Part shown: piece by piece, positions 1 to 64,000 of the stretch
How positions within the stretch are numbered: the stretch's first letter is position 1
Layout of the letters: the number at the start of each line of letters is the position of its first letter
Assembly: GCA_009602725.1 (NCBI GenBank)
Contig: WELB01000010.1
Coordinates: forward strand, 828,069 to 892,068
Reading direction: 5' to 3'
From: Spirogloea muscicola
Lineage: Eukaryota; Streptophyta; Zygnematophyceae; Spirogloeales; Spirogloeaceae
DNA: 64,000 bases
Notes under the pieces: generated by a model
The model's database searches: none
Told to the model about the DNA's origin: nothing
Seen by the model: only the letters and a program-made list of their open reading frames with translations
Translations under genes and position numbers: made by a program

Positions 1-2
1 CG

Positions 3-119
3 AGCAGGCTCGTCAACCTCGGCAACACCTGCTACATGAACGCCGTGCTCCAGGCGCTGCTGGCGCTGCCGAGCTTCGCCGCCGACCTCGCGAGCCCGGC
101 GCTGGCCGCCGCCGCCGCC
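3..119 (+). CDS. USP-type deubiquitinase fragment (cysteine box only)
   Basis: The reading frame running in from the left edge encodes LVNLGNTCYMNAVLQALLAL, the catalytic cysteine box of ubiquitin-specific proteases (C19 peptidases); the nucleophile would be the Cys codon at 30-32. USPs remove ubiquitin from proteins. Only this first box is present: no QQDA box, no histidine box and no further USP homology follows. After about 35 codons the frame enters an alanine run encoded by GCC repeats (about 108-125) and continues directly as autophagy protein ATG7. The start codon lies outside the window. The likeliest reading is that two unrelated genes were joined at the GCC repeat during assembly; a true USP-ATG7 fusion is less likely. 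The motif is clear, the gene's extent is unknown. Confidence 0.6.
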
Positions 120-3100
120 GCCGCCAGCCGCAACCGGTGCCACGCCCCGGGCTCGCTGCACAACACCAACACGCTGGAGGGCTTCCGGGGCGCCGACAGG
201 GCCGCGCTGCTGCGCGCCGCTGCCGAGCAGGTGCCGCCAGCCGCCGCTCCTCGTGGCACCCGTAGTGGCAGAGGGGCTCGCTCTCCCGCCAGCCGAGGCG
301 AGCGAGACTGAGACTAAGAGAAGGATGCGGCTTCATGAGTATACCATCATTAACATTAAAGGAGCGGCTGTAAATGCCAGCCAGGTGCATGCAGAGGGTG
401 TTGATTACCGTGTTGTCGGAGCCCACAGAACAGGCAGACATGGGCGCTCTTAGTAACCCCCGTCTTAGATCTGGGCAAGTCAGCTGAGCTGAGGGGACTG
501 CGACGCTGCTCCCTGCTGACGATCTCGGAGCACATCCTGCTGCTCTGCCTGTGGGCCAGATCTGGGCCGACATCCAGTCGGGCGCTGCGGAGGACCGGCC
601 GTCGCTGCTGCTGCGCTTCCTGCTGCTCTCCTTCGCCGACCTCAAGAAGTGGTGCTTCTACTACTGGTTCGCCTTCCCAGCGCTGGCGCTCCCCACGCCA
701 GCCGTGGCGGCTGGACCCCCCGTGCCCGCCTCGCAGGCCTTTAGTCCCGACGAGGTCAGCAATACAATCTGCGTACTCTGATGATGCTGCCACATCTTTT
801 AGATTTGCTGCACTTTGAGCACAAGAGGCCTGGGGTTGCACGTTTTTGCTGGCACCACGGCCTGAGGCTTTTGTGCAGGCTGCGACTGTCGCAGTCGCAT
901 GTGAGGAGTGGCGGAGCGGAGGGGCGGACGCTGCAGTGCCCTGCTCCTCTGACCTCCTCGAGGAGCCATCCTCCAGCCTGCAGACTCCAGGTCCAAAGGG
1001 CCTGCAAATGACTGATATTTACTGTAGCAGGCAGTGCTAATTGAGGTGCCTAGGATCTGAACCCTTATTCTCATTGTCCACACATTGGTTGCTGATGTTG
1101 GCAACCACGCAGCACGCATTAGAATTTTCACAAGTGGGCGGCTTCCATCTGGGCAGAAGCTCCTTAGCAATAATAGCAATTGCCGGACATCAGTGACCCG
1201 CTTCGGCCTGGTGCAGGAACGGAGCCTGCATTTCTGCTGCACATCTCCCCAGGCAGGAGCGTTGCAGCCAAGCCCCTGCGTGCGTGGGAGAGCTTAAGAG
1301 CGGAAGCTGGTCAAGTGAGCCCCGTCTGCTGTCGGCGAACAGATCATCACTGAGCTTTGTTTGTACAGTGAAGGACTTTTGTACCAGCTGCTTGCTCCCC
1401 ATGTTATGAGCATACAGCTTGCCTGCCTACTTGTGTGCTGCACACCTTGGGTCTGCAGCACATAAGCAGTGCTAAGCAGTGGACTGAAATTGGATGAATG
1501 AACGCTAAAGCATGAATCATTAGTGTCTGCTGCAGGTCCTCCTCGTTTTCTATGATCCGTGCAACTTGCCGGCCAATCCTGGGTGGCCCCTGCGGAATAT
1601 CCTCGTATTGGCTGCTGCGAGGTGGCACTTGAGTACTTTGCGCGTGATGTGCTACCGTGAGAGGAAGGGGAGGATAAGCTTGGAGCACTGCCCGATTTTC
1701 ACAATCAGGATTGCAGCTCCTACAGGTCCGTTTAGGCTGGTTAAGTTGAGTAAGTCCTGGGGTGAGCAAAGCATTACACAGGGCCTGGGAACTATCTGAG
1801 GGAAGATCTTACTTTGTTGTTCTTATTGATTGGCATTGTCATCTGATGGATTTACAGGTTGGGGACTGGGTCAGCCATGCCCTGACGCGGTCGGGTGGAG
1901 TCGAAATGAGCGAGGCAAGAGTGGGCCCTCTTTCATGGACCTTGCTCACCAAATGGACCCCATCAGGTCCTTCTGTGAGACCACGCTGTGTCTCTTTCAT
2001 ATCACGGTGCAGGGTTCGTTCAGAATATTGTAAATCTGCCGGCTGCGCACATTGGCATTCTGCATGCGGCTGCTTATGGTCGGCTGGCTGCCTGTGCAGG
2101 CTAGCAACTGAGGCCGCCGACCTGAACCTGAAGCTGATGAAGTGGCGGCTTCTGCCGTCGCTGCAGGTTGAGCGGCTGGCCGCCACCCGGTGCCTGCTCA
2201 TTGGCGCTGGCACGCTTGGGTGCCAGGTGGCCCGAGGCCTTTTGGTGGGCTCACTGCTTCTGTCCTACCTCTGTCCTTCTCTTACCATCATTCAGGGTCA
2301 GGCCTTTTTGAATCTGAGCCGTATATTTCTGCCACTCAAGTCTTGCATGGAAGGAAGCATCTGTCCACCAACTGATTGGCCTGCTCAGCGGTGCAGGCGT
2401 GGGGGGTTCGGAAGATCACTCTGGTGGACTATGGGAAGGTCTCCATGTCCAACCCATTACGGCAGTCCCTCTTCACCCTGGAGGATTGCCTCAATGGGGG
2501 CCGGCCAAAGGCGGAGGCTGCTGCTGATAGTCTCCGCAAGATCTTCCCTGGTGCTGTGAGTCCAGCTGTCAATGGCTTCATAGTCAACCATTTTCTGTAC
2601 TGAAGCACTGATAGTGCTCTTATCAGCTCTCTCCTTCAGATGTGCTCTGACTTACTGGCAGCATGCTTGATCAGCCTGACCTGCAAATTGAGCGTGCCTG
2701 CAGGAGGCAAGAGGTGTGCAGCTTGCTATCCCTATGCCCGGTCATCCAGTGAGGGAGCAAGACGCCGCTGGCGTGGCGAATGACTGCAAGCGCCTTGTTG
2801 AGCTAGTGAAGGATGCTGACATCGTCTTCCTGCTGACGGACACAAGGGAGAGCCGCTGGCTGCCCACGCTGCTCTGCGCTGCCTCCAACAAGGTGCTATA
2901 GTAAATTGTAAGCCAGTCAATGCTGGCTGGACGTTCCTGGGAGTAGCACCAGTCTATTGTGCAATTATTGTTCTCCTCAGATGTTTATTGTCTCATGCTT
3001 GGCCAGGTAGCGTTGACCGCAGCTTTGGGGTTTGACACCTACTTGGTGATGAGGCATGGTCCTGGCCCTGGCAAAGCCTATGGAGCCACATTGGAAGGCT

Positions 3101-4219
3101 CCACTTTGTCGACACAAAAGGGGCCTGCGCCAGAGGTAGCGCAGCAGGAAGCGGGGAGCCAGCGGCTGGGGTGTTATTTCTGCAACGATGTCGTGGCACC
3201 GCAGGACGTAAGTTCATCAAGGCTTAAGGGCAGCTGCTTGCGCTGCCGGTCACCTATTGCTATTTTGACAGATGATGTATCAGTTCAATTCCCACTGTTG
3301 GAGATCAGAATGTTTGCAAGCATCCTCAATTCTACATGATGATGATGCTTTGGCAGTCCATGGCGAATCGCACGTTAGACCAGCAGTGCACTGTCACGAG
3401 GCCTGGCCTCGCTCCAATTGCAGGGGCGCTGGTAGTGGAGTTCGCCATCGGCATCCTCCACCACCCTTTGGGGTATGTTGAGCTTTGTGCAAGCTGCCGC
3501 AACAATTGTGTCTCGTCCTTGCTGGTCTTGTCTTTCTCCCCCAGAGACAGTACCTGGACAATCTACATGCTGAGCTGCACGCTACAGCTCCACTGTTGCT
3601 AGAGAAAATTAGAAAAGTAGAGTGCCCTGCACTGCTGGACTCTGTCATGATCTGTGCTTGATTTGCTGTGCCACTACTGCAGGATCCACGCACCAGCAGA
3701 TATGGCTCTGGCAGTCACGGCTAGCACTGAGCTGCCACTGGGAATCCTGCCCCACCAAATTCGTGGCTTCTTGTCGCACTTTGCGCAGCTAGTAGTAAAG
3801 GGCCATGCTTTTGACAAATGCACCGCCTGTTCACGCCATGTAAGTGTCCTCTGCTGTTGCAGCATCTTGATTTTTGTGCACCATGTGCTCATCAATGTGA
3901 ATGTACAATAAGTATCTCCTATATATTATGGGATGTTCCAAGATGCAAATACTTCAGTGAATGCCTACGGGATTTTCCTTGAGTCAACCTTTCTCTTAGG
4001 GTGGCACCTCTGGCATACGGCATGCTGTGTCAGGTGGTTGCTGAGTATCTCAAGTACAAGGAGGAGTTTCTTTTGCAAGTCTTCAACCATCCAATGTACC
4101 TAGAGGACTTGACTGGCTTGACAGCCTTGATGAAAGCCACTCAAAATGTCTCAATCACGTGGGATGAGGATGATGAGGAGGTTTACATAGAGGGGCTTGA
4201 TCAAGTTGTAGAAGTATGA
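120..4219 (+). CDS. ATG7: ATG7, E1-like activating enzyme of autophagy (N-terminus missing)
   Basis: ATG7 activates ATG8 and ATG12 by adenylation and thioester formation and hands them to ATG3 and ATG10 in the cytosol. Matching blocks occur in order: [11 protein letters not shown] (exon to 230), [19 protein letters not shown] (560-754), [17 protein letters not shown] (from 1536), DAVGW..MDPIR (1858-1966), [15 protein letters not shown] and [13 protein letters not shown], the nucleotide-binding loop (from 2100), [15 protein letters not shown] (2397-2555), [18 protein letters not shown] (2704-2892), [25 protein letters not shown] (3007-3207), [20 protein letters not shown] with the catalytic Cys (3357-3472), [18 protein letters not shown] (3683-3839) and [12 protein letters not shown] (4034-4219, stop TGA). 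Introns have GT-AG ends; exons between 840 and 1310 are less certain. About 60-80 N-terminal residues are missing, replaced by a USP motif across a GCC repeat. The gene is tail to tail with tRNase Z. Confidence 0.93.
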
Positions 4220-4948
4220 ACGTCTGTGTACATGGCAGAACATAGCCAGAAGGCCTATTCACATTGTTGTTGAGAGAATACCTGTCTTCATAGACGCTCC
4301 CAAACTGGTCATGTGCAGGCTCAGAAATGTACAAGCTCATCTCGGTCAGTCCTGGGATGCAGATTATATCCTCCACAGCACATTGCTTGTCAAATCTCTA
4401 CTCTTTTCCTCGTAGGAGAGGGGCACAGCCTGGACCTGCAAAAGCAAAAGCCATCTTGCAACATCAGAGAACAGAATTGATTATGATATGGCTAGCATAT
4501 CCTTGATATGAAATGCATAGGACTTTATGGCATTTATAGACTGAATGCACTCACTATTGACTGTGAAGTCTTACCCTCATTCACAACATTCTGCTCCTCA
4601 ATGTCCCGTGGTTCATGCAGAATGGAGAGTCACCTTGTGCAAGTTCTTCTGGCGCCCTGAAGCATTCTACTCGTAATTGTAGCAGTGGGCTACGGCAATA
4701 ACTTCTCTTCTGTGTGTCTCATGGGGACTCGGCACTGTCTGAGTCGGAGAAGCGAGTGTGAGATGCAGTAAGAGCCATCCGCTGGCCATGCAGGCCATGC
4801 TCGGCCCTCAGTATCGTAGGATTGTTAGCTGGTATGATTGCTGGCTTTGCAGGAACAGGCCACTCTGGTGAATCAGTGATAATATGATGACCTCCAGTGC
4901 ATTGCAGCTCCCCTGGCTCCTGCCTGCAGGACTTGGGAAGAGATTACA
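4220..4948. other. Intergenic, convergent gene ends
   Basis: This stretch separates the 3' ends of ATG7 and tRNase Z and should hold both 3' UTRs. It is richer in A and T than the flanking exons. I see no conserved coding block, no repeat module of the kinds found elsewhere and no RNA gene. Confidence 0.5.
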
Positions 4949-7900
4949 TCAATGACAGGGTGCTAAAAGAAGGCCTGCTCTCTCCTCAGGTCCAATGATA
5001 GAGAAGCTGCCATATGCACAAGTATTGCTGCATCGAATGAGGATGCAAAGGTCCCACCGCGAACATGTACGAAGAGGGCCACATGTGTCAGTGTCCTTTT
5101 GGGAGCCTGCCGCCAAGCTCCGCTGTCCATCTTGAGGTGGGTGTGCCAAGGCTCGAACGAGCATGACCTGCAGCTGGGGCAGGGAGGCCAAGCTGGAACT
5201 GGCAACGACCATCCCATCAAATGCAGTGCAGGTGTGCTGGCTTCGACAAGGATCCAGTGCGACGGCCTGCACGACCAGGCAGCCTCCACATGACGCCCAT
5301 CAGCCCACCTACAGCGCAAATGCACAGTCCCCAATGTAGAGCCCGACACTTGTCATCCAGGGCTCAAGTATATGCAAGCCCTAGACCTCAGTCAGCATGT
5401 GCGCCACGCCAACCAGCCTTCAAAGAGCATATGGGAGGAAGCTACAGCACTGCAGGCTAAATAGCATATATTCTCAGAGAGCTAAATCAATTGAAGGCAC
5501 CTACAGCTAAAGTGGCTTGCAGAATCATGAAAAAAGTAAGGTGTAATCACAAAGTAAGGTATCAATGCAGGCAATTTGGATCCTTTCTGTGTCATTTAGA
5601 GCTTAGTCACCTTGGGGTACCGCTGGCTGAAGTGAGTCAAAATTACGCCCTGGGCCTTCATCTGCTCAGCAACAAGCAGCGCTTCCTCAACCGTGCTGTG
5701 CTTCTTCTTCCTGGCATGCTTCTCCATACCCTTCTCAAATGTTGCCTCGTGGATGAGAAGGGTGCACCCTTGGCCTGCTCGGACCAGTCTTTGGCAGGGC
5801 TGAGTGTCGCCTGAGTACACAAGAGACCAACCATCCTGCGACTTGATGACAAGGCCAAAAGCTTCCTGACAGTGCTCCACTGGCACACTCTGCAGCACAC
5901 GACGTTGTAAGCGCCAACCAACAAAGTCAAGGGACATGAGACTTAGTGCTCATGTAGATGTCAGTGGCCATCTTCTACCTCACACCTGAGAGCTTGTTGC
6001 TCCTAACAAGCATGAAGCTTGCATATAACAGCTCATTTGAATAGATGCAGTCGACCAACCTGTGCATGTTACACTTGAGTCTGAGCCTTTGACAAGGCAA
6101 TCTATAGAAGGTATGTACACAAAAGCACCTGGATGCTTTGAAGATGGAGGCTGTTGAGCAACCACTGCTGTACAGAGCCTGGCTGAGCAGTCAGGACGTC
6201 AAAGGTATTCTCTGAGAAGCTCAAAGATGTCGCTCTGTGCCCGTCGAGTACGCAGTTGTGTATGTAGCGGAAGGAGGGTACTTGTAAAGAAGAGGAGGCA
6301 CATGCCTCAACAACCTGCTCAGTACGAGGGAGCATTAGCATACCTACTGCTGGGCTTAGAGTCAGCAGGTACCCAAATCTGATGACTTCCTTGTGACTAG
6401 TTCATAGACACGGATTCATCAGAATGTCTCATCTCCTACAGAAATGGGAATAGTTCCACATTTCTGGTGCAACGTCTGCAGTCAAGCAGGTGCTCACCTC
6501 ATTGAGCCACCGTTCAACTGCCCTTGGTCCAATGATAAGTAGGGGTGGAGAATCGGAGGCTCTTGAGTGCAGGATTTGCATGAGGCCAAGGCAGTGGTCA
6601 GCGTGTTTGTGGGACAGCCAGATTGCAGGCAAGGCATTGGAGAAGGCGAGAGCTGCATCTGGGCCCAGCTTCCTCACCAGCTGGCCCCAGGCGCCCTCTC
6701 CGGCATCTAACAAGATTCCAAGACCAGGGGTATGCAGTTGGCAGCTAATGCTGCTGCTTCCTCGGTACTTGCTCGGTTCCGCACAGCCTGTGCCGAGGAA
6801 CGTGACTTCAAAGCCCTCCTGCTGGGCCCTAGCGTCAAGCGTGCACTCCTTCAAGGTGTTCTGCTGCATGGCATTGCCAGCCAGCCCAGCTTTGCTGCCA
6901 GTCGCCTCACCGCTTGCAAGGCAGGAGTCTGGTGGCTGGTCCATGCTCCTCCTCGCTTCTGCTTGCAGAGCCTCAACATTGATGAGCTCCGGCTGTCCAG
7001 AGCCATCCACTTCGACCAGCTGCTGATTGCCTTGGCTCTTAAGTATGAATCGCATCAGGAGCCTCCCTTGGCAGACGATGTCTGTAGCGTCCTCTACACC
7101 AGTAAAAGTTGAGGTCGGATCTGGGTCGATACTCCTGACAGCATCATGCGTATCTGAAGTGCCCAAAGATGGACTACCAGTATGGAGTGGTGGCATTGGG
7201 AAGAAGCTGGGCGCCACTGTGTTCAGCTTGACAACCATAGCCAGAGAGCCGAAATGACCAACTTGCGCGGCTCCTCCCAAGGCCTCCACCTGCCTCATGC
7301 CCCTGCTGCTAAGGCTCCGCATCCAGCGCTGGTAGCCCGGCATTCCCAGGACTGTCTTTGGACTCATGTGCACAGCCAGCGCTACTTTGTGGGCCAGTTC
7401 GGTCGCAGGGTGCTCCATGCACAGTTGCTCAACGTCACAGGGCTCTTGGCAATCGACAATGAGGACTTTGGATGACAAAGCTTTCAGGTGACAAATATAA
7501 CCCAGCAGCTTTCGAGCCTGGCTCTGCGGTGTAGTTCTTCGGTGGCCTGTCATAGAAACACTGAATAGCTTTCTGGCATCCGGTGATGTCACGTACACGG
7601 GGTTTGCATTGTCTTCGAGCAATGGCAGCTCAACGGCATGAGCGAGCTCCGGGCTCGACCGCGTGAAAAATTCAGGAAGCCTCGCATGCGCTGGCTCTGC
7701 GTGCAGCCTGGCGCAGCTTGCAACTCCCCAGTCCCTGGTGAAGGGATGCCGCATACATGTTGAGCTTTCTTGCAACTTCCCCAACTGTTGCTGCACCAGT
7801 GTTTTGGTGCTCCCTTCATGGCAAAATGTGTGCAGCTTAGGAACGAGTACATAATGTGTGCATGTTTCTGCTGCTGAGAAGCGACTGCCAGCCGCCTGGC

Positions 7901-9493
7901 CGAGACAAATAAGCTCGCATGCATCAAAGCATGTCCATCAGCCATTGCACCCGACCTGCAAGCAGCAATCATTGCAAGATCAACGATCTGATGGAACGCC
8001 CCCTGTCAGTTTGTGTGGGTGATGGTGGCAGTAAAGGGTGAGCACCTTGCTTGGAGCTACCAATTGATGAATGCCGAGCTGTCAAAATGTCCTCCACGCA
8101 ACGGCGCAAGGCAAAATGATTGGCTTGGCTGCTCAGTGGAATTGCTGCCGTACTCTGCAGTACCTCCAAAGGATTGCATGGGCCATCTGTTGTGTCTTCA
8201 CTATCACAATTTTCCACCTTCGCCTTCTTGGTTAGCCTTGGTGAATCCACTGTAGTCTCTCGCTTACGGAGATTGGATTCAGCTTGCAAGCTCTGAGCCG
8301 CGACACCTTCTACCTGTGTGCAGAGACTAGCGTGACTCTCAGCCACAGAAACCTGCTGCCTTGACAATGGTAGAGAGGCGCTCTCATTGTCCTCCTGCCC
8401 TCTACCAAGGACATGAAAGCACACTGCTTCTGCTGCAGTGCTCGTTGCTGCAGTGCTCGTGCCTGGCTCCTCGCTTTCCAGTCTTTGACTTGCTGCACCG
8501 AGCAGCAGTGGAACCGCTAAAACATGCTCATCCTCAAACACGGCCTCTTCACCAACGACATGTGTGATAAAGACCTGTCATGGAAAGGTGGAGCACCCAT
8601 TATTTCCAGAGAAGCTCGAGGACGCAGAGGGCCAAATCCCTCCACTGGCAAGCCATCACTCAATGATGAAGAGCCTGGAGGATTCAGGACTAGAGGCAGT
8701 CTGAAAGTTCCAGGTTACGGGCTTAGTGCCCGTAGCTTCGGGGTTCAAGGATTTCCTCTACCTTGGGATGGAGCCAGCGGACGAAATGCCGTAGTGCGTG
8801 GACATACCGTGCTGTGCCGGGTGGCCCGCAGACAGCGAGCCGACCGTGGCCGTCCTGCGACAGCCGCAAGAGCAGACCCCCCGTGCCAGCCTGCGCCAAT
8901 CAGAACAAGCGACAAGCTCGGATTCTTTGCTGATACAGCAGCTAAGAGGAAAAAGAATTGGAAGATAGATTGTACAAGCTAGCTTAATCTTCACAAGTAC
9001 AAGAGGAGACTCAGTTCAGTAGCTGAGGTGAGCAATGTCACAGAAGCCATGATGTGGCAGGCAGCAGATCTAATGGACAAGCTTTGACAATGATCTCCGG
9101 TCTGCCTTTCCGCATGCGTGGCGCGCAGCTATGCTGCTGCCAATGCGCGTCGCTGTGATGATGCGCCGACTGAGCTGGCTTCCCCGCAGACCCCCAGCTA
9201 CACAGCTTCGAAGCGGCTCGGCCTCTTTGGCTGCTCGTGGCAAAGGCAGAAAGTGCAGAAGGCCGTCTCACGGCGGCGTGCGGACGGAGGGACGTCAGGA
9301 GCAGCGCGGCGAGGCGCCCCGTGGGCCGCGCGCGGTGCTCCAGCGCCAGCCGCGCGAACCCCTCGGGCGCGTTGAAGAGGTACTGCGGCCCGCCGCGCCG
9401 CCGGCTGGACAGCAGCAGCGCCGGGCCCACGGCCTCTGCGGCGGCCTGCACCAGCGTCGCCTCGAACCCGTCGCCGCCGCCGTTGCCGGCCAT
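4949..9493 (-). CDS. ELAC2: Long-form tRNase Z (tRNA 3' endonuclease)
   Basis: Long tRNase Z cuts the 3' trailer from tRNA precursors in nucleus and organelles. Exon 1 (9493-9272) starts at ATG 9493 and encodes the degenerate N-terminal half (QYLFNAPEGFARLALEH). Exon 2 (8890-8762) has GGLLLRLSQDGHGRLAVCGP. Exon 3 (8574-8046) carries FEDEHVLAVPLLL, then a long low-complexity insert. The large exon 4 (about 7830-6498) has LLGYICHL..VLIVDC..VHMSPKTVLG, then the catalytic half: VTFLGTGCAEPSKYRG, LDAGEG and the zinc motif SHKHADH. Later exons give VPVEHCQEAFGLVI, LVYSGDTQPC, LIHEATFEKGM, KHSTVEEA and LTHFSQRYPK (to 5611), then TAFDGMVVASSSLASLPQL up to the stop at 4949. Both metal-binding clusters appear intact. 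The exon near 6340-6180 and the exon 4 acceptor are less sure. Expected length is around 900 residues, slightly long for the family. ELAC2 is the animal name; plant homologues are TRZ. Confidence 0.9.
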
Positions 9494-10164
9494 CGTGGCG
9501 CGCCTGCGAAGGCAACGCCTGATGCGCCTGCAGCGTGCAGAGCTTCTCCTCGAGCTCGGAGGCTCTGAACGTTGCCTGCAAAATTGGAGAGAAGCAACCC
9601 AATGGAAGGCAGATGCTGTGAGAGGCTAGCCCAGAAAGGGTGAATCAGACAGTGGACAGGTTCAAACAGTTTCAACATTGAACATTCAACATTGAATAAG
9701 GTCCGCGAGACTGTCCAACTCTGAGCTTGACCATGCACTAACTAGAACAGGTGGTTTTCTCGCCAATGGCTTGTTCATCTGCTATGCACTACCTGAACAT
9801 TTGTATACTTGCCTGTCTTAAGATACTTTGACTATTGGAATGCAGCGGTACAGATTGTAAGCAGCGTACTGGTTGAAGGCGTTCTCGAAATTGCGTTCCA
9901 AGCAGTCACTCTCCGTGATTTCTGCGAGTGGGCGCTCAATAATCTCTAGTCAATAATCTCTAGTCAGCTAGTGCAGATCAGAATAAGTAGGGAGTAACTT
10001 TCTGCCGCTAGTTGATCTAACTTGCGGTTATTGACTAGAGGTCCTTGGTGGCCATCCACAATTGACGCTTGCTTTAGTGAGTCGCTTGCTCTTTCCGGCC
10101 TCTTTGAGCACTTTCTTGGCTGGCCTTCCACAGCTGTCGCCTCCTGATGGAAGAGCCTTATCGG
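9494..10164. other. Upstream of tRNase Z; little recognisable
   Basis: This holds the 5' flank of tRNase Z, a short AT-rich run with imperfect CAACATTGAA repeats near 9670-9700 and the 14-bp tandem listed separately. No coding homology was found. Confidence 0.4.
9937..9964. repeat. 14-bp tandem duplication with nearby inverted copy
   Basis: CAATAATCTCTAGT occurs twice in direct tandem (9937-9950 and 9951-9964). A 13-base piece of it (CTCTAGTCAATAA) recurs inverted at 10028-10040, and a close relative sits at 34914-34927. It may mark an insertion boundary. Confidence 0.6.
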
Positions 10165-10520
10165 TAGCATTGATTTGGCTATTATGGATGGCCACTTAAT
10201 AACCTCTACGCAAGTTGGTATCAGTAGCAGCTGGAAAGAAGTTGCCCCCACCATAGCCAGAGGCGGCAGCCAGGGCATAGCGGCATGCAGATGCAAGCCA
10301 GCCAGAGTGTTGCCAATCGGGATGGGAGCTGCTGGGCGAGCTCTAGTTGGTGGCAGATGGGCTTCGTATCTGACATCTAGTATCCAGGCATCGATTAGGA
10401 ACCTTTAAGTTCTGACCCGTGGTTACTGAGCGGGTCAATCTGCTGTGCTTGCCTGCTGTGCTTACCTGTGCTTGCCTTCGTACTTCGCCATTTGGCCTTC
10501 ATTTGTTTCAAATACACAAA
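10165..10520 (+). mobile_element. LINE 3' end, 5'-truncated copy
   Basis: The copy shows the last part of the retrotransposon protein (GRALVGGRWASYL near 10333-10375), a decayed version of the LTRGY-stop end (10417-10434) and the 3' UTR with CTTGCCTTCGTACTT and GTTTCAAATACAC (to about 10518). This is the subfamily whose 3' terminus reads TTTGTTTCAAATACACGA. Nothing upstream of the tail survives. Confidence 0.6.
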
Positions 10521-11420
10521 ATCCTCGATGGGATGCCCACCTGAGGAGGTCCAGTATGCCACAATGGATTCGATCGCCCTACTCATCGAACCTAAGGCAG
10601 AGAATCATGGAATGCAGGGGAGGACACAATACAGCGTCAAAGGAGAAAGAAGGCAACAAGGGGCCGATGGCTGTGAAAGGACAGCCCAGTCTAGAGAAGG
10701 TGCGCGGTGCGCATGGAATGGAAGCAAGGCCAAATTGAGCCAGTACACTATTTGCGCCCTTTGGACCTTGTCCATTCCTTATTAGAGAGAGGGACTCTTC
10801 CAGTAGAGGGTGATGGCTGTGATCCCTTATTGGGCTGGCCTTTCACAGCCATCGCCCCCTATTGGGGAAAATTTCCTACCCAGAGGAATGGGGCAAAGAA
10901 TGGGGCTAAACAAAGCTGAAGCCTAGAGTAGAAAGAATGTGGCTCTCCCAAAAGGGCGAGGGCTGTGAACAGCCAGCCCGACAGAAACTGACAAATATCG
11001 AAGGGGCCGAGAAGCGCTTTCCCAAGCTTGTAGGATAATCACTCAGTAGCCAAAAGTAGGGAGCCGCGAGGCAAAACGACTAGCCGCCGGAAAGCAATCC
11101 CCTTACAAATTAATAAGGTCTGAAAAGGGCCGGAAGTGGGGGCAGTGGGGCAGGCCTTCCGTACTTGTCAGGCGCCCAGGAGGCAGGCACTGGGCCTGCG
11201 TCCTGGCGCCGCCATAGCTGTTGGGGGCCAAGAGTAGAGGGCCATGGCTCTCATTGGCCAGCCCAAGAAAATGAATCCCAAAAAATTAAAGGGGCCAGAG
11301 AATCGCGAGAGCACACAGAAAGATTGGCCAGGGTTCGGGCCAGTCCGAAGCTTGAACAAGGTCTGAAAGGGCCGGAAGGCGCAGAAAGCACGAGAGCCAG
11401 CCCACAGAGAAGAGGAAGAT
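10521..11420. repeat. Cluster of retrotransposon 3'-UTR modules and hairpins
   Basis: No gene. The stretch contains the GC-rich module GCGCGGTGCGCATGGAATG (about 10702-10725) and copies of the GGCTGTGA..CAGCC hairpin near 10669, 10810-10857 (two in opposite orientation), 10966 and 11240. CTCTCCCAAAAGGGCGAGGG-type flanks resemble those of the better preserved copies at 11558 and 38106. Confidence 0.55.
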
Positions 11421-11530
11421 TTCGTGTATTTGAAACAAACGAAGGCCAAATGGCCAAGTACAAAGGCAAGCACATCTTAAGACCTACATCAGAGGCAGAG
11501 CCCTCGCTGCTGCCTCTGGCTCTGGCCAGG
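11421..11530 (-). mobile_element. LINE 3' end, minus strand
   Basis: Read on the minus strand, a piece of the conserved C-terminal tail (AGRALAAASG-type, about 11530-11495) is followed by the 3' UTR containing CTTGCCTTTGTACTTGGCC and ending in GTTTCAAATACACGAA at about 11421. The same terminal block recurs near 21063-21120, 43601-43655 and 62955-63015. Confidence 0.65.
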
Positions 11531-11557
11531 GGACCCGCTTCCAGGAACGAAGAAGTG

Positions 11558-11632
11558 GCTCTCCCAATGGGGGCAAGGGCTGTGAGAAGCCAGCCCGAAA
11601 AGAATTGACAAGGTTCGAAGGGGCCAAACTAC
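11558..11632. repeat. Hairpin module, well-preserved copy
   Basis: This block of about 75 bases is nearly identical to 38106-38182 (two or three differences by eye). It contains GGCTCTCCCAATGGGGGCAA, a hairpin with GGGCTG and CAGCCC arms, and GACAAGGTTCGAAGGGGCC. In more complete retrotransposon copies the same block lies in the 3' UTR; here it is solitary. Confidence 0.7.
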
Positions 11633-11694
11633 GAGCTAAGCAGCGACTGCGGGGCCTGAAGAGGCTATGGCAGAACGGGGGAGGATGGACCACT

Positions 11695-12075
11695 CGTAGT
11701 TACGAGTGAGGAGCCTCACATCCGACAGACTAGCTGCCGGTAAACTATCCCCCTGACGAAAGCCGGAGGCCGCAGCGAGAGCACGGCCAGCACGCAGATG
11801 CAAGGCGTGGGGACCAGGAACCCAGTCTCTCTGACCTGAGGCTGCTTAGCAGGGGTTACTGAGTGCTTCGTAGCTGCTTCGTTTCTTTATATTGTGCTTG
11901 TTGTTCTTCGTACTTCCCCTGGCCCCTTCTCGTCCTTTGTTCATCCATTTTTGGGCTGGCTTTTTCCAGCCCCTATCAGGCAGTACGTCCAGCAGCCAGG
12001 CTCTGACAACGGGCGAGCCCTTTCTTCTCGTAACCTACAGTAGATTGACCCGCTCAGTAACCACGAGTCAGCGCC
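11695..12075. mobile_element. Three LINE tail scraps in opposing orientation
   Basis: On the minus strand 11810-11695 reads as the conserved tail (LRAGRALAAASGFRQG, ending LLTR). Directly beyond it, 11810-11870 reads on the plus strand as the end of another copy (DLRLLSRGY-type, stop), followed by a 3' UTR with a GGGCTGG..CCAGCCCC hairpin at 11948-11976. A third scrap of tail on the minus strand ends near 12025-12060. The GC-rich sequence up to 12456 is unrelated to these. Confidence 0.6.
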
Positions 12076-12456
12076 AGGGGGACTAGCGGGCGGGTGAGGA
12101 AGCCAGCCGAGTGCCACAGAGGGGGTTTCGGAGACCTGGGTGGGCGGTCCCCCTGGCGCTGCTGGCGCCAGGGCGGGCAACGGCCCCGGGAATGGGGCAG
12201 CCAGGTGCGGGGCTCCCTACCCACCCGGCGCCCCCTGGCTCGCCCCCCCCGCCCACGCCCGCCGGCGGGAGGCCAAGCGCCGGCAACGCCCGGAGCCACG
12301 GCCCCTCCCCCCCCCGTCTTGCCTTCTCGTGCTTGCCTTCTGTACTTTGGCCACTCAGGCCCTCCACACTCACTCCATTCCTTGCTTCTCCTCCGACTCC
12401 ACTCCCGCCGCCGCCGGCGGCCGGCATGGCCGCCGCCTGCGGCCCGCGGCGGCAGC

Positions 12457-12635
12457 NNNNNNNNNNNNNNNNNNNNNNNNNNNNNNNNNNNNNNNNNNNN
12501 NNNNNNNNNNNNNNNNNNNNNNNNNNNNNNNNNNNNNNNNNNNNNNNNNNNNNNNNNNNNNNNNNNNNNNNNNNNNNNNNNNNNNNNNNNNNNNNNNNNN
12601 NNNNNNNNNNNNNNNNNNNNNNNNNNNNNNNNNNN
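12457..12635. other. Assembly gap (179 N)
   Basis: A run of 179 undetermined bases between GC-rich sequence (GCGGCGGCAGC on the left) and a CT-rich tract on the right. The 5' end of the VPS10 receptor gene is presumably lost here. Confidence 0.99.
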
Positions 12636-12721
12636 AGCCCCAAGTACCCCCTCCTCTTATTCTCCCCCTCTCTCTCTCTCTCCCCCTTTCTTTCTCATCC
12701 TCTCTATCGCCCCCACCTCTT

Positions 12722-15700
12722 GGCCTTGCCTCGCGGCTCGGTCGACGGCAAGCAGCTGCGGAGCGCGACGCTCACCCGCGCCTTCGCCACTCTTGGCAGC
12801 GTTTGCTGGACAGCGGGGTCCAGACCATCGAGTGGGTGGGGCCTTCCGACCAGGTGCGTTGCGGTGGCTTCGGCCATCTTGGGCACCTCCCTGAGCGGCA
12901 GCAGCAAGGGCCCCCGCACGGATAGCTGAGCTAGCAATTCTGCTCGCCAGCCTATTGGCAATCTGCTCAAGTGACCAAGGGCCGGTGCCATTGGCGCAGT
13001 TGTGCTCGAATCACCTTGGCTCGCCAGTCCAGCTGCAGCTTCCACGGGCAGGGGCAGCACAGCAGATGGCAAAACCGCGGGTGATGGCAACTGACGCCCT
13101 CTCCCACTGCAGCTCGTCTTCGCCATCACATCGTGGGCGCATCTGTGGCGGAGCACGGACGGCGGCGTCACATGGGCCGACCAAGTGGCAGCTGGCAAGG
13201 TCTGCTCCTCTGCTTCCTGTTGGTTGGCTCCAGTCGGAGCATGCCAGCACTGCCCAAGCCTCAAGCAGAAGTTCTGACTGCATTGCTACTTATGGCAAGC
13301 TCGTATTGGCACGGTACTGCTAGCACCTCTACTGGCGAGCCTGTCTACTGCTCGCACGGCGCCAATCTGCATGCTATGGTCGGCTTTGCTGACGAAAATC
13401 CTCCATCTCTCAACCCACCTCCTCAGCTACGCGGCAGCGTGCAGCCCGAAAACGACCCCAAGTCAGTCACTCTTCAACCCGCGTGCGCTTCAAGCTTGAC
13501 ATTGCAAGGCATGATGGCCTTTGTAACGTGCAAACCAGGTGTTGAATAAAACCTTAGTCGATTATACAAGCTGCCAAGAGGAGCCGATCAGCTGACTGGG
13601 CTGAGACATGGCTTCCGCCCCTCCTCCAGCTCTCCCAGGGGCAATGTTGGCCCATACGCCATCCTGTACCACCCATCCAATCCTTCCCAGGTGTGAGATG
13701 AGACCTCTGGAGCTGCCACGACCCTTCCTTCCATCGCCGTTTCACAGCCACAAACAACTGGACTGGACTGTTTGCTGCTTCTTTTCTGTGCACCCTGGCC
13801 AGCGAGCTGTTGATGCAAGTGTGCGACTCTCGATACACCTGACCAGATCTTCATCCAAGGGCGGGGGTCTTTACACTGGATTACGACTAACGGAGGTGAA
13901 GCTGTCCTCGAGCCGCTTTAGCCTCGTCTTCAGCTGCTCCATGTATTTCCTTACTGGAACCTCCAGGCTTCTGCACATGACAAGCGAGAATGGAAGCTAA
14001 TGGTTGCCTTACCTATGGCTACAGGGGAGTCCTACATGGCAGTCCAAGGCCCTCAGGGCTACCTTGGAGATGTGAAAATTAGGTTGCATCCGACGAGGAA
14101 TGAATGGGTATGCTCCAATCACTATGAGCACATTGAGACAGTGTGGTGCGCTTGGGCTTGATTGCTGGCAATAAGGGTGTGGTATGGTGCACGCCAGCAA
14201 TTGATGGGGCTGGTACTGGTCTGCAGATCCTGGCAACGGTCCAGCGTTACGCCTGCATGAGCATCGTGGCTCGCAAGACTAGCGTGTGTGTGGACGACGT
14301 ACGCTGCCTACCTCTCAATATGCAGTGGCTCTAACTGGATCAGAGTCTTGTGTGACCTCGCTGATATTTACACGACTGTAACATCTGTAAGATCTCTCTG
14401 TTCTCTCTGTATATATCTGGGCTTGACTTACTCGTATGGCCTTCTTGTTCACCTGCAGCTCTTTGTCTCGCAAGACTTTGGTCGCACATGGCGCAACTTG
14501 ACTGAAGCTTCCCAGGCAAGGATACCAGATACCAGCTGTCCAGCAAAGTTTTGCCATGCTAAATACATAGATGCTCCAAAAAGCACTGAAGCTGACCAGA
14601 GCCAGCACTCTGTGTGTTACCACAGGGACGACTCTTAGGATTCAAGGATTATGACTGGGGTTGGAGCAAGGTACGCCTATTGACAAGCATCCTGGGGGTG
14701 TGCCTGCATGCACTGTGAGCAACCTGTTGTTCCCCACTCGCCCTTTCTTTGGTCAGCAGTCCTGCTAATTACCTTCTACACTATCTCTTCCCAGAGCACG
14801 GGGTCTGCAAAGCATCACCAAAGCTACACTGAGGTATCTCCTTCTCAACTGGAAGAATCTCAAGGGAAGCCTCTCTATTGGGCTTCTCGCAAGCGATCTG
14901 GGAATGCTTACTTACAATGTCACGATGAGCAATCCTGGTCCATCCCTCAGCGAGCTTCTGCTGTCCTGTGGCAATGCAGACCACAATATTGGCCACAGTG
15001 TACGAGAACAGGCCAGAAGTGGTGGAGCAGCTGAAGCACCATGGGTATTTCACAGGCTTTGAGCCATTTGTGGACTTTGTCAGGAGCGACGACTTTTTTG
15101 TCAGCGAACATCTCAAGACCATGCCGTGCGGCAATGAGTTTGACATCGTTGGTGATAAGCTCTTCCTGGTACGCAGAAAGTGTACAAGCTAAAGCCACTT
15201 CACGTCTCTCAAGCGGCAACATGTGACTCCAGGTGCCATTGCAGCCAGTTAGTGTAGGTGCCATTGCAGGCAGCCAGTGTGGGTACTCACCAGAGAGACT
15301 GAGAGCTAATTTTCACCTGGGGCCTTTGCGGCGGCAGGCGGTGGCAGAAATCTGCGACACTTCTAAGGAGGCCGTTTCAGCTGCAAAGGCAGCCAACTTT
15401 CAGAGCTGGCAGCCCATGAAGCTGCTCATCTCGGACGACTATGGGACCACATTTGAACAGGCCTGCTTCCCGACCCCGTTGCAGGAATTTGGCTACAGAG
15501 TGCTTGATGTGACACAAGACGCAATGTTCCTCCATGTAGCCCTCGGGGGCCCTTCAATGGGCAGTACGGTTGTTGCCGATGTGAATGAGACGATCTTCAC
15601 TCTGGCCATGCCAAGAATGAGCAATGGGGACATGGGATTTGGGGTCCGCTTTGACGCCATTTCTGCCGACTTTGCACCCATCAAGGTCAGCTTCCAGCTT

Positions 15701-17988
15701 GAGATATCACGCATGACTCAGCAGCCTTTACCCCTGTCCACTATTGTCTTCACTTTGTCATTTTGAATGACAAATACTTGAGATGGTACGAACCTGAGTC
15801 TGCATGATTTGTGAGTGTCAGGGCCTTCCAGGTATCATCATTACAAACAAGGATCCCGACGAGGGCCGTCAAGGGGCTGGCAAGGTGAGCATCTTCCCAA
15901 TATCTCGCATACAAGCGTGTCCTGTGTGTATCATCCCTTGATTGCACACCAGGAGGTAGATAGGCTCATATTCTGGTGGGCTTGGCTTGCAATGTCAGGC
16001 GAACCGGCCAAGCGGAGTACTCAGCAGGATAACGTTCAACGATGGAGCGAGGTATGGACCACAGCAAAGCACACCTGATACTGACCAGAGCGGGGCTGAC
16101 TCTTGTAATAGACATTTGGCAACAGAAACCCATGCAAGGGCATTGTGGTAGAGCACATATGTGTAGTCCTTTTGAGAATTTGTAATGAAGGATACATCAC
16201 TTCTGCTCATTAAGATCACCAGTGAGCTATTCTGATGCAATTATCAATCGTTCTGTACTGGTATTGCCCGCAGTTGGCATCTGCTGAAGCCCCCTGCAAA
16301 GGACTCCAAGGGCGACGCCGTGTCGTGCAACCAGGACCAGGATCCGGATGGGCAAGGCTGCGCGCTTCATCTGGCCAGCGGAGTGCAGGCCAACCAGTGG
16401 GTGCCGGCGATACAAGTGGGCCTTGACAAGATGCTGCGTTCGCACCCGACCACACCCGGCTTGATCATTGCGCTGGGGTCCGTTGGCACCGCTAGCTGGA
16501 CCAACAGCGACGACTTGAACACGTACCTCTCCAGGGATGGGGGCCAGACGTGGGAGGAAGTCGCCAAGGGCCCGCACCTCTACGAGTTTGGCGACGGTGG
16601 AGGCGTGATTGTGATGGCCAGGCACTATGCGGTGAGGAGGCCACCATGGGCTGCCTCTCTGCAGCATGCGTGCCTGTCTCATGAATACTCAATATCTGAC
16701 CCCCAGGGACTGTGACTGCGACAGTTGATGGTGACAACAGATTGCTGTATGGCTACAGCTCGAGGAGACCATTAGCTCAAGAGCTTGTCAATTGCGTCAT
16801 AGATGTCATGCTTTGCACCCATTTCTGTCTCAGGAGCTGCCTTCTCTTTGTTTTTGCTCGGCAGTTGGGCGCAACAAGTTCGTTCTTGTACTCCTTGGAT
16901 GAGGGCTTGACCTGGACTAGTCAGGAGTTTGGAAATGGAACGGAGGTCGACATTACGGCGATCAGAGTTGAGCCAGACGGTGTGGGCAGAAAGTTTCTGC
17001 TCATGGGTCTCACACAAGACGAGGGTAAACCGGAATTCAGGAGAGGCATCCTCATCCCTGTCGATTTCGAGAAGGGCTTCACGGAGTTCAGGGAATGTGG
17101 CGCATCAGATTATGAGGCCTGGTCACCTTCCAACGAGCAGTGCCTTCTTGGCGCCAACCTTACGCTGGTGCGACAGGTAGTTTTCTCGTCTGGCTTGCTC
17201 GTCATCATGAGGACAACAGCGTGTACTGCGACATCCCAATGCACCGAAAGCACATTATGTACAAGCTGCTGAACAAAAGTGTGCCGACATAAGCTGCTTG
17301 TGCTCCTCAATCCATGCAGGTGAGGTCAGCGCTATGCTGGAATGGGCTCAAGTACCAAGCACCCAGGCCAACTGCAGCACCTTGTCGCTGCCTTGCGGAG
17401 GACTATATCTGCGACTTTGGATACTTCAGAGAAGGGAATGGGTGCAGTGAAATTGCAACATTCAAGCCAGGATTGTGCCCAGCAGCATCTGGCTATCACA
17501 GGACTGGTGACTCGAGATTCAAGTTGATTGGAGGAGATGTGTGCAGAAGTCCACTTAAGACATTAGGGAAGTATGAGGGAGGTGCAAGAGGGAGGCAAGG
17601 ACCAGGCTGGGCCTGGTGCTTTATGTGGACATTGTTTGTGATCGTGTGGCTCTCGCTATCTACCACCTTCTTGATTGTGAAGGTGAGCTCAGTGATCCTT
17701 TTGTGGAGCAAGTGTTTAGGTTTACATCAGTTGACTAAAATGCAAAACAACTTGCCAAGGAAGATTGATACCCTCGATACACAGCACAATGGTGTAGCCC
17801 GAAGTGCTTACACTAGGAAAATTGTGGTGCCCTTTCAGGGGTATATATCTACGAAGTGGGTGGCGCGGGTGCCATGGCTTGAGCAACACGGGTATATAGA
17901 TCTGCGGAGCAATCTTACGTTGCTGTCTCAGGAGATAAATCTGGCGGGTGATGAGTACTTTGAACCAGCTCAAAAACTGGGGCCCTGA
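12722..17988 (+). CDS. VPS10-domain sorting receptor (sortilin-like), 5' end in gap
   Basis: Type I membrane receptor that carries hydrolases from the Golgi to lysosome-like compartments in related proteins. The VPS10 ten-bladed propeller is recognisable in order: QRLLDSGVQTIEWVGPSDQ (to 12853), LWRSTDGGVTWADQ (13113-13199), IFIQGRGSLHWITTNGGE (near 13850), VKIRLHPTRNEW, LFVSQDFGRTWRNLTE (near 14460), FVRSDDFFVSEHLKTMPCGNEF (15080-15150), LLISDDYGTTFEQACFP and VLDVTQDAMFLHVA (15420-15545), GIIITNKDP, ITFNDGAR, then ALGSVGT..NTYLSRDGGQTWEEVAKGP and YEFGDGGGVIVMA (16470-16625), FLYSLDEGLTW, DYEAWSPSNEQCLLGA. The Cys-rich 10CC region follows (EDYICDFGYFREGNGC), then one transmembrane helix (about 17610-17675) and a cytoplasmic tail ending DEYFEPAQKLGP. 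Exon ends are GT-AG; exons between 13200 and 15000 are only partly resolved. Signal peptide and first exon are missing. Confidence 0.9.
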
Positions 17989-18739
17989 ACTAGGCCATGA
18001 CCACACATTCTTTCATTCAAATGTCCAGTATACTGTACAGGTGACATACAAGTTCTGACCAGCATTGCAGTCTTGGCGTTCTTGCGTGCCTCGGAATCTT
18101 GTAATGCAGTCCCTTCTTCCCCCCGCCCCCTGCCCTTCAACCCACGAGGACCTTTGAGGCAAGCTAGCATAATCTGGGGTGAAAGGTAGATACCAGAGGG
18201 CAACAGGTAAGACTGGCAGTCGGAAATGAAAAAGCTGTAGGAACCGCTGTGCTTGACGACGAGGCCAATGGCGGCAGCGCAGCCCCTGACCATCTCCCGC
18301 CGCTAAGAAGAACGGGCCGGAGACATGGACGTCAAGACGTAGACAAGGGCAAGACCCAAGCGGGAAGACTGCATATTGGCGACAGTAGACAGTAGAAACA
18401 TCTTGCTGGCTCCCCGTCTTGCTGGCTGGCGTCCTTCCCTGCTGCGAGCTCTCCCGACTTGCGGCTGCTGTGCTGGCTAGAGTCACTGTGCAGCACTTCC
18501 TTACAGTCTCATGTTGGCGCTGAGTGGGTCTGCCACTTGCGGGCATCCCTGTTGAGCTCTTGTCCAAGATTCCTTGCTCAAGGCTGGCCCTTCATAACAC
18601 TGCCCTTTTTGGAACATCCACTGACTCCGCATGCACTCTTTCTTCCTTCTTATTGAGGGGAAAAAGGTGTGCGGTGCGCTTAAACATGAGAGGGAGGCCT
18701 TACAAAGTCCTGGTATCAGGGCAACAAGCTGGCTAAGAG
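17989..18739. other. 3' flank of VPS10 gene; unidentified minus frame
   Basis: A minus-strand frame is open from 18567 to 18013 (about 184 codons, Ser/Gln/Arg-rich). A second overlapping minus frame (18293-17970) encodes the hydrophobic stretch GSYSFFISDCQSYLLPSGIY. I recognise neither. Beyond 18590 the sequence turns into retrotransposon 3'-UTR modules (GGCTGGCCCTTCATAACACT near 18584; GTGTGCGGTGCGC near 18668). Confidence 0.35.
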
Positions 18740-19935
18740 GGTCTCTAGGACCTGCGAGTGAGCATGAAGGAGAGCCAATCTCTCTTGCTCCGACGACCTC
18801 TTCCGGTGGCCTCCACCATCTCCAGTCGCTTCATCCTGAGGGGCCAGGCTGTTTTAGCACCCGCCATAGCGGGTGTTGCAACAGGGAACCTGCCCTTCCA
18901 GCTTTCTCTAACCGCAGCACTACGTGACCTCTCGCGCTGCTTACCAACGCTTGCAGAGGGTCATGCAGGTTTTGCGGCATGGGCACGCTGTTCTGACAGG
19001 AAAGCGCAGGGCCTTCACTCTCACGCTGCGGACGTGCAGGCCGCCTCTGAATTGCAGGGACTGCTCAAGGACGATGGACGTGGCCTCACCCGGCTCCTCT
19101 CCATCAGCTCCCCAGGCGCGTCGGAGTGGTTAAATGCTCTGCCGATATGCGAGTCCCTTCGGCTCTCAGACAACCTGTTTCGTACCGCGGCCATCACCAC
19201 CTCGGCCTCCCCCCCCCTTGCTTGGCTGGCATCCGCCAGTGCGAGTGTGGCCACATTGCCGATGACAAGCTCGCCCTAGCTGCGCACATGCTGAGGTGTG
19301 CTGAGGGGGGTGAGCGCATTGCCTCCCACGACTTACTCAGGGATACAATGTTTGGAATTTTGCGAGAGGCGGGGTATCATCCGGCGATGGAGGTGTCCGG
19401 CATCATGCCAATCTCCTTCATGCGCGGCAAGCCACACGTGCGGCGTCTGGACGTGGTCGCCACCCCCCGGGGCGGTGGGCCTCGTCTGCTCCTGGACGTG
19501 GTACTGATCGACGCATACAAGGCTGGCGCACCCACGTCAACCGTGTCTGGCTGGGCCACATCCAGCGCGGAGCGCAAGAAGGAGCGGCACTACCAGGACC
19601 ATCCCCGAGGGGACCATCTTTACCCGTGTGCCGTGGATATCTACGGCGGCTACGGCGTGAAATGGTCCTCCCTGATCCAGCATCTGGCCCGGCTGGTTGA
19701 TGCGCGTCGTAAAAGTCGGGGGGGCAGCTTGGGCCACTCCAGCATTCCACAGGCCTTAATTGCATATTATAGAATGCGGCTCTTGCTTTATCTGCTGCGC
19801 TCGCAAGCATTGGCTCTTCATCAACGTGCAGGGCGCGCTCTAAGTCAGGCCTCCGGCTTTCGTGGCGGCGCTCCAGCTCCCCAAGTTAGCTTGTCCGATT
19901 TGTTTGTGCTCTCCCGTGGGTATCAATGTCACCTT
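18740..19935 (+). mobile_element. LINE: CCHC knuckle, restriction-like endonuclease and tail
   Basis: This is the best view of the C-terminal third of the retrotransposon protein in the group here called subfamily A. It runs from the linker after reverse transcriptase (TGNLPFQLSLTAALRDL; LLSISSPGASEWLNALP) through the knuckle CECGHIADDKLALAAHMLRC, then HDLLRDTMFGILREAGYHPAME, and the nuclease core RRLDVVATP, LLLDVVLIDA, ERKKERHY, whose D..D..K..Y spacing resembles the PD-(D/E)XK endonuclease of R2-like elements. It ends with ALHQRAGRALSQASGFRGG and LSDLFVLSRGY. One change of reading frame lies near 19150-19280, so the copy is not intact. Anything upstream of 18740 is truncated. Confidence 0.85.
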
Positions 19936-20019
19936 AGGCACCTTAATTTAGGTCTCTGTATTATGAAGCCTTGTTTAATTTGCACTCGCCTCTGCTTGAA
20001 CTGTGTATTGGCTTGAATT

Positions 20020-20850
20020 GGCCTCCCTTTTCATTTCATGCGCCCCGCGCGCCTTTCTCTTCCGGACTGCCGTCCACCATCATCTCGGCCTCCCTCCACT
20101 TTGCTTGGCTAGCATTCGACAGTGCGAATGTGGCCATCATCTGGAGGATGAGATCTCTTTGGCAGCGCACATGCTTCGATGTGTTGAGGGGAATTAACGT
20201 AATGCCTCTCACAATTTTCTCAGAGACAATATATATGGCTTGGTGCGCAGGGCAGGTTACCATGCGGCCATGGAGGTGCCGGGCATCATGCCGGTATTCC
20301 AGAAGCGCGGAAGGCCTTACATCAGGCGTCTGGATGTGGTTGGGACCCCCCGGAGCGGTGGGCCTCGTCTCCTCCTTGACGTCGTTCTCATCGACGCATT
20401 CCAATCAGGGGCACCCACACCGTCCGTGCCAGGTTGGGCGACAAGTCATGTGGAGAGGAAGAAGGAAAGGCACTATAATGACCACCCCCGAGGCGACCAC
20501 TTCTTCCCAAGCGCCATGGACATATACGGCGGCTACGAAACGAAGTGGTCTTCCCTCCTTCATCGCCTGGCACTGCATGTCGATGCCCGCCGACGTAGTC
20601 GGGCTGGTAGCTCAGGGCATTCTAGCGTCCCGCAAGCCATCATTGCATGCTATGGGATGCGGCTAAGTTTGAGTCCACAGCGCTCCTAGGCACTCGCGAT
20701 ACACCAGCATGCTGGTCGTGCATTAGCCTAGGCTCATGGCTTCTGTGGTGGTGGTTTGGCTCCTCAGCTTAGCTTGTCAGACATGCATGTGCTCACTATA
20801 TTAGTGTCCCCCTTAGCCAGCTCAATACCATGTAAACAGGACATTTGTAA
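20020..20850 (+). mobile_element. Second LINE endonuclease copy, same orientation
   Basis: A second subfamily A copy lies just downstream of the first. It starts abruptly after the 3'-UTR module CATGCGCCCCGCGCGCCTTT (about 20038-20057) with FRTAVHHHLGLPP, then CECGHHLEDEISLAAHMLRC, RRAGYHAAMEVPGIMP, RRLDVVGTP, LLLDVVLIDA and ERKKERHYNDHP. It runs out in a decayed tail (SLSDMHVLT near 20770-20800) and a 3' UTR shared with 48655-48780. There are at least two frame breaks. The tandem order module-endonuclease-tail-module suggests one insertion into another's 3' end. Confidence 0.8.
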
Positions 20851-20855
20851 GGCTA

Positions 20856-21165
20856 GAATTGGCCTCCCTTTTTATTTCATGCGTACCACGCGCCTTCTCT
20901 CTTGCCTGGGTGGTGTGTCTGCCTGCCCTGAGCAAGGCCCAAAACCGACTTCCGCGGTGCTCCAGTTGTCTAAGTTAGCCTGTCCGACTTGCATATATGC
21001 TCACTCGTTGGGCATCTACGCTTACTCGTTGTTACCAGGCCCCCCTTCAGCTGTAAATAGTATTCGTGTATTGAAACAAACGAAGGCCAAAATGGCCAAG
21101 TACAAAGGCAAGCACATCTTATGACGTACATCACCCATTGCAGATTGACCTGCTCAGTAATCACG
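20856..21165. mobile_element. LINE 3'-UTR module, tail scrap and an inverted 3' end
   Basis: The block TTGGCCTCCC..CACGCGCCTTCTCTC (20862-20905) is the subfamily A 3'-UTR module. Then a scrap of coding tail appears (near 20965-21010), and on the minus strand a complete 3' terminus at 21063-21165 with the GTTTCAATACACGAA end and the TACTGAGC stop region. Confidence 0.6.
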
Positions 21166-21689
21166 GATGAATGGTAGCAGAAGAACGACGCTTCCAGGAG
21201 AGGGCGGTGGCTGGGAGAGGCCAGCCCACACAAAGACATTGAACAAGGGAGACCGCAGCGGAAGCGTGGTGGGCCTATAACCTGATAAATTGTCCTGCGC
21301 CGGCCGCTGCTGTACCTGCTCCTGTCTGCTGTAATCAGCATCCTCAGATTCTTCCTTTCTCAGTCGGAGGCCTCCGTCGGACGTTTGCGCTTGTCCACGG
21401 GCCCAGCAGACTGCCCTCGTCGCGGCGGCACAGATGCAGATGCACTCATGGTGGCGGACAGACTCAGATCTCAGACAGGCAGTCAGATGTACACAGGCTG
21501 CGCCCTCACTTAAGGTGGGTGGCAGCCATGGCTAGGGCGCACGGGAGCACCGCGTGGCCTCAGACGTGGAGAGTGAGCCCGATGGGTGCCCGAGGCCTCC
21601 CTTCTCCAGGGGAGGCTCTCCCTGGACTCTCCCTGGGCTCATCCTCCTCCTTTCTGCATTCGCGCACTCTCATGCTGAGATGAAACGCC
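21166..21689. other. Gene-free; one hairpin module
   Basis: It contains one hairpin (GGTGGCTGGGAGAGGCCAGC near 21205) with the accompanying GACGCTTCCAGGAGAGGGCG flank, also seen at 34505 and 35250. Otherwise nothing is recognised. Confidence 0.4.
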
Positions 21690-23350
21690 CCTTCAGTTCC
21701 TCTGCTTTCAAACTTGTTTTTCAGATGAGCCCAGATTCCGCTGGCCAGAGACTAGTTGACATCACCAATCACTTCTTCATCAGACAGATTTGCCACAAGA
21801 ATCGCTGAGGCTGAAATGTTCACTCGAGAGAAGGGCCGACAGAGCCCTTGATCGGCAGGATAGCACTCCAAACGTTCTGAAACTGAATCAGCTTTGTCAT
21901 CTCGTACTTCCTAAACAGCCAGTTGGTATCTCTAGCTAGCTTGGCCCACCACCAGGAGGTTCGCTAGGCTCGGCCCTGTTCTCAAACCGAAGCTAGCTAG
22001 AGATACCAACTGGCTACTTTGGAAGCAGAAAATGACAAAGCTGCTTCACTTTACAGAACGTTTGGATTGCTGTTGAGCCTCCTGCCGGTCGAGGGCTCTG
22101 TCGGCCCCTCTATCGAGAGAACATTACAGCCTCGGCGATTCTTATGGCAAATCTGTCTGATGAAGAAGTGATTGGTGTTGTCAACAAGTCTTTGGCCAGC
22201 AGATCATTTGATAGTTAAGTTTGAAATCAGAGGAACTGACAGGGCGTATTATCTCAGCATGAGATTGCTCAAATGCAGAAAGGAGGAGGATGAGCCCATA
22301 CAAGGCTTGTGAACCGAGTGAAATCATTGGCTCTTCAGCCGCAGGACTCTGGAGAGGAGGTTCCAGCACGACATCAAGTTCTCTCTATTTTGATGGGACT
22401 TCCACAGGAGTATGATGCTCTTTGAGACTCTTTTCAAACGGTCAACAAGGATGACCTGACTGTTGCTTCTGTGCTGACTCGTCTCTTACATAATGAGCGA
22501 GCATTGGAGGAGCAAAATCGCAATCTGACAGGTATTTGACGGGACATCTGACAGGCAATCTGACAGGACATCTGACAGGTAATCTGACAGGACCTCTGAC
22601 AGGTACAGAGGCAGCGGTGATTGCCAGACGCAAGTCTGAAGGAGACCTGCACCAACATCTGCACCAATCCAGAGTCCACCGGCAAACTTCTAACTGCCAA
22701 CTTCGGAGAGAGAGTGGTGATAGTAGTCGTCTGACTGAAGATTAATTTGCAGGATGGAACAGGAATCCTATATACCCAAGGACATGTTTCTACTGTCGTG
22801 AACTTGGACATGTAATCAATGACTGCCCAAAGAAGAAAGCTCTGGAGTTTGATGGCTACAGTAGAAGAGGAAGAAACAGAAATGCTGGAGGACAGGCAAA
22901 TCTGGCAAGAAAATCTGATAGGCCAAGTTGTGGAAGCTGGCTGATCGATAGTGGAGCATCCCATCATCTAACTTACAGGCGGGATTGGCTCCATGATTAT
23001 AATCATGTTCCGGCCTTCAGGGCGATGACAGTGTGCAGCCTGCTGTGAGAAGAGGAGAAGTGCAGCTGTCACAACCTGGCCTGACAGAAATTCTTGACAG
23101 GTATGCGTGTCCTTCAGCATGTCTGTTTCTTCCTCTTCTACTGTAGCCATCAAACTCCAGATTTCTTCTCTGGGCATTCATTGATCACATGTCCAAGTTC
23201 ACAACAATAGAAACATGTTCTTGAGTACATAGGAATCCTGTTCCATCCTGAAAATTGATCTTCAGTCAGACGACTACTACCACCTCCGCCGGAGTCCACC
23301 CCTTCCCAGACCTTCCCCGTGGCGAACCTGTGCTTAGCTCGTAGCCTTAG
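21690..23350. mobile_element. Ty1/copia-like LTR retrotransposon fossil (gag and start of protease)
   Basis: A broken Ty1/copia-type element. The plus-strand part (about 21990-22990) shows gag-like sequence (LFETLFKTVNKDDLTVASV), a zinc knuckle (CFYCRELGHVINDC) and the protease start (WLIDSGASHHLT). No reverse transcriptase, integrase or LTR is seen. The gag part appears again in opposite orientation on both sides: 21690-21945 mirrors 21990-22245, and 23135-23290 mirrors 22722-22875. Within the gag stretch a tandem ATCTGACAGG repeat runs from about 22540 to 22605. It carries multiple breaks, cannot be functional, and looks moderately old. Confidence 0.8.
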
Positions 23351-24189
23351 CAATAGCCAAATAATCGCTCTGCTTTCTTAGACCCTCCCAGACGAGAGCT
23401 TCACTTCGTGTGGCCCCAATTTTCCCACTCACTTTGCCCTTTGCATAATCTGTCTTGTCTCGGCTTGCCTCTCTTCATCTATGCGCGATTGCGCGCCTTC
23501 TCTCCCACGCCTGCAAATCGGGAGCATAGTAGCGCCCCGGTTACTTGATCAGTAAAGATTGCTCACTGTACTATGGATTGACGCCATTGAGAAGAAAATC
23601 AACGGGGGCAATGGCTGTAAGAGGCCAGGTCACAAAATGTTGGGACAAGGTTTGAAGGGAAAGCGCAAATCGCTCAGCTGCGCAAGTGGTACTATGAATG
23701 ACAGCAGATGGCCACAAGTACATATTGGTCAGTGCCTGGAAAAAGGGGGAGCTGTCGGAGCTGGGACCCTTAGGCAAAGAAGCCTCACCCGCCGCCCTGA
23801 AACACCTGACATTTACTTAGAGTTAAGGCGGGACAACCCAGCTTTGGCGAGGTGCAAACCTATCAAAAGATCGGCTTGCTGCTTATTGAAACCCCGGGGA
23901 GACCACTGCCACGACGGTGGCAGCTGCCACGCCCTCGGGTGACACCCCTGCCTGCAGAAGCTCCGCATAGGCCACCATACGCAGCCAGCCGGCATGCTGC
24001 AGGGGGGCGAAGCGAAGCACAGGCGAAAAATACAGGGGCGACTTTTTGCATAAAGACCTCCGTTTTTTGTGTAAATTAAGTTTTACTGCGTTTTCAGGTT
24101 AATTTCTACGCGCTTAAGGCCAGGCCGAACTTCATGATGCCGCCCTAATTTTATGACATGGCCGTGTAAACGCTATCGCTAGCGCTTGT
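23351..24189. other. Gene-free; repeat scraps
   Basis: It contains the GCGATTGCGCGCCTTCTCTC module (about 23486) and a weak hairpin near 23610. The rest, including the GC-rich part at 23890-24010, shows no recognised coding block. Confidence 0.35.
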
Positions 24190-24480
24190 ATGCTGGAACA
24201 TCTATGGCGGCTCACTCTCTATGGCGGCTAAGAGGTCCTCCCTCCTTTATCGCCCAGCCCAGCTGGTAAATGCACGTTGTCTTGGTCGGGTCGATAGCTT
24301 AGGGCATACTTGTGTCCCGCAAGCATTTGTTGCTCAACACAGAATGCGACTATTGCTTTATTTGCAGCTTTCCCAGGCTCTAACCATACATCAGCTTGCT
24401 GGTCGCGCAGCACTGGCTTGCGTTGTTGTGCTCCCGGTCCCCAGAGTGGTCAGTCAGATGTTTATGTGCTCACTCTAGAG
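24190..24480 (+). mobile_element. LINE C-terminal tail copy
   Basis: The plus strand encodes KRSSLLYRPAQLVNARCLGR, then VPQAFVAQHRMRLLLYLQ and ALTIHQLAGRAALACVV. This matches the segment after the endonuclease core at 19660-19850, truncated at the 5' end. Confidence 0.65.
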
Positions 24481-24589
24481 AATACTGGAGTCCCCTGTAA
24501 AACTTCTGCAACATTCTGTTTCGTTAGCCCCACTATAAATTGTTGTTCTTACGAACAGTTTACTTACTTGGTTTTGGGCCTCCTCCTCC

Positions 24590-24914
24590 ACCCGGCGGGT
24601 GATACCTTTTACCCCCTGGCCATGGACATCCATGGGTGTTACGGGGGTCGGTGGTCCTCGTTACTTTCGCTGCTGGCATCTCAAGCTGACCAGCGGCGCC
24701 GGGAACAGGGTGCAGCCCTTCCCGGTGGCTCGGTGCCTTTGGGTCTTGTGTCCTGCTACCGTATGCGTTTGTCTATGTCGCTACAGCGTTCCCAAGCGCT
24801 TGCTTTGCATCGCCGCGCTGGTCGTGCCCTTGCAGCAGCCTCTGGCTTGCGCAGCGGGGTTGCTCTTCCTCCCCTCAGCTCATCTGACTTCCTACTGCTG
24901 ACACGGGGTTACTA
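24590..24914 (+). mobile_element. LINE C-terminal tail copy, longer
   Basis: One open frame gives GDTFYPLAMDIHGCYGGRWS (the end of the endonuclease domain), then YRMRLSMSLQRSQALALHRR and AGRALAAASGLRSG, ending SSSDFLLLTRGY and a stop at 24914. The 3' UTR that follows has a GGCTGGC..CAGCC hairpin near 24971 and ATATCAGCAGCCGC, as at 42340 and 42900. Confidence 0.7.
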
Positions 24915-25132
24915 AGAGCGCCCTGGCTGTCTAGCCTGTGGCTCCGTCATGAACACCTGTATGCATCTGGCTGGCTTTCACAGCCGCTCTTTTAATATCA
25001 GCAGCCGCTTGACTTCTCGGGCCTTCAGCTGCTCAACAGAGGTATCCTCTACCCGAAGTTACTGAGTGCTTCGGGTCACTTGATCCACGGTGTCCTTCAA
25101 AGCTTGCTCTGGCCCCCTCGATCATTAATTCT

Positions 25133-25590
25133 GGGCTGGCCTCTTGACAGCCACCGCCCTCTACTGGCACTTCTGACACTTTCTGCTGCATGGGTCCTCG
25201 CTTCCATACCCTACTGGAAATATGGCAAGTTTGCGGTATGCTCGACGTGAGGATATGCTTCCAGCTCAGATGGGCATGCCGGCAGCCTACTTGTCATTCT
25301 TGCGACGTTGTGTGTCAGCTTGTCTGCAGCGAGCTCAGGCTTATGCGTTGCATCAGAAAGCTGGTCGAGCCTTAGCTGGTAGCTCAAGAGCTTGTCGGTT
25401 GCCGTCCAGTATTCGGGCATCAGTTAGCGACCTCTATGTGCTGACTCGTGGTTACTGAGCGGGTCAGCTTAGCAGCAGGTGACGTACATTTGTAAATGTG
25501 CTTGCCTTTGTACTTGGCCAAACAGGCCCTCCATCTCTTAGTACACACTCCATTCTACTGGAAGCGTCTTCGTCACTTTTTTCTGGTTTT
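25133..25590 (+). mobile_element. LINE tail with 3' UTR (subfamily C)
   Basis: A hairpin (GGGCTGGCCTCTTGACAGCC, 25133-25152) precedes an open frame with MPAAYLSFLRRCVSACLQRA, LHQKAGRALAGSS and VSDLYVLTRGY (stop about 25458). The 3' UTR GCGGGTCAGC..GTGCTTGCCTTTGTACTTGGCC continues to CACACTCCATTC near 25555. The same tail type occurs at 10165, 43330 and inverted at 43600-43890. Confidence 0.7.
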
Positions 25591-26016
25591 CCTCTTCACT
25601 GGATGCGCCTTCTCTCCCTCAACAGCATCGAAGCTCGGCGGCGGAGGCACGTCTTAGCGGGCCAGTCGTCTTCTACCGCTGCTGCCGCTGGTTTGCTGCT
25701 GGGAGCTGGCGTCCCGGGCGGCCTGAAGCACCGTTGCAGGACGGGCGGCGACGGCCGCGGCAGCTGCGTTCTGCGGTCCTGCAACCCTCCGGCTGTCAAA
25801 GCGCCTGCGAGGCGTTGAGCTGGTCGCCGGAGGTCGTCACTTGCTCGTGCCGCCTGGCGGGTGTCAATTGGCTGCCTAACGGCAGCACAGCGGTTAGCGC
25901 AGCCCGATCCCACTGGTTGGCGCTCAGGGCAAAAGCGAGTTGATGGCAACGACCCAGCGGCCGGGCTGTCTCCACCATTGCCATTGGCGCCTCCGGGCGA
26001 GTGATGCTGCAGGGAC

Positions 26017-26334
26017 ATGGCTGCCTCTGCTGGGTACATTGTTGCGCCAGTGACGACAGGCAAGGTCGCGCTGGCAGCCTTCCTCGTCGGTGTGTTTGTT
26101 GGGTACCACCTCAAGGGCACCATCAGCCGCGGTGTGGAGCGGCTGCTAAGGAGGGTGAGCTTGCTCCCCAAACTCTGAAGCCTTAACCCTGAATCCTGCT
26201 TCATGTCCACCACCTGCATGAGCAGTGACGGAAAACCTCAGGAGATGCTGAAAATATCAGATGCTGCCTGTAGCCTCGTTGCTTCACTGGCTAAGGCTCG
26301 GCCTGAGCCTGGAACTGTCACGCAGATTGCCTAG
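26017..26334 (+). CDS. Small single-helix membrane protein, unidentified
   Basis: Two exons with GT-AG ends and matching phase give a 76-residue protein. Exon 1 (26017-26154) starts MAASAGYIVAPVTTGKVALA and encodes one hydrophobic helix (VALAAFLVGVFVGYHL) followed by a basic stretch (RGVERLLRR). Exon 2 (26242-26334) gives EMLKISDAACSLVASLAKAR and stops at TAG 26332. The layout (short lumenal or intermembrane N-terminus, one helix, basic amphipathic C-terminal part) would suit a small organelle or ER membrane subunit, but I do not recognise the family. It stands alone between retrotransposon debris and pyruvate kinase. No homology supports the splice; the exon phase fit is the main argument. 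Confidence 0.45.
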
Positions 26335-27982
26335 TGGGCATGCCTCTACCTCGAGGTAGTGCAACTTGCTGAGACTGCACCTGGACTCACCTGGCCTGCT
26401 TGGACCAATCTTCTGCCGCTTGAGGTTGCCTTGCAATTCGTATGCCTTACAAGGTGGTGCTGCAGAAGTCGTGAATGGTCGTCGAGGCAGTGTAGGCTTG
26501 CCTGAAAGAGTTGAAGAGTTATTGTGCTGGTTGTAAGGCAGCTCGCCTGTCACAAGCCTGCCGTTCTATCATGGGGCTCCCTGTTCTAGCTGCTAGAAGA
26601 CTGCTTGAGCTTGTGTTGCTTGATACTCTCATGTGAAAAAGAAGCTGGATTGCAGTACGTGGACTCGGGCCTGCTCATGTTCCTGTATTCCGCATGGTCA
26701 ATTTAGCAATTCACAGGTTGCAGTGACTAGAATGTCACGTGTGAACTGTTGAAAAATAAACTTCTTCATCATCTTCTCATCCTCCTCATCATCTAAGGTT
26801 GCCAAGCTGAGCTTGGCAATTCTATGCATCTTCTCACGTAGCTGCCTAAGTATTTTATGATTCTGCCAGCCTGTGAAGCCGATGTGATGTTGGATTTATG
26901 TGTGCTACAGCAAATTCAATTGCTGTGGCAATTACTATCTCTTGGTAGGGTGCTCATTGTCAATGCAATGTGAAATAATGGGGAACTCTGGGACCACCAT
27001 TTGGCAAGTGCAAGGCCTGCTGTGTGACAGCTCTCATGGCTTCTGTAGAAGCGAGCCTGTTACTGGTAGAAGCAATTACTCTATAAGCATACACAATTTT
27101 AGGTAGTATATTGGAGCAATTTGCCGCATTATCCAACATCTCTTTTTTTGTTGGGGCTCTTCTTTTCTCAATCGTCATGTAAATTCACAGTACTCACTGC
27201 AGCTCTCTTCCTGATCCATATACACTCAATATGGGAGGCACTAGTTGTGCTGAGTGCTTCTATTTCGAACCTGCACTGCTTGCACCGTAAATTACACCAC
27301 TTTGCCAACAGTCTGTTGCCTGGTTTCATCTGCCTTGCGGTAAGTACAGAAGTGTGATGTCATCCATTCAGGGCAGTGTCTTCTTTGATCAGTGCCGCAG
27401 CTAGGCGCACTAGCCGTGGTTGAAGGCGGCTTGGCACGTGCATCTTTGCTCGGTGTATGGATAGTCACTGCTATACAGCGATAAGTGCTTGAGTGCAAAT
27501 CCATATGCCGAGCAATACAAACAGGTGTTCCCACTTGCCAGCTCTACACTAACAGATATTACAAGCATCAGCGTTAATCCTTTACGTACTCTGAGATAGG
27601 GCGATCAAAGAATAGCAATTGTGCTACATAAGAGCTGCCAGAAAGCGCACAGTGAGCTATACTAGCATATAAAAAACTTCAACGAGCCTTCCTACCCTGC
27701 TGCCCAGCTCTCAATGAGATATGTTCCCATTTGCCAGCCTCCACATAGACAGGGAACGCAAGCATCAGCTTAGATCCTAAATGTGATTTGAGATGGGGCA
27801 ATTCATTTAGCTCCTGTGCTATAGGGCAAGTTGCCAATAGCACACAGTCAGCTACCTCTGTTACAACAGACCAGAACCAATGGTCTTCCTACCAAGCTGC
27901 CCGAGAAGCCCCGTGCCTCCTGTCAGAGCCGCATTTCCGCAAGGCTCAGCTGGCTACAGATTCTACGTGTACGACAACATAA
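26335..27982. other. Intergenic between small gene and pyruvate kinase 3' end
   Basis: It is AT-richer, with no repeat module and no recognised coding block. It holds the 3' UTR of pyruvate kinase at its right end. Short open frames in several phases look like chance. Confidence 0.45.
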
Positions 27983-30900
27983 TCACTTGATGTCCACAAT
28001 CTTAATGACTGCAGCATTACCAATGCGGTGCAAGGCTACTATGGAGTCTCCGATCTTGCACAAACTCCTGTCTTTGGCGAATTCGAGAGCAGCATTCAGT
28101 ATCTCATCCGTAGTATCGGAGTCTGTGGCCTTTGCAGCTCCCTCGGCGAGGAGAGGGATAAGCCCTCTGCAGATAAGGCTGCACGGTAATGCCCAGAAGC
28201 CTTCCTCAGACCAAAGGCTATGAAGGACCCCTCAGTTGACCATTTGCCTACTGTCTCCAAGTTACTCCATGTGCTGCTGCTTCACTAGCTAGATGCAGTA
28301 TGCGTGGATGCTAAGTGCATTCCAACGGAGTTGTACATCACCATTGTATATTTGAAAGGACAAACCTGTGACGTGCTGGTGACTCCTCAGAGCAGGACCA
28401 AGTCAGGTTGTCAGTGGTCAGCACTGGTACAGCCACAGAGAGGATTGGTATGGAAGGCCTGTATTTAGCCACCAGCTTGGCGGTGCTGCAATGTCACAGA
28501 AGCACAGCACGAGAAGTCCATCCGCTCTTTGATCATGAGATTCTTATGTAGTATCCATGTTTGACACATAAGCATACATCTATGCAACTTCAATCATCAA
28601 AGCATTTCCTTTCCTAGTGTCGCAGTAGTGCTGCAAGGCAGAGGCAAAGAAGAGCATACCTTCCACCTCTGGTGAGTACGACGATCAGTGCAGCCTGGAC
28701 TTTGTTAGCTGTCCGTACTGCAGAAGATGCCAGACTCTCCAATGGGCTCATGGGCAATGGCGTCTCCCTTATAATGGACTGCATGACAATATTCCAACAT
28801 TTGTCAGGCTTGTCTTCTCTCTGTCAAGCATTTGCCTGATATTGCAATGCATGGCATTACACTTTTTGGATTTATTGCACTGTAAGCCACTGATGTCATG
28901 ATAGTTAACGAACGTCCTTACTGCACATGCCTGCAAGTCTTTCTGTGGCTGTACCAGTGCTGACCACTGGTACATGTCAATCACACTGGACAATCCAGAC
29001 ATCCCAAAGTGAATGTATGACAAATACAATTGCACCAGATTAATGACTGCTGACCTTGAAAATTGCATGGTAATCCAAGGAAGCCTCTGCTTCCCTGCAG
29101 ATACGTGACATGACTGTCACAGCCTCCTCTGGGTATGCACCAGCCGCAGTCTCGCCGCTGAGCATAACACAATCAGTGCCATCTAGGACAGCGTTAGCAA
29201 CATCTGTTGCCTCAGCGCGTGTAGGCCTTGGAGACTTGATCATCGATTCCAACATTTGAGTTGCAGTGACCACTGGCTTCCCTGCCAATCAGAGTAGCAG
29301 CAAACATGACAGCATCAGCCTCTCATGGGTTTGACAAAGCCTTGTCATTGAGCACGAGCCACAGCTCATATCAGGAAACGTCCTTTCAGTAGCAGAGATT
29401 GCAGGCAAGCCAATACAGCATCTATACGTGCCTCTTTGCCCTTTGTTTCTGCATGTATCTTGAGGGCTTGCAAAGCCCACACAGTAATTGGAGCAAAACT
29501 GCAACTTGATAATTGACTGCCACATCCTACCTGCAGCGTTACATTTGTGGATCATCATTTTTTGTGCTAGGAAAATCTTCTCAGTGGGGATCTCCATCCC
29601 CAGATCTCCACGGGCAACCATAATCCCGTCTGTTTCTGCCAGGATATCATCAAAATTGACTAGGCCCTCCTGATTCTCTACCTGATGAAGCATCATGACA
29701 ACAAGTCCCTTAGCAAAGACAAAAGGCTGACCTGAGCAAGACATAGATAATGCAAGCAAGGTACCGGCAAGAAGCACCCTCTATCAACCCTTGAACCAGG
29801 CCTATACACTTGCAGTCTTGGACTCAAGCTTGTGTGCTGATGCACTGACACAGCTTCATGCAGGTCCGTCTCCGGGCTGACTGAAGCCTGTTACCTTAGA
29901 GACAATTTGAACTGTCCTGGCATGCGGGCCAAGAAGCTTGCGAATGTTGACAAGATCAGATCCCTTTCTTACGAAGGAAGCCGCAATGAAATCAATCTTG
30001 TTAGGGACTCCCCACTCCAAAATGTCATTCTCGTCCTTCTCAGTGACAGTGGGCAAGTCCACAATAACTCCAGGTAAATTGACATTTTTCCGCTCTCCCA
30101 GCATCGCTGTATTCTCGCACTTACATCGTACTGTGCCTTTCTCCTCATCACAGGCTAAGACCCTGAGGGTCAGACTTCCGTCTGCACACAGTATCACGCT
30201 TCCTGGCTGAACATCTGATGGGAGCCGCTTGTAGCTCATGGAGATGAGCTCATCATCACCCTGAATGCTGTAATCTGTGGTGATAGTGATCTCCTGATTG
30301 CGTACAAGCTGGATGGGCTTCCCATCCTTCAGCATTCCCGTTCGTATCTCCGGGCCCTGCGTGCACACAAGGAGCACTATCTTGGAGTTACTATCTGCCC
30401 TACTTACTAGCCTTGGCTGGAAGAATGTCTGCTACACAAACTGTAAATCCTGCAGTTCCTTGATCACCCATTTCAAAGCAGCAGTGACGGATTCTCCACC
30501 AACTGTGTGATCTCATGCAACAGCATCTGTTTCTGCTGAAGGTAAGTGCATGCATAATCAACTGCATTGCTTTGTGATTGATGTGAAATTTCACAACCAG
30601 GCAACAGGAGGAACAACTCGCTGTAACTCATGAGAAGACCAGCGTTGATGCGTTCTCTGATCTTAAGAAGAGTGAGCAGGTGAATCGCAAACAGCAACTG
30701 AGACATGACTGCCCTGGGTCTAAGCTTTTGCACCTTGGTATCAAGCAGTACAGCGCACATGATCTGAGTGGACATCATCGCCTGGCGGAGAGCGTCGAGC
30801 GTCTCCTGGTGGTACTCGTGCGAGCCGTGCGAGAAGTTGAAGCGAGCCACATTCATCCCGGCGCGCAAGAGCTTCTCGAGGATGGGGACATCGCGGGACT

Positions 30901-30988
30901 TGGGCCCAAGGGTGCATATTATCTTGGTCTTGGCAACTGCCTGCGGTGAGCCGTGGAGGATGCTGTCGATGTCGATGTTGGCCGCCAT
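27983..30988 (-). CDS. PK: Pyruvate kinase, plant-type cytosolic
   Basis: Converts phosphoenolpyruvate and ADP to pyruvate and ATP, the last step of glycolysis. Seven exons read from 30988: exon 1 (30988-30734) starts [14 protein letters not shown] and has [11 protein letters not shown] and [13 protein letters not shown]; exon 2 (30356-29895) [17 protein letters not shown] and the B domain; exon 3 (29681-29531) [14 protein letters not shown] and [12 protein letters not shown]; exon 4 (29281-29055) [14 protein letters not shown] and [18 protein letters not shown]; exon 5 (28778-28660) [16 protein letters not shown]; exon 6 (28485-28366) [20 protein letters not shown]; exon 7 (28167-27983) [16 protein letters not shown] and VKIVDIK-like end. 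Phases agree except for one extra base in exon 7, where CCCC (28140-28143) on the plus strand shifts the frame; removing it in the count gives 505 residues, the usual size. No transit peptide precedes the start chosen; an in-frame upstream ATG at 31090 is possible but unlike the family. Confidence 0.95.
28412..28969. repeat. Perfect 27-bp inverted repeat, exon 6 against intron 5
   Basis: 28412-28438, part of pyruvate kinase exon 6, is the exact reverse complement of 28943-28969 in the intron between exons 4 and 5. The transcript could therefore fold exon 6 back on the intron across exon 5. Confidence 0.85.
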
Positions 30989-33900
30989 GGCGACGGTAGC
31001 CGGGCTGTGTTGTGGGCGAGGCCCGCCGCGTCCTCTGCCGTCGGGCGGCGCGCGCGGCGAGAGCGGCAGGTGCGCCGCCCGACTGGGCACAGGCAGCTCA
31101 CGAGGCCACCCTCGAGAAGTTGACGCGGGGGCGGGTGATGAGCGCTAGGGCGCGCAACGCGGGCTTAAACTGGCGGTGGGTCTGGCAGGTCGCTTCCAGT
31201 GGTGGCGTTTGAGTCATTGAAGCCCGTCTCAGGCCGTCACGGCGCGGCCAAGCGGGGCGCCGCCAAATGTGGCGGCACGGTGAGGCACCACCAGGAACGA
31301 AATAGCTCTTGATGACTTAGGCCATGGCTGTGAGGCGATGGCTGTGAGAGAAGCAGCTTCTCAAGAACGGGCGAAAGGCCGCCCTTCGCTCGCTCCGTAG
31401 CTGTGAGAGGCAATCTCAATTGCCATGAACATGGTCCGAACGAAGAAAGTGCTCGCCCATAGAGAAATAAGGCTGGCAAAGCCAGCCCAAAAAGAATGGA
31501 CAATGTCCAAAAGCCAAAGAGAGAAGTGCGCGCCCATAGAGAAGAGGGGCTGGCAAAGAGGTGCCGAAAAAGGACTACACTACAAAACACGAGACGATGC
31601 AGAGGGAAGCTCAGTACCCGCCGAAAGGGCCACCAACGAGAGAGCGTTTGACGACTCCCTCTGAATCCGAACCCAGTCGGGAGACCGGCTGTGCTTTACA
31701 CTAAAGGGATCACTTCTCCCTCCATCATTTGGCCCCATCAAACCTTTATCAAGTCTTTTTCGGGCTGGCTTTTCACAGCCCTTGCCCCATTGGGAGTGCC
31801 ACTTCTACGCCGTGGCCGACAGCTCTGTGTGACTGTTCGGCTCCGCCACTGGCGCTGCGCACCGAGCACCGGTCACCGCCAGCTTACGTCACCCTCGAAA
31901 CGGGCCAGTTGAGCCAAGAAATGTGCGCGCACCAGCCGAAGGCAACAGCCGACAAGGCAGCTGTCGGATGGTGCAATGGCACCGAGACAAAGGCGCGCCG
32001 TGCGCATGAAAATGCAAGTGAGGCCAAACTTCGAGCCTTACAGAAGTCCTGGTAACGGAGCGCCGCCGTCAGGCGGCGACTCCACCTTCGTGGGCAGCAG
32101 CTGTCCCCATGGGAAGCTGCCACGGACTCCCCGCAGCAGGCCCGCGGCGGCGGCTGCGGCGGCAGTCGGCAGCAGGGCTGCGCCCTTTTTGAGCTTCACC
32201 GGTCCAAACTTCCGTCTCCGGATCTCGGCGACCACTACGTGTTGACTTGAGGTTACTGAGCGGGTCAGCAATAGCAGCGGGTGATGTTTATCTGTCAATG
32301 AGCTTGCCGTTATACTTGCCCGCTCAGGCCCTCCATCACAATACACACTCCATTTTTCCATGAGGGCCGGGGTGCGAAGAGACCGGGAGCCCAGGAAGAG
32401 TGGGAGAATCTCCAGCGAGGGTGGTTACTTCTTCACACACGCTCGGACTACTTTTGCACAAGTTGCTGACTCAGCAATCTCGGCCCCAACCCATTCCCTT
32501 CACCTGGATTTTGGCGTGTGGGTTTGATTTGCTCGTTCTCCTAACAAATACAGTGTGCATCAGGTTGTATATGTAGATTAGTGCTCAGGGGTTCACAACT
32601 TCTGCCCGTCCAGCAGGCAAGCGATTCAGCATAACGAGCGATCAGCAGGCTCGGGCTTTCCCTCGGAACTCCCCTGTCCTGCCCCTGGACCTGTCGCACA
32701 TGACATGGTTCAGCTGTCAGCAAGTGCCTTGCATTTGCCAAGCACTAACGTCATCATGTGCGTGCTTGCATAGACAGGGACAGGACAAGAGTGTGTCAGT
32801 AACCAGTGCCAAGGCGGTGTGCATCTGCATCCTTCCCAAGAGGGGCGGTATGGAGATAAGGCTTCCTCTCCGTGGAGCAGTGCAGTTGTGAGAGCGCTTG
32901 AAACCTTTGGCAGAGCGGGCAAATGACAGACTCCGCATGACCAGAATGGCCAAACGACGACATCTTGGGTATGGCATGTTTGGCATCTTCCTCGTGGCGG
33001 GCCACCACACTGCCCTTGAGATGACGTCCACCCTTGAGATGACGTTCATCATGCTCATGCAGAATCAGGACACCGGACAATCAGGACCCCAGATAATGTG
33101 CATCGACCTGGTAACCATCATGCTTGTCGAAGCTTGCGCACCATGGTTGATTCTGGTAACAATGATGCTTCTCACCGCGGCAACCTGGTCGCAACGGCCA
33201 TGTAGGCGGGGCACGCGGTCGCCAAGAGTACACGGGGCAAGGAACTCAGTGCGCAGGAGAGGACTATGTTTAAGTGACCATATACAACCACTGGGCAATT
33301 CATATGGTGACTTGACTTCCTCCAGCAGCTTGCATGACAAGCAATGGCCCGATGGCAGGGCAGCAGGGTGAGCAGCCGGTCTTTACTGCCACGGGCTTGC
33401 TAGCTCTGGTGTAAGGCATGCGCCATTCCTCTTCACTGCAGCAAGCACAGGCTTTCGCAGTGCATTTGCGTTGCCCGTGCCTGCGCCTTAGAACATAAGC
33501 GGGGCGACTCCTTCCTGCTGCTAGACGTCTGAAAGTATGAACTAGAGCTTACTTCATAGCTCGCAGGACTAGCCCACTAAGCGCGTGGCGCTTTCATGTT
33601 GAAGTTTCCCCCTTGATACTTGTTAAGAGCTGCCCTGCCACAGCCACTACCTCGTCTCTAACATTGTTCGTTCTAGTTTGGGTTGGCCTTCCTGAAGAGC
33701 CTCTTTGCTGTCACCCGCTGATGTTTCTAGCCTTACCTTGGGCTGGCTTATCTCGGCCACTGCCCCTACGAGGGCCACTACCTCGACTCATGTGGCGTCC
33801 CAGTCCGGAGGCCCCCTAGAGGGCAAGCATGGATGCAACCACTGCTCTTCTGGTCTCGCTTGGGCTGGCCGTTCACTCCAGCTGCTGCAGGGAGCCACAT

Positions 33901-34978
33901 CCATCTTCTCAGAGCACCCAGTCCGCTCGCACTGGCGAGCCGACCCTTACATGTCGCTTTTTTGTTAATATTGTTGTTGTGAAAATTTTCTGCAACGACA
34001 CTGCCTTATCTAAATGACAAGGCAGTGGCTGTGAAAGGCAGCCCAAATAGGTTGAATGAGGCTTTAAGGCGCCGGATGGCGCCAATAATCACACAGCGAT
34101 GCAAGAGCTTACAGCGAATGGGAGCTTGTCTTATCTCTTCGGGCTGGCTTTCACAGCACCCTCTGGAAGAGCTAACTTCTTGCGCAGCCCTCCGCCCCCG
34201 TGAAAGTGAGCTCCCCTGTTGGAAGAGCGTACATTTTTCAATGCAAAGAAGACGAACGAGCGTCTCCTCTGAACGCTCCGGCGCATGCTAACCCCGCGCA
34301 AGCCACGATCACGCACGGGGAAAGGCTGGTGGCCTGGTAGAAATTTGCTGCTCAACAGGGATACGGAGCACCATTGGCCAGTCGAGTCGCAGTAAGCTTC
34401 AGCGCTTTTCTGGCCTCTCAAAACTTCATTCATCCATTTTTGGGGCTGGCCAATCACAGCCAGTGCCTCTACTGGAAGAACCTTCCTCTCCTTTGAGAAG
34501 AAAAGACGCTTCCAGGAGAAGGTGGTGGCTGTGAGAGGCCAGCCCATAGTAAAAAGGATATTTCCCAATTGACGTAGCTCTTCGGAAGGGGGAGAGAGAA
34601 GGCGCGAGGTGCGTATGAAATGAGAAGTGAGGCAAAATCAAGCAAAAGCTAGCCCAGAAGTCGGGGCTACATGAAAGAAAGGGGGGACGAGGGCTGTGGA
34701 AGGAGAAATGAAAGGGCAGCCCGACTGGAGTGACAGGGATTGTTGTCATTCCAGTGACAAGGTTCGGTCGTCCAAGTCGCCCGCCGCCAGCTTCCCCTGT
34801 TCGCGACCAAATTTGGGGTGGATCCCCTGAGGGATGGACAAGGTCTCAAGGGCCGAGTGGCGCAACAAGCAGGATACTAGTCTCGAAGACGTCAGCAAGT
34901 GGGCTCTCAATAGCCTCTAGTCAATACGTGCAAGCCAGAATATCTAGAGAGAGAAGAAGAGGGCGGGAATGCGTCGCC
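30989..34978. repeat. Gene-free block rich in retrotransposon 3'-UTR pieces
   Basis: The pyruvate kinase promoter side (30989-31200) is GC-rich. A subfamily B 3' UTR lies on the minus strand at about 31625-31440, with a 7-bp stem and AAA loop at 31471-31487 and a second damaged hairpin near 31545. Further hairpins stand at 31762-31781, near 33729, 33869, 34139, 34442, 34524 and 34690. The GCGCGCCGTGCGCATG module is near 31994 and a relative is near 34601. A LINE end (GGTTACTGAGCGGGTCAGC) is at 32252-32345. Near 32965-33060 a decayed endonuclease start may exist (MFGIFLVAGHHTALE). No host gene was recognised. Confidence 0.55.
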
Positions 34979-35200
34979 CTAACGGAACCCGGAGGCAGCA
35001 GCCAAGGCGCGGCTTGCACGCAAGTGGACCGCAAAGCCCAGGGATCTCTGCAGGGAGATTACCAGGCGCATCCTACACTTGCGACCCGGCGGCATCGAAG
35101 CCGGGCTGCTCGCTCTGCTGTCCCTGGCGGCGGGACACTGCACGCCGCGCAAGGCGCTGGAGGTCGAGCCGCCGAGTCCGAGAGCCACCGCCGGCCCCAG
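34979..35200 (-). mobile_element. LINE tail copy, minus strand
   Basis: The minus strand encodes CRMRLVISLQRSLGFAVHLR and ASRALAAASGFR, the tail after the endonuclease. It abuts a plus-strand copy just downstream. Confidence 0.65.
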
Positions 35201-35289
35201 TCAAGTCGTCCCTCCGACCGAGAGCAAAAGTAGAGAAAGACGCTTCCAAGAGAGGGCGGTGGCTGGGAGAGGAGCAAAAGCTCTTAGTA

Positions 35290-35864
35290 AGGGCAATGGG
35301 CTGTTATACCTTTTCATTGCAATGTTCGGCATCTTCCAGGAGGCCGGATACACGGTGGCAATGGAGAATACGTCGGTCATGCCCATCCTCCAAAGGGCCG
35401 ACGGACTCCACAGGCGTCGCGTCGACCTAGTGGCGTCCACGCCGGGCGGCGGCGCACATCATCGCTGATGGGGTCACCACTGATGTGGTCGACCGCTCCA
35501 ACCCGGGGCTCTCTGCCTCGCGGGCTGGCCACGCTGTGGCGAAGGCCGCTCGCAGCACGGCGGCCAAACACGCCGACCACCCGGCTGCTGATGAGTTCGT
35601 ACCCCTGGCCGTGGACGTGCACGGGGCTCTCGGGTCCCAGTGGCTCGTCCTGCTGGCCAGGCTTGCGCGGCGCGCTGTGTCCCGCAGGCGCGGTGAGCCG
35701 GCTGACTTCAACGCCGCTGGCTCGTGGGCTCAGATATCTCGTATGCGGTGGCCCGTCTCCCTTCAGCGGTCCATGGCCCACGCCTTGCATCTGCGTGCTG
35801 GCCGTGCTCTCGCTGCGGCCTCCGGCTTTTGTCAGGGGGTAAAGTTTTCCGGCGTCCCCCCAGG
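35290..35864 (+). mobile_element. LINE endonuclease and tail copy (subfamily B)
   Basis: Starts after a hairpin-flank block (GACGCTTCCAAGAGAGGGCG near 35250) with MFGIFQEAGYTVAMENTSVM, then RRRVDLVAS and a frame change near 35460, then AAKHADHPAADEFVPLAVDVHG, RMRWPVSLQRSMAHALHLR and AGRALAAASGFCQG. The tail is cut at about 35864, where another copy begins. Confidence 0.75.
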
Positions 35865-36960
35865 GCGCACCTGCCTTTGTGACGGAGCAGCTGCAGGCGC
35901 GGCTGCAGGAGCACCTCCGGCCGGCGGACCGTCTTCACACGCTGCAAGACATGCAGCTGGCACTGGCGACCGCGATGCTGACACGCTGCATCGCGCAGCG
36001 GCCACACTATCTAGCCCGCACCATGATTGTACACCCTCAATAGTTCCACAAGATAGACCAATCAACATATATCCTACAAGGCCAATGGTCCCTCCCTCAT
36101 CGGCGGTCAAGGCAGCGTATGCGGCTTTTGACTCCGGCACCCTCGCGTCCGCGGCCACCCTCGTGCAGCACCCTGCGTTCCTCACCTCACGAGCTGCGCT
36201 GCTGCAGGCTAGCCTGCCGACCAGCCGCGGCGGCTTGGATGCCGCTCAGTTGCCCGCGCCTGCGAGGCGCCCCACGTGGGTAGCTGGGCTCAGGTGGCAG
36301 CCCCCCATGTGCCAGAGGTTCCTCGTCCAAGGCCAGCGCGCCCTGGAGCGGGCGGCAGCTGAAGTGGAGATCGGCCAGCTGCCCTTTCAGGTTGCCCTCC
36401 GCTCTGCCCGTCGACGGGCTCCTGGCGGTCCACCCCAACATGTCGCAGCAGGCCGTCCCTTTCATTCACCTCGCCCTCACCCCTGAGAAGCGTGCCCAGG
36501 CACGCTTCTCGGCGCTGAAAGAGCGGCCTCTGACTAGATTGTGGAGCTCTCCCTCCGTCTCACCTTCGAGGGCGCCCCGGCTTCTCTCAGCCTCCTCCCC
36601 TGGGGCGGCGGCGTGGTTATCAGCGCTCCCACTCCACGCGGCGCTCACCATGCCCGATGAGGTCTTCAGGACGGCGGTCCACCGGCTCTCGGGCCTCCTC
36701 CCTCCCTGCCTCGTGGGCGTCACTCAGTGCGAGTGCGGTGCCCGTCACGCTGAATCTGCGGAGCTGGCTGCGCATATGCTCCGTTGCGCACACTGGGGCG
36801 AGCGGACCGCTTCCCACGATCTCCTGCGAGATGGTATGCAGGGGGTGTTTACGGAGGCTGGCTTCAAGGTGGCTGTGGAGAACTCCTCAATAATGCCCAT
36901 CCAGCTGGGCGCGGACGGCCAGCCCCATACACGACGCTGATGTTGCTCACTCGTGGGTAC
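35865..36960 (+). mobile_element. LINE linker and knuckle with endonuclease deleted
   Basis: The start matches the sequence after reverse transcriptase in the long copy (GAPPAGGP..HAARHAA). It continues with AAYAAFDSGTLASAATLVQH, LQASLPTSRGG, a frame change near 36480, ARLLSASSPGAAAWLSALPL-like sequence, CECGARHAESAELAAHMLRC and MQGVFTEAGFKVAVENSSIM up to QPHTRR. There it jumps straight to LMLLTRGY-stop (36937-36961), so the whole nuclease core and helical tail are missing while the terminal peptide is kept. Confidence 0.75.
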
Positions 36961-37330
36961 TGAGCTTCCCTCTGCATCGTCTGTATTTTGCAGTGTTTAG
37001 TAGTGTGGTCCTTTTTCCGGCTCCTCTTTCTTTGAACATTGTCCATTCTTTTTTGAGCTGGCTTTGCCAGTCCCTCTTCTCTATGGGCGACCACTTTCTT
37101 CTTTCCGGCAGCTAGTCTGTCGGACTTGAGGCTCCTCACTGGTAAGTACTGAGTGGTCCATCCTCCCCCGTTCTGACATCGCATCTTCAGGCCCCTTTGT
37201 AGCTGCTTAGTGCTTTTTAGGCCCCTCCATCATTTGGCCCCTTCGCACCATTGTCAATTCTTTTTCGGGCTGGCTTTTCAAAGCCCTTGCCCTCCTTGGG
37301 AGTGCCACTTCTTTACATTTGCAAATAGCC
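36950..37330 (+). repeat. LINE subfamily B 3' UTR and a second hairpin module
   Basis: After the stop: TGCATCGTCTGTATTTTGCA, CCTTTTTCCGGCTCCTC, CATTGTCCATTC and a hairpin (GAGCTGGCTTTGCCAGTCC, 37058-37076), then CTCTATGGGCG. A tail scrap on the minus strand (about 37105-37170) and another hairpin module (GGGCTGGCTTTTCAAAGCCC, 37268-37287) follow. Confidence 0.65.
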
Positions 37331-37359
37331 ATTGCCTTCCACCGTAAGAGCGGTCTCCT

Positions 37360-38030
37360 GTGAGAAGAAGTGCGCGCCCATAGAGAAGAGGGGCTGGCAA
37401 AGCCAGCTCAAAAAAGAATGGACAATATCCAAAGCCAAAGAAAGAGGAGCCGGAAAAAGGACTACACTACAAAACACTGCAGAAGACATAGACGATGCAG
37501 AGGGAAGCTCAGTACCCAGTACGAGTGAGCAACATCAGGTCTGAGTAGCTCGCTGCAGGGAAAGAGGCACTCCGCCGAGACCCAGAGGCGGCGGCCATAG
37601 CACGGCCTGCTCGCGTGTGGACGGCGTGGGCAAGGGAGCGTTGAAGCGATACGGCGAGGCGCATGCGGAAGACTTGTGCGAGCGAACCAGCGGCGTTGAA
37701 GCCGGGCATCGCCCAAAGCCCCGTGTACATCCATCGCCAGGGCCGCGAATTCATCCCCCACCGGGTGATTAGCATATTTTCGCTCCTTGCCCCGGGCCGC
37801 CTGGCCGACCGCGTGCCCTGCAAACGACGCCGACCTGGTGGGATTGGCGGAGTCGATGCAGTCAGTTGTCACCACATCAGCGATGATGCGGGGACCGCCG
37901 CCGGGCGGGATGGCGACCAGGTCGGCGCGTCGCGTATGGGGCTGGCCGTCCGCGCCCAGCTGGATGGGCATTATGGAGTTCTCCACCGCGACCTTAAAGC
38001 CAGCCTCCGAAAACACCCCCTGTGAGAGGC
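37360..38030 (-). mobile_element. LINE endonuclease, tail and 3' UTR (subfamily B)
   Basis: On the minus strand from 38030: GVFSEAGFKVAVEN, IMPIQLGADGQPHTRRADLV, GGGPRIIADVVTTDC, KERKYANHPVGDEFAALAMD, then after a frame change RMRLAVSLQRSLAHAVHTRA and GRAMAAASGSRRS. It ends in YSDLMLLTR near 37509. The 3' UTR runs to about 37360 with a 7-bp-stem hairpin (37391-37408) and GGACAATATCC. This copy contains the very segment deleted at 36937. It begins directly after a hairpin module at 38030. Confidence 0.78.
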
Positions 38031-38105
38031 CAGCCCAACCGAAGTAAAGCTCTCCGAATCCGGAGCAAAAGATAGATGGGCTGTGGAAAGCCTGCCCCAA
38101 AAGAA

Positions 38106-38460
38106 GAAGTGGCTCTCCCAATGGGGGCAAGGGCTGTGAAAAGCCAGCCCGAAAAGAATTGACAAAGGTTCGAAGGGGCCGAATGACGGAGGGGGCTAAA
38201 AGAAGAAAGGGCTCGCCCATTGAGGATAGGGGCTGGAAAAGCCAGCCCAGAAAAGAATGAACAAAGTACGAGAAGGGGGCCAGGGGAAGCGCTAAGGAAA
38301 GCGCTATGGTAGAAGGGGTGGAGGGTGGACCACTCAGTAGCGACGAGTGAGGAGCCCCAAATTCGACAGACTAGCTGCCGGAAAAGAATCCCCCTGGCGA
38401 AAGCCAGAGGCTGCAGCGAGAGCCCGGCCAGCACGCAGATGCAACAAAGGGAAACGAACA
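38106..38460. mobile_element. Hairpin modules and a LINE tail on the minus strand
   Basis: 38106-38182 is nearly identical to 11558-11632. A second hairpin (GGGGCTGGAAAAGCCAGCCC, 38227-38246) precedes a 3' UTR like those at 54290 and 54480. The minus-strand tail (LRAGRALAAASGFRQGDSFP, ending LGLLTRRY) occupies about 38450-38335. Confidence 0.65.
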
Positions 38461-38464
38461 AGGG

Positions 38465-38942
38465 ATGTGCAACCGAGAACCCGGAAGGGGCTCAAATGGG
38501 CAGCCGCGGCCCCAGGAGATGCGAGAGGCAGGGCGTCAAATGCCGTCCCGGGGCAGGGTGCCGGGGGGGGGGGAACCTCGTACCCGGGGCGGTGGCGGGT
38601 CGCCTCGCCCTGGCGCGGCGGCGGGTGGGGCGGCAGAACTCGCCACGTGGCAGCTCCGGGTGGAGCGAGGCAGGCGGTTCTTCGTACCGGGGGGGGGTTG
38701 GGGGGGCCCCCGACGAATGCTCGTGATTCGCCCGACGCCCCCGACGCCAGGCAGGGCCGCCTTTCCGATGATTGTTCGTGATCCCGGCGCCGACCGGGCG
38801 GCAGTCGTCGGCCGGGCCGGGGGTCCGCCCCCCCGGACAAACGTTCGTGATCCGCCCGACGGCCCCGACGAGAAGGCCCGCCGGCCCGAGCTGGTGGCAG
38901 CAGTCCCCCTCGGCCCCCCCCCGCCGCCGCCGCCGCCGCCGC
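38465..38942. repeat. GC-rich stretch with three direct repeats and a (GCC)n run
   Basis: Very GC-rich. The phrase TTCGTGATCCGCCCGACG occurs in three imperfect forms starting at about 38719, 38774 and 38843, each followed by CCGAC-rich sequence. A (CCG)n run ends at the single N (38943). It may be promoter or first-exon sequence of some gene, or unrelated sequence joined here. Confidence 0.55.
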
Positions 38943-38943
38943 N
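38943..38943. other. Single N at a probable assembly join
   Basis: The only undetermined base for kilobases lies between a (GCC)n run and the middle of the ZIP transporter's first visible exon. Similar single Ns at 55340 and 58770 also sit where genes lose their 5' ends. Confidence 0.75.
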
Positions 38944-40576
38944 TCGCGCACAGCGCCGAGTCCGACGGCGGCGGCGGCGACGGCGGCGGCGACTCGCACG
39001 ACCTCCAGCGCACCAGCCTGGTGGTGGCCAAGGTGGCCAGCCTCGTCATAGTGTTCGCCGCCACGTTCCTGGCCGGCGTCGCGCCCTACTTCTTCCGCCT
39101 CAACCACCACGTCCTGGTGCTGGGCACCCAGTTCGCCGGCGGCGTCTTCCTCGCCACTGCGCTCATCCACTACCTCCCCGACTCCTCCGAGACTTTCGAG
39201 GACCACGGCGCCGACGGCTACCCCTACGCCTTCATGCTCGCCGTCGTCGGCTACGCGCTCACCGGCCTCGCCGACGTGCTCATCCAGGCCGTGTACAGCC
39301 GCATGCAAGCGCGCGGCCAGGACCCCGACGCCGCGTACGACGCCCCGCCGTCCAAGCTACCCGCCGTCGTCGACGGTGAGCTGCAGCTGCCCCATGGTGG
39401 TGCTCCGCCACTGCTCCCACGTGCGCACATTGCCCCTCGGCTCGCGTCGCCCAACAGGCGCTTGCCTGATGGTATTGGGCGCCAGCTTCGTAGCGATGGC
39501 TATGCCCCTCTTGCAACTCTTGGTTGTGCATTGTTTGTGCATGCACTGACTTAAGCGGGCTTTTGAGTTCTGCAGCTGAGTCTGCGATGCCAGCCGCCAC
39601 CCAACCGAAATTGAGCTCCTGCGGCGAGAATTGCATGTGCGAGAGCACCGAGCCGACTCTCTGCAAGGTACCGCCTTGCGTTGCTCTTGGTGTCAGTAAG
39701 CCCCACTTTCAGCATTTGTGGGTGGACGGCTGTGCGTGTTGCATGACAATATTGCTGTTACTCCGCCTGCAGTGCTCGACCGAGTTCCCCGTGGCCAAGG
39801 AGGGCAAGCTCCTTATCCAGGCGTCCGACCACAAGACATCGGTCAGCGACGCCATCCTCCTCATGGCCGCCCTCTGCAGCCACTCCATCTTCGAGGGCCT
39901 CGCGATTGGCGTAGCAGGTTGGTCAGCCGCGCCCAAGCCTTGCAGGCTTCCGTCATTACTGTCAGCCAGATTACTTCGTCATTCTCCCCTCCAAGAGCTA
40001 CTGCATATTGCAGTCGTGGCTCTCTTGAGCTGTTGCTGTTGAGCAGTGCGTGACTTCAGCCAGCACCTTGGCTGCCTCACCTTGACTACAGTCAGGACTA
40101 GCAGATGCTCGTGTCACCCATGCCTTGCCTACTCTAAATAGAGTACTCTGCGCTGACATCCTTGGGTCACCTGTGGCGCAGAGACGGTGCGACACACATA
40201 CTATGTGCTGTTCACAGTGTCCCTGCACAAGGTTTTTGCGGCTATGGCCATGGGCATTTCCCTCTTGCGCATCATCCCTGACAGGCCGCTCATCTCCTGC
40301 TGCCTCTACGCATTCATGTTTGCCATCTCCAGTCCGATTGGCGTCGCCATTGGAATCATCATCGATGCGACGACGCAGGGCTCCACAGCAGACTGGGTGT
40401 ATGCCATCAGCATGGGCCTGGCCACTGGCGTGTTCATCTTTGTCGCTATCAACCACCTGCTGGTCAAGGGCTACAAGCCGCCGTGCAAGATCCGGTCGGA
40501 CAGCCCCTTCTTCAAGTGGCTGGCCTTTGCACTCGGCTGCACGCTTATTGCAGTGGTGATGAAGTGGGATTCATGA
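38944..40576 (+). CDS. ZIP-family zinc/iron transporter, 5' end missing
   Basis: ZIP proteins move Zn2+ or Fe2+ into the cytosol. Four exons: 38944-39375, 39576-39667, 39773-39917 and 40182-40576 (stop TGA), all GT-AG with matching phase. Helices are visible in order: TM1 [22 protein letters not shown]2 [22 protein letters not shown]3 [18 protein letters not shown], then TM4 [20 protein letters not shown] with the family metal-site HSxxEG, TM5 [19 protein letters not shown] with the second metal-site HK, TM6 [20 protein letters not shown]7 [17 protein letters not shown] and TM8 [15 protein letters not shown]. The TM3-TM4 loop, usually His-rich, instead carries a cysteine cluster ([12 protein letters not shown]). 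The N-terminus and start are lost at the N at 38943. The gene is tail to tail with SPCS2. Confidence 0.93.
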
Positions 40577-40921
40577 TCTCCTCCCAGTACAAGCTGTTCA
40601 AAAGCAAGAGGGGTGGTGTACACTAGGCTGCCAGTGCAAGCAGCCTTTTACTGCACTAAGCAGCCGTGATCAGTTAATTTCTAGTCATTTTTTGAGTAAC
40701 CCTTGAAGCACCAAACCCAATCCAGGCTTGCCTCTACATAATGCAGCGCTAGCCAGGGGTGACAGCATGATTGGCTCTCAGCAATTTTGACAATCAAGGA
40801 CCTCTTGACAGGAGTCAAACCATTGACACTAGACAGGAACAGATGTATTGGCACATCATACATGTTCTTGGCAGGGCTGCCCTGAATCACGTAAAAAGAA
40901 AGTTGATAGCCTCTAGAAGTT
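40577..40921. other. Intergenic, convergent ends of ZIP and SPCS2
   Basis: The shared 3'-flank of two convergent genes; it presumably holds both 3' UTRs. No other feature was seen. Confidence 0.5.
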
Positions 40922-42611
40922 TCACTTGGACTTGCTTTCATCGTCCTCATAGCTCTTGAGCAAGTCATCTACGTCCGCCTTGAATGTAGACTCTACAAGG
41001 ATACCATCGCTCGTGAACCTGCAATATCACATGGCTATAAGATTGGGTTACTAATAGGCTACTTCAATGACACCAGTAAGCTGTTGCTATACTTGCAGAA
41101 GCGCAGTCTGCTGTTGCATGCTGCATAATGCAGTGCAACTGCTGTCGTGCTGCAGTGACAATATGTGCTGCAATCTGTGCTTGTGGTCCTTCAAGGTGAG
41201 TGCATGCTTCACTTGCAGGAGAAAGAACTTGCAGCCAAGGTGCCCAAAGCTTCCCAGTGTGAGGAGATGGTACAGGAGAGTACCAAGTGGTCACACTCTT
41301 GGTGAACTCCACAGGAGGGTGGGCTCCCAGGGACTTAGGGTCCGCACTGGCAATTCGCAGAGTGTACAGGTCCGAGAAGCGCGGGAGCTTTGATGACACT
41401 GCCACTCCAGTTGACGTGATAGAGCCCTGCGTGCAAGGAGAGAAGGACAACAATTTTCAGCAGAGCTCGTACCAATATGGCGGGCTCGTCGCTTTGGCCG
41501 CAAGGGCACTCACGTCGCTCACCTTGGGGGGATGGCTGAATAGGATGTGATTCCTCTCCTTCAGAATAGCTAGGAGCTGGAGCACAATGTTCAGGAGCAC
41601 GTAGGTGCTGCTGGTGCAGTCAAGGCAGCTCTGCTTGCAACACAACTGCGAATTTGAGCTGCAAAGCCCGAGCAGACTGAGAAAGGCCAGGGAGAGCAGC
41701 TGCAGCGTGACTCCGACTTGCTACCAATGCAGTTTTACTGCGGAAGCACGGGCTGATGTTCTGCTGATGCAAAGTCACATTAGGCCCCAACAATCTGAGA
41801 GGCCTGGGTGAGGAGAGGAGCGGACGCTGCGAGGGGTTTCAAAATGAATTGGCTGATAGTCCATCATGCGGAAATGGGTCACGAGATAGAGCAGCATGAG
41901 GCCCCAAGAAAGGCTCTGGATCTAGGAGGCTCAGGACGTGATCCTCAGACCTCGGGTCCGAGCAGTCGTACTTCAAGCGTGCAGATCATGGACGCCAGTC
42001 CAGCATGAATTCATCAACTTAGGGTCTAGGGTTTAGGTTTAAAGGTTTTAGGGTTTAGGTTTAGCCATCAGGGTGGATCTGCGCGGAGGAGGATATAGGG
42101 AGACGCAGGCGATGAGGACGGGCCGGTTGTCGGGGAATTTGACGGGGTAGAGCTGCGCGGCGAGGGGCATGGCGCAGGCGAGCAGGCCCAGGCCCAGCTT
42201 CACGTTGCTCATCATGTTGTCCTCCTCATAGCCCCGCCCCACCACCACCTGCGCCGGCGCCGGGAGCTGCTGGCTGAGGCCAGGCCGGGCGGCGCAGCGC
42301 ACTTGGACGGGCAGAGCGGCTTATGACTGGCCCCGCCGCGCCCAGCTGGCCTTTACAGCCGTTACTTAACATCAGCAGCCGCCATCTTCACTGGGCCAGC
42401 AGCAGCTGAAGCAAGTCTTGGGGGCACCTAGGGAACGAGGAGCAAAGCGGTGAGGCGGAGCGTCAGGGACCTCGGAGGCGACGTCGTCCAGGTGGCGCTT
42501 GACGGCGTAGGGGTCGCTGAGTGCCACGCCCTTAGGCTTGGCCGCCGCCGGGTCGCCGGCCCCGCCGCTGCCGCCACCGCCGAGCCACCGGGGCAGCCAG
42601 CTCGGCAGCAT
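40922..42611 (-). CDS. SPCS2: Signal peptidase complex subunit 2 (SPC25)
   Basis: A non-catalytic subunit of the ER signal peptidase that helps couple it to the translocon. Exons on the minus strand: 42611-42471 (start MLPSWLPRWLGGG, then DPYAVKRHLDDVASE), 42248-42105 (GYEEDNMMSNVKLGLGLLAC, first helix, KFPDNRPVLIAC), about 41620-41535 (TYVLLNIVLQLLAILKERNH, second helix, ILFSHPPK), 41426-41284 (STGVAVSSKLPRFSDLYTLR, SADPKSLG, PPVEFTKSVTTW) and 41018-40922 (FTSDGILVESTFKADVDDLL, acidic-basic end, stop). The order and spacing match plant SPC25 closely. The acceptor of the third exon does not fit the phase of exon 2 as drawn, so one boundary is off. Its second intron contains a telomere-like stretch. 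Confidence 0.92.
42013..42064. repeat. Degenerate TTTAGGG telomere-like stretch inside SPCS2 intron
   Basis: About seven imperfect units (TAGGG, TCTAGGG, TTTAGG, TTTAAAGG, TTTTAGGG, TTTAGG, TTTAG) run on the plus strand within the intron between 41620 and 42105. TTTAGGG is the plant and Chlorella-type telomere unit. Confidence 0.75.
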
Positions 42612-43229
42612 GACCGCCGTCCCGCAGGCCGTCGGGCGGGGCAGCGGCCGCCGCGGCCGCTGCGGGGCCCGCCGGTGAAGCCGGTTCTTGCGACGGCAGC
42701 TCAACTGGCCGTAGTTAGCGATCTCCGGTTGAGGCCGGAAGGTCGTGAACACGCTTTTGTGCTTGCCTTTGTACTAGGCCACTCAGGCCCTCTACCAATC
42801 AATGCACACTCCCCCGTTATCAACATGCTTGCCTTTGAACTTGGCCACGCAGGCCCTCCATCTCTTAATGCACACCAGATTCTGTATGCACCTGGCTGGC
42901 TTTTGCAGCCGTTCTTTTTATATCGGCAGCCGCATTCCTCAGGAAGAAAGGGCAAGGGAGAAGCCGCGCGGTGCGCATGGGATGGAAGGGTGGCCACTTC
43001 AAGCCAATACGTTGTTCAGGCAAAGGCTAGTAAACAAACAGTGGGGCTACATGAACTGAAGCCATATGCGGGAAGGCGCGCGGTTCGCATGACTTGAGAG
43101 GGAGACCTAAGCAAGCCAGTAGTATCGCTCGCACGAGTGGAGCCGGACCTTGTTCATTCGTTATGGGCTCTCCTCTTACAGCGATCGCCTTACTTTGACA
43201 GAGCTGTTTATTCCCACTTGAGGCGCAGA
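42612..43229. repeat. SPCS2 promoter side and retrotransposon 3'-UTR pieces
   Basis: 42612-42730 is GC-rich 5' flank of SPCS2. Two copies of the subfamily C 3' UTR (CTTGCCTTTGTACTAGGCCA near 42757 and CTTGCCTTTGAACTTGGCCA near 42830) follow, with a GGCTGGCTTTTGCAGCC hairpin at about 42892. Then come the GCGCGCGGTGCGCATGG module (about 42963) and a relative near 43075. Confidence 0.55.
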
Positions 43230-43329
43230 CGGCGTGGGGAAGCGGCGTCGGCGCTACCCCGCTCGTTCTTATACCCCACTTGAGCACATCGGAAGTCTAG
43301 GATATGTACGATGCGAGGATATGCCTCTA

Positions 43330-43890
43330 GCCGAGATGGGCATGCCGACAGCCTATTTGTCATCTTGCGACGTCATGTGTCAGCCTGTTTGCAGCGAGCT
43401 CAGGCTCATGCTTTGCAACAGAAAGCTGGTCGAGCCTTAGCTGGTGGCACAAGGGCTTGTCAGTTGCCGTCCGGTATTCGTGCATAATTGAGCGATCTGA
43501 TGTGCTGACTCGTGCTTACTGAGCGGGTCAGCATTAGCAGCAGGTGATGTAGATCTGTCGATGTGCTCGCCATTGTACTTAGCCGCTCAGGCGAAAATTA
43601 CGTGTATTTGACACAAACGAAGGCCAAATGGCCAAGTACAAAGGCAAGCACATCACGCACATGACCTACAGCAGATTGACCCGCTCAGTAACCACGGGTC
43701 AATACATAAAGGTCGCTAATTGATGCCTGAATACTAGATGGCAGATACGAAGCCCTTCTGCTACCAACTAGAGCTCGCCCAGCTTTCTGGTGCAAAGCAT
43801 TAGCCTGAGCACGCTGCAAACAGGCCGAAACTCGTCGTTGCAAGAACGACAGATATGCAGCTGGGCAAGCCCACTCAGGCCCTCCATTAC
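43330..43890. mobile_element. Two LINE tails in tail-to-tail inverted arrangement
   Basis: Plus-strand tail 43330-43597: MGMPTAYLS, then decayed coding, stop in CTTACTGAGCGGGTCAGC and the 3' UTR. Minus-strand tail 43890-43600: CPAAYLSFLQRRVSACLQRA, LHQKAGRALVGS, ISDLYVLTRGY and the 3' UTR ending TTTGTGTCAAATACACGT. The two 3' ends meet near 43598, giving inverted arms of about 260 bases. Confidence 0.75.
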
Positions 43891-43921
43891 ACAACCATTC
43901 TTTGGAAGAAATATTACACAG

Positions 43922-44230
43922 CTAGACACAAGACGACGCAACGGGAAACTCAGTAACCCCTGCTAAGCAGCCGCAGGTCGGAGAAAATGGGCTCCTGGTA
44001 GCGGGTCCCCAGGTCAGAGCCAGAGGCCGCAGCGAGGGCACGACCGGCAATTTCTTCTTCTCCGAAGAGAAGGTGCGCTTTGCGCATGAATCGAGAGGGA
44101 GGACCAAAGCAAGCCAGGACGTGCAGCTGGTAAATTGCACTAGCATTTGTTTGAGCAATGTAGTGGCTTGAAGTGGCCACCCTTCGACTTCATGCGCATC
44201 GCGCGCCTTCTCTCATCTCCGTGGTGCTGA
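43922..44230 (-). mobile_element. LINE tail copy and UTR module
   Basis: The minus strand reads AGRALAAASGSDLGTRYQEP and FSDLRLLSRGY, ending near 43950. A module with GTGCGCTTTGCGCATGAATC is at 44072-44092, and CATGCGCATCGCGCGCCTTC at 44190-44210 is the same module in the other direction. Confidence 0.6.
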
Positions 44231-44323
44231 ATCGGTACACCACCACCGTCGGCTCCTGTTCCCTCCCGCACCACTCAGTCCGCACGGCTTGCCAAGCGGA
44301 GGCGCATCGATAGCCCTGCGGCA

Positions 44324-44358
<35 letters not shown>
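44324..44358. repeat. (GGC)n trinucleotide run upstream of NDUFA5
   Basis: About 35 bases of uninterrupted GGC repeat, 130 bases before the NDUFA5 start codon, probably in its promoter or 5' UTR. It is a likely length-variable site. Confidence 0.9.
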
Positions 44359-44488
44359 ACCTCATCTGGGTGGGTGGAGCTCCGTCAGCGCGTCACCGTA
44401 CCGGCTCTACCTTAGCGCCTGCGCTCGCTTGGCAGCAGGAAGAGACGGGCCGGCTGGCCGCGGCGTACATCCCCGCCCGTCGCGCGCC

Positions 44489-45322
44489 ATGTTCCTGCGG
44501 CGGCTGGCGGGCCCGCTGCTGGCGGCCGCCGGCGGCCGCCTCAAGGAGACGACGGGCATCGCGGGGCTGGAGGTGGTGCCAGACGCGCGCGAGAAGCTCA
44601 TCGCGCTCTACCGCCAGACGCTGGCGGCGGTGGAGGCCATCCCGTCGGCGGCGGCGTACCGCCGCAACGTGGAGAAGATCGCGCAGCACCGCCTGCGCGT
44701 CTGCGAGGAGGAGCCCGAGTGGGAGGTCATCGAGCGCCGCATCGCCTGCGGCCAGGTGGAGGAGCTCCTGGCGCAGGCCACCGACGAGCTTCAGCTCATC
44801 CCCAAGATGGCCGGTGAGCCCTCCGCAGCCTGGCGGCGTTATCGAGCCCTGGTGCGGCGAGCCGCGTGCTTCGAGAGTCGTGACGCAACCTGTCCAGACG
44901 GCTGAGCTGGCCTTCAGGCTTTGGCCACCACCCATTCTCTCGGGCGAGCCAAATGCAAGTTGCAGCACTTGAGAGAGGTAGTGCTTCCTGACCAAAAACT
45001 TAGGACACCATCCAGGATTGAACCCACGCTACAAGCAATGCGTACAAGTGTTTAAGATGACTATGAAGGCTGGCTTTTGAAAAGTGAGGCCTTGCGCACG
45101 TCCCATTGCTCGGCAGGAAGGACGAACCTGCTGGGGTCAACGGCTGCACCGTGGTCTTGACTTATGACAAAGTACTGCAACCTGCTATCTGATCACGTTG
45201 TTCCCTCCTGAGCTGTGCATGCAGAGTGGAAGCCCTGGGAGGTTCCTGAAGGGCACAAGGTTGAGCTGGTGGTGGATGACGACCACGTCCCAGCGCACCT
45301 GCCGATCCACAGAAACTCCTAG
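44489..45322 (+). CDS. NDUFA5: Complex I subunit NDUFA5 (B13)
   Basis: An accessory subunit of the matrix arm of mitochondrial NADH dehydrogenase. Two exons, 44489-44813 and 45225-45322, join in phase (GCC G|AG TGG) to give 140 residues. Exon 1: MFLRRLAGPLLAAAGGR, KETTGIAGLEVVPDAREKLI, AAYRRNVEKIAQHRLRVCEE and ACGQVEELLAQATDELQLIP. Exon 2: EWKPWEVPEGHKVELVVDDD, then a stop soon after HLPIHRNS. The N-terminal half matches the plant subunit closely. Plant versions continue about 30 residues further, so this C-terminus is short, or a last exon was missed. The gene is tail to tail with GPN2. Confidence 0.93.
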
Positions 45323-45972
45323 GCATTCCTGCCGGACATTTGGCACATGCAGCGACTCAAATGCTGGTCTGCAAGGCGGGCTGCATGCTGTCAGACTTGA
45401 AGAGCTGAGCTTCTGCAAAGCGAGAGTAGCAGACAGCTTAGAAGTGATTGGAGGTGCACTAGACTATGGACTTGGAAGTCAGCCTGGGGCAACCCAGTTG
45501 AGTGACTACATTCTTATATGAAGCTGGTCAAGCAGCAATGGGCAACACAAGTAGGCCAGTAACTTCAGCCAGGGCCTCAATATAAGGTCCTTGTTCTTTA
45601 CACTCTGACCAAACGCTAACAGGTTTGCCAATCTCTCCATCAAACTCCGTCAAGTGACCACCCTCGCAAGTGCAGCTTCTGGAGGTTTAACAGGTAGGAT
45701 TTGGAGGTGCTGTCTATTCAAAGCACCTGGATCAGGATTTGTGGAAGCAAGCTCCTGCCATGAAAGCTTTTTTGTACCAGAGAATCTGGGCCTTCTTCAG
45801 TCGCTGCCATCGCTCATGTACCTCTCCTGGATAGCGCCAGTTGTAAATCTGCGAGTCAAGTTGAACTGCACAAAGTGCTGGCAAATTCTGAAGAGCTGTG
45901 ACAATGCTTTGCAGCCGCAAGTGGCATGCATGATTGTTAACAGGTCACAAGCAACCTTTCTTGCGTGTATCC
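45323..45972. other. Intergenic between convergent NDUFA5 and GPN2
   Basis: It holds both 3' UTRs and has no repeat modules. Short open frames here show no recognisable motif. Confidence 0.45.
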
Positions 45973-48365
45973 TTAGATTTGAGATTGCAGGAACTGCGCT
46001 TTGAGAGGATATCGGTTGTACTCCCAGTCTAAAGGGCCTGCAGCAATTTTGCTATATTCCTTCATGCTGCCCTCAATGCCCCCAAATACGTAACCATTGC
46101 TCTTATCAATCACTTTCAACAAGTTGTAGACGCTCTCCTTATCCTGTCCAAGACCCTCAAGTGGTGAGTTGTAGATGCTCACTGAATCTGACATTTGTTA
46201 TCAAGATAGTATAATTGCAGCAAAACAACTGGGCCCAGGCCCTTCTGAAGTACATATGCCAAGAAGTACTGGATCTGATGCCTCAGCGGCGGAGCAACAT
46301 GAGCACATAAAGCTGTCGAGCATTCCTTATGCCGGTTGCATTTATTCTTGGCTAGTAGCAATTCCAAATACCTGAATGTCAAGCGTACTGAAACTGACAA
46401 GAGCGAAGTCCTCCACAATATCGCACAGGGCAGCAGTGAGCTTCCTGTCGAAGTTGTCAGTAGAGGTGTCACCACAGCTGGAAATAAATTCACAGTCTGG
46501 TCTGCTCAATGTAATGCCCAGCATTTACTGGATGTGCAAGCTGCATCATAGGTCTCATTGTAGTGTTGGTTTTGTGCATGGCGGTTGCCAGGGCTTGTGA
46601 TGCTCTTCTCATTTACAAATCACAGAGCACAATGCATGAGGGACGCAAGTTCTTTGATACTGGCTACCTGTATCTCTTTGCTCCTGGAGTCTTGTCCAAG
46701 TGGTGTTGTAAGTAGCTGAGATCTTGAACATCCATATAGTAGTCCAAATTGAAGTCTGCCAGAAAAGCGTATGTACTCGACATGCTTCACTTGCTGTGCA
46801 ACTGAGGAATACTTCACCTCATTCTTAGACTAATACCAAGCTAAATTGGTGGTGCTTTGTTGAGACTCTACTTACCAAGTTTTCCATACTGTTCAATGAG
46901 GTCTATCTTTGAAAGGACGTTGACATGGGGTAGTTCCAAGTGAAGCATGGTACTGAGGGACAAGAGCAGAGCACCCACATACTTCCCTGCGTCGCTGCAT
47001 AGGTGTGCATCAAGTAGGTGAACTGCGGTGAGCTGTGAGCTCCACAAGCCAACCACGGCAGAGTCAAATTACAGGACAGCTGCCGGAAAGGACATTAGCA
47101 TACCTATCCAGATTGCAGCTTCTTAAGATTCTCAAGCACGACTATTTCAGTCAAGCTGCCAAAAGACAAACATTTCCTTTCGTTTTTCATATTCAAGAGC
47201 TGGATCGCTTTTAATGTTACCCGGTAATCAAGTTTGTTTCTCAAAAGCTCGATGACATTTTTGATGCTGCTATGAAGCGTGAAGAGCTCCACTTGACCAG
47301 GAAGGTCAAAGATGAAATAGTGGTCTGGCATGCAGGAATTGCTCATTAGTAGCTGTACCTGAGCTCTGTCCTGCGTGGTGTTTCTCAAGCATGCAGTGCT
47401 AACTTGACAGGCAGTGCTGCAGTGAGATTTGTATGTTTCAGTTGGTAATAGTCTTTGAAGTACCTATCTGCAAGGGGCCCAGCTTCGTGACTAGCCAGTC
47501 AACGTTCTTATTAAGGTAGTCCATGCAGTAGACAAGACCTGTTAGACAACAGCTACTCGAAGTTATTGCTGCTGTCTACGAATCCAGCTTGAGATTGAAA
47601 GGAGAAGCAGAAAAGCTTGAAGCAGCTCCATGATATGGCTGGCCCTCCTGACAGATGCAGGAGTCGAGTACGTCCTGGCACTGCCGGCAGGCCAGAAGGT
47701 ATGACAAGCTTTACTACCTCCATTTGGTCCAAGGTGATGCTCGATCATTACGTCTTCGAGGTTGACCAGCTCCTTGATGTTGACAGCACAGTCGTATCTT
47801 CATCAAGTCAAGTCCTAGACTGCATACATACATTGTTGCCACTGGACAAGAGAACATGTATCTTGCTACTGCAAGCACTCTTTCAAAATTGTCGCTCATT
47901 TGACCAGTAATTGCTTCAGAGAGACGAAAGGAGTGACAGGCTCAGAGAATTGGTTCCAAAAGATTGCTATATCCTGAACGTGTTCTGTTGGCGCAACAGC
48001 AGTGTTGGATACGGGAGGGCATCATTAGCCGGGTCCAGATTCACAACTGCAACCTTTCTGTTTGCTCATACATTGAGTAAGGGTCAGACAAAGCGGCTGA
48101 CCATTCACATAAAGGAAGCAGCAGGCAGAAGTGCATGGATGCAATGGCGTCTGCAATCAAGGCAGAGGAAATTGAGGCAGTGTTCGTGGAACCTAAGAAA
48201 GAAAGAGCATGATGTAATGTCACAGCCTCATGTGATACGTTGCAATCGCGGAAGCAAGAGGGGCAGCCTCTACCTGCCAAGGAGTTGGAGAAGCTGCTGC
48301 ATCCCATTGCAGTATGTGGTCTTCCCTGACCCTGGCGGCCCGAGGACGAGCTGAGCAAATGGCAT
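45973..48365 (-). CDS. GPN2: GPN-loop GTPase 2
   Basis: GPN GTPases help assemble and import RNA polymerase II. Exon 1 (48365-48274) starts [20 protein letters not shown] with the P-loop. Exon 2 (48057-48013) gives [15 protein letters not shown], exon 3 (47797-47718) [20 protein letters not shown] and the signature GPN of LGPNGG, exon 4 (from 47538) [20 protein letters not shown]. Later exons supply [17 protein letters not shown] (switch region DxPGQ), [34 protein letters not shown] (specificity motif SKID), [38 protein letters not shown] and [20 protein letters not shown], ending QFLQSQI at 45973. The GTPase motifs appear complete. The first three exons join in phase; some central boundaries were not worked out. 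Confidence 0.93.
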
Positions 48366-49599
48366 GCCTGTTCCTCTTTCCACCACTGACTAGCAGAGCA
48401 CGCTGGACAGGGACGGAGCGTGTCCACCAGAAGCCCACGGCACGCCCAGACAACCATCTCAACCGAATCCCGCCATGTTGTGCAGAAGCCACTGGCAGCG
48501 CGGAGGCGGTAGCTACACTGAGGAGGTGATGCGGACGAGGCTCGCGCCTGGCGCGCGGGCGGAGGCTGCGGGCAGGCTCGAGCACGGCGCCGCACCGCAG
48601 CGACTGTTGCGACGGAAGCCTTGTCTGGTGGCACTTCGCCTTGTTCAGTCTTTTGTCGCTTGTCAGATATGCATGTGCTCACTCGGGGATATTAGTGTCC
48701 CCCTTAGCCAGCTCATTACCCAGTTAACAAATCATTTGTAAGGCTTGAATTGGCCTCCCTTTCAATTTCATGCGCACCGCGCGCCTTCTCTCTCTTAGTG
48801 GGCTGGCTTTTCACAGCCCTCCTCGCCACCTTCAATTTTCAGGAGAGCTGCTTTCTTCACCCGTGACTACTATTCATTCTTTCTTCTGGGCAGGCCAACC
48901 GCAGCCATCGCCCTCTACTGGAAGAGTCCATCCTGCGGAAGGAGGAAAGGCGGAACCAATGCTGAAGAGCTCTTCCACATTGGAAGCGGGAAGGCGCGCG
49001 GAGCGCATGAATTGAAAGTGAGGCCAATTTAAGCCAACACGTGTTCTGGCAGAATCTAGTGCAAAATACAAGGCTACTTAAAACAGAGCCCTATGCTAAG
49101 GTTCCTAAGGTAACAGGGTGACATTAGTATCTAAAGGAAGGGAAGTAGGATAGCAAGCTCATATAAAGGCCTTACGGCTCCTTCGTCGTTTGGCCCCTTC
49201 GAACCTTGTCACCTCTTTCCGCGCATTTGCTGCTGCCTCCGGATTTCGTCAGGGCGACATCGATCCGCCTGCAAGTTACTCTGACTTGCACTCACTAACT
49301 CGCGGTCACTAGGAGCCCACTTGCTGCCGGCTTAGCAATTAGTATCTTGCTTTTTGCGCCATCCGGCCCCTCCAGACCTTGTCCATTTTTTGGGGCTGGC
49401 CTCTCACAGCCACCAGTCAATTTGGAAGCGCTGTTTCTGTTTTCGGGCTGGCTTATCACAGCCCTTGCCCCGATTGAGAGAGCCACTTTCTCTTACAGCT
49501 CTTCGCCCCCTTTGGAGTTGCTTACATCTTACAACCATCGCCTTGACAAAGCTGTTCTCAATTGAGGAAGTGAGAAGGTAACAGCTCGTTCGAGTCTAA
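48366..49599. mobile_element. GPN2 upstream region and LINE tail scraps
   Basis: 48366-48600 is GC-rich GPN2 promoter side. At 48655-48780 a subfamily A end appears: SDMHVLTRGY-stop, TTAGCCAGCTCATTACC, then the CATGCGCACCGCGCGCCTTC module, directly followed by a GGGCTGGCTTTTCACAGCCC hairpin (48800). Another hairpin is near 48888 and the module in reverse at 48993. 49225-49315 encodes AAASGFRQGD and SDLHSLTRGH-stop. Two hairpins follow at about 49392 and 49444. No host gene was recognised. Confidence 0.6.
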
Positions 49600-49739
49600 G
49601 GCAATGGCTGTGAGAGGCCAGCCAACAGGAACATGCATACAAGAGAAGGCGCGCGGAGCACATGAAATGAAAAGAGGAAACGAGAAAAGAGAGGCCTTGA
49701 CCGCGAAGACCCAGCCGGAGAAGAGGAAGTGGACTGGAG

Positions 49740-52700
49740 GCGGCCGCCAAGAATCTGTTGGAACGACGAAAAAGGGAGGGCTCGCCCATAGAAAAAGAGG
49801 GGCTAGCAAAGCCAGCCCACAAATTAATTGGACATTGTCCGCCGGCCTCAAAGGGCCACAAAACAGTGCCAGGAAAGACAAAACTACACACCAAGACACG
49901 AAATGATGCAGATGGATGCTCAATAACCACGAGTGAGCAACAGCAAATCAGAATAACTCGAAGCAGGAAAAGCGGAACTCTGCCGAGACCCTGAGGCAGC
50001 AGCCATAGCGCGGCCAGCGCGCGTGTGGACCGCATGAGCCTGAGAGCGCTGGAGCGAGACCGCCAGTCGCATTCGAAAGACCTGAGCGAGGGAGCCAGCA
50101 GCATTCAAGCCTGGCGAACCCGGCCGCCGCTCGATGGCCCGCCGGGCAAGCTGCTGGAGGAGATCCAGCCAGCCACTGCCGAAGGCCCGTGAACGTCAAT
50201 GGCCAGGGCCGCAAAGGCATCGCCTGGAGGGTGGTCAGCGTACTTGCGCTCCTTACTCCGAGCCGCCAAAGCGACCGCGTGCCCGGCGAGCGTCGCCGAC
50301 TTTGCGGGGTTGGCGGAGTCGACGCAATCTGCAGTCACCACATCTGCGATGATACGCGGACCTCCTCCGGGCGGGATGGCAACTAGGTCAGCGCGGCGGG
50401 TGTGAAGCTGTCCGTCGGCGCCCCCCTGGATGGGCATGATTGTCGTATTTTCCGATGCCACGTGGTAGCCGGCCTCCAGGAACACATCCTGCATGGCGTC
50501 TTGCAGAAGGTCGTGTGAACCGGTCCGCTCGCCCCCGTGCGCACAGCGGAACATGTAGGCAGCAGCGCCGCAGGGTCATCGTGGTGGGCACCGCACTCGC
50601 ACTGTTAGATCCCGACGAGGCAGGGAGGGAGGAGGCCCAGAAGCCGGTGGACCGCCGTTTTTAAAACCTCGTCTGGCATTGTCAGCGCCGCGTAGAGTGG
50701 GAGCGCTGACAACCACGCCGCCGCCCCGGGGGAGGAGGCGGAGAGGATCCGGGCGCGCCCTTGAAGGTCGTGCGGCGGAAGGAGCTCCACCACCTGGTCA
50801 TAGGCCGCTTTGTCCACCAGCGCAGTGAAGCGGGCCTGGGCCCGCAGGTCGGGGGTGTGTGCGAGGTGGCCAGACGGAACGACCTGCTTCGACCTGTCGG
50901 AGTGGGCCGCCAGGAGCCCGTCCCGGGCAGCTCGGAGAGCAGCCTGGAAGGGCAACGAGCCGCTCTCCACTTCAGCTACCACCCGCTCCAAGGCGCGGTT
51001 GCCGTGAGCTTGAAACCGCTGGCAGATGGGGGCGGCGACCTGGGCCCAGCTGCCCAGGTAGGCGGCCTCGCAGGCGCAGGCGACTGGGCGGCAGCCCAAA
51101 CCGCCACGGCTAACGGGCAGGCTAGCCTGGAGCAGCGCGGCTGGCGTGGTGAGGAAGCCGGGGTGTTGGAGGAGAGTGGCAGCGCTCCCCAGAATGCCAG
51201 TGTCAAAAGCCTCGTACGCCGCATCACCGCCGGGGAGGGAGGGAGGACGCAAGCCAAGTAGTGCGGACGCTGGGCAATGCACCTGGTCAGCAAAGTGGTC
51301 GCCAGCTGCATGTCTTGCAGCGTGTGGAGACGGTCCGCCGGCCGGAGGTGCTCCAGCTGGGGAGCCTATGGGGGCGCCGAGGAGGTGAAGCCCCCGGCTG
51401 GTGTCTGGCAGCCCGGGGGCAGGCACAGGTGGGCTGGCAGGCCCTCGGGAGACCAAGCACTGCATTTGGCTGCGCAGATGCCCAGGCCGATCGCGCCCAG
51501 CAGCACTTCGAGGGTGGCAGAGGCTGCCACGACGTCGTCTGGCGGCCCCACCAGCGTGGTGTCGTCCGCATACGTGGGGGCGAGAACGCCAGGGTGAGCC
51601 GCGACCGTTGCCAGCAGCGCACGGTTGTGAGCGAGCGCGTAGTAGAGCCCCGCCAGCGGATCCCCGTGGCGCGAGCCTGTGGAGGAATGGAGGACCTGTG
51701 GAGGAATGAAGGACCTCCACCCCACCGTGCCCTGTCCGCCAAACAAGTCGCTTGGCTGTCCGTAGCCCAGCCTGAAGAAGGGTAGGAGGCTGGGGAAGGC
51801 CGCCCGCAGCTCCTCAGCGATGACATCCCGGTCTGCGCCGTTAAAAGCGTTCCGGACATCTACCGCCAAGGCCATCCATCCGGGGTTCAGGTCCAAGGCG
51901 GCCCGGATGCCGTGCACGACCACCTCACCGCCGCTCCGCAGCCCCCGCGCCGAACTGGTGGGGCGCCAGGTGTGCCTGGCCAGCCCTGCGTGTTGTTGCC
52001 ATAGCGCGCGTCCCACCAGGCCGTAAAGCACTTGGCTAACGGCAATGGGCCGGACCCCCCCCCATTGGCCTTGCCGAGGGCCAGCAGCGTGCTGGATGAC
52101 GATGACGCCGCGAATGCTGGCCGGGACCTGGTCGCGAGCAAGGAGCTGGCACGCCTGGTGGAGTGCCTGGAAGTCACTTGGTTCTCCCTCCAGGAAGAGC
52201 TCACGGAGATGCTCAGTGAGCATGTGTGACGGGCCTCCAGCAGCTGCGCGGCGCCTGCTCTGTAGAGCCTGCCGAAGAGCGTCGGCCTCGAGGGCCACCT
52301 CCTCCGGCGGTGCGAAGGTGGCCAGCCACGGAGGCAGGGGGGAGCGGGTCTCAGGGTGCAGGGACTCCAGGGCCGCCCGTGTGGCTGCGTTGGATGACGC
52401 CAGCACCGAGTCATCCAGGACCTGGACTGCCCTGGACAACTTGCCCGCATGACCGGAGCGCAATGCCCGGCGGACGTTGGCGGCCCTGTCTGGCGCTGCC
52501 TGCACATCACCTCGGTTTGCTGCCAACGCCACCGCTGCATCGTGGCGCTCAAGAAGCTCCTCCCAATGCCCGCTCTCGAACAACTGGACGCGCTCCAAGA
52601 GGGGCTGCTGGCCCTGCCAGCGGCCGTCGTGGGGTGCGCGCCCGAGCAGCAGCCGGGGGAAGAGGGGAGACTGCTTCCAAGCCGCCTCGTCCCGGTGGTC

Positions 52701-54143
52701 CCTGACAATCCGCTGCATTGCCGGGCGGAGCACGCGGCGAATGTGCGGGCGCACCCAGCGGGGCACATGGCGGAGGAGCGGGAGGGCCGCCAGGCGGTGG
52801 ATGGCAGCCAGGTCGAGGCCGGCCAGCCACTGCCAGTGTTGAGGCGTGGGAGGGGTTGGCGCGGGAGGGACAGGCCTGCCCGGTCTGCCCTGGCGGCCGC
52901 CCGCAGCCGCTGCGCTCCGCGCCTGCGCCGCGCGGTTGTTATTGTGCGCGCAGGCGCGCTCGTGGTTGACCCGGCCTGACCGCGTGGTGAAGGTCGTCTG
53001 GCAGTGCTGGCACAGCAGTGGGTCGGGCGTGCGAGGTGGGGGCGAGGGCGGTGGAGCTGGTGCGCTCGGTGCAGGCGGAGGCGGCGGTGGAGAGGGCGGC
53101 GCCGAGGGCGCCGACGGCGGGGAGGGCGGCTCGAGAGGCGGGATGGTGCATGGCTGGGAAGGCGGAAGCGCAGACGAGGGAAGCGGCGGCGAGGTCGAGG
53201 GGGGTGGCTGGCTCGGCGGAGGTGGACTCTGGGGTGGCGGTGGCGGCGGCGGCGGCGGCGGCGCCGGTGGTGACGGCGGCAGCGGCGGCGGCGACGGTGG
53301 TGGGGGCGGCGGCCCTGGGGCGGGAGACGATATATGCTCCTCCATGGTCTGCTCCTGAGGTGAGGCTGCCAGGACCGTGGTGATGGGGCCGCAAGCCGCG
53401 AGGGCCGCATCGGCTGGCTGGCACGGCGAAGGTAGACTATGGGGTGGCGGTGACGGCAACGGCGGGGGCGGAGGTGACGGCGGCGGCGGCGACGGCGGTG
53501 ATGACGGCGGCCGGGCGGGAGGCGATATATGCTCCTCCGGGATCTGCTCCTGAGATGCGGCTGCCAGGACAGTGGCGGTGGGGTTGCGGGCTGCGGCGGC
53601 CGCAGCGGGCGTCGAGCCAGCGGGGCTGGGCCCCTTGCAGTAATTCCGGTGCGAGGAGACACCGCGGGAGTAGCGAAACCCCGCGGACAGGTTGGGCACG
53701 GCACGCGCGCGGCTCCGCAGGCGGGGAAGACGCCGGCGGGAGAGATGGGGGGGGGCGCAGGTGGGGGCAATGGCGCTGGGAGGGGGAAAGGCGGAGGAGG
53801 CGGCGGCGGAGGTGGCGTGGTGGCGGCATGGAAGGCGGAGAAGGCGAGGGACCGCTGCGCCCAAGCGAACTTGGCCGGGGGAAGTTCGGGACTCCGGCTC
53901 CGAAGGTGGCGCTGAGAACGCGCGGGTGGGGCGGCGGCGGGCGGCACGGCGGCGGCGGGAGCGACGGTGACAGCGAGGGCCGGCGCAGGGGCAGGGTCGG
54001 AAGGGGGCCTGCACGCCGCCGCGAACCCCATGGCGGGGCGCCGCCGGCGACGGTGCCGGCGGCGGCCCGGGGTTTAGGAGGGGTGGCGGCGGTGGCGGCG
54101 GCGCCCGCCATGCCCAAACACAATGGACAATGTCCAAACCCAA
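49740..54143 (-). mobile_element. Long non-LTR retrotransposon copy (R2-like architecture)
   Basis: The longest copy. A frame open from 54143 to 51366 (925 codons) has a Pro-rich N-terminus in which a block (VLAASPQEQTMEEHIS) occurs twice, about 53560 and 53390; then a C2HC finger CQHCQTTFTTRSGRVNHERA plus C (about 52998-52930), a long linker, and reverse transcriptase with LAVDVRNAFNGAD (motif A, about 51866-51830), GSRHGDPLAGLYYAL and the catalytic YADDTT (51574-51560). The next frames give the linker (LLQASLPVSRGGLG; LPFQAALRAARDGLL), CECG knuckle, RRADLVAIPPGGGPRIIADV, KERKYADHP and the tail ending SYSDLLLLTRGY at 49920. The 3' UTR to about 49740 includes a GGGGCTAGCAAAGCCAGCCC hairpin. 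At least three frame changes (near 51400, 50590 and 50150) break it. No apurinic-type endonuclease was seen. Confidence 0.88.
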
Positions 54144-54580
54144 AAGACAAAATGACTACACTACAAAACACGAGACGATGCAGTTGGAAGTTCAGTACCC
54201 GCGAGGAAGAAGGACGCTTCCAGGACGCGCGGTCCGCCTGGCGGCCCCGGGGCAAGAGAGAAGGGCTCGCCCATTGAGGATCAGGGCTGGGTAAAGCCAG
54301 CCCAGAAAAGGATGAACAAAGGGCGAGAAGGGGGCCAGGGGAAGTACGAAGAACAAGCACTAAAACGAAACGAAGCAGCTACGAAGCACTCAGTAACCCC
54401 TGCTACGCAACCTCAGGTCAGAGAGACTGGATTCCTGGAAGAGAGAAGGGCTCGCCCATTGAGGATGGGGGCTGGAAAAAGCCAGCCCAGAAAAGAATGA
54501 ACAAAGGACGAGAAGGGGCCAGGGGAAGTACGAAGAACAACAAGCACAGAAAAGAAGCGAAGCGGCTACGAAGCACTCAG
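54144..54580. repeat. Retrotransposon 3'-UTR pieces abutting the long copy
   Basis: 54100-54210 on the minus strand is a subfamily B 3' UTR (GGACAATGTCC, TACACTACAAAACACGAG). It joins directly to the Pro-rich start of the long element, so the apparent start codon at 54143 may belong to this foreign UTR. Two near-duplicate modules with hairpins follow (54282-54302 and 54465-54487), each with GAACAAAG..CGAGAAG and an antisense LLSRGY end. Confidence 0.6.
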
Positions 54581-55169
54581 TAACCCCTGCTAAGCAGCCT
54601 CAGGTCAGAGAGACTGGGTTCCTGGAAGCGGTTCCCCTGGCCAGAGCCAGAGGCAGCAGCGAGGGCTCTGCCTGCACGCAGGTGCAGCGCGCGGGCCATA
54701 GACAGCGAGGGCAAGGAGCGCAAGTACGCGGACCACCCTGCTGGTGATGAGTTTGCGGCACTGGCGATTGATTTGCACGGGGCTTTCGGCGGTCGCTGGC
54801 TGGATCTCCTCCAGCGGCTTGCCCGTTAGGCCATTGCCCGGCGGCCGGGTCAGCCAGGGGCGCTGCCCGGCTTCAAGGCGGCCGGCACGCTAGGCGCAAG
54901 TATTCCGCATGCGGCTGGCGGTCTCGTTGCAGCGATCCCTGGCTCACGCCGTCCACACGCGAGCAGGCCGTGCTATGGCTGCTGCATCTGGGTCTCGGCG
55001 GAGTACCTGTTCCCCTGCAGCGAATTACTCGGACTTGATGTTGCTCACTCGCGGGTACTGAGCTTCCATTTTCATCTTCTCGTGTCTGGTTGTGTAGTTT
55101 CTGTTTTCGACACCCTTTTTTTGGCTTGTGGATATTGTCCATTCTTTCTGGGCTGGCTTTTCCCGGACG
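54581..55169. mobile_element. Opposed LINE tails
   Basis: On the minus strand 54705-54585 reads LRAGRALAAASG-type tail ending LRLLSRGY. From about 54707 the plus strand encodes KERKYADHPAGDEFAALAID, RMRLAVSLQRSLAHAVHTRA, GRAMAAASGSRRST and YSDLMLLTRGY-stop (55060), interrupted by a frame change, then the subfamily B 3' UTR with CATTCTTTCTGGGCTGGC to about 55165. Confidence 0.7.
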
Positions 55170-55339
55170 CGGCGTCACTGGCGGCTCACATGCTCCGATG
55201 CGCACGGGGAGGGGAGCGGAGCGGCTCACACGACCTGCTCCGGAACGCGATGTTCGGCATATTTGTCGAAGCCAGTTACACTGTGGCGCTGGAGAACTCC
55301 AGCATCATGCCTCTGACTGCTGGGGCGGACGGCCGCCTC
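55170..55339 (+). mobile_element. LINE knuckle/endonuclease start, cut at a single N
   Basis: The plus strand gives ASLAAHMLRCARGGERSGSH, DLLRNAMFGIFVEASYTVAL and ENSSIMPLTAGADGRL, then stops at N 55340. What follows is the SufE gene in the same frame by chance. Confidence 0.75.
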
Positions 55340-55340
55340 N
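55340..55340. other. Single N at a probable assembly join
   Basis: Retrotransposon coding sequence on the left, SufE exon sequence on the right. The N keeps one open frame across the join, giving a false LINE-SufE fusion protein. Confidence 0.85.
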
Positions 55341-56651
55341 CGGCGCTGCAGAAGATCGTGCGGGGCTTCCAGGGGGTCCCGGACCCCCGCATGCGCTACC
55401 AGCAGCTGCTCTACTACGCCACCAAGCTCAAGCCGCTGGGCAAGGAGCACCAGGTGGCCGCGAACAAGGTCACCGGCTGCGTGTCGCAGGTGTGGGTGCT
55501 GCCGGCGCTGCGCGACGGCCGCATCTACTTCCAGGCTGAGTCGGACTCGCAGCTCACCAAGGGCCTCGCGGCGCTCCTGGTGGAGGGCCTGAGCGGCGCG
55601 ACGCCGAAGGAGGTCCTCCGGATCACCCCCGACTTCATCCAGCAGCTCGGGCTGAAGCAGAGCCTCACGCCCTCCCGCAGCAACGGCTTCCTCAACATGC
55701 TCAAGCTCATGCAGAAGAAGACGCTGGAGCTCACCATGGAGGCCGAGTGCGCAACCGAGACCGCCGACGCCGCCGCGGTCACCGCTGCCGCCGAACAAGT
55801 GAGGCCCAGCCCCACAGACGATGCGGCGCACGAGCAGAGTGCTGGCTCCACTGGTGCGTCGCCGTCATCAGGGAGCAATGGAACCCCTGTACGCGATGAG
55901 GTTGGCAGGGGCGCCGAGCAGGCTGGTCAGAGCAGCCAGCCAAGATACGAGGCCATTCGTGTCAAGGTATTATTTGAGCATGTCCTTGTGATCTGCATTG
56001 ATTTCCCCCCTCCCCTCAAAGTAATGGTCGGCAGTCTCGAACTTAACAGCCCCTCATATATGCGTGCATGTAGTAATACGCGTTGATTGCTACAAAGCTG
56101 CATTGTCTTCTGCTTTAATATTACCGTCAGGCAGAAGCAGGTGCATTCTGCCTGACTGACACTAATATAATTACTACCTCTGCTCGCCCTTCAGCTTGAG
56201 AAGGCACTGCAGCCAAGTCAGTTGGTTGTAGAGGATGTGTCGCACCAGCATGCTGGTCATGCTGGGGTCGATGCTGGATCGTCTGAGACCCACTTTAAGT
56301 AAGCATGAACCTCCTATTGCTGACTCCTACTCATTTGAAGAGTGCTCTATCTCGTTTCTTAATAGCTCCTGTATTTTTCTAGGCACCCCATGCTGTGTGT
56401 CCGAAGCACTTACAGTTCTCCAATCTGATAATGGGAAAGCTTCTCTTCAAGGATGCATGGTGGCTGTGATGATGTGCAGCGTGAAGGTGGTGTCCAAAGC
56501 ATTTACAGGCAAGACCGCTGTGCAAAGGCACAAGGTTGTGTATGACCTCCTAGATGCGGAGTTGAGGAGTGGCCTCCACGCACTCTCGCTCGTGACAAAG
56601 ACCCCCAGCGAGGTGGAGCGTGACCTTGAACGCTCTAAGCCGCCGCTATAG
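55341..56651 (+). CDS. SUFE1: Plastid SufE-BolA fusion (SUFE1-like), 5' end missing
   Basis: SufE accepts sulfur from the plastid cysteine desulfurase NFS2 for Fe-S cluster assembly; BolA domains bind monothiol glutaredoxins. Exon 1 (55341-55966): KIVRGFQGVPDPRMRYQQLL, YYATKLKPLGKEHQVAANKV, the active cysteine in TGCVSQVWV, SDSQLTKGLAALLVEGLSG and LGLKQSLTPSRSNGFLNML, then a Ser/Ala-rich linker. Exons 2 (56195-56298) and 3 (56480-56651) form the BolA domain: ALQPSQLVVEDVSHQHAGHA, ETHF, VKVVSKAFTGKTAVQRHKVV, YDLLDAELRSGLHALSLVTK. Joins are in phase and GT-AG. This domain order is that of Arabidopsis SUFE1. The transit peptide and first residues are missing at the N (55340). Confidence 0.94.
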
Positions 56652-58677
56652 AGTCCGGCTATGTGGCCAGACTTCAGCTTCTACCTTAATATCGTCAGAC
56701 ACCTTGTGTGAGCATACATGCATGGACAAGCATTCGCCATAGAAGTGGCGCATGTTCTGTACGCAAGGACATGTTGACCTGACCTTCTGTTTTTCTTTGC
56801 GAAGACATGGTTACTATTCCGGCAAATTTTAGGGCTTGCTTGAAGTTTGTATATATTCTGTTCCAAAAAACTAGTCAGGAGTAAGAGAAGCTGGTTGAGA
56901 GACTGCAGAGTAGTTGACCACCTCTTTCAGCAACATCCATTTGTATGAATTGCAGCCGTCCCAACCAGGCGCCTCCTGCAGACTGCTGCTACTTCTCTGT
57001 ATAGTACATCGGTCAGGTGCTACAGAGCTGCTGCTACACACACCACATAATTGCTGACACATGCTGAGTAGCACCACACAAGCCTCCTTGATGTCTGGTT
57101 GTCTGCTCTGATGACGCTTTGTGTCTATGCCAAGTACTAGAACTACTGACTGAAGAGACAAAGATGTGCTGGAGAACTTGCCCACAGGCCCCTGCCTGCT
57201 GCAGCTGAGGCTGTCCCTCCTTCTCAAATGGCTCTTTAGCTGTGTCCACAAACTGGGCCTTCCTCTAGCTTGGTCGGATGGCACAGCCAGTTTCAGGGCC
57301 AAAGCTCAAGGTATGAGCAAGGTATGAGCATAATGGCAGGGATCATTGCAAATGGCATGCTGGCGGCTGGTGGATTTGCCAAGGTGCAGAAGATGCTATA
57401 TCACATGAGCCCCATAAAAAAGTTGACGGTGGCCGTGAAGGCCAGCCCAGAGAGCTTATACAGATTGATATATGGAGGCACGATGCAGTAGTGGCGCCGA
57501 GAGCCCAGCGGCTGTGTGCTGGGGCAGCTACCTTTGGCAGAGCACTTTCTTCCCTTGGGCTTCAGTATCAATGAGATTAGTCAGCCTGAACCCAATGTTC
57601 TCGTTCACTCAGTTGTGAGCTGGCTTTTCACAGCCCTCGCCTCTCTGGGAGAGCTACTTCTCTTCCCTATGCTCTTGTATTGTCCGACTTCTTTGGACCT
57701 TGCGGCTGCTAAGTAAGGTCAAATGGCGACCATCCTTCGTGGTACTTGCATAGCTGTGTCATTCACCACTATCCGGGCCACTTCGGACCTTGTCCATTCT
57801 ATGGACTCGCCTTTCACAGCCCTCGCCTCTTTTGAAAGAGCTTACTAAATGTGGACCTTGTTCTTTCTTGTGTGTATTGGAAGAGCTGTTATCCGTTGTG
57901 TATATTGGAAGAGCTGTTATCCACTGTGGGCTGGCTTTACACAGCCCTTGTAACCTTCGGAAATAGTAAGCTCTGCCAAAGGGGGCGCAGGTTGTAGAAG
58001 GCCAGCCCAAGCGAATCGACAAGGTCCAAAGGGGCCGTGAAGTGCTGAATCACACAACCAAGCAAGTATCGCGCAGGACGGTCACTTAGTAACCTCTAAT
58101 GAGCAGCGCAAGTCAGAAAGATCAGCCGCCTGAAAGGAAAAGCTCTTCCAATTTTACGGCAATGGCTGTGAGAGGCCAGCGCAAGGAATGTACCAAAAAG
58201 AAAGTGGCTCTTCCAAAGGGGGCAAACAACAGCAAGGGCAAGGCCTGTGTACCGGAAAAGAGAGAAGGCGCGCGGTGCGCATGGAATGTGAGGGTGGCCA
58301 ATGCAAGCCAATACATTGTTCAGGCGAAAACCAGTGCAGCGGATGGGGAGACATGAGACGAAGGCCACTACCGGAAAGCAGTTCCCTTGATGGTAGCCGG
58401 AGGCGGCTGCTTTTTCCTCGGCCACTCTGCGTAATTGGTCACACAGCCGAACCGCTGACAGTCCGAAGGCGGCTTGGCCGCCTGCTCGCCCTGAGCCGCC
58501 CGATGCGCTCGATCGGGGGGCCAGCAGCGGGCAAGGCAGGTCCTCTCTCTTCGGGCTCTCTCTAAACCTCCTCCCCTTCACAGATAAACCCCAAGCCCCG
58601 GCCCCCGGCTTGGCGCCCTCGACGGCGCCCGCCGCCGCCGCCGCCGCCGCCGCCACTGCCGCCGCCGCCGCTGCCGC
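56652..58677. other. Region without a recognised gene; repeat modules at right
   Basis: Two unidentified frames: minus 57302-56871 (143 codons, Ser/Gln-rich) and plus 57270-57491 (73 codons, containing MSIMAGIIANGMLAAGGFAK). Neither shows a known motif. From 57420 on, hairpins stand near 57430, 57619, 57805, 57925, 57990 and 58162. A 25-base unit with TTGGAAGAGCTGTTATCC is tandem at about 57877 and 57903. The GCGCGCGGTGCGCATGGAAT module is at 58268-58288. 58560-58677 is GC-rich with a (GCC)n run. Confidence 0.4.
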
Positions 58678-58769
58678 ATGGCTGGCAGTGCCGTGCCGCC
58701 CGATCTGATGGCAATGGCTGCGGCGGCGGCCAGGTTCCCGAGCACGTACCTGCTGGTGGGCTGCTGCAA
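58678..58769 (+). CDS. Orphan first-exon-like fragment, unidentified
   Basis: ATG at 58678 after a (GCC)n run opens MAGSAVPPDLMAMAAAAARF and PSTYLLVGCC, then meets the single N at 58770. It looks like the 5' exon of some GC-rich gene cut by the join; I cannot name it. It does not resemble the start of ribosomal protein L3, which follows the N. Confidence 0.3.
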
Positions 58770-58770
58770 N
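58770..58770. other. Single N at a probable assembly join
   Basis: Unrelated GC-rich sequence on the left; on the right the exon begins in the middle of the RPL3 N-terminal basic motif. Confidence 0.8.
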
Positions 58771-60601
58771 CCGCAAGCGCTGCCAGCGCCACCGCGGCAA
58801 AGGTTCGTCCATTGGAAGGCCCCTCCCGCCTTCCCCTCCATCGCCGAGCTCCGCCTGCCTGCGAGCTCCGCCGCGTCGCCTCCCTCGGTGCGCCTAACGA
58901 GCCGGCGCCGACCGGCGTGGAGCCGTGGGCCGACCCGGTCTGTCTGGGGTGGAGGCGGCTGTGGTTGCCGCACGCTCGGTTTTGCGGAAGCGCACACTTG
59001 ATTGTGCAATGCAGGCTTTCCGGCGCCGCTGTGCAGCGCTGCGGCTCCGCTCAGGGGCCAGCGTCCGAGGTCGATGAGTGCGGTTGTGTGCCCATTGAGC
59101 TGACGTTCGGTTGCCATGGTTCTCCAATGTGCGCCGCAGTGAAGTCCTTCCCGCGCGATGACCCCACCAAGCCTCCCAGCCTGACCGCCTTCCTCGGCTA
59201 CAAGGCCGGGATGACACACATCGTGCGCGAGGTCGAGAAGCCTGGCTCAAGTATGGCCCACCTGCTACGCTACTTTCATCCCCTCTGCGCTTCTATGGCT
59301 GAAGCGAGGCTGTCGAGAGAAGCTAAGCGAGCTTGCGCTCCAACCCCTACACAGGCTGCGAACTCGATGCTCTAATACTCAGCTCGGTAGTACCCATGTT
59401 GTCCTGATACTGAACCCATTGACGTCCTCCTCCGACAGAGCTGCACAAGAAGGAGACATGCGAGGCGGTGTCGATCATCGAGACGCCTCCGCTGATCGTC
59501 GTGGGACTGGTTGGCTACGTGAAGACGGCGCGCGGCCTGCGGACCCTCAACACCGTCTGGGCGCAGCACCTGAGCGAGGAGCTGCGGCGGCGCTTCTACA
59601 AGAACTGGCACAAGTCGAAGAAGAAGGCCTTCACCAAGTATGCGAAGAAGTCGGCCACGGAGGAGGGCAAGAAGTCCCTCGAGGAGGAGCTGGAGCGCAT
59701 GAAGAAGTATGCATCCGTTGTCCGCGTGCTCGCCCACACGCAGGTACACAATCTCGCAATCCCTCCCCCCCTGGCTCTCCAGGGCCAGGCTCTCGGCGGC
59801 AACTATTGTCGCCTTCTTGACAGACTTCTGAGGTCTGTCCTGACTATGCTGCAGCTATGTTAGCATTGACGCCTCCCAGTGTGTAAAGACGGATAACAGC
59901 GATATTTGTGGCCATGCAATTTGCAGCTGAGGAAGCTGACAGGCATCAATCAGAAAAAAGCGCATCTGATGGAGATCCAGATCAACGGCGGCACTATTGC
60001 AGACAAGGTTGACTTCGGCATCAAGTACTTTGAGGCAGCAATTCCTGTCGACGCCGTCTTCCAAAAGGACGAGATGATTGATCTCATAGGGGTGACGCGC
60101 GGGCACGGTTATGAGGGCGTGGTGAGTCGGTGGGGCGTCACACGGCTGCCACGCAAGACTCATCGCGGCCTGCGCAAGGTGGCTTGCATCGGCGCCTGGC
60201 ATCCGGCGCGCGTCGGCTACACTGTGGCACGCCCTGGCCAGGACGGGTACCACCATCGCACTGAGATGAACAAGAAGATATACAAGATCGGCAAAAAGGA
60301 CGATGAAACGCACAAGGCCAGCACTGAGTATGACCGCACTGACAAGGGTATCACGCCCATGGGTGGCTTTGCGCACTATGGCATTGTCAAGGAGGACTAC
60401 GTCGTCATCAAGGGCGGGTGCATGGGCACCAAGAAGCGCGTCATCACGCTGCGAAGGTCTCTGTACAAGCAGCAGTCTCGGACAGCGCTGGAGGAGATCA
60501 AGCTCAAGTTCATTGACACATCTTCCAAGTTTGGCCATGGACGCTTCCAGACGTCCGAGGAAAAGGCAAAGCAGCTGGGGCGGCTCAAGGCAAGCTCGTG
60601 A
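58771..60601 (+). CDS. RPL3: Cytosolic ribosomal protein L3 (uL3), start missing
   Basis: A core large-subunit protein near the peptidyl transferase centre. Exons: 58771-58802 ([10 protein letters not shown] only), 59140-59250 ([37 protein letters not shown]), 59439-59743 ([47 protein letters not shown]) and 59927-60601 ([40 protein letters not shown], the conserved [20 protein letters not shown] and [37 protein letters not shown], stop TGA). All joins are GT-AG and in phase. The usual first residues (SHRKFEHPRHGSLGFLP-like) are lost at the N at 58770. Length otherwise matches the family. Confidence 0.96.
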
Positions 60602-62819
60602 TAGTGTGCTGCATTAGACAGTTGATTGACTGGCCCTATTTGCTCAAGATTGTGACAAATATCTGGGCCTCCTTTATTGCCTGGAAGGGGGGTATGTCAA
60701 TGCTTGTTCTTTGTGGGGCGAGACTTGTGCAAGTGTCAGTTGCAATGAGATCCATGCTTTTGTTTGAAATTGGGGCAAGGCTGTGGGATAGAAGCACCTC
60801 TGAGCAGCTAACACTCCAGAAACATCGTGAGGATCACTGGAAGAGAGCGGAGGGCGTTTCATCTTTGCCCACAATCAAGAATATGCATGATGTTGTTGGC
60901 TCGGGTATCTGCTGGTGCAACCATGTTGAAGGTTGTTCAGTCAGGCACGTAGACGGCACTAAATTGGACTTTTCTTGTGTTTAGAGCCAAGTGACGATGT
61001 GTATACCCTGATCTTATGGCTAGGTGGCAGCCTGATTTGCTTGCTGGCTCGAATCAAGGCCGCCTGCATATGATACTCCCAGCCGTGACTCAGATGCCCA
61101 ATGCAGGATGTCGGCATCTGCCAATACTGGGATGTCTGACATTCCAAGCAACGCCCCATAAACAATCAGTACCGTGCAGAATCTTCCACAATGGCGTGAT
61201 AGTGACCTGGTAAGCGTTGAGGTGGCGGCGAGGAAGAGATGTTGACAGCATCTTACGGAGAGGCACAGAGTCTGCCTGACTAGCCTCAGATATGCAAGCT
61301 TGATTGGCTTATATGACAGACTGGAAAGATGCCAAGCTACCCTAGCCTAGGAAAAGGACGTCTCCCAAGTTCCTGGCAAGTGATCCACTTGCTTACTTAC
61401 TACCAACTACTCGCCGAACACCAGCTGAAGTTCGCAAGTCCACAATGCAACCGGGAAAATGGCAGCCTGTTGATATACTAGGCCAGATCAGGTTCGTTGC
61501 GCTTCAAATAGGAAGGCCCGCGATAGTGTGCTGCCTACATATCCAGGAGTGCTTGTTTGCTCGTATTTTGGTGTCGCAAGTGACCCAGTGCAAGGCTGCA
61601 ACTTGTGGTCAACAAGGGCATGCTGACTGCCTGCTGTTTGAGAATGACGAGGCTGCAAGCCTTTCCCTGTAAGAATGTTACTCCCATTCGCAAGGAAGCT
61701 CCGAAAGTGGAAATGATAATTGCTGTCTGTTTGACTCAAGCAAGAGCTTAGATGCGAGCTACATGTGAGTAATGCATCCATCCGTGCAAAGCTCCTCACA
61801 TAAAGAGTGTTGCACAGGCCCTCTGCCTTCGTCAATGCCCTTCTATCGTCGTAACTGGAGCAGTATTCAAGCCTCGGGACCACCTGATATTGGCGCTGAT
61901 TGGCTGCAGCATAAGCAAGGGCCCTCTGGCTCGAGGCTTCTTGCAAAACAGCCATTAGATATGACACTAGATATCAGTGCAGTGAGGCTCTGTGCACAGT
62001 GGGAGAGGCTCTTTGCTGCCAGCCAAGGAAATGTTGGGCTGAAGGTGGCCATCACGGTATGGAGGACAAAGGGGGCAGGCCGCTGACATAATAACTCGGA
62101 TCTTCGCTTAATATTCTCGGATGAGCCCCTGTTTGAAAGCGATTGGAAGGAGCCTGGGCCCCCATAAGTGACAGTGCCTGTGAACTCCCGACCGAATGTC
62201 ATATGAATTCAAGTTGGGCATGAGCTCAAGCCAGGAAAGGCGAAGGCTTGATGCAGCACCAGAGAAGAGGCTACTGGACGCATCTCAGCGGCAGCTACCA
62301 CTTTGCCTGATTCCTGTTTGCCTGTTTGCCTGTTTGCTTGTGTTGCTGGCAGTCCCCATGAAAAGTTGATGGCTATTGCAGAGTAAAGCCGTATGGATGG
62401 TCTCACTCGACTCGACGTTTACTCATAGCGATGACCATTATCCTGCCTCGGAGTGACAAAGTCAACAAGGACAGACCACCTGGTAGCAAGATGGCCAACA
62501 CCGTGAGCTTCCTATGCAGGGTGTCCCAATAGCGCTGCGTCTTAGGGTCTTGCCCGCCATGTCGCAGCCGTGCACGACGGGCGTTAATGCTCGTGCTTGT
62601 TGTGATGCCTGGAAAGCACCAGTACCATCGACGTACTGCAATTTTGAGCGTTTCCTCACTCAACCGTACAGTGAGGCGCGAGTTGAGCACGAGACGATTT
62701 GGAGGCCACATCAAGCCCATACACTGTCCACGCAAAAGCTGGTGCATAGTTGGTGCCATATAAAGCAAAGCGTAGACTGAAAGGGGGGCTAAGGCAGAGA
62801 AAGCGTTTCTGGGGTGTGT
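60602..62819. other. Region without a recognised gene
   Basis: The first few hundred bases are RPL3 3' flank. Two fairly long frames, minus 61967-61488 (159 codons) and plus 61772-62086 (104 codons), overlap and show no family motif. A minus frame 62202-61867 starts MTFGREFTGTVTYGGPGSFQ, also unrecognised. No retrotransposon module is seen until about 62820. A lineage-specific gene or non-coding RNA is possible but unsupported. Confidence 0.35.
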
Positions 62820-63300
62820 GTTAAAAGATGCAGGGCCTGTGTGGCCAAGTACGAAGGCAAGCACATTGACAAATGTACGTCACCTGCTGCTAAGCTGACC
62901 CGCTCAGTAATCACGAGTCAGCACGTAGAGGTCGCTAACTGATAAGAGGAAAAAGTCGTGTATTTGAAACAATCGAAGGCCAATATGGCCAAGTACAAAG
63001 GCAAGCACATCTCATGACGTAGCAGCTAGCATCCAGCAGCTTCTGGAGCTGCTAGAGGAGTGAGGCAGCAGCAGTGGCAGGAGGAATGGAGGGATGGGGG
63101 GGGGAAGAGGGCCGGAAGTGCCAGTTGGGACCTTGTCGACCTGTCCTGCTAGGGCTGCTAGAGGAGGAGAGGTCGCTAACTGATAAGAGGGGGGAGATGG
63201 CGTGACGTGAAAAGCTTGCTGAAGAGGGGTCTCAGTACGCACGAGTTGTAATATACACGTTCGACAGGCTAACTTGGGGAGCCTAAGCCTGAGCACCGCC
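62820..63300 (-). mobile_element. LINE tail carrying a later insertion with 23-bp target duplication
   Basis: On the minus strand the host copy is a subfamily C tail: SDLYVLTRGY region (about 62940-62900) and 3' UTR (to about 62835). It is interrupted by a 218-base insert (62950-63167) flanked by an exact 23-base direct repeat (62927-62949 and 63168-63190). The insert's left end is the same family's 3' terminus (CGTGTATTTGAAACAA, then CAAGTACAAAGGCAAGCAC), preceded by AAAAAGT, so it is itself a short 5'-truncated copy or a derived element. Another minus-strand tail follows at about 63225-63310. Confidence 0.75.
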
Positions 63301-63640
63301 ACGGAAGCGGGTAAAAAAGCTCAGAGCCCAGCACGCTGAAACCCTATAGCTTGGGAGGGCCGCGGAGGGCGGGGAAGCGCGCGCCGGCACTTCGCAATGG
63401 GCACCTTGCAACGGCCGGCGTGACATGAGAGAGAGGCGGCGCGCGGTGCGCAGGAAATTAAAGGGTGGCCAATCCAAGCCATACATTGTTTAGGCAAAAA
63501 TGTTGCAAAAGATGTGAAGTAACCCCATCCAAATGGGGCGAGGGCTGTGAAATCCAGCCCGAATACTGGAAGAGTCGTTTTCCGAGAACAAAGATTGGAG
63601 AAGATGTAGCAGCGGCGAAATGGGACTTTACTGGCAGCTC
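63301..63640. repeat. UTR modules and hairpin
   Basis: It contains the module GCGCGCGGTGCGCAGGAAAT (about 63438) with CCAATCCAAGCCATACATTG and a hairpin GGGCTGTGAAATCCAGCCC (63543-63561). No gene. Confidence 0.55.
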
Positions 63641-63880
63641 GTTTCATTACATACTGTAAAAGCCAACATATAATGCAGACACAAACTTGTATCTAGCAAA
63701 GTCATGTGTGCTGTAATGAAGATACTGTATTTATGTCATCTATATGTATATGAAACCCAGATCTTTACTCGTCCTTTGATCTTACATGTACTTTTCATTA
63801 TCTACATACATCATTCATCTAAATACATACCTTTTAATTTCATAAATCCGGCAGCCGCGTTTTCGCCGTGACAAGAAACG
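63641..63880. other. AT-rich stretch
   Basis: Markedly AT-rich (ATATAATGCAG, TCTATATGTATATG, CATACATCATTCATC), unlike the rest of the window. No feature was identified; it may be flank of the gene to the right. Confidence 0.4.
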
Positions 63881-63936
63881 TGTACTCGCAGCGCCACTAG
63901 CCGTCGGGAAGCCACCGACCGAGGGGCCGGGCCCGC

Positions 63937-63991
63937 CCGTGGGCCACGCGGCGTGCCCGCGCGGCCCACGGTGACGGCCGCGTGACGTCAC
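63937..63991. promoter_or_regulatory. GC-rich inverted repeat and TGACGTCA palindrome
   Basis: CCGTGGGCC (63937-63945) and GGCCCACGG (63963-63971) form 9-bp inverted arms. The 10-base palindrome GTGACGTCAC (63982-63991) contains the TGACGTCA core bound by bZIP factors in plants and animals. The abrupt change from AT-rich to GC-rich DNA suggests the promoter of a gene starting beyond the window. GGGCCCA-like elements are common in plant housekeeping promoters. Confidence 0.45.
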
Positions 63992-64000
63992 CGCGCACCA

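What the first reader, a model, noticed from the sequence alone, without database searches (positions are those of the whole stretch)
10669..63561. A short hairpin repeated about 45-50 times, in 3' UTRs of several LINE subfamilies and as solo copies
GGGCTGGCTTTTCACAGCCC and variants (7-bp stem with AAA loop at 31471-31487; 6-bp stem with 8-base loop at 31762-31781) recur in both orientations in nearly every intergenic block. The arms stay complementary while the loop and inner stem vary, as expected of a selected RNA structure. It sits in the 3' UTR of otherwise different LINE subfamilies (A at 48800, B at 37058, C at 42892). I infer that it is the stem-loop the reverse transcriptase recognises, and that solo modules are short parasites using it.
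Basis: partly seen in the sequence, partly recalled or inferred. Interest (0 to 1): 0.8.

Follow-up and report, generated by a model that had tools for sequence, protein, structure and literature searches.

The report
Shared hairpin tail of LINE retrotransposons
A short hairpin repeated some 45 times in this stretch is part of the conserved tail of several related families of jumping genes, probably the handle by which their copying enzyme grips its RNA; this is a known kind of feature, although the paired mutations that would prove the fold are not seen.

Summary
The repeat is real. A profile search finds 42 copies and three more sit in another subfamily. The hairpin is the middle of a 65-80 nt module: [CCCCTTCGRACCTTGTCCATTCTTTT]-[GGGCTGGCyttTCaCAGCCC]-[tyGCCCCcattGGGAGAGC]-ACTTCTTC. 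In 15 of 42 copies it lies 60-111 nt after the stop codon of a LINE-like ORF ending SDLxLLTRGY*; a 55-115 nt band holds 16, shifted controls average 0.74, at most 4. Between subfamilies the hairpin is 79% alike (random 53%), the UTR just upstream 50% (shuffled 48%). That is what a functional 3' tail should look like.

The arms are conserved as sequence and do not covary. The hairpin at 48800 is not in the UTR of LINE A; it belongs to a module that A interrupts. Tails A and D have other ends. Solo copies can be 5'-truncated tails; one 41-nt solo has a 7-bp target duplication. A lead: some LINE 3' ends abut the hairpin's 5' base more often than chance.

The parts
51372..54155 (-). ORF with reverse transcriptase motifs (APTYADDTTLVG), proline-rich N-terminus and a CxxC...H...H stretch; the least truncated LINE copy seen in the window
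   Evidence: RVT_1 E=0.0033, below Pfam's curated cut-off; YADD found; translation; PDB sequence searches found no related polymerase
50108..50575 (-). Downstream part of the same LINE copy: RLE-like domain (RRADLVAIPPGGGPRIIADVV...KERKYADHP)
   Evidence: a trimmed homologue (19213-19725) was modelled at pLDDT 62.8; R2 protein at Foldseek rank 3, E=0.081, with TDP2 structures above and below it: weak
49766..49968 (-). 3' end of that copy (subfamily B): SDLLLLTRGY* + UTR + hairpin (arm at 49818) + 3' end
37027..37107 (+). B-type module, hairpin GAGCTGGC-TTT-GCCAGTCC, then ATGGGCGACC
37357..37437 (-). B-type module
31436..31516 (-).
31734..31814 (+).
37239..37319 (+). C'-type module, 111 nt after a LINE stop codon
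38098..38178 (-). C'-type module
54251..54438 (-). C-type truncated LINE 3' end (second unit of a head-to-tail pair), module with 7-bp stem
54439..54628 (-). C-type truncated LINE 3' end (first unit of the pair; units 90.6% identical)
11549..11813 (-). 265-nt 5'-truncated C' copy inserted in a C copy, with 8-bp target duplication CCAGGAAC (11541-11548 and 11814-11821)
10784..10824 (-). 41-nt solo right half of a module (starts in the hairpin loop), inserted just 5' of another module's hairpin, with 7-bp duplication CCTTATT (10777-10783 and 10825-10831)
49195..49497 (+). C' module split by an E-type LINE 3' end (about 49220-49436): left half 49195-49219, hairpin and right half from about 49441; decayed duplication, read by eye
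48630..48852 (+). Module split by an A-type LINE 3' end (tail 48742-48791): left half near 48633-48656, hairpin 48800-48819; decayed duplication, read by eye.
24860..25020 (+). F-type LINE 3' end: LLLTRGY*, hairpin GGCTGGCTTTCACAGCC at 24969-24985, other flanks; further F copies at 366-382(-) and 42894-42910(+)

Best explanation
The hairpin is the middle part of a 3'-terminal tail of about 65-80 nt, shared by several subfamilies (B, C, C', E; hairpin alone in F) of one lineage of non-LTR retrotransposons, probably of the restriction-like-endonuclease type, in a eukaryote that is probably of the green lineage. Shown: position after the ORF's stop codon, conservation across subfamilies whose adjacent UTR is unalignable, and target duplications at two clean insertions of 5'-truncated copies. 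Inferred: this tail is what the element's own reverse transcriptase grips to start target-primed reverse transcription, by fold, by sequence or both. The solo copies would be cDNAs that stopped early (5' truncation) or modules cut in two by later insertions, without a separate parasite.
For: LINE identity: YADD ORF with an RVT_1 match E=0.0033, a conserved C-terminal domain, 29 copies of the ORF's 3' end at E<0.01. Placement: 15 of 42 arms lie 60-111 nt after a stop codon; in a 55-115 nt band 16 are counted (the 16th is 48800, explained by the A insertion), shifted controls mean 0.74, max 4 in 2000 trials. Constraint: between-subfamily identity hairpin 0.79, left 30 nt 0.66, right 30 nt 0.64, C-terminal codons 0.66, upstream UTR 0.50 (shuffled 0.48; random 20/30/40-mers 0.53/0.54/0.55), 15 representatives; nearly unchanged without the chimeric 38248 and the unassigned 10979 (hairpin 0.77, UTR 0.51). 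Stability: mean fold z of modules -1.25 against -0.01 for 42 random 81-nt windows; hairpin pieces alone -1.66. Insertion: target duplications CCTTATT and CCAGGAAC.
Against: No covariation above shuffles; RNAalifold gives no consensus pair. Sliding the 3' partners by +2 or +3 columns even gives higher covariation scores (0.122, 0.143 against 0.067), though fewer paired cells (34.8%, 43.5% against 76.1%). Conservation of the hairpin is inflated because copies were found with a model that contains it, and the representatives were chosen for having it; the two flanks stand only about 0.1 above random. The RVT_1 match is below Pfam's cut-off, PDB sequence searches found no related polymerase, and the RLE fold match is weak. 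Tails A and D of related elements lack the hairpin, so it is not universal for the lineage. No relative outside the window was found, so nothing tests it in another genome.
Confidence: 0.6

Rival explanations
1. The tail matters as primary sequence or as a short protein-binding motif, and the ability to fold is incidental to a G+C-rich near-palindrome.
For: The 5' arm stays constant even where the 3' arm no longer pairs (outer pair G-C 20, G-A 15 of 42); no covariation.
Against: Subfamilies differ in stem length and loop (8 bp/3 nt, 7 bp/6 nt, 6 bp/8 nt, 5 bp/8 nt), yet 32 of 42 copies keep 5 or more pairs between the arms.
Confidence: 0.3
2. The module is also, or instead, a preferred DNA target: these LINEs insert into the tails of earlier copies, at the 5' base of the hairpin, which builds nested and tandem tails.
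For: 3 of 15 A tails end within 20 nt upstream of a same-strand hairpin (shifted controls: 0 of 5000 reach 3; jittered: 1 of 5000); 3 of the 33 modules with a readable 3' end do (6 and 113 of 5000). Three split modules have the left half upstream and the hairpin downstream of the insert (10777/10832, 48656/48800, 49219/49441; the second left half was found by eye).
Against: The pattern was noticed before it was tested; D tails 0 of 12. Only three cases have both halves, and the left half was not found for the A tails next to 10687 and 49624. A looser site preference (TTCC/TTCGG/TTGCC near the 3' junction in 22 of 40 against 77 of 338 control pyrimidine runs, motif chosen post hoc) or tandem duplication could explain part of it.
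Confidence: 0.25
3. Shared ancestry only: fragments of one old LINE 3' end decaying neutrally, with no constraint on the hairpin.
For: Many copies are degenerate, changes in the stem are nearly all one-sided, and covariation equals shuffles.
Against: Neutral decay should not leave the hairpin at 0.79 and the neighbouring UTR at background between subfamilies; subfamilies B and C keep distinct, well-formed stems.
Confidence: 0.15
4. Independent short parasites (SINEs) carrying the LINE tail.
For: 27 of 42 copies lack a clear LINE stop codon 60-111 nt upstream; SINEs with LINE tails are known in Chlamydomonas (PMC3747384, passages).
Against: No tRNA was found (bacterial mode) and no RNA family match. 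At least 8 of the 27 are explained by another LINE tail ending within 50 nt upstream. A shared 5' end was looked for only by eye.
Confidence: 0.08

Closest known systems
3' tails of stringent-type LINEs (ZfL2-1/ZfL2-2, UnaL2, SART1)
   Same: Short stem-loop or essential tail close to the 3' end of the element; in the zebrafish LINEs bound by the element's own protein (PMC4176376 abstract; PMC3747384 passages).
   Different: No binding data here; no compensatory changes seen, whereas a plant L1-lineage tail shows them (PMC3747384 passage); up to three small inverted repeats in a row; the 3' end is a CTTC/CTCT run instead of poly(A) or TGTAA repeats.
R2 and R2-like RLE retrotransposons, and R2 SIDEs
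   Same: RT and a probable RLE downstream of it; in R2, 3' sequences are needed for TPRT and short internally deleted copies occur (PMC3414825 abstract).
   Different: No link to rDNA was seen; clade not established; the RLE call rests on motif and a weak fold match.
RandI/Dualen LINEs and SINEX SINEs of Chlamydomonas
   Same: Green-algal LINE tails shared with short elements; pyrimidine-rich 3' repeats such as (CTTT)n in SINEX-2 (PMC3747384 tables in the passages seen).
   Different: Dualen encodes both APE and RLE (PMC4640811 introduction); no APE domain was hit in the 30 frames scanned against Pfam here, which are not all frames; no sequence comparison with RandI could be made.
Zepp clusters of Coccomyxa/Chlorella
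   Same: LINE copies nested in one another (PMC3446292 abstract and passages).
   Different: Zepp lies in one cluster per chromosome and ends in poly(A) (PMC3747384 table passage); here copies lie among host genes across the window.

Membership tests
Stringent-type LINE 3' tail with stem-loop | Element is a LINE with RT | tested here: met
   YADD ORF, RVT_1 E=0.0033 (below curated cut-off) and 29 copies of a conserved ORF end; met, but weakly for the RT domain itself
Stringent-type LINE 3' tail with stem-loop | Stem-loop within the 3'-terminal part of the UTR | tested here: met
   15 of 42 arms 60-111 nt after the stop; the module ends a few dozen nt downstream
Stringent-type LINE 3' tail with stem-loop | Compensatory changes in the stem between families | tested here: not met
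   no excess over shuffles; power is low because the arms hardly vary
Stringent-type LINE 3' tail with stem-loop | Element protein binds the tail and needs it for retrotransposition | not testable with these tools
   needs binding or retrotransposition assays
RLE-encoding non-LTR retrotransposon (CRE/R2/R4/NeSL/HERO/Utopia) | Cys-His knuckle plus PD-(D/E)xK endonuclease C-terminal to RT | tested here: inconclusive
   CxCG...H...C and R-x-D...DVV...K motifs (motif recognition from memory); model of pLDDT 62.8; R2 at rank 3, E=0.081, prob 0.72, TMq 0.43; TDP2 at ranks 1-2; 0 matches at E<=0.001
RLE-encoding non-LTR retrotransposon (CRE/R2/R4/NeSL/HERO/Utopia) | Placement by RT phylogeny | not tested
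   no reference RT set at hand; no relatives found in viral contigs
SINE | Own 5' head with RNA polymerase III promoter, shared by the copies | tested here: inconclusive
   no tRNA found (bacterial mode) and no Rfam match; no shared 5' end seen by eye, not tested systematically
Histone mRNA 3' stem-loop or another Rfam family | Match to the family's covariance model | tested here: not met
   no match at gathering threshold in the whole window; none at E<=1 in 36900-38500
Target-specific LINE | Most copies at one target sequence | tested here: inconclusive
   excess of A tails at hairpin bases, 3 of 15, but 12 of 15 A tails, 30 of 33 modules and 12 of 12 D tails end elsewhere

The most novel reading that the evidence does not exclude
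A LINE lineage whose 3' recognition module doubles as its insertion address: the same short hairpin sequence that marks the RNA for reverse transcription also marks earlier copies in DNA as preferred landing sites. New insertions then pile into old tails, in several subfamilies at once, and spare genes.
Probability: 0.15. Interest if true: 0.65.

Novelty: new member of a known kind. Interest (0 to 1): 0.35.

Why it matters
If right, it adds a densely sampled natural series of 3' tails (stems of 5 to 8 bp on a nearly constant 5' arm) in what looks like an RLE-type LINE. The nested insertions offer a check on whether tail and target recognition are linked. As it stands it is an ordinary LINE tail, well documented in one window.

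Tried and rejected
Covariation of the hairpin: tested on 42 aligned copies and rejected as evidence. Histone-type 3' stem-loop and other RNA families: no Rfam match (whole window at gathering threshold; on 36900-38500 only). Helitron 3' hairpin: considered, not tested directly; the constant distance from a LINE stop codon speaks against it. RT-stalling at the hairpin: four right-half fragments start in or at the hairpin loop, but one of them (31557-31522) reads as an internal deletion when compared by eye with other B copies, so I drop this. Relatives elsewhere: viral contigs and bacterial/archaeal genome contigs gave nothing. No genome is held for the window. A phage search with 48600-49100 gave nothing. 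A first AlphaFold model of the long frame was poor (pLDDT 47) and was replaced by a trimmed one. The 3'-flank motif TTCC/TTCGG/TTGCC is kept only as a post hoc lead. Rows dropped: 9 of 42 modules whose profile match ended before position 60 were left out of the 33 used for the 3'-end test, and the flank-motif count used 15 A tails and 25 of 42 modules. The Pfam scans covered 30 frames, not all.

Literature: searches (one search found no paper). Of the papers cited I saw abstract and outline (PMC4176376, PMC3414825), abstract, outline and introduction (PMC4640811), abstract and passages (PMC3747384, PMC3446292). I did not search specifically for a LINE tail acting as its own target beyond, so I make no claim that it is unpublished.
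Full report
WHAT IS THERE. The exact string of the finding recurs 18 times with up to 3 mismatches, against 0.03 expected. An iterative profile search seeded with four copies finds 42 copies at E<0.01, 19 on the + and 23 on the - strand. What recurs is longer than the hairpin. It is a module of about 65-80 nt, with a left part CCCCTTCGRACCTTGTCCATTCTTTT (which often holds a small inverted repeat GGACnTTGTCC), the hairpin, a right part GCCCCcattGGGAGAGC and a pyrimidine end ACTTCTTC or CCTTCTCTC. Three further hairpins with other flanks (366-382 -, 24969-24985 +, 42894-42910 +) look like a separate subfamily, F. Subfamily letters are mine, assigned by eye.

WHAT IT BELONGS TO. The window is eukaryotic: matches to pyruvate kinase, sortilin and SufE, with coding pieces broken up as by introns (by eye). 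The pyruvate kinase reads like a plant or green-algal one; that is from memory, not from a call. A LINE-like element runs on the - strand from about 54155 to 49766. It has an ORF with a YADD motif and a sub-threshold RVT_1 match, E=0.0033, followed by a Cys-His stretch and a conserved domain with the look of a restriction-like endonuclease. A trimmed model of that domain (pLDDT 62.8) has an R2 protein at Foldseek rank 3, with the highest probability of the 50 rows shown (0.72) but E=0.081; ranks 1 and 2 and many other rows are TDP2, and no match reaches E 0.001. So this is suggestive only. The ORF ends in SDLxLLTRGY*; 29 copies of this end are found at E<0.01.

PLACEMENT. In 15 of 42 copies the hairpin's 5' arm starts 60-111 nt after such a stop codon, with no other tail between. 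One of the 15 rests on a weak ORF-end hit (E=0.02, copy 10979), and one (38248) looks chimeric by eye. Counting a 55-115 nt band gives 16 (the extra one is 48800, see below); shifting all arms along the window gives a mean of 0.74 and at most 4 in 2000 trials. So the hairpin is a 3' UTR feature of subfamilies B, C, C' and E. Of the 29 ORF ends, 15 have an arm 55-115 nt downstream, the A copy before 48800 included. Others carry tail A (15 copies, mini-hairpin GCGC-ACC-GCGC, end CCTTCTCTC) or tail D (12 copies), which do not contain it.

CONSTRAINT. With 15 representatives that hold both the ORF end and the module, mean identity between subfamilies is 0.79 in the 20 nt of the hairpin, 0.66 and 0.64 in the 30 nt on either side, 0.66 in the last 40 nt around the ORF end, and 0.50 in the UTR upstream, where shuffled sequences give 0.48; random 20-, 30- and 40-mers give 0.53, 0.54 and 0.55. 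Without the two doubtful copies the hairpin is at 0.77 and the UTR at 0.51. The terminal module is therefore held while the neighbouring UTR is saturated. Two cautions: the copies were collected with a model that contains the hairpin, and representatives were picked for having it.

IS THE FOLD SELECTED? Not shown. On 42 aligned copies 76.1% of cells pair, against 75.5% (sd 0.7) in shuffles, reached by 140 of 500; the covariation score is reached by 68 of 500, pairs with changes on both sides by 387 of 500. Against slid partners the true register pairs better (76.1% against at most 57.7%), but its covariation score is lower than at +1, +2 and +3. RNAalifold predicts no pair. The 5' arm is nearly constant (27 of 42 exact); changes fall mostly on the 3' arm. 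The outer pair is G-C in 20 and G-A in 15. Modules fold better than their shuffles (mean z -1.25, random 81-nt windows -0.01; hairpin pieces -1.66), and 32 of 42 copies keep 5 or more pairs between the arms, but homologous copies are not independent. The stems of subfamilies differ (8 bp/3 nt, 7/6, 6/8, 5/8), which is compatible with a kept hairpin but also with a kept sequence.

SOLO COPIES AND TARGET DUPLICATIONS. A 41-nt right half at 10784-10824(-) is flanked by CCTTATT on both sides, and a 265-nt truncated C' copy at 11549-11813(-) by CCAGGAAC. These are clean insertions of 5'-truncated tails with 7-8 bp duplications. Two more (A into a module near 48800, E into a module near 49220-49436) show decayed duplications, read by eye. 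The 48800 case corrects the finding: the A element ends at about 48791 and the hairpin belongs to the interrupted module. Of the 27 copies without a stop codon 60-111 nt upstream, 8 have another LINE tail ending within 50 nt upstream. I saw no shared 5' end among solos, but did not test it systematically.

A LEAD. Tail A ends within 20 nt upstream of a same-strand hairpin in 3 of 15 cases (shifted controls reach this in 0 of 5000, jittered in 1 of 5000) and modules in 3 of 33 (6 and 113 of 5000); tail D in 0 of 12. Three modules are split there, with the left half on the far side of the insert. This could mean a preference for inserting into older tails. The pattern was seen before it was tested, the numbers are small, and a looser preference for TTCC-like sites at the 3' junction (22 of 40 against 77 of 338, post hoc) may be part of it.

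COMPARISON. Stem-loops near the 3' end that the element's own protein binds are established for stringent-type LINEs (PMC4176376, abstract), and LINE tails shared by short elements are recorded in Chlamydomonas (PMC3747384, passages). Most RLE-type LINEs are reported as target-specific, and transposons are among the known targets of non-LTR elements (PMC4640811, abstract and introduction). Nested LINE clusters are known in Coccomyxa (PMC3446292, abstract and passages). The finding fits among these as one more member, with the mechanism inferred and the fold unproven.

VERDICT. Observation largely right, one of three named LINE contexts wrong, structural claim not supported by covariation, no need seen for separate parasites. 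Interest 0.35.

Noticed in passing
window 48742-48791 (+) and 14 other places: Tail A: 15 copies of a different LINE 3' end, GGCTTGAATTGGCCTCCC...CATGCGCACCGCGCGCCTTCTCTC, with its own mini-hairpin GCGC-ACC-GCGC.
   Followed up: partly
window 43652-43603 (-) and 11 other places: Tail D: 12 copies of a third LINE 3' end, TGTGCTTGCCTTTGTACTTGGCCATTTGGCC...CAAATACACG, in two variants.
   Followed up: partly
window 10822-10786, 31349-31331, 31557-31522, 35270-35236 (all -): Four module right halves that begin in or at the hairpin loop, without the 5' arm; at least one looks like an internal deletion.
   Followed up: partly
window 54830-56083 (+): The open frame holding the SufE domain runs on upstream across a LINE 3' end (ORF-end hit 55014-55063); the true start of the gene was not determined.
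   Followed up: no
window 19188-19911 and 20071-20794 (+): Two A-type LINE 3' parts lie head to tail, 71% identical, the second starting shortly after the first one's tail (20010-20055).
   Followed up: no
window 22523-22605: Tandem array of a 12/24-bp unit (AATCTGACAGGA).
   Followed up: no
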